From: Halorussus ruber
GTDB taxonomy: Archaea > Halobacteriota > Halobacteria > Halobacteriales > Haladaptataceae
Direction of reading: 5' to 3'
NCBI RefSeq assembly: GCF_004765785.1
Contig: NZ_ML219768.1
Coordinates: forward strand, 342,585-406,584
Length of the DNA stretch: 64,000 nucleotides
A program made the position numbers and the translations under genes. The notes beneath the pieces are model-generated. The model saw only the letters and a list, made by a program, of their open reading frames with translations, made no database searches and was not told the origin of the DNA. How positions within the stretch are numbered: the stretch's first letter is position 1; every line of letters begins with the position of its first letter. This document shows positions 1 to 64,000 of this stretch, in pieces.

Positions 1-34
1 CCACTGGGTGGTTAAACCCCGCCCGGCCTTTGTG

Positions 35-77
35 CCCCCCCTACGGGGGTGGGGGGGGGCGCCCGCGCCCCCCCCCC
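35..77. repeat. G/C homopolymer tract able to form a hairpin
   Basis: Seven C, then five G, T, nine G, and after a short GC spacer ten C. The G tract and the flanking C tracts can pair with each other. The first 268 bases of the window hold no gene I can support. An A/T-rich stretch follows at about 90-145. Homopolymers of this length are also a common place for assembly length errors. Confidence 0.6.
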
Positions 78-268
78 ACCTCCGGAAGACCAAACTTTCT
101 GAATCTTTAGAGTTGGATATTATTTCTTTAGTGATTGTTTTCATTTCTCTAGACCGGTCGGCACCGAAACCTGCTACGTCGAGATTTCGGGTCGCGTTTC
201 AGGAGCCGAACTCACGACCGCCGAAACCTTATTATTCCACACGCCCAACCACCGTGCAAGTGGTCCGC

Positions 269-496
269 ATGGACGACAAACGAACCGAAGCGTGCGGCCG
301 GTGTTCGATGAGTTCCGTCGTGGCGATGACGGCCGACGAGGAGGCCGGTGACCGACCGGGCCGGAACCCCTTCGACGGACCCCGAATCGAGGTCCCCGAG
401 GAGGAACTCCGAAAGGCGAGCGCACCCCAAGTCTGGCTCGGCCGCGTCAAGCGCAGACTGGACGAGGTGGCGACGCGCTTGACGTACGGTCGCTAG
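269..496 (+). CDS. small hypothetical protein with CxxC
   Basis: Unrecognised protein of 75 residues. Cys9 and Cys12 form a CxxC close to the N-terminus, and the C-terminal third is basic and could be helical. The frame is open upstream to base 8, but those codons give a Pro/Arg-rich translation running out of the G/C tract and do not look like protein. The ATG at 269 lies about 33 bases after an A/T-rich stretch (229-236) that can serve as a TATA box, which fits the short leaders of haloarchaea. The next gene on the same strand starts 59 bases downstream. With only two cysteines a metal site would need a partner. No function is proposed. Confidence 0.6.
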   Translation: MDDKRTEACGRCSMSSVVAMTADEEAGDRPGRNPFDGPRIEVPEEELRKASAPQVWLGRVKRRLDEVATRLTYGR

Positions 497-555
497 GCGC
501 AAAACGCACCGGTATCCGACAAGCGTATATCACCCCGCAACTAGGACCAACACTA

Positions 556-1242
556 ATGGAAGAGAGCGTTTCGGGCTTCAAGCTCCGCGGCACGTGGGGC
601 GACATCGTCGAACACGGCGAGCGCATCACAGAGGCCCTCCGCGAGGCGGGAGCGTCCGGCGACGCATACGACCAGTGGGAGGAGTGGCGACCCAAGCACC
701 ACGAGCGACTCGGCGAGGACGTCTCCGAGAAGACCGCCGAACAGGCCTCGATAGACGAGGGCAAGGGCGAACAGAAGGGCAAAGCGCCCGACGACGACCT
801 CAAGACCGCGGGCGAGAAAATCAGCGAGTCCTACGAGAAACTAGAGGACGAGGAGACCGACGAGGCGCTGGACAAGTGGCAGGACTCGGTGAGTTACGTC
901 GCCCGCGCCGCCGACTCGGCGAGTCGGAAGGCCCTCCGGAAGGTAGAGGACACCGTCTACCAGAAGGTGATGACCCGCCTCGCGCCCTACTACTTCGACA
1001 ACGACCTCATCAGCGCCAACGTCCAACAGGTCGGGCGAGGCGACGGCGAGGAGAAGTTCGTCTTCGAGGTCAACGTCAACGACGACGACCTCAAAGAGAA
1101 GGTCAGCCAGAAACTCGCCGACTACGAGGACGAGGTCAACCGCTGGCACGTCGCCACCGAGAAGCGCACCGACACCGCCGAGGCCGCCGAGGGCGTCGAA
1201 GCGCCCCGCGAGCCGGAGGAGCCCCACTCGAAGACGACCTGA
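556..1242 (+). CDS. DUF5828 family protein
   Basis: Protein of 228 residues that I recognise as the haloarchaeal DUF5828 family; its function is unknown. No signal peptide or membrane segment is visible. The middle (about residues 50-125) is very rich in Glu, Asp, Lys and Ala and likely helical or coiled coil. It is followed by a more conserved-looking core around 'YYFDNDLISANVQQV' (about residues 148-162) and an acidic tail. It is probably a soluble cytoplasmic protein. It is followed by the phosphate permease on the same strand after 73 bases containing a TATA-like 'ctattttacc', so the two may be transcribed separately. Confidence 0.85.
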   Translation: MEESVSGFKLRGTWGDIVEHGERITEALREAGASGDAYDQWEEWRPKHHERLGEDVSEKTAEQASIDEGKGEQKGKAPDDDLKTAGEKISESYEKLEDEETDEALDKWQDSVSYVARAADSASRKALRKVEDTVYQKVMTRLAPYYFDNDLISANVQQVGRGDGEEKFVFEVNVNDDDLKEKVSQKLADYEDEVNRWHVATEKRTDTAEAAEGVEAPREPEEPHSKTT

Positions 1243-1315
1243 AATCGGCGCTCGAATCGGAAAACGAGTGGCTCGAAGCCGGTAGACTATTTTACCGTCG
1301 GCGATAGGTTCCGCT

Positions 1316-2506
1316 ATGGTCGGGAGTGGCGTCGTGACGTTGGTCGTGGCAGCTATCGCCAGTCTGTTCATGGCGTGGGCCATCGGCGCGGGGTCCTCGG
1401 GTTCGACGCCCTACGCGCCGGCAGTCGGCGCGAACGCAATTTCGGTGATGCGGGCGGGGTTCTTCGTCGGCCTACTGGGATTTCTGGGCGCGGTCATGCA
1501 GGGCGCGAACGTCTCGGAAGCGGTCGGCAAGGAACTCATCGTGGGCGTCCAGTTGACCGCCGTCGCGGCGACGACCGGACTCATCGTCGCGGCCCTGCTG
1601 GTCGCTATCGGCGTCTTCACGGGCTATCCCATCGCCACGGCGTTCACCGTCACCGGGGCCATCGTCGGCGTCGGACTGGCGATGGGCGGGGACCCCGCGT
1701 GGGCGAAATATCAGCAAATCTCGACGCTCTGGGTACTGACGCCCTTCGTCGGGAGTTTCATCGCCTACACGACCGCGAAACTCCTCCGGTCCGAGCGCAC
1801 CGCCGAGGAGAACGTCATCCCCCTGCTCGGCGCGCTCGTCGGTCTCATCATCGCTAACGTCAAGTTCGTCCTGCTGGGGCCGCCGGACGTGAGCCAGTCG
1901 GTCGCCGAGACCGCAGGGAAGACGCTGGCTCTCCCTCCGTTCGCTGGCTTCGAGACGGGCACCGTCGTCGTCTCGCTCGCCATCGCAGGGGCCATCGCGG
2001 CCCTGCTGGCGTGGGACGTGCGCCGGGATTTGGCCGCCGGACAGCGCCACTTCCTCATCGCCTTGGGGAGCCTCGTCGCCTTCTCTGCGGGCGGGTCGCA
2101 AGTCGGCCTCGCCATCGGTCCTCTCGTCCCCCTCCTCGACCCCTTCGAGATTCCGCTCGTGCCGGTCCTCGTCGGCGGGGGTATCGGCCTGCTCGCCGGG
2201 TCGTGGACCGGCGCGCCGCGGATGATCAAGGCCCTCGCGCAGGACTACTCGGCGCTCGGTCCCCGGCGCTCCATCGCGGCGCTCATCCCCTCGTTCGCCA
2301 TCGCCCAGACCGCGGTCTTCTTCGGCATCCCGGTCTCGTTCAACGAAATCATCGTGAGCGCGATCGTGGGAAGCGGCTACGCCGCGGAGGGCGGCGGCGT
2401 GAGCAGGAAGAAGATGGGCTACACCGTGCTGGCGTGGTTGGGGTCGCTCGTACTGGCGACTGGATTGAGCTACGGCGTGTTCACGCTCATCGAAATGGTC
2501 GGATGA
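1316..2506 (+). CDS. PiT-family inorganic phosphate permease
   Basis: Integral membrane protein of 396 residues with about ten hydrophobic helices along its whole length. The N-terminal half carries a GAN motif (residues 38-40, in 'VGANAISV'), matching the GAN signature of the PiT (PHO-4) family, and the C-terminal half holds the related 'IVGSGYAA' repeat. PiT proteins import phosphate, usually as a metal-phosphate complex, by ion symport. A loop with charged residues lies near residue 160. A TATA-like 'ctattttacc' ends about 25 bases before the ATG. No PhoU-like gene is adjacent. The anion specificity (phosphate versus sulfate) is inferred from the family. Confidence 0.88.
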   Translation: MVGSGVVTLVVAAIASLFMAWAIGAGSSGSTPYAPAVGANAISVMRAGFFVGLLGFLGAVMQGANVSEAVGKELIVGVQLTAVAATTGLIVAALLVAIGVFTGYPIATAFTVTGAIVGVGLAMGGDPAWAKYQQISTLWVLTPFVGSFIAYTTAKLLRSERTAEENVIPLLGALVGLIIANVKFVLLGPPDVSQSVAETAGKTLALPPFAGFETGTVVVSLAIAGAIAALLAWDVRRDLAAGQRHFLIALGSLVAFSAGGSQVGLAIGPLVPLLDPFEIPLVPVLVGGGIGLLAGSWTGAPRMIKALAQDYSALGPRRSIAALIPSFAIAQTAVFFGIPVSFNEIIVSAIVGSGYAAEGGGVSRKKMGYTVLAWLGSLVLATGLSYGVFTLIEMVG

Positions 2507-2578
2507 AAGTCGGAGTCCCGTAGGTCGAACTACCAGCGCACGAAGGTTTTTGACCGAGAACGGGACGAACCAATCGTG

Positions 2579-3106
2579 ATGGCAGATGGTGAACCAGCGT
2601 GTCGAGACGTAGCCGACGACGAGAGCAGAAAGTCTGACGTTGCAGTACTTCGGTCGGGGCGCGAAGAGGCACGAGTCGTCCTCAACCACCAGTTAGACGC
2701 TCTCAGTGACTTACATACGAAGGCGGTGCGAACAGTCCGTATTACCGGAGTCGTCCTCGGTCTTGTTCTCTCGGCCGCGACACTACCCGGTGCGAGACGA
2801 TTCGCTAACGGTTTCACCCTCGCTGGGGTCGGAGCCTTAGCAGTGACTCTTCTCACCGGACTCGTCGCCTACAGTGCTTCTGACCCGAAAGTCGGCATCG
2901 GCCCCCAGTACCTCTCGAACATCAGAACTGGGAACTATGGCGAAGAGGAGTGGTTCGATGCCTTGGTGAGCGGATACGAGAACTGGATAGAAGAGATGGA
3001 AGAACTGAACGACGGAAACGCTCGGATGCTCACAGTCACTCAACTCTGTCTCGGAGTGGCCGTCATGTTGCTAGCTACCGGTGTTCTTGTCGAACTCCTT
3101 ATTTGA
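2579..3106 (+). CDS. hypothetical membrane protein, three helices
   Basis: Protein of 175 residues. A soluble N-terminal region (about 1-45) is followed by two adjacent hydrophobic helices (about 52-95), a soluble acidic stretch containing 'GYENWIEEMEELNDGN', and a final helix at the extreme C-terminus (about 152-174). The ATG at 2579 is preferred over an overlapping GTG at 2576. 'tttttgacc' upstream is a possible promoter element. The layout, a central acidic segment between helices, recalls small haloarchaeal membrane proteins of unknown role; I do not recognise the family. A 39-residue reading frame follows 39 bases downstream on the same strand. Confidence 0.72.
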   Translation: MADGEPACRDVADDESRKSDVAVLRSGREEARVVLNHQLDALSDLHTKAVRTVRITGVVLGLVLSAATLPGARRFANGFTLAGVGALAVTLLTGLVAYSASDPKVGIGPQYLSNIRTGNYGEEEWFDALVSGYENWIEEMEELNDGNARMLTVTQLCLGVAVMLLATGVLVELLI

Positions 3107-3145
3107 ACGTGAGCGTTTTTAACTACGGGAGTAATATAGACTACT

Positions 3146-3265
3146 ATGACTAAATCACCCGATTTCGATAGCGGTCCGGGGGGGACGAGAGTCTATTACG
3201 GGTCCCAATGGCTCGCACAGTTAGTTCGCAAATACGTCGCAAAAAGGCCCGACGACGAGTCTTAA
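3146..3265 (+). CDS. possible 39-residue small protein
   Basis: Open frame from ATG 3146 to TAA 3263-3265: begins 'MTKSPDFDSGPGGTRVYYGS' and continues with a basic amphipathic stretch before an acidic end. It lies 39 bases after the preceding membrane protein gene and its last four bases (TTAA) also form the stop codon of the convergent CNNM/CBS gene. Codons are GC-rich in the third position in the second half. No family is recognised. It could be a genuine microprotein co-transcribed with the upstream gene or a chance frame. Confidence 0.4.
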   Translation: MTKSPDFDSGPGGTRVYYGSQWLAQLVRKYVAKRPDDES

Positions 3266-4665
3266 CTCTCGGTCTCGACGCCCTCTTCCAGTTCCGAACT
3301 CGACTCGCCCGTACTCTCGGCGAGTTCCTCCTCGTCCAGTTTCGTCACGCGGGCCTTCATGATGCGAGTGTTCTCGACCTGTTCGACGTGGAGGCGCACG
3401 CCGTCGTAGGTGATGTCCTCGCCCTCTTCCACGAGGCGGCCCGCGCGGTTGAAGATGAACCCGGCGATTGTCTCGAACTCCTCGCCCTCGGGGAGTTCGA
3501 TGTCCAACGCCTCGTTGACCTCGTCTATGTTGAGTTCGCCCCGAACGATGACGGTGTCGTCGTCCACGTACTCGATTGGTTCCTCCTCCTCGCCTTCGAG
3601 GATGTCGCCGACGATCTCCTCGACCATGTCCTCCATCGTCACTAGCCCCTCGGTGGTGCCGAACTCGTCGATGACGATGACCATCTGCATCCGGTTCTCG
3701 CGCATCTCGGTGAGGAGTTCGTCCACGTTCTTGCTCTCGGGGACGTGGAGGGTCGGCTGAATCACGTCGTCCAGTTCGAGGTCAGGGTTCTCGCCGTAGG
3801 TCTGTTCGCGGACCAAATCGCGGATGTGGATGACGCCGATGACGTTGTCGAGGCTCCCCTCGTAGACCGGGACGCGCTCGTGGCCGCTCTGGACCAGCGT
3901 CTCGATGGCCTCGTCGATGCTGGCGGTCTTGGGCACCGCGGTCATGTCGAGGCGAGGAGTCATGACCTCCTTGGCGATGGTGTTGTTGAACCGGAAGATG
4001 CGCTGGAGCATCTCGCGCTCGTCCTCCTCGATGACGCCCTCGCGCTCGCCGGTCTCTATCATGTTCTGAATCTCGTCGCGGGTTACGTAGGAGGTCTCGA
4101 TGGCCGACCGACCGCCCGTGACCTTGTTGACGACGCGCGTCAGGTAGTCGAAGAGGACGACGAGCGGAAGGAGCGCGTACTCGGAGAGTTTCAGCGGGCG
4201 AGCGATGCGGAGCGCCCACGACTCGGTGTTCTCGACCGCGTAGGACTTGGGCGCGCTCTCGCCGAACAGCAAAACGAGTGCCGTAATCCCGAACGTTGCG
4301 ACCGCCACGGCCTGTCCCTGCGTCAGGTGGAGCGCGAGGACACCGGTCGCAATAGACGACATCGCAATGTTGACGATGTTGTTTCCGACCAGGATAGTCA
4401 CGAGCAGGCGATGCGGGTCGGACTTGAGTTCGTCGACCGTGTCCGCTCCGGGGACCTTGTCCTCGACCAGCGCGTCGACGCGGTGGTTGGCCAGCGAGAA
4501 CATCGCAATCTCCGAGGACGAGAAGAACGCGGAGAGTCCGACGAGGACGACGATGACGAACGCGCCGCCCCACGTGAGGATTGGTTCAGAAATCGGAATA
4601 CCCAACACTTCTGCGGCGGGCGTTGCCCCTACGGACGCGACCGTAAACATCGGGAATGGCACCAT
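3262..4665 (-). CDS. CNNM/CBS/CorC-type membrane protein (hemolysin C family)
   Basis: Protein of 467 residues in the usual order of the family: N-terminal CNNM (DUF21) transmembrane domain with the 'FFSSSEIAMFSL' motif (around residues 45-57), two CBS domains in the middle (about 205-330) and a C-terminal CorC_HlyC domain (about 345-435) with 'GELNIDEVNEALDIELP'. Relatives are magnesium or other divalent cation transporters or regulators of them; the old name hemolysin is misleading. A frame extends 12 bases upstream through a TTG, but the ATG at 4665 fits a TATA-like A/T-rich stretch (about 4692-4705) placed for a leaderless message. It converges on a small reading frame with a 4-base overlap. 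Confidence 0.9.
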   Translation of the reverse strand: MVPFPMFTVASVGATPAAEVLGIPISEPILTWGGAFVIVVLVGLSAFFSSSEIAMFSLANHRVDALVEDKVPGADTVDELKSDPHRLLVTILVGNNIVNIAMSSIATGVLALHLTQGQAVAVATFGITALVLLFGESAPKSYAVENTESWALRIARPLKLSEYALLPLVVLFDYLTRVVNKVTGGRSAIETSYVTRDEIQNMIETGEREGVIEEDEREMLQRIFRFNNTIAKEVMTPRLDMTAVPKTASIDEAIETLVQSGHERVPVYEGSLDNVIGVIHIRDLVREQTYGENPDLELDDVIQPTLHVPESKNVDELLTEMRENRMQMVIVIDEFGTTEGLVTMEDMVEEIVGDILEGEEEEPIEYVDDDTVIVRGELNIDEVNEALDIELPEGEEFETIAGFIFNRAGRLVEEGEDITYDGVRLHVEQVENTRIMKARVTKLDEEELAESTGESSSELEEGVETES

Positions 4666-4776
4666 TCGACAACCCAACTTGAGAGTGGACGGGATTAACT
4701 CTTTATTCTTTTCCTACCGACCGCGTGAGATGCCGCGAGCGAAGACCTTACCATCGCTTCGTCCGAATAACGGCCC

Positions 4777-5094
4777 ATGAGCCAGCCAGCGACCGCCCAG
4801 TCGGCAATTACGCTGTATCGCTTGGAGGCCTGTCCCTTCTGCGAGCGCGTGGTCCGCAAACTACAGGAGTACGACCTCGACTATCAGTCGCGGTTCGTAG
4901 AGCCGATGCACAGCGACCGCAACGTGGTCAAGCGCGTCTCCGGCAAGCGCACCGTCCCGGCCATCGTGGACGAGACCACCGGAGTGACGATGAGCGAGAG
5001 CGCCAACATCGTGGAGTACCTCGAAAACACCTACGGCGAGGGAGCGCGAACAGACGGCGGCGAAGCGCACGCTGACGCCGAGGAGGGTGCCTGA
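4777..5094 (+). CDS. glutaredoxin / GST N-terminal-like protein
   Basis: Thioredoxin-fold protein of 105 residues. The redox motif CPFC is at residues 19-22, the cis-proline in 'RTVPAIVD' at residue 61, and the 'SANIVEYLENTYG' stretch (75-87) matches the end of the glutathione S-transferase N-terminal / glutaredoxin fold. Predicted cytoplasmic thiol-disulfide oxidoreductase; haloarchaea use gamma-glutamylcysteine rather than glutathione, so the true substrate is uncertain. The stop codon is separated by a single base from the ATG of a redoxin-domain gene, so the two are almost certainly one operon acting in thiol or peroxide metabolism. Confidence 0.9.
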   Translation: MSQPATAQSAITLYRLEACPFCERVVRKLQEYDLDYQSRFVEPMHSDRNVVKRVSGKRTVPAIVDETTGVTMSESANIVEYLENTYGEGARTDGGEAHADAEEGA

Positions 5095-5095
5095 G

Positions 5096-5659
5096 ATGGT
5101 CGATTTCGAGGTGGTCGAACTCCCCGAGACCGACCACGTCGAGGAGGGCGACACCGCGCCCGACTTCACCCGCCCGCTGGTCAACGACGAGTTCTGGGAG
5201 GACGTTGCCCTCTCGGAGTTGACCGAGGAGGGACCAGTCCTGCTGGTCTTCTACACGATGGACGGTGCCTTCCCCGCGACCTACATGTGGAACGAGATTC
5301 GGGACAGAAACTGGGGTAGCGAGGCGCAACGCGCCTCGGAAAAAGCGAGCGGTGAAACCGCGAGCAGCGACGGCCGCGACATCACCATCGTCGGCCTCTC
5401 CGTCTCGGACCCCTACGCCCACAAGCAACTCATCCACGAGCGCGGGATGGACTACCGACTGTTCAGCGACCCGCAGAACGGCGTCGCCGAGGAGTACGGC
5501 ATCGTCAACGACCTCGACGGGATGGCGGGCGTGAGCGAACCCCGGCCCGCCGTCTTCCTGCTGGACGAGGACCGAACCGTCGAGTACGCGTGGGTCGCCG
5601 AGGAGTGGCCCGATTTCCCCGACTACGAGGAAATCGAGGACGCCATCGCCGGGCGCTGA
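5096..5659 (+). CDS. redoxin-domain (AhpC/TSA-like) protein lacking the peroxidatic Cys
   Basis: Protein of 187 residues with a peroxiredoxin-like fold: 'GDTAPDFTRPLV' near the start, 'VLLVFYTMDGAFP' as the core strand and turn, and 'YGIVNDLDGMAG...PAVFLLDED' at the C-terminal side. No cysteine occurs where the peroxidatic Cys of the PxxxTxxC motif belongs; that region reads 'FPATYMWNEIR'. In fact I see no cysteine in the protein, so a classical peroxidase is doubtful and a binding or structural role is possible. A low-complexity segment, about residues 75-95 (bases 5321-5380), is a palindromic in-frame insertion listed separately. The start ATG 5096 follows the upstream stop by one base. Confidence 0.85.
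   Translation: MVDFEVVELPETDHVEEGDTAPDFTRPLVNDEFWEDVALSELTEEGPVLLVFYTMDGAFPATYMWNEIRDRNWGSEAQRASEKASGETASSDGRDITIVGLSVSDPYAHKQLIHERGMDYRLFSDPQNGVAEEYGIVNDLDGMAGVSEPRPAVFLLDEDRTVEYAWVAEEWPDFPDYEEIEDAIAGR
5321..5380 (+). repeat. in-frame palindromic insertion element, copy 1 (in redoxin gene)
   Basis: Two adjacent hairpins in the coding sequence: GAGGCGC-aac-GCGCCTC, then after 'GGAAAAAG' the sequence CGAGCGGTGA-AACCGCGAG. The same architecture occurs in glyS (60218-60275) with stem 1 changed from A:T to C:G on both sides. It encodes a Ser/Ala/Glu-rich surface-type peptide. Relatives as I remember them run directly from the 'RNWG'-like segment into the 'ITIVGLS'-like strand, so this is an insertion. 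Confidence 0.7.
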
Positions 5660-5707
5660 AGTTCGGGATTCGCCATCTCTTTTTTCGCCCAAAGCGAAAC
5701 GCGCCAC

Positions 5708-6298
5708 ATGAGTGGCGAGGACACAGACATCGAACGCGCCGCGACCGCGATTCGAGACGGAAATCTCGTCGTCTACCCGACAGAGACGGTGTACGGCCTC
5801 GGCGCGGACGCCCTGAACGAGGAGGCGGTCGAGCGCGTCTTCGAGGCCAAGGGCCGGTCGCGCGACAAGCCGGTCTCGCTGGCGGTGGCCGACGCCGACG
5901 CCGCGCTGGAGTACGTCCGGGCGACCGACCGCGAACAGCGGTTCATGCGCGAGTTCCTCCCCGGCCCGGTGACGGTCCTCTGCGAGAAGCGCGAGGCGGT
6001 CCCCGACGTTTTGACCGGCGGGCGAGAACGGGTCGGGGTTCGGGTCCCCGACCACCCGGTCGCGCTCGACCTCCTGCGCGAAGTCGCCCCGGTCACCGCC
6101 ACGAGTGCGAACGTGAGTGGACGAGAGAGCGCGACCCGCGTGGCCGACCTCGACCCGGAAATCCGAGAGGCCGCAGAAGTCGTCCTCGACGGCGGCGAGA
6201 CGGGTGGCACCGGAAGCACGGTCGTGAACGTCGAGACCGGCGACATCGTGCGCGAGGGGCCGAACGCCGACGAGGTGCGGGAGTGGTTACGGAAGTGA
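5708..6298 (+). CDS. L-threonylcarbamoyladenylate synthase (Sua5/YciO/YrdC family)
   Basis: Protein of 196 residues covering one YrdC/Sua5 domain. It makes threonylcarbamoyl-AMP from threonine, bicarbonate and ATP, the first step of t6A37 modification in ANN-decoding tRNAs. Visible family marks are 'VVYPTETVYGLGADALN' (residues 21-37), 'KGRSRDKPVSL' (about 48-58), 'PGPVTVL' (about 87-93) and 'ATSANVSG' (about 131-138). There is no C-terminal Sua5 extension, so it is of the short TsaC type. It starts 48 bases after the redoxin gene. A gene for the TsaC-linked modification enzyme TrmO lies at 15.7 kb. Confidence 0.93.
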   Translation: MSGEDTDIERAATAIRDGNLVVYPTETVYGLGADALNEEAVERVFEAKGRSRDKPVSLAVADADAALEYVRATDREQRFMREFLPGPVTVLCEKREAVPDVLTGGRERVGVRVPDHPVALDLLREVAPVTATSANVSGRESATRVADLDPEIREAAEVVLDGGETGGTGSTVVNVETGDIVREGPNADEVREWLRK

Positions 6299-6352
6299 GC
6301 GTCCGAGTTCGGGAGTACCCCGAAACCGACAGCAGGCGAGGCTTCGTAGGGA

Positions 6353-6377
6353 CTCCTTGTCCCGGCGTCACAAGGAG
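6353..6377. terminator. stem-loop after the Sua5-family gene
   Basis: CTCCTTGT (6353-6360) and ACAAGGAG (6370-6377) form a perfect 8-bp stem with a 9-base loop, 55 bases after the stop of the upstream gene. Possible terminator or RNA processing site; no U-run follows. Confidence 0.4.
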
Positions 6378-6439
6378 GGAGAAAGACCCGGGCGGGTTTC
6401 GGGAGTCGTGTCAGGCGGCACGTAACAAAGGAATGGGAG

Positions 6440-6452
6440 GTCTACCGTAGAC
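6440..6452. promoter_or_regulatory. 13-bp palindrome upstream of HalOD1 gene
   Basis: GTCTAC-c-GTAGAC is a perfect palindrome ending 13 bases before the ATG at 6466, close to the expected transcription start. It could be an operator for the HalOD1-protein gene. No match to a known regulator site is claimed. Confidence 0.35.
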
Positions 6453-6465
6453 GTGGAGACAGACA

Positions 6466-6783
6466 ATGGCGGTCGCAACGAGAGACGCGAACTCGGAGAT
6501 AGTGTATCGAACGGAGTACGACCGAGACCACGACGGGTCCATCAGTAGCGCCGTCGTCGAGGCGCTGGCGGCGGTCGAGAACGTCGAACCGGAGAATCTG
6601 GACGTTCGACTGTACGACAGCGTCGAGAGCGACGCGCTGGACGAGTTGTATCGGGCCACCGCGGAGCGCTCCGAACGCCTCCGGGTCGCCTTCACGCTCG
6701 ATTCCTACGAGGTGGTGCTGGAGGACGGCGGGCAGATCGTGGTCCGGACTCGGGGGGACGCCCGACGGCAAGTCCCGCGATAG
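6466..6783 (+). CDS. HalOD1 output domain protein
   Basis: Protein of 105 residues consisting of a single HalOD1 domain, the haloarchaeal output domain often found alone or after receiver domains in signalling proteins. Diagnostic segments are 'SISSAVVEALAAVENVEPENL' near residue 25, here split over the helix and following loop, and 'LRVAFTLDSYEVVLEDGG' towards the C-terminus. The stand-alone form is common; the binding partner is unknown. A 13-bp palindrome sits just upstream. It converges on the Cas4-like gene, whose stop codon lies 33 bases away. Confidence 0.85.
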   Translation: MAVATRDANSEIVYRTEYDRDHDGSISSAVVEALAAVENVEPENLDVRLYDSVESDALDELYRATAERSERLRVAFTLDSYEVVLEDGGQIVVRTRGDARRQVPR

Positions 6784-6815
6784 CGCCGACCGAGCCAGCG
6801 CCCCGGCTTCGGCGC

Positions 6816-7484
6816 TCAGAACCCCAACAGCGACTTCAGCGACCGCGTTTTCACGCCGCACTCCGTGCGGTACTCGCAGGGCTTGCACTTCGCGTCGTTG
6901 GTGAGTCTGGGCGGCGGGCCGTCGAGCGCCCGGACCGCTTCCATGGCGGTCCGGTAGGACGCCTTCCGGCGGGCGTGCAGGCGGAGTTCGCGGATTTCGC
7001 CGTGGGTCGGATACTCCACGAAGGCGCGCTCGACCGGCGTCTCGAACTCCCACGAGAGGGCTTTCGCGGCCGCGACGGCGCGGACCGATTGTGACTCCCA
7101 GACGCCCTCCTCGGGCGGGTCGCCGGTAAAGACCATCGCGGGCGTGGGCACGCCGAGGTCCAGCACCTTGTGGACGATGCCCCGGCAGTCCTTGCCCTCG
7201 GTCAGGCGCTCGCGCTCGCTCGGGTCCCGAATCGCGTCCCACTCGTCGGCGAACCTCGACCGCGCGCGGTCGAGGTTCGCCCGGAACTCGGCGGGACCCA
7301 CCGCCAGCGGGAGGTCGGCGAGGGCGTCCCGAGGAGTCGCCAGTAACTCCTCGTAGCGAAACGCCAGTTCCCGGCGCTCGGCCACCTCCTCGGGGACTTC
7401 GAAGTCGCCGTCTCGACGCCGATAGTACAACTTGCGCGGGCAGTACGCCGCGGTCGAGAGGTCGCTGAACGCTATCTTCGACAC
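6816..7484 (-). CDS. stand-alone Cas4-like (DUF83, Dna2/Cas4) protein
   Basis: Protein of 222 residues with the Cas4 Fe-S layout: a single Cys15 in 'LSTAAYCPRKLYY' and a C-terminal triad Cys200, Cys203, Cys209 in 'KCKPCEYRTEC', predicted to hold a 4Fe-4S cluster. Cas4 and Dna2-type proteins are PD-(D/E)xK exonucleases. Here the expected acidic-X-Lys pair is not obvious: the region after 'GDPPEEG' reads 'VWESQSVRAV', so nuclease activity is uncertain. No cas1, cas2 or repeat array is present in the window, so a repair role is more likely than CRISPR adaptation. A TATA-like 'gatataaac' (7508-7516) lies 24-32 bases upstream of the ATG, which supports a leaderless start. Confidence 0.8.
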   Translation of the reverse strand: MSKIAFSDLSTAAYCPRKLYYRRRDGDFEVPEEVAERRELAFRYEELLATPRDALADLPLAVGPAEFRANLDRARSRFADEWDAIRDPSERERLTEGKDCRGIVHKVLDLGVPTPAMVFTGDPPEEGVWESQSVRAVAAAKALSWEFETPVERAFVEYPTHGEIRELRLHARRKASYRTAMEAVRALDGPPPRLTNDAKCKPCEYRTECGVKTRSLKSLLGF

Positions 7485-7860
7485 GCGATTGGTTCGTCTC
7501 GTTCTGGGATATAAACCTAAGCAACCTCTGCAATCGGTAAAGCAATCAGAACAATTGTCTGCCGAACGCGCGGCCAGCGAGCGACCGAACGGAGTGAGAG
7601 AGCGAGCGCACCACTAATCAGCGGACGGCACCGCAAACCAGCGACCGCAGACGCTCGACTAAATCAGAAATACAGCACCAGCATCCGCGTGAGCGAAGCG
7701 AGCGCGGTTCGCCGCGAGCGAGGAGCGAAGCGACGAGCGAGCGGACCAAGGGAGGACCAAAGCGAACGGAGTGAGCGGCGGGACGACCGCCGTGTTTTTC
7801 ATGAAAGTTTTGCAAGGGAGAAATCGCGGCTCCGCCGCGATTTCGACCGCAGGAAAAGTT
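7485..7860. other. intergenic hairpin-rich region
   Basis: 376 bases without a supported gene. It contains the Cas4-like gene promoter (7508-7516), a GAGCG/AGCGA-rich hairpin region (7560-7750) and, at 7735-7751, a 17-base match to 44994-45010. It ends with the 3'-flanking element listed next. Apparent reading frames here are products of the repeated hairpins. Confidence 0.6.
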
Positions 7861-7863
7861 TCA
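7792..7863 (-). repeat. 3'-flanking structured element, copy A
   Basis: Read on the minus strand it begins at the TGA stop of the gene at 7861-8463. Conserved arms are AAACTTTTCC-x-GCGGTC and CTCCCTTGCAAAA, ending in AAAAACAC. The inner hairpin AAATCGCGGC-gga-GCCGCGATTT is specific to this copy. The outer arms TGAAACTTTT and AAAACTTTCA (complement-strand reading) nearly pair. Copy B lies at 45109-45188. Confidence 0.65.
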
Positions 7864-8463
7864 GAAGGAAACGTTCGTCTCCATCCCTTCGGTCGCGTCG
7901 TCCAGTCCGTCCTCTTGGACGCGCTCGGTCATTCGGTCGGAGAGTTCCCGGTCGCGGAGGACGTTCTCGAACTCGTCGCGGAATCGGTCGTTGACGGTCC
8001 GGCGCTCCTGTTGGGTCTCGACGACGCGGCGGTAGCGCCGGACGGTCGATTCGCTCACGTCGAGTTGTTCGGCGCACTCGACAGTCGTCGCGCCGTCGTC
8101 CAGCAGGTCACGGAGTTCGTCCATGTCGAACGGCGCGTCGGTGTCGCTATCTCGGATGAGGTGGAGGTCGATGCGGGCGCGCGAGACCGTCTTGCCGAGA
8201 GACGCGTCGCCGAGGTCGCGGGCGATTTCGGCGTCGGAGTCACCGGCGTAGAAGCCCCGGACCACGGTGACGAGTTCGTCGTCGGAGAGCGTCGTGCCGA
8301 AGTCGTACCGGTCTCGCATCCGAGCGACCACGTCTTCGAGATGCTCGTCTACCTCCGCCTCCGAACTCAGCGAACCGTGAGTCTCCTCTTGCTGTTCGGT
8401 GACGGTGGATTCGTCGGTGACATCCATGAAGATGTCACGGAGTTCCTCTGTCTTCTCGTCCAT
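7861..8463 (-). CDS. HTH-domain regulatory protein (haloarchaeal Cmi4-like)
   Basis: Protein of 200 residues. The middle contains a helix-turn-helix in 'LDDGATTVECAEQLDVSEST' (about residues 123-142), followed by a basic, helical C-terminal part. The N-terminal half holds a further region, 'DDELVTVVRGFYAGDSDAEI', that also looks like an HTH. I recognise the family as the one named conditioned medium-induced protein 4 in some haloarchaeal annotations; its targets are unknown. 'attataaaaatc' (8494-8505) is a good TATA box 31-41 bases before the ATG. The divergent bioYMN operon starts 117 bases away. The stop codon is embedded in a repeated 3' element. Confidence 0.75.
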   Translation of the reverse strand: MDEKTEELRDIFMDVTDESTVTEQQEETHGSLSSEAEVDEHLEDVVARMRDRYDFGTTLSDDELVTVVRGFYAGDSDAEIARDLGDASLGKTVSRARIDLHLIRDSDTDAPFDMDELRDLLDDGATTVECAEQLDVSESTVRRYRRVVETQQERRTVNDRFRDEFENVLRDRELSDRMTERVQEDGLDDATEGMETNVSF

Positions 8464-8536
8464 AGGCGATTGATGTTGGCGGGACGTGACGGCATTATAA
8501 AAATCTGTCGGAGGCGGAAGTCGAGGCGGCGGGCGT

Positions 8537-8566
8537 CGTCAACCGAAGCTATAATTCCGGTTGACG
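8537..8566. promoter_or_regulatory. BirA-type operator around the bioY TATA box
   Basis: CGTCAACCG (8537-8545) and CGGTTGACG (8558-8566) are a perfect 9-bp inverted repeat. The core GTCAACC-N14-GGTTGAC has the same half-site type and spacing as BirA sites of bacteria and archaea (GTAAACC-N14/16-GGTTTAC). The TATA box 'tataatt' (8550-8556) lies inside the spacer, 25-31 bases before the bioY ATG, so occupancy would block TBP. Regulation by a BirA-HTH protein is inferred. Confidence 0.7.
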
Positions 8567-8580
8567 GACCACGGGGGAGT

Positions 8581-9162
8581 ATGAGCACGGATACGGCGTC
8601 AGTCGAGTTAGTCGGCGAGGAGACCGCCGAGAACGTCGCCCGAGCGGCCCTGCTGGCCGCGCTGACCGGCGCGTTCGCCTACGTATCGTTCCCCAATCCC
8701 CTCTCGCCCGCGCCGGTGAGTTTGCAGGTGCTTGGCGTGTTTCTGGCCGGAATCCTCCTCGGGGCGGTCTGGGGCGGCGTCTCGATGGCGCTGTACCTCG
8801 TGACCGGCGCGGTCGGCGCGCCCGTCTTCGCTGGCGGGTCCGCTGGCGTCGGCGCGCTGTTGGGTCCGACCGGCGGCTACCTCTGGTCGTACCCCGTCGC
8901 GGCGTTCGCCATCGGCGCAATCGTCCACGGCGGCGTCCGCCTTCGGAACCGCGTCCCGCGCGGTATCCCGCGACTCGTCGGCGCGATGGCGGTCGGCACG
9001 GTCGTCATCTACGCCTTCGGCGTCGTCGGCATGTCGCTCGTCCTCGGGATGACGCTCCAGAAGGCGTTCGTCGCGGGCGCGGCGGCGTTCATCCCCGCCG
9101 AGGCGTTCAAGATGGCCGCCGCAATCGGCGTCGTCCGGAGCGACCAGATTACCGCCGAGTAG
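8581..9162 (+). CDS. bioY: biotin transporter BioY (ECF S component)
   Basis: Integral membrane protein of 193 residues with about six hydrophobic helices. The family signature around 'GVFLAGILLGAVWGGVSMAL' (about residues 54-73) is followed by 'YLVTGAVGAPVFAGG' and 'LLGPTGGYLWSYP', which form the biotin-binding core of BioY. As the S component it binds biotin and works with the ATPase and T component encoded next. The ATG at 8581 is chosen because of the upstream TATA box; a longer open frame upstream has no sensible protein. It is the first gene of a bioY-bioM-bioN operon under a BirA-type operator. Confidence 0.93.
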   Translation: MSTDTASVELVGEETAENVARAALLAALTGAFAYVSFPNPLSPAPVSLQVLGVFLAGILLGAVWGGVSMALYLVTGAVGAPVFAGGSAGVGALLGPTGGYLWSYPVAAFAIGAIVHGGVRLRNRVPRGIPRLVGAMAVGTVVIYAFGVVGMSLVLGMTLQKAFVAGAAAFIPAEAFKMAAAIGVVRSDQITAE

Positions 9163-9184
9163 CGAACCCAACGAAAACGATTCG

Positions 9185-9922
9185 ATGATAGAAACTCGTG
9201 AACTGGTCCACAGGTACGGCGACGAGGAGAGTCCGGCGGCAGTCGATGGCGTCACGCTCTCGATTCCCGACGGCGAGTTCGTCCTGCTGGCCGGCCCCAA
9301 CGGGTCGGGCAAGTCCACGCTCGTCCGGCACTTCAACGGCCTGCTTGAACCCGATTCGGGCGAGGTCCTCGTAGACGGCACTCCAGTCACCGACGACCTC
9401 GTGGCCGCCAGAACCCGCGTCGGCATGGTGTTCCAACAGCCGCGCGACGGCTTCGTCGCGGCCACGGTCGGCGCGGACGTCGCCTTCGGCCCGGAGAATC
9501 TGGGCCTCGCGCGCGAGGAGATCGACCGCCGGGTCGAGGAGGCCCTCGAAGCGGTCAACATGCGAGACCGCCGCGACGAGCGCATCGACGAACTCTCCGG
9601 CGGGGAGCGCGAGCGAGTGGCGATTGCGGGAGCCCTGGCGATGGACCCCGACCACCTCGTGCTGGACGAACCGTTCACCGGCCTCGACGCGCCGACCCGC
9701 GAGTCGGTGGTCGAACAACTCCGGAGCCTCAAGGAGTCGGGCACCGGCGTCGTCCTCGTGACCCACGACCTCCGGGACGCGTTCGCCCTCGCGGACCGAA
9801 TCGTCGCGCTCGCCGACGGGGACGTGGCTGTAGACGCCTCGCCCGAGGAGGCCCGCGACCGACTGCCCGAACTGGGAATCCGGGTCCCGCCGAAGAGAGA
9901 AACCCCCCGAGAGGAGCCGTGA
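9185..9922 (+). CDS. bioM: ECF transporter ATPase (BioM-type)
   Basis: ABC ATPase of 245 residues. Walker A GPNGSGKST at 37-45, Q-loop 'VFQQPRDGF' (82-90), signature LSGGE (137-141), Walker B 'HLVLDEP' (157-163) and the switch His in 'VLVTHDL' are all present, so the subunit should be active. The family is the CbiO/EcfA group that energises ECF vitamin transporters. It starts 22 bases after bioY and overlaps bioN by 4 bases (GTGA), so the three genes form one operon and biotin is the likely substrate. The symbol rests on this context. Confidence 0.92.
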   Translation: MIETRELVHRYGDEESPAAVDGVTLSIPDGEFVLLAGPNGSGKSTLVRHFNGLLEPDSGEVLVDGTPVTDDLVAARTRVGMVFQQPRDGFVAATVGADVAFGPENLGLAREEIDRRVEEALEAVNMRDRRDERIDELSGGERERVAIAGALAMDPDHLVLDEPFTGLDAPTRESVVEQLRSLKESGTGVVLVTHDLRDAFALADRIVALADGDVAVDASPEEARDRLPELGIRVPPKRETPREEP

Positions 9923-10626
9923 CCCTCAGCTACCGACCGGGCGACTCGCTGGCCCACCGACTCGACCCCCGGACCAAACTCGCCTTTCAGGTGGCGTTCG
10001 CGGTGGCGGCGTTCGCCCACACCACGCCGAAGGGCCTGCTCGCGCTGAGTGGCGTCGCCGGGGTCGTCCTCGCCTCCTCGGACGTGTCGGCCCGCGAGGC
10101 GCTGGTCGAGTACCGATTCGTCTTCCCCTTCCTGCTGGCCGGACCCCTGCTCTCGGCCGCCGCGCTCGGCCCGCCGTGGATTCGCTGGCAGGCGGGGTTC
10201 GACAGTTTGCTCGCGAGCTACCGGGTCGTCCTCGTCCTGTTCGTGAGCGCGGCGTACCTCCGGACGACGCCCGTCAGGGACTCGCGGGCCGCGATTCAGC
10301 ACCTCGTGCCGGGGAAGGCGGGGCAACTCCTCGGAACGGGTGTCGGCTTCGTCTTCCGGTTCCTGCCGGTCTTGCAGGCCGATTTGCGTCGGATTCGGGA
10401 CGCCTCCTCGGCGCGGTTGGGCGACCAGCGAGGACTGATAGACAGGATGAAACTCGTCTCGATTTCGGGGCTTTCGCGGGCGCTCTCGCGGGCCGACAGG
10501 TTCGCGCTGGCGCTCCGCGCCCGGTGTTTCTCGTGGAACCCGACGCTCCCGCCGCTCTCGTTCTCGCGGGCCGACGTTCCCGTGATAGTTGGGAGTGTCG
10601 GGCTGTTGCTCTGGGCGATTATCTAA
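9919..10626 (+). CDS. bioN: ECF transporter T component (BioN-type)
   Basis: Membrane protein of 235 residues, CbiQ/EcfT family. It begins 'MTLSYRPGDSLAHRLDPRTK', the typical family N-terminus, with four to five hydrophobic helices between about residues 23 and 140. A cytoplasmic coupling helix region with Ala-Arg-Gly-like motifs 'ALRARC' (about 195-200) couples to the ATPase. The GTG start overlaps the last codons of the ATPase gene by 4 bases, indicating translational coupling. A terminal hydrophobic helix ends the protein. It converges on the halocin-like gene after 31 bases. Confidence 0.9.
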   Translation: MTLSYRPGDSLAHRLDPRTKLAFQVAFAVAAFAHTTPKGLLALSGVAGVVLASSDVSAREALVEYRFVFPFLLAGPLLSAAALGPPWIRWQAGFDSLLASYRVVLVLFVSAAYLRTTPVRDSRAAIQHLVPGKAGQLLGTGVGFVFRFLPVLQADLRRIRDASSARLGDQRGLIDRMKLVSISGLSRALSRADRFALALRARCFSWNPTLPPLSFSRADVPVIVGSVGLLLWAII

Positions 10627-10657
10627 CTCCGTCGGCGGTACGACTCTCCGTGAGAGG

Positions 10658-11470
10658 TCAACAGGCGCAGACCTTCTCGCACACGTCTTGCGGATTACTG
10701 ATTCCGAAGGTCGTTACGACGAGACAGAGGACCCCGAATCCCGCAGCGCAGGCGAGCGGACCGACGCCGGTCTGGGAGGTAACGACCGAACAGTAGGCGG
10801 CCGTCTGCAGGCTGCACGACAGTGAGTTCAGTATCGTCACCATGTTCTTGCAGTCTCCACAGCCGATAGTGTCGGGGAAGTCCGAACAGTAACTCGCCTG
10901 CGTGGTGACCTCACCGTCTTCGAACCACCCAGAGAGGTCGTGGGTCTTCTTCGTAACCGTCGTTCCACCAACGTCAGTCGTCGTAGCCTGAGTCGAGACG
11001 TTCTCAAGGCCGTTCGCGGTGCTCGTCGAAACGACGCCGCCCCGACCGAACTCGGTGATGGAGACGGGACGGTCCCGGTCGTCGAGTTCGGTGACAGTCG
11101 CCTTGGCGACGGAATCGCCACCTAGCGGAATCGAGATGTTCGCACCACCGGCCGCGACGCTGTCGTCTACGAACGAAACGAGCTCGAATTTGCCACCGCT
11201 GGCCGGGAAGACTCTGAAAGCGTTGACTTCGGTCGCGTCGAACGAGATACCCTCGCGCTGGAGCGCCGTGGCGAACAGTTCGAACTCGTCGGTGGAGCGC
11301 GCGTCCTCGATTACTTTGGAGCGCTTTCCGCCACGGATTCGCTTTATTTTCAGTTTCCCGTCCGCCGAAGCAGGGTTCGATGCGGATCCGAAAGTCACGC
11401 CAGCGGCACCGATACCTTTCAGACATTTCCGGCGACTAATCGAACGCCCATCTTGGCCATCTTCTGACAT
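10658..11470 (-). CDS. halocin C8-like antimicrobial peptide precursor
   Basis: Secreted precursor of 270 residues. A Tat-type signal lies at the N-terminus (twin Arg13-Arg14 in 'SRRKCLKGIG', then an Ala-rich segment ending near residue 36). A middle domain of about 150 residues follows, then a Cys-rich C-terminal peptide of about 80 residues with ten cysteines (195, 204, 207, 219, 227, 241, 249, 264, 268, 270). This matches halocin C8, whose 283-residue Tat-exported ProC8 is cut into an N-terminal immunity protein and a 76-residue peptide with ten cysteines. Here 'TIGCGDCKNM' near the peptide start resembles the 'TGCSACK' of C8. No dedicated exporter or protease is adjacent. A TATA box lies 25-33 bases upstream, in DNA much more AT-rich than the surroundings. 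Confidence 0.85.
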   Translation of the reverse strand: MSEDGQDGRSISRRKCLKGIGAAGVTFGSASNPASADGKLKIKRIRGGKRSKVIEDARSTDEFELFATALQREGISFDATEVNAFRVFPASGGKFELVSFVDDSVAAGGANISIPLGGDSVAKATVTELDDRDRPVSITEFGRGGVVSTSTANGLENVSTQATTTDVGGTTVTKKTHDLSGWFEDGEVTTQASYCSDFPDTIGCGDCKNMVTILNSLSCSLQTAAYCSVVTSQTGVGPLACAAGFGVLCLVVTTFGISNPQDVCEKVCAC

Positions 11471-11494
11471 GTAGTAGAGAGGTCACGACCACGA

Positions 11495-11503
11495 ATTTAA
11501 AAA
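11495..11503 (-). promoter_or_regulatory. TATA box of the halocin-like gene
   Basis: 'TTTTTAAAT' on the minus strand lies 25-33 bases before the ATG at 11470, implying a leaderless transcript. The flanking 11490-11600 is strongly AT-rich, unlike the neighbouring genes. Confidence 0.6.
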
Positions 11504-11664
11504 TCTTTATACTTGTATTTTTTACTTTTTTAACAAATATTATAATTTATATAGGAAGGGTATCTATCATAAGTAGATTCGACTACCTGAAATCACGGAA
11601 TCGAATATCGGTGAGTGGGCGGTTCAACCGTCAACCGGACCGAGACGAGTCCGTATTGGTTCGA

Positions 11665-11850
11665 CTATCTGAACAACAGCGTGATAGCCACCAGCGAGAC
11701 CAACCCCGAAATCAACGCAACCAGAAGACGGGAGTCCGCTGGCGCTACGAGCCAAGAGAAGACGGTCATCACGACCGTGATACCGATAATCAGTCGCAGT
11801 TCGGACCGTCCGATTGCGGCGAGACTGTTTCGGTCCACGCTCGGTATCAT
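11665..11850 (-). CDS. small two-helix membrane protein
   Basis: Protein of 61 residues with two hydrophobic helices (about 18-34 and 42-60) joined by a short 'APADSR' loop. It is a candidate transcript from its own promoter: 'TTTTATTTT' lies about 24-32 bases upstream of the ATG. It is on the same strand as the halocin-like precursor, 194 bases upstream of it, with no other gene between. Its size and topology would suit an accessory or immunity protein, but nothing in the sequence proves a link. No family is recognised. Confidence 0.5.
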   Translation of the reverse strand: MIPSVDRNSLAAIGRSELRLIIGITVVMTVFSWLVAPADSRLLVALISGLVSLVAITLLFR

Positions 11851-11943
11851 GTCATCCTACGTCATGGTCGAAAATAAAAGGCGGGGTTCGACGAACGACA
11901 GTCATGACCTGCGCGGTTGAGCATGAGCTATAAACCATAAACA

Positions 11944-11964
11944 CCCGGCCCGTTTTCGGCCGGG
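11944..11964. terminator. GC stem-loop before the Hdr-like gene
   Basis: CCCGGCC (11944-11950), 7-base loop, GGCCGGG (11958-11964). It lies 53 bases before the ATG at 12017, and so just upstream of or within the promoter. It may separate transcription from the region upstream. Confidence 0.4.
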
Positions 11965-12016
11965 GGAGCGGCCTGAGTCGGTAAAACTTAAGCGAATCCT
12001 GTTCCCCGTGTAAAAC

Positions 12017-14137
12017 ATGGCAACATTTGTGCTGGCGCAGGCGGGGAGCGAGGTCACCCGCCCGACCTTCTGGAAGATCGGCCACTTCGGCGAGGCCATC
12101 TTCTACTACCTCGCGGCGGTGGCGATAGCCATCTTCGCGCTCGGGGTCTACGAGCGGTTCTCGACCTACGCGGAGGGGACCGACTCGTGGTTCGACCGCC
12201 TCGATAACCTGTCGAGTCGAATCGTCTCCGCGACCAAAATCGTCTTCTCGAACCAGAAGCAGTTCAACCGCGACCTCTACGGAGGGCTGATGCACGCGTT
12301 CGTCTTCTGGGGCTTCCTGACGCTGCTCATCGGGACGACGATTCTGGCCATCGACATGGACATCTGGACGAAGGCGCTCGGACAGGACTCCTTCTTCGTC
12401 GGCTCGTTCTATCTGGCCTACTCGCTGGTCATGGACGCGATGGGCCTGCTGTTCGTGGTCGGCGTCGGCATGGCCCTCTACCGGCGCTACTGGGTCCAAG
12501 AGAGTCGCCTCTGGGGCAAGCACACCTCCACCGAGGACGACCTGTTCATCTGGACGCTGTTCCTGCTGGGCGTCGGCGGGTACGTCACCGAGGGCGTCCG
12601 CATCCTCGGCACGAGCGCGACCCGCGACGTCTCCTTCGAGACGGTCAGCTTCGTCGGCTGGTTCGTCTACGACGTCCTGGAAATCGCTGGCGTGACCCCC
12701 GAAATGGCGGCCGCGGCCTACCCCGTCGTCTGGTGGTCCCACGCACTCTTGGCGCTCGCGTTCGTCGCCGCGATTCCCTACGCCAAGCCCTTCCACATGA
12801 TTTCGAGCTTCGCCAACGTCGTCACCCGCGACGAGAAGGCTGGCAAGCGCCTGCCGGGCGTTCCTGACGACGCCAGCCCCGAGGAGATCGGTCACGGCTC
12901 CATCGAGGACTTCTCGTGGAAGGAACTGCTGGACCACGACGCCTGCACCAAGTGCGGCCGGTGTTCGTCGGTCTGTCCCGCGAAAGCGTCGGGCCGACCC
13001 CTCGACCCCCGCGACGTGATTCTCGACCTGAAGCAGTACCGCGAGGACTTGGAGGCGGGCCGAACCGAGGAGAAGGACATCATCGCCGACGGCGGCGCGT
13101 CGGTCATCAACAGCGAGACGATGGAGTCCTGCATGTCCTGCATGGCCTGCATGGACGCCTGCCCGGTCGAAATCGAACACGTCGAGCAGTTCACGCAGAT
13201 GAACCGCCGACTCACCGAGTCGGGCCAGATGGACGCCAACGTCCAGGACACGATGATGAACGTGTTCCAGAACGGGAACACGTTCGGCGAACCCCAGCGC
13301 AAGCGCCCCGACTGGGCCGACGAACTCGACTTCGAGATTCCCGACGCCCGCGAGGAGTCCGTCGAGTACCTCTGGTACGTCGGCGATTACCCGAGCTTCG
13401 ACGAGCGCAACCGGAAGGTGGCGCGCTCGCTGGCGACCATCCTCGAAGAGTCCGGCGTCGAGTACGGGATTCTCTACGACGACGAGCAGGCCGACGGCAA
13501 CGACGTGCGCCGCGTCGGCGAGGAGGGCCTCTACGAGATGCTGGTCGAGGACAACGCCGAGGCCATCCAGAACTGCGACTACGACAAAATCGTCTGTACC
13601 GACCCACACAGCTACAACACCTTCAAGAACGAGTATCCGGAGTTCGAGGAGTGTTCGTGGACCGAGGACGACGTGTTCCACTACACGCAGGTGGTCGAAG
13701 ACCTGTTCCGGGACCTCGGTCTCACCGGCTCTGAACTCGACTACACCGTCACCTACCACGACCCGTGCCACCTCGGTCGGTACAACGACGAGTACGAGGC
13801 ACCGCGCGAAATCGTGAAAGCCACGGGCTGTGAACTGGACGAGATGCCCCGCAACCGCGAGGACAGCTTCTGTTGCGGCGGCGGCGGTGGCGGCCTCTGG
13901 ATGGACTTCGAGGAGGACCCCAAGCCGAGCGAGGAGCGCCTGCGCGAGGCGCTGAACGACACCGACACCGGAAGCCGCGTCGAGAAGTTCGTCGTCGCCT
14001 GCCCGATGTGCATGACGATGTACGAGGACGGCCGCAAGACCGGCGGCTACGAGGACGACATCGAAATCGTGGACGTGTCCGAACTGCTGGTCGAGGCGAT
14101 TGGCGAGAAAGAGCGGGTCAAGGTCGCGGCCGAGTAG
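12017..14137 (+). CDS. Hdr-like Fe-S membrane oxidoreductase (HdrE/HdrD-type fusion)
   Basis: Protein of 706 residues. The N-terminal part (about 20-275) has five or so membrane helices and resembles a NarI/HdrE-type cytochrome b domain. Two 4Fe-4S motifs follow: 'CTKCGRCSSVCP' (about 309-320) and 'CMSCMACMDACP' (about 371-382). The C-terminal third contains CCG-type cysteine-rich regions. The second is complete ('HDPCHLGRY' about 581-589 and 'CCGGGGGG' about 618-625), while the first is degenerate ('CTDPHSYNTF'). Haloarchaea lack methanogenic heterodisulfide, so it likely passes electrons from a flavoprotein such as ETF or a dehydrogenase to the quinone pool. It is monocistronic here. Confidence 0.85.
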   Translation: MATFVLAQAGSEVTRPTFWKIGHFGEAIFYYLAAVAIAIFALGVYERFSTYAEGTDSWFDRLDNLSSRIVSATKIVFSNQKQFNRDLYGGLMHAFVFWGFLTLLIGTTILAIDMDIWTKALGQDSFFVGSFYLAYSLVMDAMGLLFVVGVGMALYRRYWVQESRLWGKHTSTEDDLFIWTLFLLGVGGYVTEGVRILGTSATRDVSFETVSFVGWFVYDVLEIAGVTPEMAAAAYPVVWWSHALLALAFVAAIPYAKPFHMISSFANVVTRDEKAGKRLPGVPDDASPEEIGHGSIEDFSWKELLDHDACTKCGRCSSVCPAKASGRPLDPRDVILDLKQYREDLEAGRTEEKDIIADGGASVINSETMESCMSCMACMDACPVEIEHVEQFTQMNRRLTESGQMDANVQDTMMNVFQNGNTFGEPQRKRPDWADELDFEIPDAREESVEYLWYVGDYPSFDERNRKVARSLATILEESGVEYGILYDDEQADGNDVRRVGEEGLYEMLVEDNAEAIQNCDYDKIVCTDPHSYNTFKNEYPEFEECSWTEDDVFHYTQVVEDLFRDLGLTGSELDYTVTYHDPCHLGRYNDEYEAPREIVKATGCELDEMPRNREDSFCCGGGGGGLWMDFEEDPKPSEERLREALNDTDTGSRVEKFVVACPMCMTMYEDGRKTGGYEDDIEIVDVSELLVEAIGEKERVKVAAE

Positions 14138-14373
14138 ACGACGAGTTGGCGGCTACTCGACCATCTTCGATTGGCCAAGCCGCTATCTCGCGGGCTTCGA
14201 GTATTGTTCTTCGGAAAAATACTATCTCCGGAGTATCACGGGAAAAGCGAGTAGAGCATATCGAGGCGAACAGTTCTTCGACACCTTCGAACCGCAGAAT
14301 ACGCGAGAGAATCACCTCTTGGTTCGTACTAACTCGTCTCACGGACGGCATCACTATCCGGTACCGCAGAGGT

Positions 14374-14380
14374 ATTAATA
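14374..14380 (+). promoter_or_regulatory. TATA box upstream of MFS-trmO operon
   Basis: 'attaata' within 'ggtattaatatct' lies 42-48 bases before the ATG at 14422, giving a short leader. The preceding 230 bases (14138-14370) hold no gene I can support. Confidence 0.4.
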
Positions 14381-14421
14381 TCTAGGCGCAAAATAATAAT
14401 TGCACACTACCTACAATACTC

Positions 14422-15657
14422 ATGGGGTTCAAGCACGCTATCCGAGGTCTCTTCGAGGCTCGTGGCATCCCGGCGGGCGACCAGCGACTCGTCGGCTACA
14501 CGACTGGTGCCCACGCGCTCGACCACCTCGTCGTCCTCTCGATTCCGCTGTTCGTTCCCATCTGGATCGAACAGTTCGACGTATCGACGTACGAACTGGG
14601 ACTCCTCGTCACGCTGATGACCGGTCTCTACGGGTTGATGGCGCTCCCGTCCGGCATCTTGAGCGACCGATTCGGCGCGGACAGGGTCATCACAGGCTTT
14701 CTGTTGTTGACCGGCGGGGTGTTCCTCGCGGTCCCCTTCGTGAACTCGTTCGCGGCACTAGCTGCCGTCGTCGCGCTCGCGGGTGCCGGTGCCGGATTCT
14801 ACCACCCACCCGCACTCGCGTTCATCAGTCGTGAGGCCGACGCACCGAGCAAGGGCTTCGCCTACCACGGTATCGGTGCGAACCTCGGTATCGGCATCGG
14901 ACCGCTGCTCATCACCGCGGGGCTGGCGGTCACCGACTGGCGGACCGTTCTCGGGCTACTCGCCGTCCCGCTTCTGGGATTCGGCGTCCTCTTCGCGCTT
15001 CGCGGTCCCTCGGACGCGAACGACCACTCGGCGTCCGAACACTCGCTCGGTGACGTGGTCGAGCAACTCCGCGCGCTCGTCACGCCGGTCTTCGTCGGTA
15101 TCATCGGCGTCTACGTGTTCGCAGGCATCTATTATCGCGGGACGCTGACGTTCCTCCCCCAGTTCATCGAGACGCTCTCGTCGCTCCCGAGCCTCGACGT
15201 CGCGGGCGCGACGGTCGGTGCTGGCCAGTGGCTCTACTCGCTCATCCTACTGACGGGGTCCGTCGGACAAATCGTCGGCGGGGACCTCGGCGAGCGGTTC
15301 GAAATCGAGCGTGTCTTGGTCGGCGTTTTCGCGGCGACCGCACTCGCGTTGCTCGCGCTGGGAGTGCTCTCCGGTAGCGCCGTCATCGCAGTAGGGCTGG
15401 TCTTCGGTGCCCTGCTGTTTACACTCGCACCGTTGCAGTCCGCACTCGTGGCGAAGCACACTCCCGACGCGGGTCAGGGTATCGGGTTCGGCCTCGTCTT
15501 CACCGTCAACTTCGGCGTCGGCGCGCTCGGCGCATCGCTCGCTGGCTGGATTCTATCGAGCAGTTCCTACTCGCTGTTGTTCGGCGTCCTCGCGCTGTTC
15601 CCGGTCGTCGCGGCCGGAGCAGTATTCGCGGTCTCGAAAACAGGCACCCAATCATGA
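14422..15657 (+). CDS. MFS transporter
   Basis: Membrane protein of 411 residues with about twelve hydrophobic helices. The loop after helix 2 reads 'LPSGILSDRFGADRV' (about residues 75-89), the MFS motif A. Helix 4-5 contains 'AGAGAGFYHPPALAFIS', a segment seen in fosmidomycin-resistance-type (Fsr-like) and related MFS exporters with a conserved Tyr-His-Pro. A drug or metabolite efflux role is therefore suggested but not proven. The stop codon overlaps the trmO start by 4 bases (ATGA). Confidence 0.88.
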   Translation: MGFKHAIRGLFEARGIPAGDQRLVGYTTGAHALDHLVVLSIPLFVPIWIEQFDVSTYELGLLVTLMTGLYGLMALPSGILSDRFGADRVITGFLLLTGGVFLAVPFVNSFAALAAVVALAGAGAGFYHPPALAFISREADAPSKGFAYHGIGANLGIGIGPLLITAGLAVTDWRTVLGLLAVPLLGFGVLFALRGPSDANDHSASEHSLGDVVEQLRALVTPVFVGIIGVYVFAGIYYRGTLTFLPQFIETLSSLPSLDVAGATVGAGQWLYSLILLTGSVGQIVGGDLGERFEIERVLVGVFAATALALLALGVLSGSAVIAVGLVFGALLFTLAPLQSALVAKHTPDAGQGIGFGLVFTVNFGVGALGASLAGWILSSSSYSLLFGVLALFPVVAAGAVFAVSKTGTQS

Positions 15658-16088
15658 ACATCGAATACACTCCGATCGGACACGTTCGCTCGCCACACGA
15701 CTCGCCCGCCGACGTTTCCCACGACGAAGTCGCGGAAACCACCGGCGAAATCGTCCTCGACGACGACTACGAACCCGGTCTCGACGGCATCGACGGCTTC
15801 TCTCACGTAGTCGTGTTCGCACACCTCGACGACGTCGAGGAGTACCGACTCACGGCCCGACCGCCGCACGTCGAGGACCTCGAAGTCGGCGTTTTCGCAA
15901 CGCGGAGCCCACACCGGCCGAACCCGCTCGCACAGACCGTCGTCGAGCTCCTCGACCGCGACGGAACGACGCTCCACGTCGAGGGTCTCGACCTCGTCGA
16001 TGGCACGCCGGTTCTGGACGTGAAACCACACACAGTCCCCATCGAAGACACCGAGAACGTCTCGGTCGGGTGGCTCGAAGACCGATAA
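15654..16088 (+). CDS. trmO: TrmO, tRNA t6A37 N6-methyltransferase
   Basis: Protein of 144 residues of the TsaA/VirR10 (TrmO) family, which methylates N6 of threonylcarbamoyladenosine 37 in tRNA using S-adenosylmethionine. Family marks are 'YTPIGHVRSPH' (5-15), 'LDGIDGFSHVVVFAHLD' (about 43-59) and 'VFATRSPHRPNPLAQTVVELL' (about 81-101, one contiguous conserved block), with the catalytic-site 'SPHRPNP'. It overlaps the MFS gene by 4 bases, so it is translationally coupled; the functional reason for the pairing is not evident. Its substrate t6A depends on the Sua5-family protein encoded at 5.7 kb. Confidence 0.92.
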   Translation: MNIEYTPIGHVRSPHDSPADVSHDEVAETTGEIVLDDDYEPGLDGIDGFSHVVVFAHLDDVEEYRLTARPPHVEDLEVGVFATRSPHRPNPLAQTVVELLDRDGTTLHVEGLDLVDGTPVLDVKPHTVPIEDTENVSVGWLEDR

Positions 16089-16351
16089 TCGTCGGCCAAA
16101 TCCCGTTTCCAGACCGACTCGTAGAGAAACACTCGTCGGGCTTCGCCCGTGAAAGCGGCCGAAAAGCGGCGACGGGTATCCGGAGTGATAGAGACACCCA
16201 TCCAGAAGTGCGCTCGCGTGGATTTCAAAGCATGGCACGCGATGAAGTCGGCACGCGAGCGCAACTCAGGCTACGTTCTGGAACTTGTTAGGTCTGACGC
16301 CTACCGGTTCGCAGAAAAACTCGACCGGGTAGCGAGTCGAGTTGTGTCAGT

Positions 16352-17065
16352 TCAGAGGAAACCGAGGAAACCGAGTTCGGCGGCGTAGAGCGCGGCGGCC
16401 GCGAGCCACGTCTGGAAGACGAGCGTGCCCAGCGCCGAGAGGACGACGAACTCCAAGTCGCGCATCTCGGCGAACCCGGCAGGGACCGTGAGCATCCCGC
16501 GGGTGAACAGCAGGGCGTTGCTGACCGGGACAACGACACGGCCCCACCGCTGGAACCACCCGTCGAAGCGGTCGAGTTGCTCCTCGTCCACGCGGAACCA
16601 CCGCTTTTCGAGGAGGTACTCTCGACCGCCGCGCTTGGCGAGCAGGAAGAGGGCGTACTGGCCGATGGTCGCGCCGACGACTGCGACGCCGATGACCGCC
16701 ACGATGGTGGCGTAGTCGCTCGCCGACTCGGCCAGTAGGGTCACGCCGAGGGGGACGAGGCTCTCGCTCGGCGCGAAGTACAACAGCATCGCGCCCTCCA
16801 GAATCAGGATGAGGAAGAGCGCGAGCAGGCCGTACTGGTCGAGCCACGCCTTCGCCAACTGCTTGTTCCCGACGAAGAACAGGCCGACCCCGACCGCCGC
16901 CGCGATGACGATGCCGACAGTCAGCAGGAGGAGGCCGTTGTCGGCGAAGAACTCCCGGACCTTTCCGGTTCCGACGGCGTTCGACAGCAACACGCCTGCG
17001 AGCAGTACCGCGGCTCCGAGCGCGAGTGGCGCGTCGGGACCGACGAGAGCGAGCGGGGACAGCAT
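16352..17065 (-). CDS. DedA-family membrane protein
   Basis: Protein of 237 residues. The N-terminal 75 residues contain two or three extra hydrophobic helices before the DedA/SNARE-associated core. Core marks are 'ESLVPLGVTLLAES' (about 106-119), 'GATIGQYALFLLAKRGGREYL' around residue 145 (glycine- and arginine-bearing amphipathic segment) and 'RVVVPVSNALLFTRGMLTVPAG' around 190. Family members help flip or distribute membrane lipids, in bacteria polyprenyl phosphate and PE. It is convergent with trmO; the 263 bases between (16089-16351) show no gene I can support. The upstream region carries a gene relic. Confidence 0.85.
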   Translation of the reverse strand: MLSPLALVGPDAPLALGAAVLLAGVLLSNAVGTGKVREFFADNGLLLLTVGIVIAAAVGVGLFFVGNKQLAKAWLDQYGLLALFLILILEGAMLLYFAPSESLVPLGVTLLAESASDYATIVAVIGVAVVGATIGQYALFLLAKRGGREYLLEKRWFRVDEEQLDRFDGWFQRWGRVVVPVSNALLFTRGMLTVPAGFAEMRDLEFVVLSALGTLVFQTWLAAAALYAAELGFLGFL

Positions 17066-17518
17066 TCGTGACTGTCGTATCGACAGGGGGCGCTAAATGC
17101 GTTATGACCCCGACCGAATAGAGAGTTCTGAAGAACTGCTAAAGGAAGCGGACCCAACGAGAAGGTAAACGCCTACTGAAGCCCCCTTCATCCACCCAGA
17201 CTGTCGGTTGATTCGTCGGCCGCTTGCCGGTTGAAAGTCACACCGAGCGTGTGCTGGTTGGCCGGTCGGTCAGTCGGCCTGCGATTTCTCGCCGAGAAGG
17301 AAAATCACCTTCGACGCTCCCGACGGGGTCGAGACGGTCGAAACCGACGCGGGGAAGATTTCGGACTCCGGCAAGGTTCACGGCGTCCGAGTCCAGCGCG
17401 CGGACGGGAGCTATCTCCACCGTACAACCGGCTCTACGGCGTCGAGACGACCGAACAAGAAGGAAAAGTGGACTACTCGGGGCCGTAGCTCGGTCCGCTG
17501 GCCCGAATCTCCCGACCG
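17066..17518. other. intergenic region with repeat trace and gene relic
   Basis: 453 bases. 17177-17198 resembles the intergenic repeat at 19652-19686 and 28477-28510 (shared '-cccccttcatccaccca-' core). Then come short CACCGAGCG / GTGCTGG stretches and the gene relic at 17301-17488. No intact gene is seen. Confidence 0.55.
17301..17488 (+). pseudogene. decayed small protein gene
   Basis: Two fragments in different frames join into one sensible acidic protein. 17301 onward reads 'KITFDAPDGVETVETDAG' and continues to 'VQRADGSYLH' near 17420. After a small deletion the next frame reads 'RLYGVETTEQEGKVDYSGP' and stops with TAG at 17486-17488. Codon usage in both parts is haloarchaeal. No start codon in frame is evident upstream, where a repeat trace ends. 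It probably was a protein of about 70-80 residues. Family not identified. Confidence 0.5.
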
Positions 17519-18859
17519 CTACAGTACTTCCTTGTAGGCTTCCAGCGTCTCCTCCACGTCCTCCTCGGTGTGGGCGTAGCTGAGGAACTGCGACTCGTAC
17601 TGGTTGGCGGTCAGGAAGACGCCCTCCTCTTTCATCGCGGGCCAGAACAGCCGTTCCCAGCGCTCGGTCTCGGCGGCGTTCACGTCGGCCTTGCTCTTCG
17701 GGCAGTAGTCGTACCGCGGGCAGTCGGGGTCCTGTCGGCACCCGGCCTCGCACTGGCCGTCGAGGTCGCGCGGGCCGTCGCGGGTGAACACGACTTTGAA
17801 CATGCTGTCGTAGCCCGTGACGGTGTACTCCGGCGCGCGGTCTTCGAGGATGTCGGTCAGCCCCGAGCGCAGTTGGTCGCCGAGGTCGCTGAGACGGTCG
17901 TACACGTCGTTTTTCGCGGCGTAGCGGAGCATCTCTAGTCCCGCGGTGAGCGAGAGGGGATGGCCCGAGTAGGTCCCGGCCTGGAACACGTCGCCCGTCG
18001 GCGTGAACGACTCCATGATTTCGGCGGGGCCGCCGATTGCGCCGACCGGGAAGCCGCCGCCGATGACCTTGGCGAACGTCGTCAGGTCGGGCGTGACGCC
18101 GAACTTGCCCTGCGCGCACTGGAGGCCGCCGATGCGGAACCCGGTCATGACCTCGTCGAAGACGAGCAGGGCCCCGTGGTCGTCGGTGACCTCGCGCAGG
18201 GTGTCGAGGTAGCCCTCGACTGGTCCGACCGACGCGCAGTTCCCGAGGACGGGTTCGGCGAGGACGGCCGCGATTTCGTCGCCGCGCTCCTCGAACACCT
18301 CGCGGACCGCCCGCTCGTCGTTGAACGGGACGGTGATGGTCTCCTCGGCGAAGGCGTCGGGAATCCCGGCCGAACTGGGCGACCCGGTGCCGCCGGTCTT
18401 ACCCTCCACGAGCGTCGATTCCTGCGCGCCGTGGTAGCCGCCCTGCATGACGACGATTTTGTCCCGGCCGGTGTAGCCCCGCGCCAGTCTGACCGCCGAA
18501 GTCGTCGCTTCGGTGCCGGAGTTGACGAACCGCACCATCTCGACGCTCTGGACGTGGCGCGCGATGAACTCCGCGAGTTCGACCTCGACCTCGGCGGGCG
18601 CGCCGTACATCGGGCCGTCGGAGAGTTGGGACTGAATCGCCGACTCGACTTCCTGGGGCAGGTCGTGGCCCAGAAGCAGGGGACCGTAGCCCATCACGTA
18701 GTCGATGTACTTGTTGCCGTCGGCGTCGATGACGTGCGCGCCGTCGCCCCGCTCCACGAAGAAGGGGTAGGGTCTGACGGCCCGGACGGGAGAGTTGACG
18801 CCGCCGGGGAGGACCGAGAGCGCCCGGTCGTACAACTCGCGCGAGCGTTCGTCGTGCAT
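17519..18859 (-). CDS. hemL: glutamate-1-semialdehyde 2,1-aminomutase
   Basis: PLP enzyme of 446 residues. It converts glutamate-1-semialdehyde to 5-aminolevulinate, the last step of the C5 route to haem and cobamides. Marks: '[12 protein letters not shown]' near the N-terminus, '[20 protein letters not shown]' (about 120-139), '[11 protein letters not shown]' and the PLP lysine in '[11 protein letters not shown]' near residue 265. A four-Cys insert ('[17 protein letters not shown]', about 380-396) could bind a metal. The start at 18859 matches family length. An in-frame ATG at 18943 would add 28 residues and sits about 25 bases after a TATA-like 'TTTAAATA', so the longer form cannot be excluded. 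Confidence 0.93.
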
Positions 18860-19023
18860 GTTTGGACGTTCTGGTTCGTGGGTAAAGTCGATTTCTGTCT
18901 GTGCGAGGCCGTCGGTTCGCCTCGCGCGCTCTTCGGTCGGCATCTAAGAAACACAGAGATATTTAAAGAAAATAAAAGTATATGATAAAGATAGATATAA
19001 TTATCCCGTGCCGAACTGAACGT

Positions 19024-19437
19024 TTATAGCTCCTGCCGGAGGTACGCCCCGACCGCACCGCCGAGCGCCCCGGCACCGACGAGGTAGCCGACTACGAAGA
19101 CGAACAGCAGCACGGCGAAGACGGTCGTTAGGGCGAAGAACGGATCAGCGCCGAGGAGGACGAAGCCGACGACGAGCCACGCGAGGAGGAAGGCCGGAAT
19201 CGCCGCGATGGCTCCGGAAATCGCGCCGACCTTCGCGCCCTCCGCGAGGTCGCCCTGCTCGAGGTAGCCCGCGAGAGCGCCGCCGAAGATGGCCGCCAGC
19301 GGGAGGAGCGGCGCGGTCAGGACGGTCGCCACCGCGCCGACGAGGGCGTTCATCAGGGTATTGGGGTCGTCGCCGGGCCGTTTCTGGGAGGACGGAGGGT
19401 AGTTTTCGGTGGTCGTCGTGGTCGTATCGCGGCTCAT
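19024..19437 (-). CDS. DUF5518 family membrane protein
   Basis: Protein of 137 residues. A Thr-rich, polar N-terminus (1-25) precedes four hydrophobic Gly/Ala-rich helices covering about 27-133. The pattern 'LEQGDLAEGAKVGAISGAI' between helices 2 and 3 is typical of the haloarchaeal DUF5518 family; function unknown. It lies downstream of and on the same strand as the Amt-PII gene but 357 bases away, and upstream of hemL by 164 bases of AT-rich DNA, so it is probably its own unit. Confidence 0.75.
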   Translation of the reverse strand: MSRDTTTTTTENYPPSSQKRPGDDPNTLMNALVGAVATVLTAPLLPLAAIFGGALAGYLEQGDLAEGAKVGAISGAIAAIPAFLLAWLVVGFVLLGADPFFALTTVFAVLLFVFVVGYLVGAGALGGAVGAYLRQEL

Positions 19438-19794
19438 ACGTCGTGGTTCTCGGGGCGAGGGTATATGCTTTGGTCGCTAGGCGGGTCGAGTGATTCGGGG
19501 AAGGTGACTTAGACGGACGTGACCGTGAGTGCGAACCGCAGAACGACTGCGATGTCGTCTTTTTGAAGCCCCCGCCCGCTCGCGGTCGCTCTGCGGCATA
19601 TCCGACGGACGTAGTTGCGACGGATAGGGGCCGCAGAGCGACCAAGCAAGCGCGACCGGGCGGCCCCTTCATCCCACCCACGGTGGTTCGGTCAGCGGGG
19701 CGTTCGCTGGCGGTTGTTTCACCGAGCGCATTCTGGTGGTTTGTCTCACCGAGCGCGCTCGGCCTTGCTGTCTGCTACTCGCTACTGTCGGGAG
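19438..19794. other. intergenic region with repeat elements
   Basis: 357 bases with no supported gene. It holds an inverted pair (around 19566-19595 and 19640-19665, CCCGCCCGCTCGCGGTCGC type against GCGACCGGGCGG type) and the repeat copy at 19652-19686. Two degenerate 'TTTCACCGAGCGC' / 'TCTCACCGAGCGC' units follow at 19719 and 19746. Reading frames here are repeat by-products. Confidence 0.55.
19652..19686 (+). repeat. intergenic repeat family R3, copy 1
   Basis: Starts GCGACCGGGCGGCCCCTTCA and ends CCCACGGTGG. The first 21 bases are identical to the complement of 28490-28510, and the CCCACGGTGG part is shared with 28477-28486. A diverged copy is suspected at 17177-17198. Confidence 0.6.
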
Positions 19795-21462
19795 TCACAC
19801 CGCGTCCGGCCCTCTGACGCCGGTCCGGACCTGACAGGCGTCCTCGACCGGCATGACGAAGATTTTGCCGTCGCCGGGTTCGCCCGTGTCGGCGGCGTCG
19901 CGGATGGCCTCGACCACCTCGTCGGCGGGCACGTCGGCGACCACGCACTCGACTTTCACCTTCTGGTGGAGGTCCACGGTGTACTCCTCGCCGCGCCACT
20001 GGCCGGTCTTGGCCGGTTGGCTCCCGCGGCCCGAGACGTTCGTCACCGTGAGACTCGGCGCACCGACTTGGGCGAGGGCGGTCTTGACGTTGCTCAGGCG
20101 GTCTGGCCGGACGACGGCCGTGACCATCTTGATTTTGCCCGCGTTGGGCAGGTCGCCAGCGCCGTCTGTCCGGACGCCCGACCCGTCGGTTCTGACTGCG
20201 CCCGCGTCCACGTCGGGACCGCCGAACTCGGGGTAGGTGTCCACGCCGTGTTCCGCGATGTCGAGGCCCTCGCGCTCGTGTTCGGTGCTGACGCGGGCCT
20301 GCCCGAGGAGCTTCAGCACGCCGAAGACCAGCCCGGTCGCGCTGACCGTCCAGAGGGCGATGACGCCGACGCCGATTGCCTGCGAGAGGAGGCTGACCTC
20401 GTAGCCCGGAATGGCGAAGAAGGGGAAGGCCAGCGCCCCGAGGACGCCCGCCGAGCCGTGGACCGGGAAGACCGCGCAGACGTCGTCGATTTTCAGGCGC
20501 TTCTCCACGAACTCGAAGACGACCGGCAACTGACCGCCCGCCAGCAGGCCGACGACCAGCGCGCCGACCCACGTGATGGCGTTGGTGTTGCTGGTGATGC
20601 CGACCAGACCGGCCAGCATCCCGTTGGCGACGTAGAGGGTATCGACCTTCTCGGTCTTGACCAGCGAGACGGTGCCCGCGCCGATGGCTCCCGCGGCCAT
20701 GCCGAGCGTCGTGGTCAGCGCGACCCGGCCCACGGTGTCGGCGAACGCGCCGAGGGCCAACTCGCCGTTCTCGACCACGAAGACGCTCGCGGCCGTGCCG
20801 ACGTTGAAGCCGTACCAGCCGAAACAGAGGATGAGCGTGCCCAGCACCGCGAAGGTGATGGAGTGGCCGGGGATGACGTTGACCGAGCCGTCGTCGTCGT
20901 AGCGGTCCATCCGCGGGCCGATGATCCACGCCGCGGTCAGGCCCGCGATGCCGCCCATCGCGTGGACGATGACGCCGCCCGCGAAGTCCTGAAAGCCCGG
21001 CCCGACGTCGTTGAGGAAGCCGCCAGCCCACGTGAAGCCGACGACGACCGGGTAGATGACCGCCGCCAGCAGGACTGTGTAGCTCACGTAGGCCCGGAGC
21101 TTCGCCCGGCCCGCAATCGCGCCGGAGACGATGGTCGCCGCCGTCATGGCGAACACCGCGCCGAAGAGCCAGCCTATCCACGAGTCCGAGCCGCCCGAGA
21201 CGTAGCCGAACGGGTCGGCGGCCCCGCCGACGACCGACGAGACGCCCGCGCCGACGAGGAAGAAGACGAGGACGCCGACGCTCCACGTCAGCATGTTCTT
21301 GGTCAACTGGTTGGCGACGTTCTTCGACCGGACCTGCCCGGCCTCCAGCATGGCGAAGCCCGCGTGCATGAAGAAGATGAGGAAGGTCACGGTCAGGACC
21401 CAGACGTGGTTGACCCCGCTGGCGACCGAGCCGGGGTCGACCTGCATCGGTGCGCCTAGCAT
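19795..21462 (-). CDS. amt: ammonium transporter Amt fused to a P-II (GlnB/K) domain
   Basis: Protein of about 555 residues. The Amt part has eleven membrane helices with the conserved His pair region ('VHAMGGIAG' and '[11 protein letters not shown]') that lines the ammonia pore. After about residue 410 comes a Gly/Asp-rich linker with a small '[14 protein letters not shown]' duplication. A complete P-II domain follows ('[20 protein letters not shown]', T-loop '[13 protein letters not shown]', end '[16 protein letters not shown]'). Normally GlnK is separate and plugs the channel when nitrogen is plentiful; the fusion places the gate in the same chain. The start 21462 gives '[12 protein letters not shown]'; 21447 is also possible. 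Confidence 0.92.
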
Positions 21463-21798
21463 TCTCCCTCCTCCGTCGGAATCTCGACCAAATCGTCTGG
21501 ACAGCTGTTCAGGAATATCTGGAATTCCTCGTGGTTCGTGTGTTCGCTCACGATATACTGTGACGGCAAAGCAGTACATAAGGATAAGCATTGAATAATT
21601 ACAGAATATTGGGCCTTCGGTAGACGCCCGTCAGGTTTAAAATCGGATAATAGTGATTTAAGGTTGTATGGCGTCCAGAAACCCGACGTTCGTCGGGTCG
21701 GTTTTCGAACGTTCGTCCACCGGGGTTCGTGAGGTGTTCGCAGGGGTGACGGTCGAGAGTGCGCGTGAGGAAAACGTGGGTTCAGGTGCCAGAGTGAA

Positions 21799-22224
21799 TT
21801 AGTCGGCGGACGATTCTTCAAATGCGGTTCCCCGCCGACGCTCGACGAATCGAAGGACGAGTTCGGTCATCTGGAACGGATACTTCGGAAAATCTCTGTC
21901 TACCGCTGTCTCGCGATCTGGCGGTTCGTGGAAGTGGTCCCGGGCATTGTGGTCGTTTTCGTGTCGGTCCCAGCGACACTGATAGTCGTCTTCCTTTCGC
22001 TCCCACCGCTCTCGGTACGTCACGAAGAAATCACCACTCACGAGGACCTCGAACTCGACGGCCACCTCTCGGACCTCGGCGGGATAGTAGTCTGATTCGA
22101 GTGTCACGACGACCTTGTTCGGTTTGTTCGAGGGTCGGATGGAGACGCTCGTTACCCAACTGATTTCTCGCCACTCGTCGGCGATGTCACGCATCACTCG
22201 GTCGTCGATGGACTTGCGACTCAC
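21799..22224 (-). CDS. putative TumE-like (DUF6516-type) toxin
   Basis: Protein of 141 residues, soluble. Its C-terminal half carries 'CRWDRHENDHNARDHFHEPP' (about 80-99), a His/Asp-rich motif that I associate with haloarchaeal proteins related to the TumE/DUF6516 toxin family. The N-terminal half looks like beta strands ('VTSVSIRPS', 'VVVTLESDYY', 'VAVEFEVLVSGDFFVTYRER'). It lies 41 bases downstream of, and on the same strand as, an HTH protein gene, the usual antitoxin-first order. The toxin role is inferred from family memory and context; activity is untested. Confidence 0.6.
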   Translation of the reverse strand: MSRKSIDDRVMRDIADEWREISWVTSVSIRPSNKPNKVVVTLESDYYPAEVREVAVEFEVLVSGDFFVTYRERWERKEDDYQCRWDRHENDHNARDHFHEPPDRETAVDRDFPKYPFQMTELVLRFVERRRGTAFEESSAD

Positions 22225-22265
22225 GAGACTATTTCGACTAACCGACTAACTCGATTTAAGAACTG

Positions 22266-22832
22266 CTACTCGGAAATCCGAAGCCGGTCTATGGCAGACT
22301 CTTCTCGGGTCGCGTCCGAAGTCAGATCCAACTTCTCGCGGAGCGCCGCCATCACGTCGTCCATTCGGTCCCGTACGCTCTGCCATTCGCGGACTTTCTC
22401 TGCGCGTTCGCCTGCGGCCTCGTAGCCGTTTCCCAGCATACTCGCAGTGGCAGGCGACTCGGCCTCTAACTCTTCAGCTAACCGCTCGTCTTCCGCCGCG
22501 AGTTCGCTCAGGGTCTCTTGCAGTTCGTCTACCGACTGCTCCTGTCGGAGCGTGTCGATTCGGAGCCAGTCGAAGTACGACTCGTTTCGGACGAACGTCT
22601 CCGGATTGGTTCCGGTCTGAACCAAGACGTTCCAGTTCTCGAAGTGCTTCAGGTACTTCCGAGCGGTCTCCTTCGAAACGTCGGCATCTTCGGCTATCTC
22701 GGCTACTGACGCCTCCTCGTTTAGATTCGGGACGAGCAACGACACTCGCTCTAACGCGCTCCGATTCTCCCTGTTCGCGCTGTACTCCTTGACGGGAGAG
22801 GAGTCCGGAGATCGCTCACTTTCTTTAGTCAC
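22266..22832 (-). CDS. HTH protein (DUF7342-like), putative antitoxin
   Basis: Protein of 188 residues. A winged-helix/HTH region lies at about 42-75 ('ASVAEIAEDADVSKETARKY'), followed by 'WNVLVQTGTNPETFVRNESY', then a long acidic helical region (about 100-180) suited to dimerisation. It resembles haloarchaeal DUF7342 regulators, found paired with small downstream proteins. It precedes the TumE-like gene by 41 bases in the same transcript, so autoregulation of the pair is plausible. The upstream 200 bases (22833-23046) are AT-rich and contain the promoter region. Confidence 0.65.
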   Translation of the reverse strand: MTKESERSPDSSPVKEYSANRENRSALERVSLLVPNLNEEASVAEIAEDADVSKETARKYLKHFENWNVLVQTGTNPETFVRNESYFDWLRIDTLRQEQSVDELQETLSELAAEDERLAEELEAESPATASMLGNGYEAAGERAEKVREWQSVRDRMDDVMAALREKLDLTSDATREESAIDRLRISE

Positions 22833-23046
22833 TACTGAGCTATTTGATCTACTGCTGATTATATTTTGCGCTTACGGATATACCGATTCTGAACGGAAAC
22901 TTATCGGTCATTGACATCCAGAGACACCTATTCCGGCCGTGAGTCCGGTAGCAAAGATAACTTTTCAATTCTTAGGAAATAAAAATATTGTCTAAAGACA
23001 TTAAAATATTCTTCCAAGCATCACGAGGAAGGTTTTCACTGACTGC

Positions 23047-24042
23047 TCAGAGCGCCGCTGCCACGTCCTCCGCGAAGTACGTCAGAATCAAATCCGCACC
23101 TGCCCGCTTGATGGACAGCAGCGACTCCAGCGCGACCGCCTCCAAGTCGAGCCACCCCTTCTCGCTGGCGGCGTGGAGCATCGCGTACTCGCCCGAGACG
23201 TTGTACGCCGCGATGGGGTGGTCGAACTCCTCGCGCAGGTCGGCCACGATGTCGAGGTAGGGGAGCGCGGGCTTGACCATCAGCACGTCAGCGCCCTGTT
23301 CGACGTCGAGTCTGACCTCGCGCACCGCCTCGCGTCGGTTCGCGGGGTCCATCTGGTAGTGCCTGCGGTCGCCGAACGAGGGCGCGCCGTCGGCGGCGTC
23401 GCGGAAGGGGCCGTAGAACGCCGACTCGTACTTGGCGGCGTAGCTCATCACCGGCACGTCGGAGAACCCTGCGGCGTCGAGGTCCTCCCGAATTGCTCCG
23501 ACCATCCCGTCCATCATGCCGGAGGGCGCGACCATGTCCGCGCCAGCCTCGGCGTGCGAGACGGCGATTTCCCCCAGTAAGTCGAGGGTCTCGTCGTTCC
23601 TCACGGTGAGCCTCGCGTCCGATTCGGCGCGGTCCTCGCCCGCACCTTCTTCCAGCACCCCGCAATGGCCGTGACTGGTGTACTCACAGAGGCACACGTC
23701 GGTGATGACGTAGGCGTCGGTCTCGCTCGTGACCCGGCGGGTCGCCTCCTGCACCACGCCGTCCTCGGCCCACGCTCGGGTGCCGCGCTCGTCCTTCGAC
23801 TCGGGGATGCCGAACAGCATGACGGCCTCGACGCCGGTTTCGAGGACCTCCTCGACGCGCGCTACGGCGTCCTCGACCGGCACGCGCTCGTGGCCGGGCA
23901 TCGACTCGATGGGGACTCGCTCGTCGGTCGTCGCGTCCACGAACACCGGCGCGACGAGGTCGGAGGCCTGCACGTCGGTTTCGCTGACCATCTCGCGGAT
24001 TCCGTCGCGTCGGAGTCGCCGGGGCCGGTCGGTGAGGTTCAT
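23047..24042 (-). CDS. hemB: delta-aminolevulinic acid dehydratase (porphobilinogen synthase)
   Basis: Protein of 331 residues. It condenses two 5-aminolevulinates into porphobilinogen. The zinc site is visible as three cysteines in 'VCLCEYTSHGHCG' (about 118-130), so it is the zinc-dependent class. Active-site lysines lie in 'MSYAAKYESAFYGPFRDA' (about 193-210) and 'VLMVKPALPYLD' (about 246-257). An open frame extends 29 codons further, but ATG 24042 ('MNLTDRPRRLRRD') is the family start. The upstream divergent gene is a small membrane protein. hemL, hemC and hemD lie within 7 kb but on separate transcripts. Confidence 0.95.
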   Translation of the reverse strand: MNLTDRPRRLRRDGIREMVSETDVQASDLVAPVFVDATTDERVPIESMPGHERVPVEDAVARVEEVLETGVEAVMLFGIPESKDERGTRAWAEDGVVQEATRRVTSETDAYVITDVCLCEYTSHGHCGVLEEGAGEDRAESDARLTVRNDETLDLLGEIAVSHAEAGADMVAPSGMMDGMVGAIREDLDAAGFSDVPVMSYAAKYESAFYGPFRDAADGAPSFGDRRHYQMDPANRREAVREVRLDVEQGADVLMVKPALPYLDIVADLREEFDHPIAAYNVSGEYAMLHAASEKGWLDLEAVALESLLSIKRAGADLILTYFAEDVAAAL

Positions 24043-24228
24043 GTCGGAGTCTTGCGGCGCGCTCGTCAAAACCGCGTCGCTCCTCGCGCTGATTCGCGCC
24101 ATGCTCTCGAACCGGGCACGCCACTTCAATAAGAATGATTGCCACGCGAAAGGTCGGCAAAGTCTCCCCGAGGAGCAGGTTCGACCGCATGCGACACGGG
24201 TTTAGGGACTGCGCCCTCAACTCCGAGT

Positions 24229-24687
24229 ATGAGCAGCGAACGCGCGAACACCGGCCGAGCCAGACGCCGTCGCTCGCACCACTGGTACTGGGTGGCCGCC
24301 ATCCCCGCGGCCTTCCTCCTCTGGCTGGCGGCGCTGGCGTGGCTCGCGGTGGCCTCCTCGTGGGAAGCGTTCGGGTTCGGCGCGAACGTGGTTCAGCTCT
24401 CGCTGGTCGCGCTCGGCGTGCCCTTCCTCTTTCTGACCGTCTACTTCCCCGTCGCGGTCTACAAGGACGCCGACTACGTGAACCGCACCAGCGGGACGTG
24501 GGCACCCCAGCCGATGCGACAGGCGCTGATAGCGACGTTCGGCCTCGCCGTCCTGCTGGTGGTCGGGGTGCTGTCGGTCCTGCTGAACTTCCCGCCGTCG
24601 GTCCCGGTGATTCTGGGCTTCCTCGTCAGCGTCCCCTTCGCGGTGTACTATCTCTGGCAGCGGCACGAGACCGTGGGGACGCCGTAG
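24229..24687 (+). CDS. hypothetical membrane protein, three to four helices
   Basis: Protein of 152 residues. A short basic N-terminus 'NTGRARRRRSHHWYW' precedes a hydrophobic helix (about 21-45), a second (52-72), then 'YKDADYVNRTSGTWAPQP' as a soluble loop and two further helices to the end (about 97-140). The basic N-terminus predicts a cytoplasmic start. I recognise the pattern of haloarchaeal small membrane proteins but no named family. The ATG at 24229 is preferred to an upstream frame that overlaps the hemB promoter. The downstream 108 bases hold the promoter of the repeat-protein gene. Confidence 0.75.
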   Translation: MSSERANTGRARRRRSHHWYWVAAIPAAFLLWLAALAWLAVASSWEAFGFGANVVQLSLVALGVPFLFLTVYFPVAVYKDADYVNRTSGTWAPQPMRQALIATFGLAVLLVVGVLSVLLNFPPSVPVILGFLVSVPFAVYYLWQRHETVGTP

Positions 24688-24741
24688 TCGGTCGGCGTCC
24701 GTCGTCCTTCCAGCTTCTTTTTCCATCATAATATGCATTAG

Positions 24742-24750
24742 TTTTAAGTA
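24742..24750 (+). promoter_or_regulatory. TATA-like box of the tandem-repeat protein gene
   Basis: 'ttttaagta' lies 46-54 bases before the ATG at 24796, in a clearly AT-rich stretch (24722-24775), predicting a leader of about 20 bases. Confidence 0.4.
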
Positions 24751-24795
24751 TTTTCAATAGAGAGGATATTTTGGTCACCACAACCACTGATAACT

Positions 24796-25152
24796 ATGCG
24801 CAAGCGAACGCTACTCTTCGTCGCAACCGTTGCAACGCTCGCACTGTTCGCCGGTAGTGTCACTGCCTCCGACGTTGGTACGGAGTGCAGGGACACCCGG
24901 GAGTGCTGGAGCCCGTCAGCCCTCGACTCGCCACAGCCAGCCGACGTTAGTACGGAGTGCAGAGACACCCGTGAGTGCTGGAGCCCGTCAACCCTCGACT
25001 CGCCACAGCCAGCCGACGTTAGTACGGAATGCAGAGACACCCGTGAGTGCTGGAGCCCGTCAACCCTCGACTCGCCACAGCCAGCCGACGTTAGTACGGA
25101 GTGCAGAGACACCCGTGAGTGCTGGAGCCCGTCAGCTCTCGACTCGGCATAG
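24796..25152 (+). CDS. secreted tandem-repeat protein, 4 x 24 residues with Cys pairs
   Basis: Protein of 118 residues. A Sec signal peptide ('MRKRTLLFVATVATLALFAG', cleavage near SVTA at about 24) is followed only by repeats. Each unit of 24 residues runs 'DVSTECRDTRECWSPS', then T/A-LDS and, except in the last unit, a PQPA linker. Every unit has two Cys five residues apart, so eight in all, suited to one disulfide ring per unit. The four 72-bp units differ by only a few bases. The gene stops at a TAG in unit 4. Other frames and the complementary strand are open across the array only because 72 is a multiple of 3. The signal peptide, promoter and Cys pattern favour this frame. Function unknown; a precursor of repeated small peptides is one possibility. 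Confidence 0.75.
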   Translation: MRKRTLLFVATVATLALFAGSVTASDVGTECRDTRECWSPSALDSPQPADVSTECRDTRECWSPSTLDSPQPADVSTECRDTRECWSPSTLDSPQPADVSTECRDTRECWSPSALDSA

Positions 25153-25158
25153 GTCTCC
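24871..25158 (+). repeat. 72-bp tandem repeat, four units
   Basis: Units start at 24871, 24943, 25015 and 25087, each beginning GACGTT(A/G)GTACGGA. Units 2 and 3 differ at a single silent base. Unit 1 differs from unit 2 at four bases (two silent). Unit 4 diverges at its 3' end, where the TAG stop arises. Confidence 0.95.
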
Positions 25159-25230
25159 GACGTTAGAACAGAGTGCGTGACGGACGAGGAGAAATACTGG
25201 GAGACCGACAGCCTCGACGGGCAGGTTGAG
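25159..25230 (+). pseudogene. decayed fifth repeat unit beyond the stop codon
   Basis: In the same frame, after the TAG at 25150-25152, comes 'DVRTECVTDEEKYWETDSLD', aligned to the unit 'DVSTECRDTRECWSPSTLDS' (shared D-V, T-E-C, W, S/T, L-D). The second Cys is replaced by Tyr. A short 'QLPSRVR' duplication follows (about 25231-25272). It suggests that the protein was once longer. Confidence 0.55.
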
Positions 25231-25381
25231 CAGTTGCCGTCCCGAGTGCGTCAGTTGCCTTCGAGAGTGAGATTCCGGAATCAATCCCGACTGTCGTCTC
25301 CCTTTTTTGAACGGATGGACAGGAACCGACCTATCCCGCAAAACGAACAAGTGTTTCAACCCCCGTCGCCGACTCTCTCAC

Positions 25382-26539
25382 ATGAGCAAACACGGGACCG
25401 AACTCCGACTCGCCACGCGGGGGTCAGACCTCGCGCTCCGGCAGGCGGGCGAGGTCAAGGCCGCCCTCGAGGACCGGCGCTTCGCGGTCGAACTCGTAGA
25501 AGTAGCGACGACGGGCGACGAGATTCAGGACGAACTCATCCACCGCCTCGGGAAGACCGGGGCGTTCGTCCGGAGCCTCGACCAGAAGGTGCTGGACGGG
25601 GAGTTGGACGGCGCGATTCACTCGATGAAGGACATGCCGACCGACAGCCCCGAGGAGCTAGTCGTCGCGGCCATCCCGGAGCGCGCCAGCGCCAACGACG
25701 TGCTGGTCACGCCCGACGGGAAAGAGTTGGACGACCTGCCGGAGGGCGCGACCGTGGGCACCTCCAGCCTCCGGCGGAAGGCCCAGCTGCTGAACTACCG
25801 GGACGACCTGAACGTCGAACCGCTCCGGGGGAACGTGGACACCCGGGCCGAGAAGTTGCTCGCGCCGTCGCTCCAGCGGGAACACGAGCGCCGCACCGAG
25901 GCCGAGAAGGAAAAACAGTCGAAGAAGGCGATGTCCCAGAAGGGACACAAGAAGGAGTACGAAAACGAGTTCGACCGGACCGTCGAGGAGTGGTTCAACG
26001 GCCTCGCGGAGGTCGAGCGCCGGGCGCTGGAGCGGGAGGTCGAGACCGACTACGACGCCATCGTGCTGGCGCAGGCCGGACTCGAACGCAGCGGTCTGGC
26101 CCACCACCTCGACTACGTCGAACTGCCGAGTAGCCAGTTCGTCCCCGCGCCGGGGCAGGGCGCGCTGGCAGTCACGGCGCTGGACGGCGAACCCGCCGAG
26201 GACCTGAACACCGTTCTCGACCACCCGCGAACGCGGGTCGAGACGACCGTCGAGCGCACGATTCTGGCGGAACTCGGCGGCGGGTGCGTCGCGCCAATCG
26301 GCGTCCACGGCCTGATTCAGGGCGAGAACGTCCACGTGGACGTGCAGGTGTTCTCCCAAGACGGCTCGGAGGTCATCGAGGCCAACAGAGACGTGCCGGT
26401 CGAGAATCACGTCTCGGCGGCCAAGGCCCTCGCCGACGACCTCGCCGCGAAGGGCGCTGACGACCTCATCGAGGCCGCGAAGGCCGACAACGAAGAGCGC
26501 GGGGCCAAGCGCGAACAGGGGGCCTCCGGCGGGAAATGA
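25382..26539 (+). CDS. hemC: hydroxymethylbilane synthase (porphobilinogen deaminase)
   Basis: Protein of 385 residues. It polymerises four porphobilinogens into hydroxymethylbilane. Marks: 'LRLATRGSDLALRQA' at the start, 'DGAIHSMKDMPTD' (about 78-90), 'GTSSLRRKAQLL' (about 127-138) and the dipyrromethane-cofactor Cys302 in 'GGGCVAPIG'. A charged insert (about 160-205, 'RTEAEKEKQSKKAMSQKGHK') makes it longer than the usual 310 residues; similar inserts occur in haloarchaeal homologues. It overlaps hemD by 4 bases (ATGA). The start at 25382 begins the conserved domain; an upstream extension to 25307 has no family support. Confidence 0.95.
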   Translation: MSKHGTELRLATRGSDLALRQAGEVKAALEDRRFAVELVEVATTGDEIQDELIHRLGKTGAFVRSLDQKVLDGELDGAIHSMKDMPTDSPEELVVAAIPERASANDVLVTPDGKELDDLPEGATVGTSSLRRKAQLLNYRDDLNVEPLRGNVDTRAEKLLAPSLQREHERRTEAEKEKQSKKAMSQKGHKKEYENEFDRTVEEWFNGLAEVERRALEREVETDYDAIVLAQAGLERSGLAHHLDYVELPSSQFVPAPGQGALAVTALDGEPAEDLNTVLDHPRTRVETTVERTILAELGGGCVAPIGVHGLIQGENVHVDVQVFSQDGSEVIEANRDVPVENHVSAAKALADDLAAKGADDLIEAAKADNEERGAKREQGASGGK

Positions 26540-27279
26540 GCCGAGACGTTCGCGTCGCCGTCTTTCGCCCGGACGACGAACGACTCGCCGAGGCCGAGCA
26601 ACTGCTGGACTCGCTCGGTGCCGAGGCGGTCGCCGACCCGATGCTGGAGGTCCGACCGACCGGGGACGCCCCCGACGACGGCGACTACGTGATTCTGACG
26701 AGCAAGACCGGCGTCGAACTGGCCGCCGAGTCCGGGTGGGAGCCGGGTACGGCGACGGTCTGCGCCATCGGCGAGAGTACCGCCGACGCGCTCCGCGACG
26801 CGGGCTACGAAGTCGATGTGGTGCCCGAGGAGTACACCTCGTCGGGACTGGTCGAAGCCCTCGAAGACGAGGTCGAGGGCAAGCGCGTCGAGGTCGCCCG
26901 GAGCGACCACGGCAGTCCGGTCCTGACCGAGGGCCTCGCCGAGGCCGGTGGGGACGTCCACGAGACGATTCTCTACGAACTGGTCAGACCCGAGGGGTCG
27001 GGCGAGTCGGCCGACCTCGCCGCCGAGGGCGAACTCGACGCCGCGGCGTTCACCTCCTCGCTGACGGTGGCCCACTTCCTCGACGCGGCCGAGGAGCGCG
27101 GCGTGCGCGAGGAGGCCATCGCGGGCCTGAACGAGGCTGTCGTGGGCGCAATCGGCGCGCCGACCCGCGAGACGGCCGAGTCGGAGGGCATCGAGGTCGA
27201 CGTGGTGCCGGAGGTTGCCGACTTCGAGAAACTGGCCTGCGCGGTCGTGGAAGCGGCCACGCCGACCTACCACGAGTAA
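26536..27279 (+). CDS. hemD: uroporphyrinogen-III synthase
   Basis: Protein of 247 residues that cyclises hydroxymethylbilane with inversion of ring D. It has two lobes of alternating strands and helices. 'VILTSKTGVEL' (about 55-65), 'VCAIGESTADALRDAGYEVD' (about 75-94), 'YTSSGLVEAL' (about 99-108) and 'AFTSSLTVAHFLDAA' (about 173-187) match the weakly conserved family pattern. It overlaps hemC by 4 bases, confirming the assignment by context. The 247 bases that follow (27280-27526) have no gene I can support. Confidence 0.92.
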   Translation: MSRDVRVAVFRPDDERLAEAEQLLDSLGAEAVADPMLEVRPTGDAPDDGDYVILTSKTGVELAAESGWEPGTATVCAIGESTADALRDAGYEVDVVPEEYTSSGLVEALEDEVEGKRVEVARSDHGSPVLTEGLAEAGGDVHETILYELVRPEGSGESADLAAEGELDAAAFTSSLTVAHFLDAAEERGVREEAIAGLNEAVVGAIGAPTRETAESEGIEVDVVPEVADFEKLACAVVEAATPTYHE

Positions 27280-27526
27280 ATTTGAATCGGGGTGGGTAGA
27301 GGTCTACTTTCCCGCGTTCCGTGACTCCCCGCCGACTACCTGACGGTGGGTAAATCTCCACAGACCACAGGACGCGGCGAGGAGGCACGGGACGCGGGGC
27401 GGTGGCGGGGGAGTACGGTTGTGATTTGCTCAAGCAGCAGCTAGCTCCCCTACAACCATCTAAACAATTCCTAAATAAATAATATAGTTGCTTAGAAATG
27501 TCTGGAGTTTCGTCTAGAAAGGCGGA

Positions 27527-28186
27527 CTATTCCGCTCGAACGTTCAGATACTCCGGCGGGACCGCCTCGCAGGTGTACGTCGATTCGCCGCGCTTGGCAA
27601 TCGGCAATCCATCGGCCAGCATCCCCGCGGCGTCGGTTTCGAGGACGACCGGATTCTTCGCGTGTCGCCGCCCGACCTCGCGGGCCTCCTCGGTCGTTCC
27701 CGAGAGGTGGACCCGCTGGCGGCCCATCGGTTGCAGCCCCTCGGCGCGAATCGAGTCGAGATTCGCCGGGTCGGTGCCGTGGAAGAGTCGGTCGGGGATG
27801 TCGTCCTCGCGGTCGGCGGAATCGTCCACGCCCGCGTCGAGGTCCACGTCCACCGAGTGGCCGTAGGCCGCCCGGATTTGGCCGTCGTCACCAGATTCGA
27901 ATCGACCCTTGGGGTCGGTCTCGACCACCGCGTCGAGGAGTTCGCGGTCCGCCCAGTCATATTTGTTTTTCACCACGCGCGCGAGGTCGTCGTAGTCGGT
28001 CCAGCCGCCGCGGTCGAGTTCGAGACCGGCCTCCTCGGGGAAGTGCCGGAGCGCGCCGCTGACGAACTTCGAGAGGCGGCGTCGGCGTTCTCCGCCGAGG
28101 AGTTTGCGAGTGTTCCCACCGCACTCGGGGCATTCTTGAGCAGTAGTAACGCCGTGGTCCGGACAGCGGAAGACGGGTTCGGTCAC
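27527..28186 (-). CDS. kptA: RNA 2'-phosphotransferase (KptA/Tpt1)
   Basis: Protein of 219 residues. It transfers a 2'-phosphate from RNA to NAD+, forming ADP-ribose 1''-2''-cyclic phosphate. An N-terminal zinc ribbon ('CPDHG' and 'CPECGG', about 8-23) precedes the domain. Conserved parts are 'LSKFVSGALRHFPEEAGL' (about 38-55), 'RFESGDDGQIRAAYGHSV' (about 94-111), 'LFHGTDPANLDSI' and 'VHLSGTTEEAREVGRRH'. The Arg-His-Arg/Arg-type residues needed for NAD binding appear present (R in 'IRAAYGHS', H in 'FHGT'). In archaea its substrate is uncertain because canonical splicing leaves no 2'-phosphate. Confidence 0.93.
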   Translation of the reverse strand: MTEPVFRCPDHGVTTAQECPECGGNTRKLLGGERRRRLSKFVSGALRHFPEEAGLELDRGGWTDYDDLARVVKNKYDWADRELLDAVVETDPKGRFESGDDGQIRAAYGHSVDVDLDAGVDDSADREDDIPDRLFHGTDPANLDSIRAEGLQPMGRQRVHLSGTTEEAREVGRRHAKNPVVLETDAAGMLADGLPIAKRGESTYTCEAVPPEYLNVRAE

Positions 28187-28326
28187 GGGTCGGGTGGTGG
28201 TAGGCGGGGTCGCGGGAAATGTCTCTCGGCGGGGCTGGGTGATAGTGGAGAATCGGAAATCTATAGATATGGAGGAGAAGACGGGAAGAAGCTAGCTTCA
28301 GGCTTGAACACAGGACTCTTCCGCAC

Positions 28327-28360
28327 CGCGACCGCAGGCCTCACACCTCCCCAACCTCCT
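28327..28360 (-). repeat. intergenic repeat family R2, copy 1
   Basis: On the minus strand it reads AGGAGGTTGGGGAGGTGTGA and continues GGCCTGCGGTCGCG. About 30 of 34 bases match 57466-57499. Both copies are followed, 30-40 bases on, by AGCTAGCTTCT. Confidence 0.65.
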
Positions 28361-28476
28361 GTGCTACTCGGCCTACGGCCTGCGTTGCTCGTCCCTCGCA
28401 CGCCGATGGCGCGGCACGAGAGCCGCGCCAGCGCGCGCCGGGTGGAAAGTGCACCGAGCGACGACTGGCCAATCAG

Positions 28477-28510
28477 CCACCGTGGGAGCATGAAGGGGCC
28501 GCCCGGTCGC
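28477..28510 (-). repeat. intergenic repeat family R3, copy 2
   Basis: The complement of the 21 bases at 28490-28510 is identical to 19652-19672. The adjoining CCCACGGTGG is also shared. Confidence 0.6.
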
Positions 28511-28637
28511 GAGCTTCAAGAAGACGTCGTCACACTAATTCCGCAGTCTGTACTCGGTCTGTCACCGAAATGTGGCTCGTATCTGCATCTACAGAGAGCC
28601 AGAGGTTTATAAACCATAGCGACCTACCTCCGGCCGA

Positions 28638-30083
28638 ATGGCTTCCGCTGGTCCCGTTCCCGCCCTCGCAGAGCGTGCCGCCGCGTGCGCCGACCGACTG
28701 CGCGACGCCGAGGAGGTCCTGCTGGCGTCGCACATCGACGCTGACGGGCTGACGAGCGCCGCCGTCGCCGCCCAAGCCCTCGAACGCGCCGGTATCCCCT
28801 TCGAGACCGCCTTCTCCAAGCAGTTGGACGCCGAGGAGGTCGCCGCCATCGCCGCGACCGACTACGAGACGGTCCTGTTCACCGACTTCGGGAGCGGTCA
28901 GTTGGACATCATCGCCGACCACGAGGAGGCGGGCGACTTCACGCCGGTCATCGCCGACCACCACCAGCCAGCGGACCCCGACACCGAGTTCCACCTCAAC
29001 CCCCTGCTGTTCGACATCGACGGCTCCTCGGAGCTGTCGGGCGCTGGCGCGGCCTACGTCCTCGCTCGGGCGCTGGAACCCGACGGGACCGACAACCGCG
29101 ACTTGGCGGGTCTCGCGGTCGTCGGCGCGGTCGGCGACATGCAGACCACCGACGGCGAACTCGTCGGCGCGAACCGGGCCATCGTCGAGGAGGGCAAAGC
29201 CGCGGGCGTGGTCGAGACGACGACCGACCTCTCGATGTACGGCAAGCAGACCCGTCCGCTCCCCAAGATGCTGGAATACGCCAGCGACGCCCACATCCCC
29301 GGCATCACCAACAACGAGAACGGTGCCCTCCGATTCTTGGACGGTCTCGACGTGGACTTGCAGGACGAGGACGGCGAGTGGCGCTGTTGGGTGGACCTGA
29401 CCGAGGACGAGCGAAGCACCGTCTCGAACGCCCTGTTCCAGCACGCCGTCTCGCGCGGGGTCAGTTCCGACCGCATCGACAACCTGTTCGGCACGGCCTA
29501 CACCCTCACCGACGAACCCGAGGGCACCGAACTCCGGGACGTGAGCGAGTTCTCGACCCTGCTGAACGCCACGGCTCGCTACGAGCGCGCCGACGTGGGA
29601 CTGGCGGTCTGTCTGGGCTACCGCGACGAGGCCTTAGAGGAGGCCCGCAATCTCCTGTCGAACCACCGCCAGAACCTCTCGCAGGGCCTCCAGTACGTCA
29701 AGCGCGAGGGCGTCACCAAAGAGGAGAACGTCCAGTGGTTCCACGCCGGAGACGAGATACGCGAGACCATCGTGGGCATCATCGCCGGGATGGCGGTCGG
29801 CGCGGACGGCATCGACCGCGGGACGCCCATCATCGCCTTCGCGGACAAGACGGAGGAGGATAGCGACAACGACGAAACCCCCGAAGTCAAGGTCTCCGCG
29901 CGAGGTACGCCCGGACTTACCCGAAAGGGCCTGGACCTCTCCGTCGTGATGCGTGAGGCGTCCCAGTCGGTCGGCGGCGACGGCGGCGGCCACAACGTCG
30001 CCGCGGGCGCGACCGTTCCGAAGGGAACAGAAGAGGAGTTCGTCGCACTCGCCGACGAACTCGTCGGCGAGCAGTTAGGATAG
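28638..30083 (+). CDS. RecJ-like DHH-family phosphoesterase
   Basis: Protein of 481 residues. DHH-family motifs: motif I reads 'LLASHIDADGLTSAA' (about 30-44) in place of the usual DHD, and motif II/III 'VLFTDFGSGQ' and 'PVIADHHQP' (about 104-112) hold the metal-binding DHH. The C-terminal DHHA1 nucleic-acid binding domain shows 'GGGHNVAAGAT' type residues ('GGDGGGHNVAAGATVP', about 447-462). Such archaeal RecJ/GAN proteins are 5'-3' exonucleases of the replisome or RNA-degrading enzymes; which one applies here is not decided by sequence. A TATA box precedes the ATG by 25-32 bases. Confidence 0.9.
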   Translation: MASAGPVPALAERAAACADRLRDAEEVLLASHIDADGLTSAAVAAQALERAGIPFETAFSKQLDAEEVAAIAATDYETVLFTDFGSGQLDIIADHEEAGDFTPVIADHHQPADPDTEFHLNPLLFDIDGSSELSGAGAAYVLARALEPDGTDNRDLAGLAVVGAVGDMQTTDGELVGANRAIVEEGKAAGVVETTTDLSMYGKQTRPLPKMLEYASDAHIPGITNNENGALRFLDGLDVDLQDEDGEWRCWVDLTEDERSTVSNALFQHAVSRGVSSDRIDNLFGTAYTLTDEPEGTELRDVSEFSTLLNATARYERADVGLAVCLGYRDEALEEARNLLSNHRQNLSQGLQYVKREGVTKEENVQWFHAGDEIRETIVGIIAGMAVGADGIDRGTPIIAFADKTEEDSDNDETPEVKVSARGTPGLTRKGLDLSVVMREASQSVGGDGGGHNVAAGATVPKGTEEEFVALADELVGEQLG

Positions 30084-30108
30084 CGCGGAAATCAGCGCGG
30101 CAGATGCG

Positions 30109-31014
30109 CTACTGCACGTCGGAACTCGACGCCTTCGAGAGCATGTAGACCGCCACGCTCCCCAGCACGAGGTCCAGCGCCAGCAGGACCGCCAGCGCCG
30201 GGACGATGGTGTTCCAGACGCCCGAGAACTGGGTGACCTCCACGACCGTCATCACGTCGCGGTCGAGCATCAGCGCCCTCGCGGCGTCCACGCCGTAGGT
30301 GATGGGGTTGTAGGTTGCGACCGTCTGAATCCAGTCGGGCAGGACCTCCAAGGGGAGGAAGGCGGTCGAGACGAACAGCAGGGGGAACTGGAGCAGGTTC
30401 GCGCCGATGATGGTCGATTCCTGGTCTTTGGTGATGATGGCGATGGTGTTCGACAGCGAGACGAACCACATCGAGAACACCACGCCGACGAGCATGATGC
30501 CCAGCGCGCCCACGATGCCGGTCGAAATCTCCGCGCCGAGCGCGACCCCGAGGACGAGGATGATGCCGATTTGAATCAGGATGCGCATGATTTCGGCGGC
30601 GGTCTTGCCGAGGAAGACCGCCGCGCGGTTCATCGGACTCACCAGTACCTTCTCGAACATCCCATTCTCGATGTCGTTGACCAGTCCCACCCCGGAGGTG
30701 GCGGCGGCCGCCAGCGACACCTGAATTGCGATGGCTGGCACGAGATACGTCTCGTAGGTAATCGAGGCCCCGCCGCGGCTAATCGCGCCGGTTGCGACCT
30801 GCCCGAAGACCTGCGTGAACAGCACGAGGAAGATGATGGGCTGGACCAGCGAGACCACGAGGACGAAGGGGTTGCGCACCGCCTTCAGGTTCCAGCGCTT
30901 GAAGTTGACCCAGAAGTCGCCCGCGAAGGAGTTACCCGAGCGCGCCGCGACCCGCGACTGCCCGGCCTCCCCGGCGACGCCCCCGTCGCCGGACGATTCA
31001 GTCGGAGAACTCAT
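30109..31014 (-). CDS. ABC-2 type transporter permease
   Basis: Membrane protein of 301 residues with six main helices. A soluble N-terminus (about 1-48) includes 'GDFWVNFKRWNLKAVRNP', typical of the first element of DrrB-type permeases. The 'NPITYGVDAARALML' segment (about 240-254) is a family signature. It pairs with the ATPase gene just upstream, which it overlaps by 4 bases. The pair is probably an exporter of a drug-like or lipid compound. The gene is convergent with the DHH gene, ending 25 bases from it. Confidence 0.9.
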   Translation of the reverse strand: MSSPTESSGDGGVAGEAGQSRVAARSGNSFAGDFWVNFKRWNLKAVRNPFVLVVSLVQPIIFLVLFTQVFGQVATGAISRGGASITYETYLVPAIAIQVSLAAAATSGVGLVNDIENGMFEKVLVSPMNRAAVFLGKTAAEIMRILIQIGIILVLGVALGAEISTGIVGALGIMLVGVVFSMWFVSLSNTIAIITKDQESTIIGANLLQFPLLFVSTAFLPLEVLPDWIQTVATYNPITYGVDAARALMLDRDVMTVVEVTQFSGVWNTIVPALAVLLALDLVLGSVAVYMLSKASSSDVQ

Positions 31015-32081
31015 CGGTCCACCTCCGCGGTACCCTCAGACGGAATATCGTCGGCGACCGCCTCGACGTGTTCGCCCGTGATGGCGAGGAACACGTCGTC
31101 CAGCGTCGGCGCGCGGACGTTGAATCCCGTGACCGTGAGTCCCTCGTCGCGGAGCGCGACCAGCAGGTCGGTGCCGCGCTGGCGGGCCTGCTTGGAGGTG
31201 ACGGTGATTCCCTCGTCGGTCACCTCGACCGTGGCATCGGCCTCGAAGAGGTCGGTGTCGCGGGCCACCTCGGCGGCCTGCTCGCTCTCGCCCGCGTCGC
31301 CTTCCACGTCGATGTCCAGAATCTCGCCGCCGACCCGGCGCTTGAGTTCGTCGGGCGACCCCGTGGCGACGATTTCGCCGTCGAGGATGACCGCGATGCG
31401 GTCGCAGAGTTCGTCGGCCTCCTCCAAGTACTGGGTCGTGAGGAAGATGGTCGTGCCCTGCTCGTTGATTCGCCGGAAGTAGTCCCAGAGGCGGTTGCGA
31501 GCCTTCGGGTCGAGGCCGGTGGTCGGCTCGTCCAAGAACACGAGGGGCGGCTGGTGGACCAGCGCAGTCGCGGCGTCGAGGCGCTTTTTCATCCCGCCGG
31601 AGAACTCCTCGGCCTTCTTGTCGCCCACGTCGGCCAAGTCCACGAGTTCGAGGAGTTCGTCGATTCGCCGGTCGCGCTCGTCGCGGGGGACGCCGTAGGC
31701 CTCGCACGCGAAGCGGATGTTCTCGCGGGCGGTCAGCTCCTCGTCCACGCTGGTCTCTTGGGCCATGTAGCCGATGGACTCCCGAACTCGCCGCGGGGAC
31801 TCCTCGGCGTCGAAGCCGTTGACCCGGACCTCGCCGCCCGTCGGCTTGAGCAGGGTGGCGAAGACCTTGATGGAGGTGGTCTTGCCCGCGCCGTTCGGCC
31901 CGAGGAACCCGAAGAACTCGCCCTCCGGAACTTCGAGCGAGACGTTCGAGACGGCCTCGGTCCCGTCGCCGTAGGTCAGGTTGAGGCCCTCGGTGTCGAT
32001 GGCGAGTCCGCGCGCCGATTCGGGATTCTCCGCGCTGTTCGCCTGCTCTGGGCTCCGCTGTGAAGATTTAGGTCGTGGCAT
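31011..32081 (-). CDS. ABC transporter ATPase, DrrA type
   Basis: Protein of 356 residues. Walker A 'GPNGAGKTTSIKV' (about 60-72), signature 'FSGGMKKRLD' (about 158-167), Walker B 'LVFLDEPTTGLDP' (about 177-189) and 'FLTTQYLEEADELCDR' follow in order. The last hundred residues form the DUF4162 domain of daunorubicin-resistance-type ATPases ('DLLVALRDEGLTVTGFNVRAPTLDDVF' type, about 300-330). The start is set at ATG 32081 after a longer frame with no conserved residues. The divergent TetR gene 165 bases away suggests local control. Confidence 0.92.
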   Translation of the reverse strand: MPRPKSSQRSPEQANSAENPESARGLAIDTEGLNLTYGDGTEAVSNVSLEVPEGEFFGFLGPNGAGKTTSIKVFATLLKPTGGEVRVNGFDAEESPRRVRESIGYMAQETSVDEELTARENIRFACEAYGVPRDERDRRIDELLELVDLADVGDKKAEEFSGGMKKRLDAATALVHQPPLVFLDEPTTGLDPKARNRLWDYFRRINEQGTTIFLTTQYLEEADELCDRIAVILDGEIVATGSPDELKRRVGGEILDIDVEGDAGESEQAAEVARDTDLFEADATVEVTDEGITVTSKQARQRGTDLLVALRDEGLTVTGFNVRAPTLDDVFLAITGEHVEAVADDIPSEGTAEVDR

Positions 32082-32226
32082 GGTTGGACTCGTATCGCTC
32101 CGCAGTTCGGACGCGGCCGCGGGCAATCGAAGACCGCCTGTGATTCGGGTCCTCGTCGCGGTTCGGGTCGTCGGTCGCGGTCCGGTTCGCTAGTTCCTCG
32201 ATAGAGACACGAACGTATATAGCTGC

Positions 32227-32244
32227 TGAATGAATAGTCAATCA
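32227..32244. promoter_or_regulatory. candidate TetR operator
   Basis: TGAATGA-ATAG-TCAATCA is an imperfect palindrome (6 of 7 pairs) just before the GTG start of the TetR gene and 5 bases after the TATA box 'gtatatag' (32214-32221). It overlaps the expected transcription start, the usual place for autorepression. Confidence 0.5.
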
Positions 32245-32245
32245 C

Positions 32246-32866
32246 GTGCCCCCATCGCATCTCTTCGACGGCGACGCGGACGACACTCGGACCGCCATCA
32301 TGAGAGCGACCTACCTCGCGCTCCGGAAACACGGCTACGCCGACCTGACAATCCAGCGCATCGGCGACGAGTTCGACAAGAGCAAATCCCTGCTCTATCA
32401 CCACTACGACAGCAAGGACGAACTGCTGGTGGACTTTCTCGGCTACATGCTCGAGGAGTTCAAATCAGACGTGCCCGTCGAGGAGTGCGACGACGCCCGC
32501 GACCACCTTCGGGCGCTTCTGGACCACGTCGTCCCGCCGACGCTCGACGCCGAGCGATTCGAGTTCACGAGCGCGATGATGGAACTGCGCGCCCAAGCGC
32601 CCCACGACGAGGCCTACCGCGACCAGTTCACCCGCACCGACCGGTTCTTCCGCCAGCGAATCGCGGACGTCGTCCGCGACGGCGTCGAGGAGGGCGTCTT
32701 CCGAGACGTGAACCCCGAGCAGACCGCCGCCATGCTGGTGACGGTTATCAACGGGTCGATGCTCGAGCGCGTCACGACCGACAGCCCCGAGGACGTGATG
32801 CGCGCGACCCGACAGGAGTTGGAAGAGTGCATCGACGCGCAACTGCTGGCCGAGGACGCCCAATAG
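32246..32866 (+). CDS. TetR/AcrR family transcriptional regulator
   Basis: Protein of 206 residues. The N-terminal HTH is clear: 'YLALRKHGYADLTIQRIGDE' (about 23-42), then 'FDKSKSLLYHHYDSKDELL' as the recognition helix and following segment. The C-terminal part is an all-helical ligand/dimer domain. GTG start codon, with a TATA box 25-32 bases upstream. Divergently transcribed from the DrrAB-type exporter, so it likely represses the exporter and itself. The candidate operator lies directly before the start codon. Confidence 0.92.
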   Translation: MPPSHLFDGDADDTRTAIMRATYLALRKHGYADLTIQRIGDEFDKSKSLLYHHYDSKDELLVDFLGYMLEEFKSDVPVEECDDARDHLRALLDHVVPPTLDAERFEFTSAMMELRAQAPHDEAYRDQFTRTDRFFRQRIADVVRDGVEEGVFRDVNPEQTAAMLVTVINGSMLERVTTDSPEDVMRATRQELEECIDAQLLAEDAQ

Positions 32867-33000
32867 CCTGTTTTCGCCGCGAGATTCGAGACTGACTCGT
32901 CCGTGTGGCGGTCGTCCGAGAAGATTGATACAGCGAAATAGAGTTTAGAACCATCCCAACTCGAATCAGGACCTCTTCCGGCGGAGGTTCCGCCCAGCGA

Positions 33001-34212
33001 TCAGTCTGCGGGCTGTCCCGCCCGTTCCGTCGCGTCGGTCGCCGGGGCCTCCCAGACGTAGACGAGGACGGCAGTTCCGAGGAGCAGACCGCCGAGCGCG
33101 GCGAACGCGACGACGGGAGACATCGCGTCCGCGACGACGCCGCCGATGGGCTGGAGCGGAAGCCGAACCAGCGCGTACACCATCGAGACCGCGCTCAGAA
33201 CCGTCGCACGGCCGACCGACTCGGCGTGGTCGTTGACGTAGCCGCTCGCTATCGGCTTCATCACCGTCTGGGCCGACTTGATGACGAAGAACGCCGGGAG
33301 CGCCACCAGCGGGACGAACATCGGCACGAAGAGGAACACGACCAGCACGAGCGGCACCACCACCACCGACCAGCGAGTCGAGAGCGCGTCCTCGACGTCG
33401 CCCGCGTAGTAGCTCGCAACGCCCGAAAGGACGGTGAACGACGCGTAGAGCGGCCCGAGAGCCGCCTCGGGGAAGTTGAGCATGTTGACCGTGATTGGCT
33501 GGATGTACTCGTCGGCCGCGCGGATGACGCCGAAGAACACCGCCACGTAGAGGACGAACGACCGAAGCGGCGGTTCGGTGAGTCGTCGCTTGATGAGCGG
33601 AAGCGCGTCGAGGATAGAGAACGCGTCGTCGCTCGGGTCCTCCTCGACGAACTGCCGGGTCTTGGGCATCGAGAGGAGGACGGCGACCGCGGTCGAGTTG
33701 AGGACGCCAGCTGCGACGAACGGGAGTACCGGGCGGACGTCGTACAGCACGCCAGCCGCGAGCATCGTCGCGGCGCTCACCCACATGTTCACCGACCCGC
33801 CGCGACCCCTGACGCGGGTGTACTGCTGTTCGTCCAGCCGGTCTTCGAGCGTCTCGTAGAGCCACGCGTCACCGCTTCCCGACCGGAAGGCCTGCCCGAA
33901 CGCCCACAGAATCCAGATGAAGACGAATCCCGCGAAGCTCCGGGCGAAGACGAAGCCGAATATCGACAGCGTGATGAGTACCGAACCGGCGACGAGGCTG
34001 TTCCGGCGACCGATTCGGTCCCCGAGATAGCCCGTCGGAATCTCGCCGACGACGACGACCGCCGCCGAGAGGCTGTTGAGGAGCGCGATTTGCGTGTAGC
34101 TCAGGTCCCGATACAGGAGGAAGATGGTGAACACGGGCCAGAAGAACCCGAACGTGACCGTGGCCTGATAGAGGTAGTACTTCAGGACGATGCGAGGGCG
34201 ATTTACCACCAT
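33001..34212 (-). CDS. MFS transporter
   Basis: Membrane protein of 403 residues with twelve helices. Motif A reads 'IPTGYLGDRIGRRNSLVAGS' (about 58-77). The loop between helices 6 and 7 (about 190-215) is charged, as usual in MFS. Acidic C-terminus. Likely a single-component exporter or uptake system, substrate unknown. It is separated from the TetR gene by about 134 bases containing no clear gene, and it is divergent from the DUF5783 gene with a 144-base shared promoter region. Confidence 0.88.
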   Translation of the reverse strand: MVVNRPRIVLKYYLYQATVTFGFFWPVFTIFLLYRDLSYTQIALLNSLSAAVVVVGEIPTGYLGDRIGRRNSLVAGSVLITLSIFGFVFARSFAGFVFIWILWAFGQAFRSGSGDAWLYETLEDRLDEQQYTRVRGRGGSVNMWVSAATMLAAGVLYDVRPVLPFVAAGVLNSTAVAVLLSMPKTRQFVEEDPSDDAFSILDALPLIKRRLTEPPLRSFVLYVAVFFGVIRAADEYIQPITVNMLNFPEAALGPLYASFTVLSGVASYYAGDVEDALSTRWSVVVVPLVLVVFLFVPMFVPLVALPAFFVIKSAQTVMKPIASGYVNDHAESVGRATVLSAVSMVYALVRLPLQPIGGVVADAMSPVVAFAALGGLLLGTAVLVYVWEAPATDATERAGQPAD

Positions 34213-34356
34213 CTGCTACCCTCCGTGGAGGGCGTGGCGAATCTCGTCGGACGTGCCACGGTACCGTTCCTAATAGAAATCCGAGAAATCAAAAGTGTCA
34301 CGGAAGTCCGGGGACCGACCGGCCGACTTTTATTTACGCTGGCCCAACTTCGGCGT

Positions 34357-34677
34357 ATGACCGATTTCGACCCCGAGAAGTTCGAGGACAAGTACGTCCA
34401 CTACTTCAACGAGCTTCAGCGAGCGTACAAGAACGTCTTCAACCGCCTCAACGAGGAGTACGACTCGGAACTCATCCACGCCATCGACCAGCAGGTCCTC
34501 AACGAGAGCGAACCCTTCTACGAGGGCGACGGCGAGTTCCGCGTCGAACTTCCGGAGAACCCGACCGACCGGATTCAGGGCCTCCTCGTGAAAGACGAGA
34601 AGGTCGAGGAGGTCCTCGACATCTACGTCGAGCAAATCGAAGAGGAGCTGAGCCGACTGTTCGGCTTCCGGAACTGA
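34357..34677 (+). CDS. DUF5783 family protein
   Basis: Acidic soluble protein of 106 residues: 'EKFEDKYVHYFNELQRAYKN' near the start, 'DGEFRVELPENP' in the middle, and a helical end 'EEVLDIYVEQIEEELSRLF'. I recognise the haloarchaeal DUF5783 family of unknown function. The ATG at 34357 lies 20-28 bases after a TATA-like 'ttttattta' (34328-34336), supporting a leaderless start. A much longer frame to 33226 is antisense to the MFS gene and is rejected. Confidence 0.85.
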   Translation: MTDFDPEKFEDKYVHYFNELQRAYKNVFNRLNEEYDSELIHAIDQQVLNESEPFYEGDGEFRVELPENPTDRIQGLLVKDEKVEEVLDIYVEQIEEELSRLFGFRN

Positions 34678-35165
34678 GCAGGTCGGAACCAGAGTTCGCT
34701 GCTGCGGTCCGGCGGGTTAGGCGGCGAGTCGGTCGGCGATGCCCGATTCGCCGAGGTGGACCGCCCGAACTGCTCGTTGGATGCGTCGTTTTTCGACCGG
34801 GACTGGTGGAGAGACAACTTTCCATTTGTTTTAGTATTATACCGAATTTTGTAAGACAAATATATATTACTTTAGGACATAAAAACATATCTCAAGCGCA
34901 TCCTCGCAGGTACACATTGCGAAAGGGAGAGCGCCATCAGGCCGGGAGAACACGAGAGCGGAAAACACGCTATAAATTACATTCCGGTATACGTAATTTC
35001 CTCGGGCAGGGGTGCAGACGCTTTCCGAAGCGGGCTCAGGAAAGCCGACTCGCTACGCGAATCAGCGAGCAGACCGGCGAACGAGAGTGATGGCCGACGA
35101 AGAGTCGAAAACGTGAGACAGTCCAGAACGAGAGACAGTCAGAAACGGCGAGAGCGAGGAGACGG
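34678..35165. other. gene-free AT-rich intergenic region
   Basis: 488 bases. 34806-34890 is strongly AT-rich. AAATTAC (34974-34980) and GTAATTT (34993-34999) form an inverted repeat around 'attccggtatac'. CTCGCT/AGCGAG hairpin near 35049-35071. Nothing coding is supported. Confidence 0.5.
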
Positions 35166-36341
35166 TCACTCCTCGCGGAACAGCGTCTTCGCGGCGGACA
35201 GCGGACGCGGTTCGAAGTCGTCGTCGGCCCACTCACAGTCGGCCAGCGAGTCCACGACCGAGACGTCGATGTGGTCGATGATGCCGAAGTCGTCCACGGT
35301 CGATACGGCCGAACTCTGCTCGACGAGGGCGTCGCGGAACTGCTCGCTCCGGTTCTCCACGTCGCCCGTGACGTAGACGGTGACGCCGGGTTCGCCCACG
35401 TCGTTGACGTCCACGACCGCGCGCCAGTTTTGGATTTCCTCGCCGTAGGTGGCCTCGAGCGCGCTGACGACCTCGCCCTCGTAGAGGACGATTGCGCCGA
35501 ACTGGACCGCGTCGTCCGTCCGACCGAGGATTTCGAGGCGCGGGCCGTCGTCGGTCGGTACGACGCGGGCACCGTCGCCGATTTCGTACCGGTCGAACGA
35601 GTAGGCCTCGCGGTCGCGCGTCGAGATGACCAGCGACCCCGTGGTCGGTTCTTCGAGGTCCTCGATATTGACTAGCGATTCGGCACCCCCATCGCCGTTC
35701 CTCGGCAGGAGTTCGAACTCGTGGTAGTCGGTCATCGGGATATAGCGGTCGTCCATGTTCGGCCGGACCGCGATGCAACCGAACTCGGTGGAGGCGTACG
35801 CTTCCTGAATCGTGTCGGCACCCCAGAGGCGTCGGAGTTCGTCCTCGACACGCGGGAGGAGGTTCGCGCCGGTCGAGATGACCTTCTCGACGTTCGGAAA
35901 GACGTCCATGGCCGAACGCTCCTCGGTGGTGAGTTCGTCGGCGAGCGAGCGGACGAACAGCGGTTGGCCGATGACGACCGTAATCTCCTCGGCGTGGCCC
36001 GCCTCGATGACCCGCTCGTAGTCGGCGAGACTCCGGTTGTAGGTCGAGACGCCCGCCTCCATCGCCGCGATTTCCAGCAGCAGGCCCGAGATGTGCGGTT
36101 CGGGCGCGCCCAGATTGAGAATCGCGTCGTCGTCGGTGAGACCGAGCAGTTCGTAGGCGTCCTCGCCGAGGAGGGCCTGTCGCACCAAATCTCGACTGGT
36201 GTAGGGCACGCGCTTGGCCTCACCGGTCGTCCCCGACGTCTCGAAGACGACCGAGCGGTCGAACGTCGCGTCCGCCGTGTCGTCTTCGAGGTCAGACGGC
36301 GTCATTAGCTGGTGGTCGCGGAAACGCTGTTCTCCATCCAT
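35166..36341 (-). CDS. adenylate-forming (AMP-binding) enzyme, phenylacetate-CoA ligase-like
   Basis: Protein of 391 residues, shorter than a full acyl-CoA synthetase (about 430-550). The P-loop reads 'VFETSGTTGEAKRVPYTSRD' (about 32-51), the AMP-binding A5-type motif 'EAYASTEFGCIA' (about 179-190), and the hinge/Asp region 'YEIGDGARVVP...LGRTDDAVQFG' (about 251-281). A shortened C-terminal lobe follows. It would activate a carboxylate as acyl-AMP; the acceptor (CoA or a carrier) is unknown. It is divergent from a cytochrome P450, 271 bases away, which hints at a joint small-molecule pathway. No carrier protein is nearby. Confidence 0.85.
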   Translation of the reverse strand: MDGEQRFRDHQLMTPSDLEDDTADATFDRSVVFETSGTTGEAKRVPYTSRDLVRQALLGEDAYELLGLTDDDAILNLGAPEPHISGLLLEIAAMEAGVSTYNRSLADYERVIEAGHAEEITVVIGQPLFVRSLADELTTEERSAMDVFPNVEKVISTGANLLPRVEDELRRLWGADTIQEAYASTEFGCIAVRPNMDDRYIPMTDYHEFELLPRNGDGGAESLVNIEDLEEPTTGSLVISTRDREAYSFDRYEIGDGARVVPTDDGPRLEILGRTDDAVQFGAIVLYEGEVVSALEATYGEEIQNWRAVVDVNDVGEPGVTVYVTGDVENRSEQFRDALVEQSSAVSTVDDFGIIDHIDVSVVDSLADCEWADDDFEPRPLSAAKTLFREE

Positions 36342-36364
36342 ATTTCTAACTCATATTTTTTACA

Positions 36365-36372
36365 TTAATATC
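36365..36372 (-). promoter_or_regulatory. TATA-like box of the adenylate-forming enzyme gene
   Basis: 'ATATTAAT' on the minus strand is 24-31 bases before the ATG at 36341, in an AT-rich divergent promoter region (36342-36612). Confidence 0.4.
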
Positions 36373-36573
36373 TTCTGCTGCACGGTTTGTTCTTTAAGCA
36401 GGATAATAACTGAGAGTTCGTAGTCGAATTAATCGTCGGTCGCTCGGCGGGATTTGTTTCGGATACTTTTCAGGAATCGGTGGATAAGAACGTATTTGCA
36501 GGGGAACGGTCGTACTCGTCCCGAATTTGACCTCTTCTACACGAATATCTCGAAAGCTATTTTTAAATTACCA

Positions 36574-36580
36574 TATAAAA
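36574..36580 (+). promoter_or_regulatory. TATA box of the P450 gene
   Basis: 'tataaaa' lies 33-39 bases before the ATG at 36613. A second A/T box 'tttttaaatta' precedes it at 36560-36570. Confidence 0.5.
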
Positions 36581-36612
36581 ACTAATGTATAGGTAGGCGA
36601 AATTTCCGTTCG

Positions 36613-37845
36613 ATGTCTTCAATTGACACTCAAGAAGTCAAAGCGTTTCCGGACGAACTCACAGACCCGGCGGCGTGGCTCGAACCCTTCGACTGGTATC
36701 GAGAGATGCGCGAGGAGAACCCGGTACGCTACGACGAGTCGCGCCGGTCGTGGGACGTGTTCCGATACGACGACGTGAAGGCGATTCTGGACGACGACGA
36801 GAACTTCTCGGTCGACCCGAGCAACGCGGATTACTACGACCCGTCGGCGAGAGAGGGTCCGGAACTCCTCCAGAACACGATGCTGTTTCAGGACTCGCCG
36901 CGCCACGACGAACTCCGGTCGGTCGTGGACGACGCGTTCAAACCGCACAACATCCGCGAGTTGGAGCCGCGGCTGAACGAGCTGGCCGACGACCTCATCG
37001 ACCGGGTTCTCGCCGATTCGGACGGCGAGATGGACGTGGTCTCGTCGCTGGCGTACCCCTACCCGGTCATCACCATCGCCGAGCATCTGGGGATTCCCTC
37101 CGAGGAGCGCGCGCAGTTCAAGCAGTGGTCGAACACGCTGGTCGAGACGGCCCGGACCGACGAGGAACAGAGCGAAATTGCGGAGAACCAACAGCGAGAG
37201 ACCCAAGAGATGGCCCAGTACTTCCTCCGACTCATCCACCAGCGCCGGGAGAACCCCCAAGACGACCTCCTCTCGACCATCGCCACGACCGAGAGCGACG
37301 ACGGGACGCGCCTCTCGGACGAGGAGGCGCTCGGCATGTGCGTCCTCCTGCTGGTCGCGGGGAACGTCACGACGACGAACCTCATCACGAACGCGGTCCG
37401 GTGTTTCGGAAATCACGACGTATTCGACCGGCTCCGGGGCGACGACGACGCCCTGATGTCGGCCATCGACGAGGTCCTGCGCTACCGGTCGCCGGTCCAG
37501 ACCATGGCCCGGTTCGCCACCGACGACGTGACGATTCACGGCGAGACCATCGAGGAGGGCGACCGAGTGCAGTTGTGGCTCGGGTCGGCCAACCGCGACG
37601 AGCGCAAGTTCGAGGACGCAGACGGCTTCAAGCCCGACCGGACGCCCAACCAGCACCTCGGCTTCGGTTCCGGCACCCACTACTGTCTGGGGTCCTCGCT
37701 CGCCCGACTCGAAGCCAAGACGGTCCTCTCGAAGCTTCTGGACCGGCTCTCGGACATCGAACTGGTCGAGACCGACTTGACGCCGACGCGAAGCACGTTC
37801 GTCTACGGCGTCGAGTCGCTCCCGGTCCGGTTCGAGCAGGCCTGA
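36613..37845 (+). CDS. cytochrome P450
   Basis: Protein of 410 residues, the usual size for a soluble prokaryotic P450. The I-helix motif reads 'LLVAGNVTTTNLI' (about 246-258) with the oxygen-activating Thr. The ExxR motif has Glu287 and Arg290 ('DEVLRYRSP'). The haem ligand loop is 'FGSGTHYCLG' with Cys358. No signal peptide, so cytoplasmic; it needs a ferredoxin and reductase encoded elsewhere. It most resembles the CYP107/CYP109-like group, which hydroxylates steroids, fatty acids or polyketides, but substrate is not inferable. Divergent from an adenylate-forming enzyme. Confidence 0.93.
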   Translation: MSSIDTQEVKAFPDELTDPAAWLEPFDWYREMREENPVRYDESRRSWDVFRYDDVKAILDDDENFSVDPSNADYYDPSAREGPELLQNTMLFQDSPRHDELRSVVDDAFKPHNIRELEPRLNELADDLIDRVLADSDGEMDVVSSLAYPYPVITIAEHLGIPSEERAQFKQWSNTLVETARTDEEQSEIAENQQRETQEMAQYFLRLIHQRRENPQDDLLSTIATTESDDGTRLSDEEALGMCVLLLVAGNVTTTNLITNAVRCFGNHDVFDRLRGDDDALMSAIDEVLRYRSPVQTMARFATDDVTIHGETIEEGDRVQLWLGSANRDERKFEDADGFKPDRTPNQHLGFGSGTHYCLGSSLARLEAKTVLSKLLDRLSDIELVETDLTPTRSTFVYGVESLPVRFEQA

Positions 37846-37938
37846 AATCGGCTTTCTGTGCGTTTTGGTCGGAATCTCTCTCGGGACTCGAACGCGTACT
37901 GCAAAAGGTTGAAGACTGCACGAACCCTACTCCGCCGC

Positions 37939-38295
37939 ATGAGCACCGAGACTCAGAACGAGGGCGACGACCTCGAAGAGCGCGTCAGTAACTTCCTGCG
38001 ACGCAACTTCCCGCAGATTCAGATGCACGGCGGAAGCGCCGCCATTCAGGACATCGACCGCGAGTCCGGCGAGGTCCACATCCAACTCGGCGGCGCGTGC
38101 AGTGGATGCGGCATCTCCCCGATGACGATTCAGGCCATCAAGAGCCGAATGGTCAAGGAGATTCCCGAAATCGAGACGGTCCACGCCGACACGGGCATGG
38201 ACGGCGGCGGCGGTGGCGGCGGCATGAGTCCGTCGTTCCCCGGCGAGACGAGCGACGACGGCGACGACGACGAAGGTCCGCAGGCCCCCTTCTAA
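37939..38295 (+). CDS. NifU C-terminal domain (Nfu-like) Fe-S protein
   Basis: Protein of 118 residues. One NifU-like domain with the cluster ligands Cys54 and Cys57 in 'GGACSGCGISPMTIQAIKSR'. The domain starts at 'LEERVSNFLRRNFPQIQMHG' (about 12-31). The C-terminal 30 residues are a Gly- and Asp-rich tail. Nfu proteins receive and deliver 4Fe-4S clusters to apoproteins. ATG 37939 lies 93 bases after the P450 stop, so co-transcription is possible but unproven. Confidence 0.92.
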   Translation: MSTETQNEGDDLEERVSNFLRRNFPQIQMHGGSAAIQDIDRESGEVHIQLGGACSGCGISPMTIQAIKSRMVKEIPEIETVHADTGMDGGGGGGGMSPSFPGETSDDGDDDEGPQAPF

Positions 38296-38389
38296 GCTCG
38301 GATTTCCGCCCTCGAAACGCTGTAATTCTTCCCTTAGAACGCGGCTAACATCAGGATATTTATCCCGCCGGGGGTTGGACGGTACTGGT

Positions 38390-39895
38390 ATGACCAACGA
38401 CGACGACCCGGGGAACGTCGTGTTCGTGGTCATGGACACGGTTCGAAAGAGCCACCTCTCAGTCTATGGCTACGACCGACCGACGACGCCCGGTCTGGAG
38501 CGGTTCGCCGACGAGGCGGCCGTCTTCGAGCAAGCGGTCTCCCCCGCTCCGTGGACCCTCCCCGTACACGCGTCGCTGTTTACCGGCATGTACCCGAGCG
38601 AACACGGTGCGAGCCAAGAGAACCCGTACCTCGAAGGTGCGACGACGCTCGCCGAGACCCTCTCGGGCGCTGGCTACGACACCGCCTGCTACTCCTCGAA
38701 CGCGTGGATTACGCCCTACACCCACCTGACCGACGGGTTCAACGACCAGGACAACTTCTTCGAGGTCATGCCCGGCGACTTCCTCTCGGGGCCGCTGGCG
38801 AAGGCCTGGAAGACGATGAACGACAACGAGACCCTGCGGAAGGTCGCCGACTATCTGGTCAGCGTCGGCAACAAGATTCACGAGTACACCGCCTCCGGCG
38901 AGGGCGCGGACTCGAAGACACCGCAGGTCATCGACCGGACGATGGAGTTCATCGACGACGCCGACGACGGCTACTTCGCGTTCATCAACCTGATGGACGC
39001 CCACCTGCCGTACCACCCGCCCGAGGAGTACAAAGAACAGTTCGCGCCCGGCGTCGACTCGAACGAGGTGTGCCAGAACTCCAAGGAGTACAACTGCGGT
39101 GCCCGCGATATCTCCGACGACGAGTGGGAGGCCATCGAGGGCCTCTACGACGCCGAGATTCGCCACATCGACGCGGAACTCCAGCGACTGTTCTCGTGGA
39201 TGCAGGAAAACGACGAGTGGGAGGACACGATGGTCGTCGTCTGCGCCGACCACGGCGAACTCCACGGCGAACACGGCCTCTACGGCCACGAGTTCTGTAT
39301 CTACGACCCCCTCGTGAACGTCCCGCTGATGGTCAAGCACCCCGAACTGGAGTCGGGCACGCGCGAGGACCAGCAGGTCGAACTCGTGGACCTCTATCAC
39401 ACCGTGCTGGACCACGCGGGCGTCGAGGCGGCCGAATCGAGCGACCCGACGGAGACGGCCGTCTCGCTGGACCGACAGCGGTCGCTCCTCGATGCGGACT
39501 ACCGCGAGTTTGCTGAGGGCGACTACGCCTTCGTGGAGTACTACCGGCCCGTGGTCGAGTTGAAGCAGTTGGAGCAGAAGGCCGCCGAGGCAGGTATCGA
39601 GTTAGACACCGACTCGCGGTTCTACTCGCGGATGCGGGCCGCTCGCCGCCCCGACGCCAAGTACATCCGCAACGAGCGCATCGGCGACGAGTTCTACCAC
39701 CTCGACTCGGACCCCGAGGAGACCGACGACGCTCGCGGCGAGGGCACCGACGAGGAGGTCGAACTCGAAGGCGCACTCTCGGAGTTCGAGGAGAGCGTCG
39801 GCGGCGAGTGGAAGGAAGTCGAGGACGACGACGTGCTGGACGACATGAGCGACGACGCGAAGGACCGACTGCAGGACCTCGGCTACATCGACTGA
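38390..39895 (+). CDS. sulfatase-like hydrolase (alkaline-phosphatase fold)
   Basis: Protein of 501 residues. Metal-binding start 'VVFVVMDTVRKSHLSVYGY' (about 7-25) and C-terminal 'VVVCADHGELHGEHG' (about 283-297) belong to the sulfatase/phosphodiesterase superfamily. The nucleophile position of the CxPxR motif reads Thr56-L-Pro58-V-His60 ('APWTLPVHASLF'), so formylglycine cannot form. A Thr nucleophile is typical of phosphoglycerol-transferase or phosphodiesterase relatives rather than true sulfatases. No signal peptide is seen, so a cytoplasmic or membrane-face role is likely. TATA box 'atatttatc' (38356-38364) is placed for a short leader. An upstream TTG is less likely as the start. Confidence 0.88.
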   Translation: MTNDDDPGNVVFVVMDTVRKSHLSVYGYDRPTTPGLERFADEAAVFEQAVSPAPWTLPVHASLFTGMYPSEHGASQENPYLEGATTLAETLSGAGYDTACYSSNAWITPYTHLTDGFNDQDNFFEVMPGDFLSGPLAKAWKTMNDNETLRKVADYLVSVGNKIHEYTASGEGADSKTPQVIDRTMEFIDDADDGYFAFINLMDAHLPYHPPEEYKEQFAPGVDSNEVCQNSKEYNCGARDISDDEWEAIEGLYDAEIRHIDAELQRLFSWMQENDEWEDTMVVVCADHGELHGEHGLYGHEFCIYDPLVNVPLMVKHPELESGTREDQQVELVDLYHTVLDHAGVEAAESSDPTETAVSLDRQRSLLDADYREFAEGDYAFVEYYRPVVELKQLEQKAAEAGIELDTDSRFYSRMRAARRPDAKYIRNERIGDEFYHLDSDPEETDDARGEGTDEEVELEGALSEFEESVGGEWKEVEDDDVLDDMSDDAKDRLQDLGYID

Positions 39896-40045
39896 CCGCG
39901 CGGTCCGCCGCGGAGTCGCAGTTACGACCCCGCCGCAGATTCGAGCGGCACCCTCCTTTTCGCGCCGCGTGGAACCCGTTTTCCCGAGGTAAGCAGGACT
40001 CTTCGTCCCGAGATACGCACGACGAGAGCAACCAAATTCTGTTTT

Positions 40046-40067
40046 AAAGCAACAAAAATGTTGTTTT
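40046..40067. terminator. bidirectional terminator-like hairpin
   Basis: AAAGCAACA (40046-40054), loop AAAA, TGTTGTTTT (40059-40067) with T/A-rich flanks on both sides. It sits between the convergent sulfatase-like and flippase-like genes. Confidence 0.55.
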
Positions 40068-40088
40068 AGAGTGGGCCAACCGGCCTCC

Positions 40089-41114
40089 TCACATCGAGTC
40101 TACGCCGATGACGCTCACGACGCCGCCGCCGATGGCCACGGGCACCCAGTAGATGGCTCCGCGGAAGATGACCACGGCGGCGAGGGCGGTCTCCCACCCG
40201 ACGCCAGCGCCGGGGAGACTCGACAGGAGGCCGACCAGCACCGCTTCGATGCCGCCCGCGCCGCCTGGGAGCGGCGTGACCCCCGCGATGGCACCGACCG
40301 GGACGACGAACAGGAGGACGGCGAACGGAACCGGCGAGCCGATAGCCACGAACGCCAGCCAGAGCGCGACCATCTGGCATACCCATCCCGCCGTCGAGGC
40401 GGCGAGCGCGAGGGTCAGCCCGCGTCGGTCCGTCGCCACGCGCTCTATCGAGTCGAAGAACTCGCCGACACGGGTTTCGAGCGTCTCGCGGCTGAGCGCC
40501 ACGTCCACGGGTGCAATCCGAGTGACGAGTCGGAGTATCGGCGCGAGGACTCGCGCGATGGCCCGCCGGAGCGCCTTCCGGTTGCGCCACCCGAAGATTC
40601 CGGCGATGGGGACCGCGACAGAGAGGACGACGATGGCCGCGGTGGCGAGTCGCAGACGGCGACCGAACTCGGTCTGGGTCGCGTAGAACCCCGCGCCGCC
40701 GAGCGCGAGCACGATGGAGGGGACGAAGTTGAGCGAGTCCACGCTGGCGATGGCCGCCAGCCCGCGCTCGTACTCCGTGTCCGCGACTTTCGAGATGAGG
40801 AGCGCCGTCACCGGTTCACCGCCCGCCTGCCCGAAGGGCGTGATGTTGTTCGAGAACATCGCGCCGTTCAGGATGAAGAAGGACTTGAGAAACGACACGT
40901 CCACCCCGAGTACGTCGAGGACGGTCCGGAGACCGAACCCCCACGCCGCGAGCCATCCGAGGGTGACGACGACGACGAGCGCCACCGTCTCGGTGTCGGC
41001 CCGCTGAATCTCCCGCACGAACCCCTCGACGCCGACGAAGTACAGGAGCAGACCGAGAATGGCGAACGTTCCGAGAAACCCCAGAACCGTCGTTCGCAAC
41101 TGCGCGCCGTTCAT
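40089..41114 (-). CDS. flippase-like UPF0104 / AglD-type membrane protein
   Basis: Membrane protein of 341 residues with eight or so helices, in the lysylphosphatidylglycerol synthase transmembrane-region (UPF0104) family. Family segments are 'FFILNGAMFSNNITPFGQAG' (about 83-102), containing the conserved Asn-x-x-x-Pro-Gly/Phe-Gly part, and 'FVVPVGAIAGVTPLPGGAGG' (about 274-293). Related proteins flip lipids or lipid-linked sugars or limit glycan transfer. No glycosyltransferase is directly adjacent, but a GT-C-like protein lies 3 kb downstream. Confidence 0.85.
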   Translation of the reverse strand: MNGAQLRTTVLGFLGTFAILGLLLYFVGVEGFVREIQRADTETVALVVVVTLGWLAAWGFGLRTVLDVLGVDVSFLKSFFILNGAMFSNNITPFGQAGGEPVTALLISKVADTEYERGLAAIASVDSLNFVPSIVLALGGAGFYATQTEFGRRLRLATAAIVVLSVAVPIAGIFGWRNRKALRRAIARVLAPILRLVTRIAPVDVALSRETLETRVGEFFDSIERVATDRRGLTLALAASTAGWVCQMVALWLAFVAIGSPVPFAVLLFVVPVGAIAGVTPLPGGAGGIEAVLVGLLSSLPGAGVGWETALAAVVIFRGAIYWVPVAIGGGVVSVIGVDSM

Positions 41115-41231
41115 GGACGAAGATTGCTTTCTGCGGTAATCAGTATGTCGAAATCCCCACTCGACACTCGGCGGTGGACCGGAGGGTAGGTCGGCATGGT
41201 CTCTCGCATCTACCAGCGTCGGCGGGCCAAT

Positions 41232-42149
41232 TCAATCCATCGGGCGCTCGCGCTCCCAAGCCCGGACCAAATTCGTTAAGGTCCGATTGACCGGCACCGA
41301 ATCGTCGCTCTCGCACGCGCGAACTACATATTTATTGATGGCTTCGATTTCGGTTCGCCTGCCCGCCAGCACGTCCTGTCGCATCGAGGAGGTATTCCTC
41401 GCCGTGGCCTCGGCGACGCGCTCGACCGCGCGGACAGCCTCGTCGTCGCCCAGTTCGACGCCCTCGGCGCGGGCCACCCCGGCCGTCTCGCGCGCGGCAT
41501 CGGCGGCGACTTCGCGGGCGGGACCGTCGAGGAGCGCGCCGTTCTCGACCCGCGCGAGGGCCGTGGTGGCATTGATACCGGCGTTGACCGCCAGCTTCTC
41601 CCAGAGGCGGCGCGGCATGTCGTCGGCGACCGTGGTCCGGAGGCCCGCGGCGTCGAACGCCCGGCCGACGCGGTCGGCGATTTGGGAGGTCCCGCCCTCG
41701 CGCGGACCGAGGACGACTTTCCCTTCGCCGGTACACTCCACGACGCCGGGGTCGGACAGGACCGCGCCGTAGGTCACGGTGCCCGCGAGGACCGGGCAGT
41801 CGAGATGGTCGGCCAGAATCTCCTCGTTGCCCATCCCGTTCTGGAGCGAGAGCGCGGCGTCGATTCGCCCGGTGGCCAGGATTTCGGCGGCCTCCTCGGT
41901 GTCGAAGGCTTTGACCGTCACGACCGCGAGGTCGGCCGCGAGGTCCGACCCGTCGGTGGTCGCATCGGGACGGACCTCGAAGTCGAACCGGCCGTCGTCC
42001 TCCCCGGTCGCGTCCGCGACGCGCAGGCCCTCCTCGCGCACCGCGGCGACGTGGGGATTTCGCCCGACCAGCGTGACCTCGTGTTCGCGGGCGAGGAGAC
42101 CACCCACGAGGCTTCCGAGGCTTCCCGCACCGAACACGACGATTTCCAT
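41232..42149 (-). CDS. panE: 2-dehydropantoate 2-reductase (ketopantoate reductase)
   Basis: Protein of 305 residues. An N-terminal Rossmann domain with 'VVFGAGSLGSLVGGLL' (4-19) binds NADPH; 'VTVKAFDTEEAAE' and 'LQNGMGNEEIL' (about 93-103) are family motifs, with the catalytic Lys in 'WEKLAVNAGINATTAL' (about 180-195). It reduces ketopantoate to pantoate for coenzyme A synthesis. The ATG at 42149 gives the exact family start; the longer frame upstream has no homology. The region upstream carries 22-bp direct repeats. Confidence 0.93.
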   Translation of the reverse strand: MEIVVFGAGSLGSLVGGLLAREHEVTLVGRNPHVAAVREEGLRVADATGEDDGRFDFEVRPDATTDGSDLAADLAVVTVKAFDTEEAAEILATGRIDAALSLQNGMGNEEILADHLDCPVLAGTVTYGAVLSDPGVVECTGEGKVVLGPREGGTSQIADRVGRAFDAAGLRTTVADDMPRRLWEKLAVNAGINATTALARVENGALLDGPAREVAADAARETAGVARAEGVELGDDEAVRAVERVAEATARNTSSMRQDVLAGRRTEIEAINKYVVRACESDDSVPVNRTLTNLVRAWERERPMD

Positions 42150-42234
42150 GTCGAGGCCTTGGAACCGGGGGTAGAAAAGTCGGGGCGTCTCGGTGGTCCA
42201 TTGAAATAGCAAGCGACGTGCAGGGGAAGAACTT

Positions 42235-42278
42235 CTTGCAACCCAGTGGTGTGTATCTTGCAACCCAGTGGTGTGTAT
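42235..42278. repeat. perfect 22-bp direct repeat, two units
   Basis: Units 42235-42256 and 42257-42278 are identical; each contains TTGCAACCCAGTGGTGTGTA. They lie about 86-129 bases upstream of the panE ATG. Could be an operator or iteron-like site. The window also begins with CCACTGGGT, the complement of the repeat core. Confidence 0.85.
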
Positions 42279-42313
42279 AACCGGTAAGTTTAATTGGGTA
42301 GCGAAAGTACTAG

Positions 42314-42434
42314 AATTTGGTACCAGCGGACCGCCTCCAAGGAGAAAAGCCTCTGACTGGACCAAGAAGCGTTGCAAGCCGTGAAACTGGTTCACCCACG
42401 CTGCTCTCCTTGGCGGCTGCCGTCATTCCAATTT
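42314..42434. ncRNA. possible structured RNA or MITE-like inverted repeat
   Basis: AATTTGG (42314-42320) to CCAATTT (42428-42434) mark the ends. Inside are a perfect 9-bp stem CCAAGGAGA (42337-42345) with TCTCCTTGG (42405-42413) and an inner AGCGT/ACGCT pair (42368-42372 with 42398-42402). A promoter-like 'aagtttaattggg' lies upstream at 42287-42299. Not a recognised RNA family. A mobile-element remnant is equally possible. Confidence 0.35.
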
Positions 42435-42537
42435 GACGTACTGCGACTCTGAAAAGTATCTTCATCGAACCCCGAGAGTGGGAGTATTAGTCCCGGGGGG
42501 TGATTCTATGTGTCGCAAGCGGAGTCAGTTGGCCGAC

Positions 42538-42672
42538 CTACGCAGTCAGCATGACCACCAGCTTGACAACGTTGACGATGAACCGCACGACGAGGTTCGC
42601 TGTTCGCAAGTACCGGCGCGTCTTCGACGCCGGTTCCGACTCGTCGTCGGTCCGAGTATCGTCTGCCGTCAT
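42538..42672 (-). CDS. small single-helix membrane protein
   Basis: Frame of 44 residues: polar acidic N-terminus 'MTADDTRTDDESEPASKTRR' followed by a 20-residue hydrophobic helix 'LVVRFIVNVVKLVVMLTA'. That combination, acidic then hydrophobic, is common in haloarchaeal small membrane proteins. The frame continues upstream to 42750 but those residues look random. Start choice is a judgement. No family name; may be a real microprotein. Confidence 0.45.
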   Translation of the reverse strand: MTADDTRTDDESEPASKTRRYLRTANLVVRFIVNVVKLVVMLTA

Positions 42673-42844
42673 TCCATTGACGTCGGGGTTTCGGCTCGGT
42701 CGGTACCAGCGAACCGGCCGTCCCCGACAAAGTATCTGATTCGCGGACATGATTAAAACGTTTGCATAGCCTCTCGAAATACGAGAGCAGAGTGTGCAAC
42801 GAAACTTCGAGGTATAAACTGGACACAGGTTCAGCCCTATAGTA

Positions 42845-44290
42845 TCAGACTTCCTCGGGACGATACTCCGCGACGATAGCGTCGTCGTTCTCGAACACGA
42901 CCACGAAGGCCTCCGAGTCCTCGACCGAGCGAATCTTGCCGGCGGGTTGGCCGTCGGTGTGCAGGTAGAGGTAGTCGGGCGTGACGTTAGCCTCGCTCAT
43001 TCGGTCGGCGAGGCAGGCCGCGTCGTCGCAGACGTTGAGCGAAAAGTACAGCGACTTCTGGCGTTGCCACTCGCCCGCGCCCTCCCACTCGACGCCCCAG
43101 TAGCCGACGAGGAGTTGCCGGTCCGAGAGCAGGGGAAGCCACTCGGCGGTGCGCTCGCCGACCGAGACGAACGTGGCGTTCGGGCGCGTCTCGGTCTGAA
43201 TCCACTCCATGGCCTCTGCGTCGCCGTCGCTGAGGTGGCTCGGCATCCGGTTGCTCGCGTCGAAGACGCTCTGGTACTGGCTGACCGGGTAGTTCGTCAC
43301 GAACAGCGCGCCAGCGCCGACGCTGTAGGACAGCAGCAGTCCGACCACCGCGAGCGAGACGGCCCGGTCGGGAAGGTCGAACTCCAGTTTCCGCCGGACA
43401 AGCGGGACCAAATCCTCCATCAGAACTTTGGCGCAGACCAGCGCGACGATGACAAACAGGAACTGGGACTTGTGGGTGACGAACGCGAGCGCGACGAACC
43501 ACGCCGGGAGAAACCACTCCCGGCGCGCGACCAGCAGCATCATCCCGAGGAGAAACACCACGTGCCAAATCGAGAGCAGTTCGGTCCGGGGCGGCACGAC
43601 CATCAGGAGTCTCGCCGCGGCGGGCGCGACGGCCGCCAGACCGCCGTGGGTCCCCGACGCGTCGAGGAGCGGCTGGGTGCCGAACCGGGAGGCCACGGTC
43701 ACGAGCCACGGCGATGCGACCAGCAGTCCCCCGCCCGCGACCGACGCGCCGAGGCCGAGTCCGCCCCGACCCCGGTCCACGAGCGCCCAGAAGATGACGT
43801 AGCTCGCGCCGAAGAACAGCGCGTAGCGGACGTGGCTCAGGAGCGTGAGGCCGAACAGCGCGGCCCCGGCGAGCGCGTAGCGCCGCCGATGCGCTCCGAA
43901 GAGTCGGACGCCGACGTAGAGGCCAGCGAGCGCGAAGAAGTACGCCCCGCCGCGGACGACCCCGCCGGACGAGAGGTGCCACTTGAAAATCTCCGGCGAG
44001 GTCGCACCGATGACGGCCGCAATTCCGGCCTGCCGCCGCGAGTCGAGGACCTCCTCGGCGAGGAAGTAGAACGGGACGAGGTACAGGACGGCGTACACCT
44101 GCGGGAGGACTCGACTCGCCGTCAGCGGGCCGACGCCGAGGACCTCGCGCACCACCGCCAGCAGGTAGAACATCAGCGGCGGGTAAGCGAACGGGAGTCC
44201 GTCGGCCGTGTAGCCGGGAATCGTCCGCGGGAGCGCGTAGCCGTTGGCCGCAATCTGGTTTGCCATCTCGTTGAACAGGCCCGCCGTCAA
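42845..44290 (-). CDS. GT-C-fold membrane glycosyltransferase-like protein (N-terminus frameshifted)
   Basis: Protein of at least 481 residues with about ten helices, then a soluble C-terminal part (about 345-481). The start lacks an ATG in frame; the reading begins at a TTG. The region 'TAGLFNEMANQIAANGYALP' is the typical first periplasmic loop of GT-C-type transferases, after a signal anchor. The missing anchor lies just upstream in another frame (44287-44388). Helices rich in Leu/Ala/Val and loops such as 'SPEIFKWHLSSGGVVRGGAY' match dolichol-phosphate-sugar transferase-like proteins. If the frameshift is real, the protein would lack its first helix. Confidence 0.75.
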   Translation of the reverse strand: MTAGLFNEMANQIAANGYALPRTIPGYTADGLPFAYPPLMFYLLAVVREVLGVGPLTASRVLPQVYAVLYLVPFYFLAEEVLDSRRQAGIAAVIGATSPEIFKWHLSSGGVVRGGAYFFALAGLYVGVRLFGAHRRRYALAGAALFGLTLLSHVRYALFFGASYVIFWALVDRGRGGLGLGASVAGGGLLVASPWLVTVASRFGTQPLLDASGTHGGLAAVAPAAARLLMVVPPRTELLSIWHVVFLLGMMLLVARREWFLPAWFVALAFVTHKSQFLFVIVALVCAKVLMEDLVPLVRRKLEFDLPDRAVSLAVVGLLLSYSVGAGALFVTNYPVSQYQSVFDASNRMPSHLSDGDAEAMEWIQTETRPNATFVSVGERTAEWLPLLSDRQLLVGYWGVEWEGAGEWQRQKSLYFSLNVCDDAACLADRMSEANVTPDYLYLHTDGQPAGKIRSVEDSEAFVVVFENDDAIVAEYRPEEV

Positions 44291-44388
44291 CGTCGGTAGT
44301 CGTAGACCGCGAGGTGGCCGCCGGAGAGGAGCATCGACGCGACGAGCGCGGGAGCGAGAAAGGGCAGATGGCGTCGGAGCGATTTCAT
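44287..44388 (-). pseudogene. detached N-terminal signal-anchor of the GT-C gene
   Basis: ATG 44388 opens 'MKSLRRHLPFLAPALVASML', a positively charged start and hydrophobic helix, and ends 'YDYRR' at a TGA (44287-44289). The following frame begins at 44290. A single base difference near 44290-44300 would join the two into one ordinary protein, so this is a frameshift in the gene or in the sequence. Confidence 0.6.
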
Positions 44389-44479
44389 TCAGTCTCTAAG
44401 CGAGACTCTAAAACTCCCGCCACATAACTGTGGTAACATTCGCGTCCGCCGAACTTGCGGTCAGAAAAAGAAGGTCGCG

Positions 44480-44818
44480 TCAGTCCTCGGTCCAGTACAT
44501 CAGGGCTTCCTTGGGTTCGCCGCAGTTCGGGCACTCCTCGGGGATACCCTCGTCGATTTCGCCCATCTCGCCGCACTCGGTACACCGCCACATCAGTTCG
44601 CCCTCGCCGAACTCGTGGCCCGCGCGGGAGTGTTCGACGCTCATGCTCTCGACGCCCTCGCGGGTCGAGACGAAGAAGCCGCCCTTCTCCAACCCGCGAA
44701 CGTTCCCGATTTCGTTGCCGTCCTCGTCGTAGACGGTCTGACCGAAACTAATTTCGAGCATCTTCTCCTCGGCTTCCGCGTCTCCGTCCTCTGCGGGTTG
44801 CTCTCCGTGTCCACTCAT
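44480..44818 (-). CDS. rubredoxin-like zinc-ribbon protein (DUF7130-like)
   Basis: Protein of 112 residues. The N-terminal 70 residues are acidic and contain a beta-rich segment ('ISFGQTVYDEDGNEIGNVRG'). The C-terminus has a rubredoxin-like zinc ribbon: 'WRCTECGEMG' and 'EECPNCGEPK' (two CxxC, about 77-100). I recognise the haloarchaeal DUF7130 type. Likely binds Zn or Fe; role unknown. ATG 44818 is selected; an upstream frame runs into a tandem-repeat region and is not credible. Confidence 0.83.
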   Translation of the reverse strand: MSGHGEQPAEDGDAEAEEKMLEISFGQTVYDEDGNEIGNVRGLEKGGFFVSTREGVESMSVEHSRAGHEFGEGELMWRCTECGEMGEIDEGIPEECPNCGEPKEALMYWTED

Positions 44819-44884
44819 ACTGCGAGATACGGCGTCGGCCCTGATAAAGCCCGTCGCCGATTTGAACCAGTAGAGAACGGGGTG

Positions 44885-44950
44885 GCGGTCGCGGTGTGGC
44901 GGCGGGGCGGTCGCGGTGTGGCGGCGGGGCGGTCGCGGAACGGGTGCAGC
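44885..44950. repeat. 22-bp tandem repeat, two full units and partial copies
   Basis: Units at 44885-44906 and 44907-44928 are identical, starting GCGGTCGCGGTGTGGCGGCG; a third begins at 44929 and diverges after GCGGTCGCGG, and another GCGGTCGCGG follows about 20 bases on. Upstream of the zinc-ribbon gene promoter on the minus strand. Confidence 0.85.
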
Positions 44951-45057
44951 GGTCGCGGTACGCACCAGCAGTTCTACCGCGAGCGAACGAAGTGAGCGAG
45001 CGGACCAAGGAATCCCTCGAAGAAGCGCCGGAGGCGCTTCTGAGGGGGTGACGCCGT

Positions 45058-45111
45058 GTTGTCGGGAGCGGAGCGACCGACTGCTCGGAAGACGCGGTTT
45101 GTCTTCCGGTG
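45058..45111 (+). repeat. intergenic repeat family R1, copy 1
   Basis: 54 bases, 51 of them identical to 57332-57385. Starts GTTGTCGGGAGCGGAGCGAC and contains the hairpin GGAAGAC-gcggttt-GTCTTCC. In the other copy the stem is GGCAGAC/GTCTGCC, a compensated change. Confidence 0.85.
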
Positions 45112-45188
45112 TTTTTGATCAACCTTTTGCAAGGGAGGGAGACGAGCGCCTCTGGCGCTCGTCTTCTCGACCGCTGGAAAAGGTTGTC
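45109..45188 (-). repeat. 3'-flanking structured element, copy B
   Basis: On the minus strand it begins directly after the TAA of polC. Outer arms CAACCTTTT and AAAAGGTTG pair perfectly. Inner hairpin AGACGAGCGCC-aga-GGCGCTCGTCT. Conserved CTCCCTTGCAAAA and AAAAACAC parts match copy A at 7792-7863. Confidence 0.7.
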
Positions 45189-48100
45189 TTACATGAAGTC
45201 AGCGATACTCCCCTGCTTGTTCTTGTCGTTCTCGAAGATACTTTCGAGCGACCGGTCGAGGATGTCGAGACGCTGTTTGGTGTACTCCCGGCAGTCGTAC
45301 TTCTCGGCCACCTGAATCGCCGTCTCCATGTACTTGTTCACCGACCCTTGGTGGACCGTGAGGTTGACCTGCCCGCCGCACTCCCGGCACTCCTTGGTCA
45401 AGGGCATCCGGCGGTACTTCTCGCCGCAGTCGAGACACCGGGTCTCTTGGCGGGAGAACGCCCGGAGGTTCCCGATGAGGTCCGGCAGGAAGTGGTACTC
45501 GATGACGCGCTCGGCCACGTCGGTCTCGTCCACCGACCGGAGCTTTCTGGAGAGTTCCAGCTGGGCGTCCATCTTGTCCATCATCGACCCGAGGGTCTTG
45601 TACGCCGAGAGGTCCGGCCCCAAGGCGATGTTGGAAGTGTCGTGAGTGTGGTCGAAGTCGGTGTACTCCCGGTCGGTCCCGAGGTTCTCCTCGGCGATGG
45701 TCACCAAGTCCTCGACCTCCTCGGGGTCGGCCATCTCGCGGGTCGCCTCGTAGAACTCGCGGGGGTACTCCCGCACGATGTCCATGTTGTGGGCCTCGTC
45801 GTCGATTTCGGAAGGGTCGATGCGCGAGGACATGACGAGGGGCGCGTCCATCTGACCACCCCGCTTGTCAGGCAAGAATTCTTTACTGAAGTTTAAAAGC
45901 CCATCCATAAGAAGCATAACACAATCCTCGTCTCCGTCACAATTCCTTCTTTTTGCGGCGTGAAAGTACGGATGTGCATATCCAACTGCCGCCGAGGTGA
46001 ACCCGACTATTCGGCCCACGACCGCCGCGGAGGTGTGAGGAGCCATGCCGAAGACCAGCTCACCGACGAGTTCGTCGCGCTCCTCGACTTCGTAGAACGG
46101 TTCTAGTCCGTAGTACTGGGTCAGGAGGTCGTCAACGAAGTCGGCGGTCTGGAGGAGATGCTCGGCCGCGCCGTCCGAGAGGACGATGTCCTGCACTTTG
46201 AGTTCGACCAGTTGGTCGTCGTGGCGGAGCGGATCGCCGTGGATGTCCTCGTCGTAGCCCAGCGACCGGAAGTGGTCTGCGGTCACGTCGAGTTCCGAGG
46301 GGCGGACCGAGGTCACGGGCAGGTCAGTCATGTCGTAGCGGACCGTGCCGTCCTTGAACGCCGAGACGTCGTGTTTGGCTCGGAGGATGCCCTTCTCGAT
46401 TGGTTCGGGCGTCTTGTACGACGAGGACAACCCTTTCACGCCTTTGAGGGTGTCGAAGGCGTTCTCGCGCTCGCCGACCGATTCGAGCGCCGACCGGAAC
46501 TCGTCGTTGATGTCGAGGGTTCGGCGCTCGACCGGCGTGGCCTCGACTTCACAGCGGTCGCAAATCGCGCGCCCCGACTCGTCCAGTTCGACCACCGAGT
46601 CGCAGTCGGGGCACGTGAAGTGCGCGAAGGTGTTGCCGCCGCACTCCGGACACTGGCACTTGAAGGTGTGTTCGCCGCAGTCCTCGCACTCCCGGCGGCC
46701 GACTTGGGCATCGACCATGCCGGGGGTACTCTCCATGTCGGGGGCGTGCTTCGCGGCGGCGGCCACGTCGCGCTGGCTCCCGCCCGCCTCGCCGATGGGG
46801 AAGAGGGTGTGGACCGCGGGCGAGAGCTCGCGCTCCTCGGACTTCTCGGGGCGGCCCATCCGGTTGCCGATGCGGGTCGGGGCGCGCTCGCGGACCTCGA
46901 AGGGCGCGACTTCGTTCACGGCTCGGACCGCGTTGTCGCCGTCTTCGGCTTCGCCCCAGTTTCGGGCCTCTTCCGAGAGGTCGTCCCACGTCTTTTCGAG
47001 GTCGCCGGACACGTCGATGGCGACCCCCAGCGAGCGCGCGAGGGGTCGCCAGTCGGGAATTTGGATGGTGTCCTCGTACTGGGTGTGAGGGACGAGGATG
47101 CATTCGAGCGCGGTGCGGACCGCCTCCTCGGTGAACTCGATTCGCAACTCGTCGCCCCCGGTCGCTCCACTCGCTCGTCCGTCACCGTCGCCGCCGTCCA
47201 CGATGTCGCCGTCTGCGACCGCCTCGGCGAGGGCCTCGAACTGGGAGACGGTGAGGTCGTGCCAGAGGTAGGTGAACTTCGGGTGGAGCGGGCAGTCGTA
47301 CTCGGTGGCCCACGTCAGGGCCTCGTCGGCGCTCGGGTCCGAGAGGTCCACGCTCGGGGAGTCCCGGAGCGCCTGCACGTCGGCACCGGCCTCCTCGAAG
47401 TCCTGTCTCCACCACTCGACGGTGTAGGAGGCGGGAGCGAGCGGGTGGTTGTTCTCCACGAACTCGCCGTAGTTGACCAGATACTCCCCGAGGTCGAGAA
47501 TCTTCTCGACGCCGTTGCGGAGTTCCAGCGCCTCGTCGGGGTCGTCGATGCGTCGCACGTCGCCGTTGGCGAGGCGCACCGTGGGACCTTCGATGGAGTC
47601 CACCGGCACCACGCCCGCGGCCTTGCCGGGGCGCTCGGTCTTGATCTGGGTCCCGGTTGCGAGGAAGTCGTCCACGAGGTGCATCGTCGCGGGGTGGACG
47701 CCCGCCGTCGCAAATCCGTGATTGCGCGCTCGGCCGTAGCGCAGGCGGAACCCGCCGGACTCGCTGGGGTGGCCGAAGACCGGGCGGCCGGCGATGAGGT
47801 CCCGCAGGAACTTCTTGGCGGGTTCGACGCGGGGCGGGCCGTCGGGGACGGAGTCCTCTTCCTCGCCCTCGTCGGCGACCTCGTCGGCGTCTTCGTCGGA
47901 TTCCTCCGCCTCGGCGTCGTCCGCTTCATCTGCTTCGTCGCCGCCGTCCTTGCCGATGGTGCCGTCGATGAGGTCCTGCAACCACGGCCAGTCGATTTCG
48001 TCCAGATTCCGGGTGTACCGCTGAATCTTGGGCGCTTTGAGCGCGATACCCTCCGCGAGGACGAGACACATGCCACCGCGCGGGTTGTTGGTGTCCACCC

Positions 48101-48791
48101 GTTCGAGGTCGCGGAACCCCGAGACCTCCTCGTCGCCCGTGGACTCCCCGTCGAGCATGATTGGCATGTGTTTAGAAATGAATTTTGTTTCTTTATCCTT
48201 GGGAGAGTATTGTAAGCCGGTCTCTTTGTCGTAGAGATTTATCTCCTCGGCGTAGCGTTCGATTTCCTCCTCGCGGGCGTCGTACTCCGACATCCCGACG
48301 AGCGCGCGGGTGTAGTCGGCCACGAGGACCGACAGCGCCTGTGCTGTCCCACCCGCGGAGCGAATCGGCCCGGCGTAGTAGACGTTGACGAACTCGGTGC
48401 CGTCGTCGTTTTCGAGGATTTCCACTTTGTCGATGCCCTCGATGGGCGCGGCGACCACGCCCTCGGTCAGGAGGGCGACCGCCGTTCGGACTGCCCCCTC
48501 GACTTTCCCGGCCTTCGATTCGTAGTCGCCGACCCGGCCCTCTGCGAAGTCCTCGGCGAGTTCGAGTGCGGCTTCTTCCCTGCTCATCTCGCCCTCCAAC
48601 TCTCGGACGCGCTCGGCGACCCCTTCGATGCCGAGGATGTTCTCCACGCGGTCGGCCATGTCCTTGGCGACCGGAATCTCGACTTCGGGCTTTGGGTCGC
48701 CGCTGTTTTCGCGGGCCTCGCGGGCGACCCCGAAGGCGTCGTCCAAGTCGGCTTCGATGTCCTCGAAGTACTGCTCGTCCTCCTCGCGCAT
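45189..48791 (-). CDS. polC: DNA polymerase II (PolD) large subunit DP2
   Basis: Protein of 1200 residues, the catalytic large subunit of the archaeal D-family polymerase. Zinc-binding clusters are at 'CEDCGEHTFKCQCPECGG' and 'CPDCDSVV...CDRCEVE' (about 690-745) and at the C-terminus 'CLDCGEKYRRMPLTKECREC' (about 1117-1136). The catalytic region includes 'KRRNCDGDEDCVMLLMDGLL' (about 943-962) with the essential acidic residues. No intein is present. Two segments (about 187-211 and 946-971) use AT-rich codons unlike the rest; the second is a classical PolD intein site. An acidic low-complexity stretch is at about 280-310. Start ATG follows the PPC gene stop directly, so one operon. Confidence 0.95.
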   Translation of the reverse strand: MREEDEQYFEDIEADLDDAFGVAREARENSGDPKPEVEIPVAKDMADRVENILGIEGVAERVRELEGEMSREEAALELAEDFAEGRVGDYESKAGKVEGAVRTAVALLTEGVVAAPIEGIDKVEILENDDGTEFVNVYYAGPIRSAGGTAQALSVLVADYTRALVGMSEYDAREEEIERYAEEINLYDKETGLQYSPKDKETKFISKHMPIMLDGESTGDEEVSGFRDLERVDTNNPRGGMCLVLAEGIALKAPKIQRYTRNLDEIDWPWLQDLIDGTIGKDGGDEADEADDAEAEESDEDADEVADEGEEEDSVPDGPPRVEPAKKFLRDLIAGRPVFGHPSESGGFRLRYGRARNHGFATAGVHPATMHLVDDFLATGTQIKTERPGKAAGVVPVDSIEGPTVRLANGDVRRIDDPDEALELRNGVEKILDLGEYLVNYGEFVENNHPLAPASYTVEWWRQDFEEAGADVQALRDSPSVDLSDPSADEALTWATEYDCPLHPKFTYLWHDLTVSQFEALAEAVADGDIVDGGDGDGRASGATGGDELRIEFTEEAVRTALECILVPHTQYEDTIQIPDWRPLARSLGVAIDVSGDLEKTWDDLSEEARNWGEAEDGDNAVRAVNEVAPFEVRERAPTRIGNRMGRPEKSEERELSPAVHTLFPIGEAGGSQRDVAAAAKHAPDMESTPGMVDAQVGRRECEDCGEHTFKCQCPECGGNTFAHFTCPDCDSVVELDESGRAICDRCEVEATPVERRTLDINDEFRSALESVGERENAFDTLKGVKGLSSSYKTPEPIEKGILRAKHDVSAFKDGTVRYDMTDLPVTSVRPSELDVTADHFRSLGYDEDIHGDPLRHDDQLVELKVQDIVLSDGAAEHLLQTADFVDDLLTQYYGLEPFYEVEERDELVGELVFGMAPHTSAAVVGRIVGFTSAAVGYAHPYFHAAKRRNCDGDEDCVMLLMDGLLNFSKEFLPDKRGGQMDAPLVMSSRIDPSEIDDEAHNMDIVREYPREFYEATREMADPEEVEDLVTIAEENLGTDREYTDFDHTHDTSNIALGPDLSAYKTLGSMMDKMDAQLELSRKLRSVDETDVAERVIEYHFLPDLIGNLRAFSRQETRCLDCGEKYRRMPLTKECRECGGQVNLTVHQGSVNKYMETAIQVAEKYDCREYTKQRLDILDRSLESIFENDKNKQGSIADFM
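45881..45955 (-). other. AT-rich codon patch in polC at the catalytic motif
   Basis: About 39% GC by hand count, against roughly 65% in the flanking gene. It encodes the part around 'NCDGDEDCVMLLMDGLLNFS', where PolD inteins of other archaea insert. Protein sequence is normal; only the codons differ. Confidence 0.6.
48171..48230 (-). other. AT-rich codon patch near the N-terminal third of polC
   Basis: About 37% GC by hand count. It encodes 'LQYSPKDKETKFISKHMPIM' and neighbours. A second codon anomaly of the same kind as 45881-45955. Confidence 0.55.
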
Positions 48792-49211
48792 CTATAGCCA
48801 GAGGTCGAGGTCGGTGGGTTCGTCGGGTTCGCGTTCCAACTCGTCCTCGAAGGTCTTCATGTACAGTTCCCCGGCGAAGACCGTGGCCGAGTCGAGGTGG
48901 CCCGCGAGCGTCTGGCCGCTCCGGCGCGAGAGGACGGCGTGAGTGTGGGCGAATCGCTCGCCGTCCAGCCACGAGACGTTACCGACGCACGCGGCGACTT
49001 CGAGCGGCTCGTCGAACTCGACTTCGCGGTACTCCAGTTCCGACTGGTCGTAGAACCAGACTGTCGCGTCCTGTACCGCGCCCATGGCGACGAACCACGC
49101 CGCGTCCACATCTTCGTCGTCCGCGAGCGATTCGATTTCGGTGCGCCACTCCTCGCCGTGTCCGAGTCTCGCAACGAATTCGCGGTCCCCTGAGACCTCC
49201 CGGTAGTTCAT
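48792..49211 (-). CDS. PPC/DUF296 domain DNA-binding-like protein
   Basis: Protein of 139 residues covering one PPC (DUF296) domain: 'EFVARLGHGEEWRTEIESLA' near the start, 'AAWFVAMGAVQDATVWFYD' (about 37-55), 'VGNVSWLDGERFAHTHAVLS' (about 76-95) and 'GHLDSATVFAGELYMKTFED' (about 103-122). Plant PPC domains pair with AT hooks; prokaryotic single-domain forms trimerise, with unclear function. ATG 49211 is preferred (27 bases inside a longer frame) because a TATA-like stretch lies about 30 bases upstream. Its stop codon directly abuts the polC start, so the two are co-transcribed. Confidence 0.88.
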   Translation of the reverse strand: MNYREVSGDREFVARLGHGEEWRTEIESLADDEDVDAAWFVAMGAVQDATVWFYDQSELEYREVEFDEPLEVAACVGNVSWLDGERFAHTHAVLSRRSGQTLAGHLDSATVFAGELYMKTFEDELEREPDEPTDLDLWL

Positions 49212-49346
49212 ATACTGTGGAACGAGGACCGTCGGCAAAAAGGTTCAGTATTGGCTCGTTACCACATCGGGTGGGGTCCCAACTACGCCGAGGCGAGTCG
49301 CAATCGACTCGGCCGACCGCGCAAAAAATCGAAAAGGAGGAAATCG

Positions 49347-49517
49347 CTACTGCCAGTCTTGGAGGGCGACGCTTCCGGATACGGAGACCGAAAGCCACGC
49401 CTCGTCGGCGGTCGTGTCTGCGATGATGAGTCGCTCCGTGCGACCATCATCGTCCAGCGAGGCCATGACCTCGCGCTGTGCGACCGAATTCGACGGGGTG
49501 GCCGTATTGGGGGCCAT
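49347..49517 (-). CDS. small haloarchaeal protein (DUF7556-like)
   Basis: Protein of 56 residues, starting 'MAPNTATPSNSVAQREVMAS' and ending 'VSVSGSVALQDWQ'. The middle 'DDDGRTERLIIADTTADEAW' is acidic, followed by a beta-like end. I recognise the DUF7556 type of small haloarchaeal protein; function unknown. The reading frame shows third-position GC preference and is independent of neighbours. Confidence 0.75.
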   Translation of the reverse strand: MAPNTATPSNSVAQREVMASLDDDGRTERLIIADTTADEAWLSVSVSGSVALQDWQ

Positions 49518-49799
49518 ATGTGACACATGGTATCACGGGGTAATAAACGCTCCGAAACGACAAACCGCGAGTAAAAAGCGAAGCCTTCAAGTATTGTTAA
49601 ACGTTACCATGCATCATTAATACCAGCTTCCGTTCACGAGCACACCGAAGAACTCAAATTAATTCCAGCTTACTATAGCAGAAATAATTAGCTGGACGGG
49701 TAAATACGTCTAGAGACAAAGCAATTCGGGCGCTAAGGCGGGGTTTCTCGAAGAAATAAGCGGTAAGTTTATCCGGGCCGGTTTACAATGGGCGGTTGG

Positions 49800-51647
49800 A
49801 TGACAGATACTGACAACCTCAACCGCCGTCGTTTCCTGCAGGCGACCGGCGGTGCGGCATCGGCTGTAGCCCTCGCTGGCTGTACGGGGACGAGCGACAA
49901 CAACGACAGCGACGAGACCCAGAACGAGAACAAGGGACAGGACGCGCCCGACGTCGGAAATAACTACCTCCGTCTCGTCAACTCCACGATGAGCACGCTG
50001 GACCCGGTCAAGGCGACCGACACCGCCTCCGGGCAGGTTATCCAGCAGGTGTTCGACGCCCTGATGAACTACCCGAACGGTACCATCGACGTCAAGGGTC
50101 AAATCGCCAAAGGCTACGAGACCTCCGAGGACTTCAAGACGTACACTATCAACCTCAAGGAAGGCGTCAAGTTCCACAACGGCGACGAAGTCACGGCGCA
50201 GGACTTCGTCTACTCCTTCGAGCGTCTCGCCCAGTCTGACAACTCCCGGCGCGCGTACTTCATCCTCGACTCCATCGGCGTCAAACACGAGAAGGAGACG
50301 GTCACGAAAGACGGCGAGGAGACGGAGGTCTACAAGCCCGACTCGATGGCTGTCACGGCCAAAGACGACTACACCATCGAGATGCAGCTCAAAGAGCCGT
50401 TCCACGCCACCATCGAGATGCTGGCGTACACCTCCTTCGCCGCCGTGCCGGAAGGCATCGTCGGCGACATCGAGGGCTACGAGGGCGAGATGAGCCACAA
50501 GAAGTTCTCGACCAAGAACCCCGTCGGTGCTGGCCCCTTCAAGTTCGACAAGTGGGAGAGCAACACCGAAGCCAAGGTCTCGAAGTACGAGGACTACCAC
50601 GGTAGCACGGCGAACATCGACGGTGTTCACTGGAACATCTCGTCGAACTCCGACGCCATCTACAACTACGGTGTCGTCAACCAGAACGCCGACATGGTGA
50701 CGAACGAACAGCTCCCGACGGCCAAATACAACCCGAACAAGGTCAACGTCGAGAAGACCGACGACCTCGGCCGGAAGGTCGGTACCTACGGTCCGACCAA
50801 GAGCGACAAGAAGATGGACTACACCGGGTTCGCCACCATCAACGCCTTCTACATCGGCTTCAACACCGACGCCGTCCCGAAGCCGGTCCGGAAGGCCGCC
50901 GCCTACGCGCTCAACCAGGAGCAGGCCGTCGACAAGGTGTTCAAGGGCCGCGGTGAGAGTTCGTATCACTTCACCCCGCCGTCGATTTACCCCGGCGGAG
51001 CCCCGGAGTACACCAAGCACGCCAAGGAGAACTACCCCTACGGCTACGACGAGGCCAAGCTCGACAAGGCCAAGGAAGTCATGGAAGAGGCTGGCTACGG
51101 CCCGGACAACAAGGCCAAGGTCACGTTCACCGTCTACGAGTCCTCGGACACGTGGCCCGAACTGGCGAAGCTCCTGCGCGACAAGCTCACCAGCGCCCAC
51201 GTCGACATGAGCGTCGAGAAGGCACCCTTCTCGACCCTGCTCAAGCGCGGTCGGAACGGCAACCTCGAAGCCTACTCGCTCGGCTGGATTATGGACTGGC
51301 CCGCGCCGGACAACTTCCTCCAGCTGCTGTACCCGCCGATGACCGACACGTCGAAGGACGCCCCGGTCTCGTACCTCAACTGGTCCGAGACGGACGCGGC
51401 CGAGAACGCGACCAAGGCGTGGGAGACCGTCCAGAACAACCCCAAGCCGACGGACGCGGCGGAGAAGAAGCGTAACGAAGCCTACATCACGATGGAGGAG
51501 GCCAACTGGGAGGACGTCGCCATGCTCCCGACCTACCACCGCATGGACGAGCGCTTCAAGTACAAGTGGGTCGACTGTCCGCGCTTCGGCGGTGCCGGAT
51601 TCAGTCGCCAGATGTTCAACAACGTCAAAATCGGCGAGCGCGAGTAA
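49800..51647 (+). CDS. ABC transporter substrate-binding lipoprotein (DppA/OppA type)
   Basis: Protein of 615 residues. Tat lipoprotein signal: 'NRRRFLQATGGAASAV' then the lipobox 'LAGC' (Cys about 28), followed by an Asn/Asp/Glu-rich linker. The mature domain belongs to SBP family 5 (peptide/nickel/opine): 'GVKFHNGDEVTAQDFVYSFE' (about 122-141), 'NPVGAGPFKFDKWE' (about 241-254) and 'EAYSLGWIMDWPAPDNFLQL' (about 487-506). First gene of a complete Dpp-type operon. ATG 49800 is preferred; ATG 49788 would add four residues. A TATA-like 'aagtttatcc' is at 49764-49773. Confidence 0.93.
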   Translation: MTDTDNLNRRRFLQATGGAASAVALAGCTGTSDNNDSDETQNENKGQDAPDVGNNYLRLVNSTMSTLDPVKATDTASGQVIQQVFDALMNYPNGTIDVKGQIAKGYETSEDFKTYTINLKEGVKFHNGDEVTAQDFVYSFERLAQSDNSRRAYFILDSIGVKHEKETVTKDGEETEVYKPDSMAVTAKDDYTIEMQLKEPFHATIEMLAYTSFAAVPEGIVGDIEGYEGEMSHKKFSTKNPVGAGPFKFDKWESNTEAKVSKYEDYHGSTANIDGVHWNISSNSDAIYNYGVVNQNADMVTNEQLPTAKYNPNKVNVEKTDDLGRKVGTYGPTKSDKKMDYTGFATINAFYIGFNTDAVPKPVRKAAAYALNQEQAVDKVFKGRGESSYHFTPPSIYPGGAPEYTKHAKENYPYGYDEAKLDKAKEVMEEAGYGPDNKAKVTFTVYESSDTWPELAKLLRDKLTSAHVDMSVEKAPFSTLLKRGRNGNLEAYSLGWIMDWPAPDNFLQLLYPPMTDTSKDAPVSYLNWSETDAAENATKAWETVQNNPKPTDAAEKKRNEAYITMEEANWEDVAMLPTYHRMDERFKYKWVDCPRFGGAGFSRQMFNNVKIGERE

Positions 51648-51725
51648 ACGCGCCGATACGGATTTCTTTTTCTCGGGCGCGCTAACCATATACGAATCGC
51701 GTCTACGGCCAGTAGCGGAGCCGTA

Positions 51726-51742
51726 AACCGGATTGGCCGGTT
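51726..51742. promoter_or_regulatory. hairpin between dppA-like and dppB-like genes
   Basis: AACCGG-attgg-CCGGTT in the 213-base gap. A second A/T-rich promoter-like 'aaatttatc' follows at 51779-51787. Likely reduces read-through or stabilises the binding-protein mRNA, giving more binding protein than permease. Confidence 0.45.
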
Positions 51743-51860
51743 AGTATCCGAAAGCGCAAGACATAATGAGAGGACCCACAAATTTATCACCCATGTGCGC
51801 GGTCCAGTTTGGGTACGTACAATTCGACGGGAGTAGCCGCAGTCGCGGCGGTGGTTCGCC

Positions 51861-52877
51861 GTGAGCAGGTGGCAATACTTCGCAAAGCGTGTACTACTAT
51901 CGGTTCCAGTGCTGTTATTCGGGGCCTCGATCACGTTTCTCGTGATTCGAGCCGGGCCGCTCGACCCGGTATCGGCTATTCTGGGACCGCAAGGCGATCC
52001 GCAGGCCTACAACGCCATCAGAGACCAACTCGGTCTCGACCAACCGCTCTGGCAACAGTACATCGACTACATGGTCAACATGTTCACCCTGAACTTGGGT
52101 GAATCGTGGGTTCTTCAGCCCGACACCAGCGTCTACTCGCTGGTCGTCAGCTACGCGCCCCGGACCATCTGGCTGGGATTCTGGGCGGTGCTCATCGCCA
52201 TCTTCGTCGGCATCCCGCTCGGTTTCTACGCCGGACTCAACCCCAACACGTTCAGCGACTACATCGCGTCGTTCGGTGGTATCGTCTGGCGTGCGATGCC
52301 GAACTTCTGGCTGGCCGTGATTCTGATGAGCGTCCTCTCCCAGTCCGAGAAGTTCTTCTTCGGCTTCAACTGGGAAGGATTCCTCTACGCGACCAACGTG
52401 ACGGGACCACCGCCGCTGGGCGACCTTACCTCGGTGGACGGTTTTCTGAAGGCGCTGAAGAAAATCGCCCCGGCCGCGCTCGTCCTCGGCTCGGCGTCGA
52501 TGGGTAACGAGATGCGTATCGGGCGGACCGCGGTGCTGGAGACTGTCAACTCCAACTTCATCGAGACGGCGAGAGCGAAGGGCGTTCCGCCCCGGTCGCT
52601 CGTCTGGAAGCACATCTTCCGGAACGCGCTCATCCCGCTCGTCCCGATTATCACCGGCGAGGCGTTCATCCTCCTCGGCGGGTCGGTGCTGGTCGAGAGC
52701 GTCTTCGACATCAGCGGCATCGGCTACCTGTTCTTCCAGGCGATCAAGAACGGCGACATGCCCCTAGTCGGGTCGCTGATGTTCATCTTCATCCTACTCG
52801 TCGTCCTCATCAACATCATGCAAGACTTCCTGTACACGATAATCGACCCGCGAGTCGGCTACGACGGAGGTGCCTGA
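51861..52877 (+). CDS. peptide ABC transporter permease (DppB type)
   Basis: Membrane protein of 338 residues starting with GTG. 'RRVLLSVPVLLFGASITFLV' type first helix (about 9-28), six helices overall, and the EAA loop 'ETARAKGVPPRSLVWKHIFRNALIPLVPI' (about 234-262, key residues E-x-A-x-A-K-G) that contacts the ATPases. 'GGSVLVESVFDISGIGYLF' (about 273-291) is the binding-protein-dependent-transport signature after the loop. It is followed by the dppC-like gene after one base. Likely imports oligopeptides or opines together with the substrate-binding lipoprotein upstream. Confidence 0.93.
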   Translation: MSRWQYFAKRVLLSVPVLLFGASITFLVIRAGPLDPVSAILGPQGDPQAYNAIRDQLGLDQPLWQQYIDYMVNMFTLNLGESWVLQPDTSVYSLVVSYAPRTIWLGFWAVLIAIFVGIPLGFYAGLNPNTFSDYIASFGGIVWRAMPNFWLAVILMSVLSQSEKFFFGFNWEGFLYATNVTGPPPLGDLTSVDGFLKALKKIAPAALVLGSASMGNEMRIGRTAVLETVNSNFIETARAKGVPPRSLVWKHIFRNALIPLVPIITGEAFILLGGSVLVESVFDISGIGYLFFQAIKNGDMPLVGSLMFIFILLVVLINIMQDFLYTIIDPRVGYDGGA

Positions 52878-52878
52878 C

Positions 52879-54273
52879 ATGAGTGTCGACCAAGAACGAG
52901 ACGACGCGCCGATTCGAGAGCGCATCCGCGAGAATCCCGGCCCGGCGCTGGGTTGGCTGGCCGGTGCGCTTCTGCTGTTCGCGCTCGAAGCGGGCGCAGT
53001 CGTCCACCTCGTGACGAATCTCCTCGGCACTCCGGTCGAACTGCCGACGCTCCTCTCGCGCGACCTCATCCCGAACAACGGGTACCAGACGTCGAGTGGA
53101 GTGTGGAAGGATACCTTCCTCGGCCTCGCGCCAGCCTACGCGTGGGCCATCCGCGTCGTCCTCGTCTACGCCTACGCGTTCGTCTGGATGCTCTGGCTCT
53201 GGCGAGGCTACCTCGTCTTCCGCGAGCACTACCGATACGCCGACTGGACGCCCCGTGACGACATGATAGACCGACTTCGCGGCCACCGATGGGGTCAGTT
53301 CGGCGCAGTCATCGTCTTCGGGTTCGTCATCCTCGCGCTGTTCGCTCCGGCGCTGGGTCCGACTACCGTCGAACGAACGATTTCGAACCCGTACTCCCAC
53401 CACATCGAGTACTACAACGACCAGGGTCAGTTGGAGAACATCACGGTCGGGGCGGCCAACCTCGGGTCGCGCTCGCAGGGGACGCCCGACCGCAACGTCG
53501 GCCCGATGTCGTACGACAACTACGGCCGATGGCACCCCTTCGGGACGTTACCGACAGGGAAGGACATGTTCACCTTCATGGCGGCCGGAGCGAGGGTATC
53601 GCTGTTCATCGGCCTCATCTCCATCGGGGTGAGCGGCTTCCTCGCGGCGGCGTTCGCGCTGTTGACGGCCTACTACAAGGGGCTGGTAGACCTCGTGGTG
53701 GTCATCGTGGGTGACTCTATAATGTCGTTACCCAGACTACTGTTCGTGATGCTACTGTCGGTAGTCCTCGGAGACACGTGGATAGCCGACATCTACAGCG
53801 GCGCGCTCGTGCTGGCGCTCATCTTCGCCGGAACCGGGTGGCCCTTCCTCTGGCGGTCGGTGCGTGGGCCAGCGATGCAGGTCTCCGAGCAGGAGTGGAT
53901 CGACGCAGCCAAGAGCTTCGGCCAGCGACCGAGCGTCACGATGAAAAAGCACATGGCTCCGTACATCTTGGGCTATCTGCTGGTGTACGCGTCCATGACG
54001 CTCGGCGGTATCATCGTCGCGGTCGCGGGCCTGTCGTTCCTCGGGCTGGGCATCAACCCGCCGACGCCCGAGTGGGGACGCGCGGTCGACATCGGCCAGT
54101 CGTACGTCACCACGTCGTCGTGGCACATCTCGTTCATCCCCGGCGTGATGATCGTGCTGGTCGTGACCGCGTTCAACGCGCTCGGCGACGGCATCCGCGA
54201 CGCCATCGACCCGCAGAGTGAGGGCGGCGAAGGCGACGGTGCCGAAGTCGCGGCGACCGGAGGTGGTGCCTGA
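52879..54273 (+). CDS. peptide ABC transporter permease (DppC type)
   Basis: Membrane protein of 464 residues, much longer than the 280-300 of ordinary DppC. The additional part is an N-terminal section (about 1-135) with two extra helices ('ALGWLAGALLLFALEAGAVV' and 'YAWAIRVVLVYAYAFVWMLW'), followed by the normal domain starting near 'RLRGHRWGQFGAVIVFGF'. EAA loop 'DAAKSFGQRPSVTMKKHMAP' (about 342-361). The second half ends with 'NALGDGIRDAIDP', a DppC C-terminal mark. ATG 52879 is one base after the upstream stop. A GTG nine bases earlier is less likely. Confidence 0.92.
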   Translation: MSVDQERDDAPIRERIRENPGPALGWLAGALLLFALEAGAVVHLVTNLLGTPVELPTLLSRDLIPNNGYQTSSGVWKDTFLGLAPAYAWAIRVVLVYAYAFVWMLWLWRGYLVFREHYRYADWTPRDDMIDRLRGHRWGQFGAVIVFGFVILALFAPALGPTTVERTISNPYSHHIEYYNDQGQLENITVGAANLGSRSQGTPDRNVGPMSYDNYGRWHPFGTLPTGKDMFTFMAAGARVSLFIGLISIGVSGFLAAAFALLTAYYKGLVDLVVVIVGDSIMSLPRLLFVMLLSVVLGDTWIADIYSGALVLALIFAGTGWPFLWRSVRGPAMQVSEQEWIDAAKSFGQRPSVTMKKHMAPYILGYLLVYASMTLGGIIVAVAGLSFLGLGINPPTPEWGRAVDIGQSYVTTSSWHISFIPGVMIVLVVTAFNALGDGIRDAIDPQSEGGEGDGAEVAATGGGA

Positions 54274-55351
54274 TGGCACAGAAAGAGACCTCCGCGGTCC
54301 GCAGCGAGGAGGAACCCCTCCTCTCCGTGGACAACCTCCAGACGGCCTTCTTCACCGACAAGGAGGTCATCCGCGCGGTCGACGGCGTGAACTTCGACAT
54401 CCACCGAGGCGAGACGGTCGGTATCGTCGGCGAGTCCGGGTCCGGCAAGAGCGTGACCGCCCGGTCCATCATGGGACTCGTCGATTCGCCCGGTCGCGTC
54501 CTCAGCGGGAGTAGCATCACCTTCCGCGGCGAGGAGCTGACCGAAAAGAGCGAGAAGCAGTACCGGAGCCTCCGCGGGAGCGACATCGCAATGGTGTTCC
54601 AGGACCCGCTGACCTCGCTCAACCCGGTGTACACGGTGGGCAACCAAATCAAGGAGGCGCTCCGGCTCCACCAAGACTTGCGGGGCGCGGCCGCCACCGA
54701 GGAGGCCATCAACCTGCTCGAAGCGGTCGGGATTCCGGACGCCTCGCGGCGCGTCAAGGAGTACCCCCACGAGTTCTCCGGCGGGATGCGCCAGCGCGCG
54801 GTCATCGCCATGGCGCTGGCCTGCGACCCGGAGCTACTCATCTGCGACGAGCCGACCACGGCGCTCGACGTGACGATACAGGCTCAGATTCTGGAGCTGC
54901 TTCAAGACTTGCAGGAGGAGCGAGACCTCGCCATCATGTTCATCACCCACGACATGGGCGTCATCGCGGAGATTTCCGACCGCGTGAACGTGATGTACGC
55001 GGGCGAAATCGTCGAGAGCGCGCCGGTCGAAGAGCTGTTCGAGAACCCGCGCCACCCCTACACGCAGGGTCTCCTCCAGTCGATTCCGGGCAATCAGCCC
55101 GACGCCGACCGGCTCTCGACCATCGAGGGCGACGTGCCGACGCCGAACGAACCCGCGGGCTACTGCCGGTTCGAGCCGCGGTGTCCGAAGGCGTTCGAGG
55201 ACTGCACGCGAGTCCACCCGGCGTCGGTCGAGGTCAACGACGAGGCCGACGACCACACCGCGGCGTGCCTCCTCTACCCCGAGGACGCGTCGCAGGCTGA
55301 GGCCGTCGAGTTACACGAGCAGTTAGAGAGCGAGCGAGAGGTGAGCGAACG

Positions 55352-55355
<4 letters not shown>
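54273..55355 (+). CDS. peptide ABC transporter ATPase (DppD type)
   Basis: Protein of 360 residues. Walker A '[11 protein letters not shown]' (about 54-64), signature '[19 protein letters not shown]' (about 168-186), Walker B '[13 protein letters not shown]' (about 188-200) and 'FITHDMGV' (about 225-232). The C-terminal oligo_HPY extension with its Cys cluster region ('[14 protein letters not shown]', about 295-308) is present, as in DppD/OppD. It overlaps the permease gene by one base (TGATG) and the second ATPase gene by 4 bases. Confidence 0.94.
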
Positions 55356-56683
<1,328 letters not shown>

Positions 56684-57133
56684 ATGTCTCAGACCACGAC
56701 TTCGCGGCGCGCGCGCCAAGCCCTCGACGCCGTGATGTACGGCCTCGCTGTCGCCGCAATCGTGTTCGTCGTCGGCACAGTCATCGGACTCGTCCTCGGC
56801 GGCGGCCTCGTGACCGCGAAGTTCGTGATGTTCTTCGTCGGCATCCTCATGTTCGGCTACGCCACCTTCCAACTCCGACCGGACCCGCCGTGGGACACCA
56901 AGGAGACCGACGACGGCAAGGTGAAGGTGACCAAGAACGAACCCGACGGCTCTGTCGTCGGCGGACGCGACGAGACGAAGTTTCAGGCGACCGTCCAGCG
57001 GATTCCGCCGCTCTCGCAGTACTCGCTCCCGCCCGACGACCGCCTCTCGGTCGGCGCGAAGCTGTTCGTCGCCAGTCTGGCGACGCTCGCGTGGTCGTTC
57101 GTGATGGAGACGGTCTTCGGCGTCGTGGCGTGA
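56684..57133 (+). CDS. hypothetical membrane protein at the end of the Dpp operon
   Basis: Protein of 149 residues. Two adjacent helices at about 18-62 ('YGLAVAAIVFVVGTVIGLVL', then 'FVMFFVGILMFGYATFQL'), a soluble charged segment (about 67-122) and a last helix at the C-terminus (about 126-148). The ATG immediately follows the stop of the ATPase gene, so it belongs to the same operon. I recognise it as a conserved haloarchaeal membrane protein of no known role; a link to peptide uptake is only positional. Confidence 0.8.
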   Translation: MSQTTTSRRARQALDAVMYGLAVAAIVFVVGTVIGLVLGGGLVTAKFVMFFVGILMFGYATFQLRPDPPWDTKETDDGKVKVTKNEPDGSVVGGRDETKFQATVQRIPPLSQYSLPPDDRLSVGAKLFVASLATLAWSFVMETVFGVVA

Positions 57134-57331
57134 GAGAGCCTGAGACAACTCTTCGTCTTCCAAACCAACCCAATCATTAGTTAAACGTGTATTTCTATAC
57201 CCTAAACAAATCTAAAATTGGTCGTGGGTTTTGCGGTCGGCGCGCGCTGGCGTCTTGCCGAACGGAGAGGCAAGGCTCGTGGGAGTTTGCCTCCCACGGC
57301 GCGAGTTCATCTCGCGCCATCGTCGCGCGAG

Positions 57332-57385
57332 GTTGTCGGGAGCGTAGCGACCGACTGCTCGGCAGACGCGGTTTGTCTGCCGGTG
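57332..57385 (+). repeat. intergenic repeat family R1, copy 2
   Basis: Starts GTTGTCGGGAGCGTAGCGAC; 51 of 54 bases match 45058-45111. Two of the three differences are on opposite sides of the stem (GGCAGAC/GTCTGCC against GGAAGAC/GTCTTCC), so pairing is kept. Confidence 0.85.
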
Positions 57386-57465
57386 GACGAGCGAGCGGAG
57401 TCTTGCTGAGCGTAGCGAAGCAACGGCTCGGAAGACGAGCGAAGCGATGTCTTCCGGTGCGAGCG

Positions 57466-57499
57466 AGGAGGTTGGGGAGGTATGAGGTCCGCGGTTGCG
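57466..57499 (+). repeat. intergenic repeat family R2, copy 2
   Basis: Reads AGGAGGTTGGGGAGGTATGA and continues GGTCCGCGGTTGCG; matches 28327-28360 (other strand) at about 30 of 34 bases. Confidence 0.65.
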
Positions 57500-57677
57500 A
57501 TTCTCATAGGCTTCGGCAATAGCTAGCTTCTCCGCTGCTTTCCACCGTTAAGTAGCGTCCCGTTCGCCGACTTTCTCGACAGGAACCGACTGGTCTGAAA
57601 ATCCGTTCTTCTCTCGCTTCCCCTTCGTTGGTCTTCAAACAACAGTTTTTACCCGCAGCAAGTCGTCAGACGGACAC

Positions 57678-58265
57678 ATGCCAAAGACTGGGGACGGCGA
57701 CGACAAACCCGACTACGCCGAGCAGATCTCCGCGAGCGCGGACGTTCACAAGGGCGCGTGGCAACGCACCCTCGACGACATGGAGTCGATGGCCGAGGAG
57801 ATGCGCGAGGAAGGGTGGGACGTCGTGACCGTCGCCGCGGGTCACACCGCACCGACCAACCCCGATTCGGGCGAGACCGACCGCTGGGGATTCGTCCACG
57901 TCATTCCCGACAACAAGGCCGAGCCGTTCTCCGAAGCGGTCGAGACCGGCAAGTTCCCCGAGTACCGGGTGTTCCGCAACGAGATGCAGGGGCGCATCTT
58001 CATGCTCACGCAACTGCTGGACCCCGAGACGGGGACTGCCATCCTCCTCGCGGGCAACTTCGAGACGCGCCACGCGCCGGGGCTGGTCAAGACCGCGCTG
58101 AAAGAGGATATGATGTACACCCACGTCCAGAAGTTGGACCAGACCCATCTGGGGTCGTTCCGCCACGACGACGTGGAGAAGTTCTTCCCCGACCCGCACA
58201 AGTACGCGGGGTACGACGTGCCTTTCGAGGGCGTGCTGGACGAGGAAGACGAGGATTCGGAGTAA
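57678..58265 (+). CDS. DUF7529 family protein
   Basis: Soluble acidic protein of 195 residues. Begins with a helical region ('AWQRTLDDMESMAEEMREEG', about 27-46), then 'WDVVTVAAGHTAPTNPDSGE' and 'FVHVIPDNKAEPF', a stretch 'EYRVFRNEMQGRIFMLTQLL' and 'ILLAGNFETRHAPGLVKTAL'. I recognise the haloarchaeal DUF7529 family; function unknown. No membrane segment. Monocistronic, after the hairpin cluster. Confidence 0.85.
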   Translation: MPKTGDGDDKPDYAEQISASADVHKGAWQRTLDDMESMAEEMREEGWDVVTVAAGHTAPTNPDSGETDRWGFVHVIPDNKAEPFSEAVETGKFPEYRVFRNEMQGRIFMLTQLLDPETGTAILLAGNFETRHAPGLVKTALKEDMMYTHVQKLDQTHLGSFRHDDVEKFFPDPHKYAGYDVPFEGVLDEEDEDSE

Positions 58266-58420
58266 CCGGTTTCTATCTGCTTTTTGGGCAGGCGGTAGTC
58301 GAGTTCTCACTTTTGCTCGCTCTCGAACGGGGTCGAACCCCGCAAAACTGAGCCTCGAAACGACCAGCGCGAATGTGCGGTTCGTAGACTACAAGACGCC
58401 CCAACCCGTAACGCGGCAAC

Positions 58421-59269
58421 ATGAAAGTCGGCGAAGCCATGACGCCCCGCTCGGAGGTCGTTACCGTGGAGCTTCCGGGCACCCGCGACGACGTGCTAGA
58501 GTACCTACAGGAACGCTCGTTCTCGTCCGTCCCCGTGGTCAAGAACGAGGAGGGGAACGAGAAGTTCCGAGGTCTCGTCTCCCGAGATAACCTCATCGAG
58601 AACCCCGACGAGGACCAGCTTGCGATGCTGATGCGCGACGTCCCGACCACCACGCAGGACACCACCATCGAGGAGGCCGCGGCGCTGATGGTCTCGGAGG
58701 GTGCGCGCCGCGTGCCGGTCGTTGACGGCGAGTTGGAAGGGATAATCACCGTGACCGACGTGGTGCGGGCCATCGCCGACGGCGACGCTGACGGCGACGA
58801 GAAGGTCGGCGACATCGCCTCGCGCGACGTGAACACCACCTACGTCGAGGTGCCCCTGACGGTCGCCGAGCGCGAACTCTACTACGCCAACCTACCCTAC
58901 GCGGTCGTCCTCGGCGAGGACGGCGAGATGGACGGCGTGCTGACCGAAGTGGACATCATCGAGGTCGCTCGCGTCGTGGAGGGCGAAGACGACACCGGCG
59001 ACTCCATCGCCGACGAGGACGACGACTGGAAGTGGGAGTCCATCAAGGCGGTCGGCAAGCGCTACCTGCCGACGCGGAACGTCGAGATTCCCGCCGCGCC
59101 GGTCGAGGAGTTCATGACCGACGACGTGGTGACCGTCTCGGGCGAGAAGACCGCCAAGGAGGTCGCCCAGATGATGCTCCGCAACGACGTCGAGCAGATT
59201 CCGCTGGTGAACGGCGACCGGCTCACGGGCATCGTCCGCGACGTGAACCTGCTGGAGGCGCTACGATGA
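58421..59269 (+). CDS. protein with four CBS domains
   Basis: Protein of 282 residues built of CBS motifs: 'MKVGEAMTPRSEVVTVELPG' starts the first; others begin near residues 65 ('MLMRDVPTTTQDTTIEEAAA'), 130 ('KVGDIASRDVNTTYVEVPLT') and 222 ('VEEFMTDDVVTVSGEKTAKE'). Pairs of CBS modules bind adenosine nucleotides or SAM and act as sensors. No catalytic domain is attached. It overlaps glyS by 4 bases (ATGA), so the two are translationally coupled. A regulatory link to glycyl-tRNA synthetase is possible but unproven. Confidence 0.92.
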   Translation: MKVGEAMTPRSEVVTVELPGTRDDVLEYLQERSFSSVPVVKNEEGNEKFRGLVSRDNLIENPDEDQLAMLMRDVPTTTQDTTIEEAAALMVSEGARRVPVVDGELEGIITVTDVVRAIADGDADGDEKVGDIASRDVNTTYVEVPLTVAERELYYANLPYAVVLGEDGEMDGVLTEVDIIEVARVVEGEDDTGDSIADEDDDWKWESIKAVGKRYLPTRNVEIPAAPVEEFMTDDVVTVSGEKTAKEVAQMMLRNDVEQIPLVNGDRLTGIVRDVNLLEALR

Positions 59270-61065
59270 GTAGCTCCGACCTCGTGGAACTGGCCAAGCG
59301 CCGGGGCTACTTCTTCCAGTCGGCGGGTGCCTACGGCGGCGTCTCTGGCTTCTACACCTACGGTCCGCAGGGCGCGACGCTGAAGGACAACATCGAGGAC
59401 TCGTGGCGCGACCGGTTCCAGCGCCGCGAGGGCCACCGCGAAATCGACGCCCCGACCGTGATGCCCGAACCCGTCTTCGAGGCCTCGGGCCACCTCGACA
59501 CCTTCGACGACATGCTGGTCGAGTGCCCCGAGTGCGGCGCGAGCCACCGCGCGGATCACCTCGTGGAAGACAACACCGACATCGAGGAGGCCGAGAGCAT
59601 CTCGATTCCGGACATCGAAGACCTCATCGCGGACCACGACCTGCAGTGTCCCAGTTGCGGTGCCGCGTTGGGCGGCGAACCGGTCGAGGAGTTCAACCTG
59701 ATGTTCGAGACGAACATCGGACCGGGTAGCTCCTCGCCGGGCTATCTGCGTCCCGAGACCGCGCAGGGCATCTTCGTGGAGTTCCCGCAACTCGCCGAGT
59801 ACGCGCGCAACCAGCTACCCTTCGGCATCACGCAAATCGGCAAGGCCTACCGGAACGAGATTTCTCCTCGGAAGTCCATCGTCCGGGTTCGGGAGTTCAC
59901 GCAGGCCGAACTGGAGCACTTCATCGACCCGACCGAGGACGAACCCGACATCGACCGGGTGGCCGACGTGGAGCTTCCGCTCTACCCCGCCGAGAAGCAG
60001 GAAGAGGAGGACGGCACCGAGTACGTCCACAAGACGGTTCAGGAAGCGGTTGACGAGGGGCTGGTCCACGAGTGGGTCGCCTACTATCTGGGCGTCGGCA
60101 AGCAGTGGTACGAGTCCATCGGCGTGGACATGGACCGGTTCCGGTTCCGTCAGCACCTCTCGGGCGAACTCGCTCACTACGCCGCGGACTGCTGGGACGC
60201 CGAGGCCGAGGTTGGCGCGGCGCGGAGCGCCGCGGAAGATTCGAGCGGTGACGAACCGCGAGACGGCGGCGACTGGATAGAGATTACGGGCTACGCCTAC
60301 CGGAGCGACTACGACCTGAGCAAACACGACGAGTACTCCGACGACGACTTCACCGTCTTCAAGCAGTACGACGAGCCGAAGGTCGTCGAGCGCGCCACCG
60401 TGGACCCCGACATGAGCTACCTCGGTCCGGAGTTCGGCGGCGCGGCGGGCGACATCGCCGACGCGCTCGAAGAACTGGCCGAGCGCGACCGGGCCGCCTT
60501 CGAGGACGACGAGATTACGGTCGAGGTTGACGGCGAGGAGTACACGCTCCCCGCCGAGAAGACCGGCTTCAGCGTCGAGGAGCAGAAGGAGACGGGCGAA
60601 CACGTCATGCCCCACGTCGTGGAACCCTCCATCGGTATCGACCGAGTCATCTACACCGTCCTCGACCACGCCTACGAGACCGACGAAGTCGAGGACGAGA
60701 CGCGGAGCTATCTCGCGCTCGAACCCGGCGTCGCGCCGACTTTCGTCGGCGTCTTCCCGCTGGTCAGCAAGGACGGGATGGACGACCGCGCCCGCGAAAT
60801 CGCGGACGACCTCCGCGCCGAGGGCCTCGACGTGACCTACGACGACTCGGGGAGCATCGGCCGACGCTACCGTCGCCAGGACGAGGTCGGGACGCCGTTC
60901 TGCGTCACCGTAGACGACGAGACGGCCGAGACGGTCACACTCCGCGAGCGCGACTCGACCGAACAGGTCCGGGTCCCCATCGACGACCTGCCGGAGGTAC
61001 TCGCCGACCTCCGCGAGGGCGAAGTCACCTTCGCGGAACTGGACGCGCCCAAAGCCGAACAGTAA
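59266..61065 (+). CDS. glyS: glycyl-tRNA synthetase
   Basis: Class IIa synthetase of 599 residues, archaeal/eukaryotic dimeric type. Marks: 'LAKRRGYFFQSAGAYGGVSG' at the start (about 7-26), zinc-ribbon-like 'CPECGASH' and 'CPSCGAAL' (about 87-133), motif 2 'YRNEISPRKSIVRVREF' (about 195-211), motif 3 'VIEPSIGIDRVIY' type ('VVEPSIGIDRVIYTVLDHAY', about 450-469) and the anticodon-binding C-terminal domain. About residues 318-336 (bases 60218-60275) is a palindromic in-frame insertion; other haloarchaeal enzymes as I recall them pass straight from 'CWDAEAEVG'-like to 'DWIEITG'-like sequence. Confidence 0.95.
   Translation: MSSSDLVELAKRRGYFFQSAGAYGGVSGFYTYGPQGATLKDNIEDSWRDRFQRREGHREIDAPTVMPEPVFEASGHLDTFDDMLVECPECGASHRADHLVEDNTDIEEAESISIPDIEDLIADHDLQCPSCGAALGGEPVEEFNLMFETNIGPGSSSPGYLRPETAQGIFVEFPQLAEYARNQLPFGITQIGKAYRNEISPRKSIVRVREFTQAELEHFIDPTEDEPDIDRVADVELPLYPAEKQEEEDGTEYVHKTVQEAVDEGLVHEWVAYYLGVGKQWYESIGVDMDRFRFRQHLSGELAHYAADCWDAEAEVGAARSAAEDSSGDEPRDGGDWIEITGYAYRSDYDLSKHDEYSDDDFTVFKQYDEPKVVERATVDPDMSYLGPEFGGAAGDIADALEELAERDRAAFEDDEITVEVDGEEYTLPAEKTGFSVEEQKETGEHVMPHVVEPSIGIDRVIYTVLDHAYETDEVEDETRSYLALEPGVAPTFVGVFPLVSKDGMDDRAREIADDLRAEGLDVTYDDSGSIGRRYRRQDEVGTPFCVTVDDETAETVTLRERDSTEQVRVPIDDLPEVLADLREGEVTFAELDAPKAEQ
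60218..60275 (+). repeat. in-frame palindromic insertion element, copy 2 (in glyS)
   Basis: GCGGCGC-gga-GCGCCGC, then GGAAGATT, then CGAGCGGTGACG-AACCGCGAG. Same order of parts as 5321-5380 in the redoxin gene. Encodes an Ala/Ser/Asp/Glu-rich peptide likely exposed on the surface. Confidence 0.7.
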
Positions 61066-61067
61066 CC

Positions 61068-61652
61068 GTGTCGCTGCACAGCGAGGTCAAGCGCCGACTC
61101 GTCCACGTCTCGGGGACGGGCTACCCGGCGCTGTACCTGCTGGGCCTCGTGAGCTACGACCAGTTACGACTCTTGCTCGTGGCGAGTTCGGTCGGCGCAA
61201 TCGTGTTGGAGGTGGTTCGGCTGTTCGTCGGCCTCGACTGGCGAATCTTCGACGAACTCACCCGCGAGTACGAGCAGGACAACCTCGCGGGCTACGCCCT
61301 CTACATGTTCGGGATGACGGTGGCCGCGCTGGCGTTCTCCCCCCGAATCTCGATTCCCGCGATGCTGATGCTCACCATCGCCGACCCCATCAGCGGGTTG
61401 GCCGGGTCGGGCGAGTTGGGCGTGAAAGCGACCCACACGCTCCTGCTGACCTTCGGCGTCTGCCTCCTCATCACGAGTCTGTCGGGGCTTCCGCTCGTCG
61501 CCGCGGTCCTCGGCGCGCTGGCCGCCACGTTGGCCGACGGCATGAAGCCCATCATTGCAGGCTACGTCATCGACGACAACATCACGATTCCGGTCGTCTC
61601 GGCGGTCGTGATGTATCTGGCGTTGCAGTACCTGCCGACGGTGACGGTGTGA
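61068..61652 (+). CDS. diacylglycerol/polyprenol kinase-like membrane protein
   Basis: Membrane protein of 194 residues starting with GTG two bases after glyS. The N-terminus 'EVKRRLVHVSGTGYPALYLL' and the 'LTIADPISGLAGSGELGVK' segment (about 103-121) match the cytidylyltransferase/dolichol-kinase-like family (SEC59/VTE5 type) that phosphorylates polyprenols or diacylglycerol with CTP. About six helices. In haloarchaea a role in supplying dolichol phosphate for glycosylation or in lipid recycling is plausible. Co-transcribed with glyS by position. Confidence 0.85.
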   Translation: MSLHSEVKRRLVHVSGTGYPALYLLGLVSYDQLRLLLVASSVGAIVLEVVRLFVGLDWRIFDELTREYEQDNLAGYALYMFGMTVAALAFSPRISIPAMLMLTIADPISGLAGSGELGVKATHTLLLTFGVCLLITSLSGLPLVAAVLGALAATLADGMKPIIAGYVIDDNITIPVVSAVVMYLALQYLPTVTV

Positions 61653-61817
61653 GAACCGGCGATAAGAGTTAGAAAGGACTAATTTGGTTTTCTTAAGAAT
61701 TGTTTTTGATTCTTATACACTCACAAAGTTATCTTCGGTCGAGCGGTCGAGCGACGAGTTTCACTTTCACCCCGATAGCCGAACTCTTTAATCGGAAGCC
61801 GACCAACCTGTCCACGA

Positions 61818-64000
61818 ATGGCGACCACCGGGGACCAGCAGTACGTGGACCACGAACTCCTCGTTCCGGAGTTCATCGAGCGGCGGATGTACCAGTTGCA
61901 ACTCGCGGGGTCGGCGAAGGACCGCCACACGCTGGTCTGTCTGCCGACCGGACTGGGCAAGACCACGGTGAGTCTGCTGGTGACTGCCGAGCGGTTGGCC
62001 GACGCGGGCGGCAAGAGCCTGCTCCTCGCGCCGACGAAACCGCTCGTCCAGCAACACGCCGACTTCTACCGCGAAGCCCTCGATATTCCCGACGAGGAGA
62101 TCGTCGTGTTCACGGGCGAGGTCTCGCCCGACGACCGCACGGAACTCTGGCAGAGCGCGTCGGTGGTCATCGCAACCCCGCAGGTCGTGGAGAACGACCT
62201 CGTGGGAAGCCGAATCGACCTGCGCGACGTGACGCACATCACCTTCGACGAGTGCCACCGCGCGACCGGCGACTACGCCTACAACTACATCGCCGAGCGG
62301 TACCATCAGGACGCCCAGAATCCCCTCGTGACGGGGATGAGCGCCTCGCCCGGCGGCGACGAGGAGGAAATCCTCGAAGTCTGCGAGAACCTCGGCATCG
62401 ACAACGTCGAGGTCATGACCGAGGAGGACTCGGACGTGGAAGAGTACACCCACGACACCGACGTGGAGTGGGAGCGCGTCGAACTCCCCGACGACGTGCT
62501 GGAGATTCGGGACGCGCTGAACGAGGTCGTCGAGGACCGACTGGAGAAGTTGAAGGAACTCGGTATCACCAACAAGACCAGCGCGAATCTCTCGGAGACG
62601 GACCTCAAGAAGATGCGGGGGGAACTCCAGCAACTCATCGACAACGACCAGTCGGAGGGCTATCAGGGCATGTCCGCCCTCGCCGAAATCCGGAAGCTCC
62701 GGACCGCGGTCACCTACGTCGAGACCCAGAGCGTCGAGGCCCTCCGGCGGTACTTCGAGCGCCAGCGCAACGCCGCCAAGTCCTCGGGCGCGTCGAAGGC
62801 GAGCCAGCGGTTCGTCTCCGAACCCAAAGTGCAGAAGGCGATGCGCAGAGCCGAGTCCTACGACGGTCTCCACCCGAAATACTCCCGTGCCCGGATGCGA
62901 ATCGCCGAGACCCTCGGCATCGAGAACGGCGAGCGCGTCATCGTCTTCACCGAGTCGCGGGACACCGCCGAGGCCCTGACCGAGTTCTTGGGCGAGCACT
63001 TCGACACCCAGCGGTTCGTCGGGCAGGGCGACAAGGAGGGAAGCGACGGGATGACCCAGAACCAACAGCAGGAGGTCTTAGACCGCTTCAAGTCCAACGA
63101 GTTCGAGGTGCTGGTCTCGACCTCGGTCGCCGAGGAGGGACTCGACGTGCCCGAGGTGGACCTCGTGCTGTTCTACGAACCCGTCCCGACCGCGATTCGG
63201 TCCATCCAGCGCAAGGGCCGGACCGGGCGACAGGCCAAGGGTCGGGTCTCGGTCCTGCTGGCGGAGGACACCCGAGACGAGGCGTACTTCTGGATTTCCA
63301 AGCGCCGCGAGGACGAGATGGAAGCGGAGATGCGGAAACTCAAGGGCGTCGCCGACGAGGTCGAGGAGGAACTGGACGACTCTCAGCGACAACTCGGCGA
63401 CTTCGACACGGGGACGCCCGGCGAGGGCGACGACGGGCGGCGCGACGTGGAACCCGGACTACAGGAGTTCGACGCGGAAAACGAGAGTAGCGAGAGCAAC
63501 GAGGAGGAAACGGGGGGCGACGAGGGCGTCGTCGCCACCGCCGAACCCGACGACGAGGCGGTCGAAATCGTGGCCGACCAGCGCGAACTCGACTCGACCA
63601 TCGCGCGGGACCTCTCGACCCGCGAGGGAATCGAGACCCGCCTCGAGACCCTCTCGGTCGGCGACTACGTGCTGAGCGACCGCGTCGTGGTCGAGCGCAA
63701 GTCGGTCGGCGACTTCCTCGACACCCTGACCGGCGGCGACCGCTCGATGTTCGAGCAGTTGGGCGACGCGACCCGCCACTACGCCCGGCCGGTCGTGATT
63801 CTGGAGGGCGAGGGCCTCTACGAGGAGCGCAACGTCCACCCCAACGCGATTCGGGGCGCGCTCTCGTCGCTGGCGGTCGATTTCGGCGCGAGCGTCCTCC
63901 AGACCACCGGCGAGGACGACACCGCCGACCTGCTGGAGGTCATCGCAACCCGCGAACAGGAGGCCGACGACCGCGAGGTGTCGGTCCACGGCGAGAAGGC
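61818..64000 (+). CDS. hef: Hef helicase/nuclease (truncated by the window end)
   Basis: At least 727 residues seen; the gene runs beyond the window. N-terminal SF2 helicase: 'LVCLPTGLGKTTVSLLV' (about 34-50), DEAH-box variant 'ITFDECHRAT' (about 139-148), 'GMSASPGGDEEEILEV' (about 173-188), C-terminal helicase motifs 'VLVSTSVAEEGLDVPEVDLV' (about 432-451) and 'RSIQRKGRTGRQAKG' (about 461-475). After an acidic linker (about 515-575) an ERCC4-type nuclease begins at 'IVADQRELDST' and reaches 'VVVERKSVGDFLDTLTGGD' (the ERKxxxD active site, about 623-641). Hef is the archaeal XPF/FANCM-like repair protein acting on stalled forks and flap DNA. The terminal HhH region is expected beyond the window. 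Confidence 0.95.
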   Translation, partial: MATTGDQQYVDHELLVPEFIERRMYQLQLAGSAKDRHTLVCLPTGLGKTTVSLLVTAERLADAGGKSLLLAPTKPLVQQHADFYREALDIPDEEIVVFTGEVSPDDRTELWQSASVVIATPQVVENDLVGSRIDLRDVTHITFDECHRATGDYAYNYIAERYHQDAQNPLVTGMSASPGGDEEEILEVCENLGIDNVEVMTEEDSDVEEYTHDTDVEWERVELPDDVLEIRDALNEVVEDRLEKLKELGITNKTSANLSETDLKKMRGELQQLIDNDQSEGYQGMSALAEIRKLRTAVTYVETQSVEALRRYFERQRNAAKSSGASKASQRFVSEPKVQKAMRRAESYDGLHPKYSRARMRIAETLGIENGERVIVFTESRDTAEALTEFLGEHFDTQRFVGQGDKEGSDGMTQNQQQEVLDRFKSNEFEVLVSTSVAEEGLDVPEVDLVLFYEPVPTAIRSIQRKGRTGRQAKGRVSVLLAEDTRDEAYFWISKRREDEMEAEMRKLKGVADEVEEELDDSQRQLGDFDTGTPGEGDDGRRDVEPGLQEFDAENESSESNEEETGGDEGVVATAEPDDEAVEIVADQRELDSTIARDLSTREGIETRLETLSVGDYVLSDRVVVERKSVGDFLDTLTGGDRSMFEQLGDATRHYARPVVILEGEGLYEERNVHPNAIRGALSSLAVDFGASVLQTTGEDDTADLLEVIATREQEADDREVSVHGEK

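What the first reader, a model, noticed from the sequence alone, without database searches (positions are those of the whole stretch)
5321..60275. A palindromic element inserted in frame in two unrelated genes (redoxin and glyS)
Seen: bases 5321-5380 in the redoxin gene and 60218-60275 in glyS share the order stem 1 (GAGGCGC/GCGCCTC or GCGGCGC/GCGCCGC), GGAARANN, then CGAGCGGTGA(..)ACCGCGAG. In stem 1 an A:T pair in one copy is a C:G pair in the other, so pairing is preserved. Both insertions keep the frame and add about 20 polar residues at a surface-type site. Known: Rickettsia palindromic elements insert in frame in genes in this way. Inference: this genome carries a comparable intragenic mobile or recombination-spread palindromic element, which I have not seen described in haloarchaea.
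Basis: partly seen in the sequence, partly recalled or inferred. Interest (0 to 1): 0.8.

Follow-up and report, generated by a model that had tools for sequence, protein, structure and literature searches.

The report
Haloarchaeal palindromes inserted inside proteins
Salt-loving archaea carry a tiny two-hairpin DNA element that has spread through their genomes and, when it lies inside a gene, is found almost always in the same direction and reading frame, adding a short polar loop to unrelated proteins, much like the coding palindromes known from Rickettsia.

Summary
The finding holds. Window 5317-5367 (redoxin gene) and 60213-60263 (glyS) are two copies of one 51-nt, two-hairpin element. The own genome has 24 covariance-model matches at E<=0.001, about 20 with both hairpins, in 13 named unrelated genes, a tRNA-Arg intron and intergenic DNA. 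In 102 copies 99.5% of pairing cells hold and 9 of 15 pairs show changes on both sides. Relatives lack the insert: glyS 17 of 17, metG 14 of 14; the redoxin site is filled in 4 of 16 and half-deleted in 2. Of 48 copies with coding sequence on both sides, 46 are sense in one frame and none is antisense. A second, named sample gives 35 of 35, 30 of them new. Outside haloarchaea I found none: 61 of 62 pattern hits are titled haloarchaeal, one is unplaced, and 0 of 163 other genomes of the phylum match. It works like Rickettsia palindromic elements but differs in size, host and architecture. New here: the two-hairpin design with G...A loops and tandem G.A, nesting in loops of other palindromes, and a tRNA intron site. 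How it moves is unknown.

The parts
5096..5659 (+). AhpC/TSA-type redoxin gene, host of copy 1 (a GTG start at 5087 is possible)
   Evidence: ORF; Pfam PF00578 1.8e-19
5317..5367 (+). element copy 1, 51-nt in-frame insert, adds a SEAQRASEKASGETAS-type loop
   Evidence: CM 68.3 bits; absent in 10 and partly deleted in 2 of 16 congeneric orthologues
5320..5338 (+). hairpin 1: CGAGGCGC-AAC-GCGCCTCG
   Evidence: sequence; fold
5345..5365 (+). hairpin 2: GC-GA-GCGGT-GAA-ACCGC-GA-GC, GNA triloop, GA facing GA
   Evidence: sequence; fold
59266..61065 (+). glyS, glycyl-tRNA synthetase, host of copy 2
   Evidence: ORF (start read from the sequence); PDB 4kr2 2.7e-119
60213..60263 (+). element copy 2, 51-nt in-frame insert (GAARSAAEDSSGDEPRD)
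   Evidence: CM 59.3 bits; absent in 17 of 17 relatives; 17-residue gap at this place in human GlyRS
60216..60234 (+). hairpin 1: CGCGGCGC-GGA-GCGCCGCG
   Evidence: sequence; fold
60241..60263 (+). hairpin 2: TC-GA-GCGGT-GACGA-ACCGC-GA-GA
   Evidence: sequence; RNA fold (the DNA fold, leaves the outer two pairs open)
45058..45111 (+). second interspersed palindromic repeat (D19), without the element in its loop; in a congener (L324, L325) the same repeat carries the element in its loop
57332..57385 (+). second copy of repeat D19, element-free

Best explanation
A family of small (about 42-57 nt) DNA elements made of two hairpins disperses through haloarchaeal genomes as DNA. Shown: it is present or absent at clean sites among close relatives; several intergenic copies sit in the loop of another palindrome; copies inside genes keep the reading frame and are found in one sense frame, where they read as a polar, slightly acidic loop. 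Inferred: insertion itself is not frame-directed, since two non-genic inserts are 49 and 47 nt long; purifying selection removes out-of-frame and antisense copies. Inferred: the two hairpins, with G...A loops and facing GA steps, are what the spreading machinery recognises, probably in single-stranded DNA. The machinery is not identified. The element is best seen as selfish DNA tolerated as protein linker.
For: Copies and covariation: (99.5% of cells paired; 9 of 15 pairs doubly changed; 0 of 500 shuffles reach it). Empty sites. Frame: searches (46 of 48 two-sided genic copies phase 0 sense, 0 antisense; 35 of 35, of which 30 are not in the first sample), although antisense frames of non-genic copies are open in 32, 35 and 35 of 35. 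Mean net charge of the phase-0 reading is -1.1 in 46 genic copies against +2.1 in the open non-genic ones. Bases, not peptide, conserved: hairpin 2 is read in three ways, 25, 9 and 8 of 46; its loop begins with G and ends with A in 34 of 36 copies scored non-coding. Non-frame lengths outside genes: tRNA-Arg(TCT) intron 80 against 31 nt, and 47 nt in repeat D19. Loop nesting: flanks of 36 non-coding copies more complementary than in 60 of 60 permutations, and 7 of 400 permutations reach the mean energy after pooling to 16 groups. Filled and empty sister species on a glyS tree. Intact annotated CDSs across two copies.
Against: No transposition has been observed and no enzyme is linked: 7 Y1_Tnp and 23 TnpB loci of the own genome (about 1.5 kb flanks) show no full element; the best is a 32.8-bit match beside a TnpB remnant, E 2.3e-5, and the rest are about 21 bits or less. 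Loop nesting is not clear for genic copies (5 of 60; 0.085), and after pooling the count of strongly nested non-coding copies is not significant (0.0975). The element-free form of D19 was found only in the window, not in the 333 loci then held. The same loop of TrpA carries it in several families, so some copies may be ancient and inherited. Two copies lie between coding stretches in different frames (L052, L199); of 16 one-sided copies 13 are phase 0 sense, 2 another sense phase and 1 next to a gene on the other strand.
Confidence: 0.8

Rival explanations
1. The element is a terminal-only derivative of an IS200/IS605-type transposon (a PATE, or a REP moved by a Y1 transposase): hairpin 1 and hairpin 2 are the fused left and right end hairpins.
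For: Two hairpins within about 50 nt and no readable target duplication resemble the 52-bp terminal-only PATEs described in Haloquadratum (passages of PMC3119063). The own genome has 7 Y1_Tnp and 23 TnpB matches, one with a weak 32.8-bit match nearby.
Against: None of 30 such loci carries a full element. No 4-6 nt motif is well conserved next to the ends: information at most 0.65 bits per position upstream in 35 non-coding and 0.96 in 48 genic copies. The GTAG tag of REPs is not conserved.
Confidence: 0.2
2. The inserts are selected protein loops, e.g. salt-adaptation linkers, and the DNA palindrome is a by-product.
For: Single frame, polar slightly acidic peptides, core enzymes.
Against: Hairpin 2 keeps its bases while encoding different peptides; copies scored non-coding keep G...A loops and are part of the paired set; sister species lack it at the same site.
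Confidence: 0.08
3. It is an RNA element (mRNA or tRNA-intron structure with a regulatory role) copied for function.
For: Stable folds as RNA too; lies in genes and a tRNA intron.
Against: No Rfam family over 18 loci apart from tRNA; antisense in the tRNA intron but sense in protein genes; presence and absence in near relatives.
Confidence: 0.07
4. Chance convergence of GC-rich palindromes.
For: Haloarchaeal DNA is GC-rich and the loci hold many GAGCGNAGCGA-type palindromes.
Against: 0 of 163 other genomes of the phylum at E<=1e-4; 61 of 62 pattern stretches titled haloarchaeal and one unplaced; clean empty sites.
Confidence: 0.01

Closest known systems
Rickettsia palindromic elements (RPE; Ogata et al. 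2000, 2002, not read; passages of the review PMC10969869 read)
   Same: Palindromic, inserted in frame in unrelated protein genes, fused to the product. That their mobilisation is unknown is recalled.
   Different: RPEs are about 150 bp in the review; these are about 42-57 nt, two hairpins, in free-living archaea across an order, also in a tRNA intron. Sequence relation was not tested.
GTAG/CGTC REPs inside ORFs, e.g. Opitutus terrae (passages of PMC3733652)
   Same: Small hairpins with alternative complementary stem bases, some within ORFs, more than half of these inserts as dimers or groups coding 20-30 residues.
   Different: No conserved GTAG tag; no transposase link found; the passages seen name bacteria only.
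Haloquadratum SMR-A and PATE elements (passages of PMC3119063)
   Same: Haloarchaeal, no transposase, no target duplication; SMR-A insert within palindromes of other elements, with enigmatic mobilisation.
   Different: SMR-A are about 110 bp with terminal inverted repeats; the passages seen do not describe in-frame coding inserts.
Coding palindromes of nematomorph mitochondria (PMC6649704, search listing with start of abstract only)
   Same: Inverted repeats inside protein genes.
   Different: Animal mitochondria; perfect repeats up to 284 bp.

Membership tests
Rickettsia palindromic elements | In-frame insertion in unrelated protein genes, absent in orthologues | tested here: met
Rickettsia palindromic elements | Palindromic, potential hairpin | tested here: met
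Rickettsia palindromic elements | Size about 150 bp (review) | tested here: not met
   inserts of 42-54 nt in the genes compared
Rickettsia palindromic elements | Sequence match to an RPE family | not tested
   no RPE sequences were at hand
REP / RAYT system | GTAG (or CGTC) tag at the hairpin foot | tested here: not met
   position -1 G 0.43, T 0.31; position 0 A 0.46, T 0.40 in 35 non-coding copies
REP / RAYT system | Y1 transposase gene flanked by the repeat | tested here: not met
   7 Y1_Tnp loci of the own genome only
PATE / IS605-derived | Hairpins shared with ends of an IS605-type transposon | tested here: inconclusive
   23 TnpB and 7 Y1 loci, best 32.8 bits; ends were not mapped
MITE of a DDE transposon | Terminal inverted repeats and target-site duplication | tested here: not met
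   read by eye: no duplication of 2 nt or more at the empty sites of glyS, metG, ArsA-like and dapE; at repeat D19 a GAGCG repeat is ambiguous
Haloquadratum SMR-A | Inserts within palindromes of other elements, no target duplication | tested here: inconclusive
   met for several non-coding copies, not clear for genic copies
Haloquadratum SMR-A | About 110 bp with terminal inverted repeats | tested here: not met

The most novel reading that the evidence does not exclude
A hairpin-borne selfish element that enters DNA at the tips of folded hairpins, through single-stranded DNA and an unidentified enzyme or replication step, so that haloarchaeal palindromes grow by nesting and at the same time supply the order with ready-made protein loops. 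That would be a distinct class of mobile element and a general route of protein change in Archaea.
Probability: 0.3. Interest if true: 0.9.

Novelty: new variant of a known kind. Interest (0 to 1): 0.77.

Why it matters
[quoted passage not shown] Here the same behaviour appears in free-living archaea of a whole order, with up to 57 matches per genome and presence and absence among close relatives. Some haloarchaea are genetically tractable (recalled), so how such elements move and how proteins tolerate them could be tested.

Tried and rejected
Rfam over 18 loci gave only tRNAs. A link to Y1 or TnpB genes was sought and not found. Viral carriage: no exact two-hairpin match in viral contigs and no match in phages. 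A looser hairpin-2 pattern gave 16 viral contigs; 15 matches up to 32.7 bits by R1, taken as chance or other palindromes without further study. Plasmids: 5 records, all Halorussus. A carrier was sought in copies with equal scores: pairs from G017, G002 and G019 share about 110-380 nt; two G001 stretches are identical over all 4,048 bases fetched; gene content there was not examined. A peptide-level explanation was rejected. Of 14 sites searched for empty orthologues I aligned 10; L025, L033, L034 and L043 were not aligned, and relatives were taken from a capped list. Literature: 10 searches listed no haloarchaeal coding palindrome.
Full report
Observation. Both segments are real. In glyS all 17 fetched relatives (14 of the genus, 3 of the family) lack exactly 51 nt, and in the redoxin gene the filled copies sit at the same place. 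The CM, of which both were seeds, scores the two places 68.3 and 59.3 bits against 20.9 for the next window hit. The human GlyRS sequence (4kr2) has a 17-residue gap at the same place, between DCWDAE and WIEI.

Copies in the own genome. A pattern search gave 4 exact copies and no reversed control. Eight copies made model R1, which found 58 matches at E<=10 in 4.3 Mb, 24 of them at E<=0.001. I read 29 in context. Of the 24, about 20 have both hairpins, L039, L042 and L043 are truncated, and L040 I take as another palindrome. Host genes named by Pfam/NCBIfam: AhpC/TSA redoxin, GlyRS, fructose-bisphosphatase, MoeA fusion, MetRS, DapE-type M20 hydrolase, the C-terminal tail of ribosomal protein uS3, a SAM methyltransferase, a GNAT, an ArsA/GET3 ATPase, an Eco57I-type methylase with two copies in tandem, a Trm5/TYW2 enzyme and a helicase nearest IGHMBP2 (below that model's cut-off). 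Counts per genome may be lower bounds, as at most 150 candidates per genome were scored (31).

Anatomy. Consensus, read: N-GCG-AGGCGC-NNN-GCGCCT-CG, about 2-9 nt, then N-CGAG-CGGY-GNA-RCCG-CGAG-N'. Hairpin 1 is 8 bp with a variable triloop. Hairpin 2 has a G...A loop and, below it, GA facing GA, then a pair whose identity varies while staying paired (71 GC, 20 UA, 3 AU, 2 CG, 1 GU, 1 UG, 3 unpaired of 101). Over 102 copies 99.5% of cells pair, 9 of 15 pairs have changes on both sides, and none of 500 shuffles reaches these values; sliding the partner by 1-3 columns drops pairing to 21-52%. A2 was fitted to the model's structure, which favours it; the MAFFT alignment A1 of 8 copies gave the same picture. 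The hairpin-2 loop begins with G and ends with A in 34 of 36 copies scored non-coding and 39 of 48 genic ones. That GNA triloops and C-GA-G facing pairs are unusually stable in DNA is recalled, not tested.

Presence and absence. Empty orthologous sites: glyS 17 of 17, metG 14 of 14, ArsA-like 5 of 5, dapE-like 7 of 7, FBPase 7 of 7, Trm5-like 5 of 5, uS3 tail 3 of 3 (variable tail), tRNA intron 1 of 1. Two sites are mixed: redoxin is filled in 4 of 16 relatives and partly deleted in 2; moeA carries an intact or decayed copy in 4 of 13. Four further sites were searched but not aligned. On a glyS tree, whose support values I did not inspect, the redoxin site is filled in G004 and empty in its sister G015, so clean loss, regain or exchange happens. 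Some copies decay after insertion (L114, L130, L132). No target duplication of 2 nt or more is readable at glyS, metG, ArsA-like and dapE-like.

Frame and strand. A codon score on about 150 nt either side classed 102 copies: 48 coding on both sides in one frame, 16 on one side only, 2 with different frames on the two sides, 36 non-coding. Of the 48, 46 are sense in phase 0, one in phase 1, one in phase 2, none antisense; they fall in 37 sites after pooling by upstream residues. Of the 16 one-sided, 13 are phase 0 sense, 2 another sense phase, 1 beside a gene on the other strand. L029 was scored non-coding though it lies in a dapE-like gene. In 62 named stretches (mostly other genera; 10 repeat the first sample), 35 of 35 two-sided and 18 of 18 one-sided copies are phase 0 sense, 8 are non-coding, 1 was at an edge. 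Stops alone do not explain this: in 35 non-coding copies the antisense frames are open in 32, 35 and 35, the sense phase 0 frame in only 24. Charge may: the phase-0 reading averages -1.1 in 46 genic copies, while open frames of non-coding copies average +2.1 (phase 0) to +3.9. In phase 0 hairpin 1 reads (S/G)EA..AS; hairpin 2, through linkers of different length, reads ASGETAS-like (25 of 46), RAAEPR-like (9) or SSGDEPR-like (8), with 4 others. The bases are conserved, the peptide is not.

Non-genic copies. The copy in tRNA-Arg(TCT) lengthens the intron from 31 nt (G002) to 80 nt and is antisense to the tRNA; G016 has a copy within the same tRNA gene. In congener G003 two intergenic copies show a 47-nt insert inside the loop of repeat D19, whose element-free form lies in the window at 45058-45111 and 57332-57385; no element-free form was in the 333 loci then held. 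Over 36 copies scored non-coding the two flanks are more complementary than in any of 60 permutations; after pooling similar flanks to 16 groups the mean energy is reached in 7 of 400 permutations and the count of strong nests in about 10%. Genic copies do not show this clearly.

Distribution. 33 of 40 genomes, the own one included, have a match at E<=0.001, from 1 to 57 each. In a spread over the phylum 29 of the 33 genomes shown as of the order match at E<=1e-4; none of the other 163 does, 147 of which are not listed singly and are taken as outside the order because the list runs by kinship; filters were strict. An exact pattern in the named genome collection hit 62 stretches: 61 bear haloarchaeal titles, among them Halorussus, Halorubrum, Haloarcula, Haloferax, Natrinema and Halococcus; one is 'uncultured archaeon A07HN63', unplaced in the taxonomy. 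Two plasmid records annotate intact CDSs across a copy. One loop of TrpA is used again and again: 5 of 30 order-wide loci fetched (57 genomes have the gene) carry an intact or decayed copy, and copies occur there in nine genera, from Halorussus to Haloferax.

Mechanism and limits. Shown: dispersal over unrelated sites, presence and absence in near relatives, and occurrence in one frame. Inferred: DNA-level movement that recognises hairpins, and selection for tolerable frames. Unknown: the enzyme. It works like RPEs; it is not filed as one, since size and host differ and sequence was not compared.

Noticed in passing
window 45058-45111 and 57332-57385: A second interspersed repeat (54 nt, 94% alike) with two palindromes, the first with GA facing GA and a GNA-like loop; host of the element in G003.
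   Followed up: partly
window 5260-5290: The redoxin-like protein lacks the cysteine at the place where its relative 2cx3 has FSPVCT (it reads AFPATYM); that this is the peroxidatic cysteine is recalled.
   Followed up: no
window 24869-25228: Tandem array of a 72-nt unit.
   Followed up: no
L314-L318 near position 2900-3200: Composite repeats of about 170-285 nt made of several hairpins in a row, five copies in G017, one hairpin pair matching the element.
   Followed up: partly
L387, trpA loop: The TrpA loop that receives the element in other genera holds a long Gly/Asp/Ser-rich insert here.
   Followed up: no
L073, L221, L223, L072: Variants whose loops contain a further (GA)AC-GNA-GT(GA)-like module, as if palindromes grow by adding modules at the tip.
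   Followed up: no
L051, L169, L177, L191, L198: The element sits at one similar non-coding site (about CCCGGAACGG ... GCGCCGCACGCC) in several Halorussus genomes, with a tRNA within the fetched stretch in three of them; the site itself is not in Rfam.
   Followed up: partly
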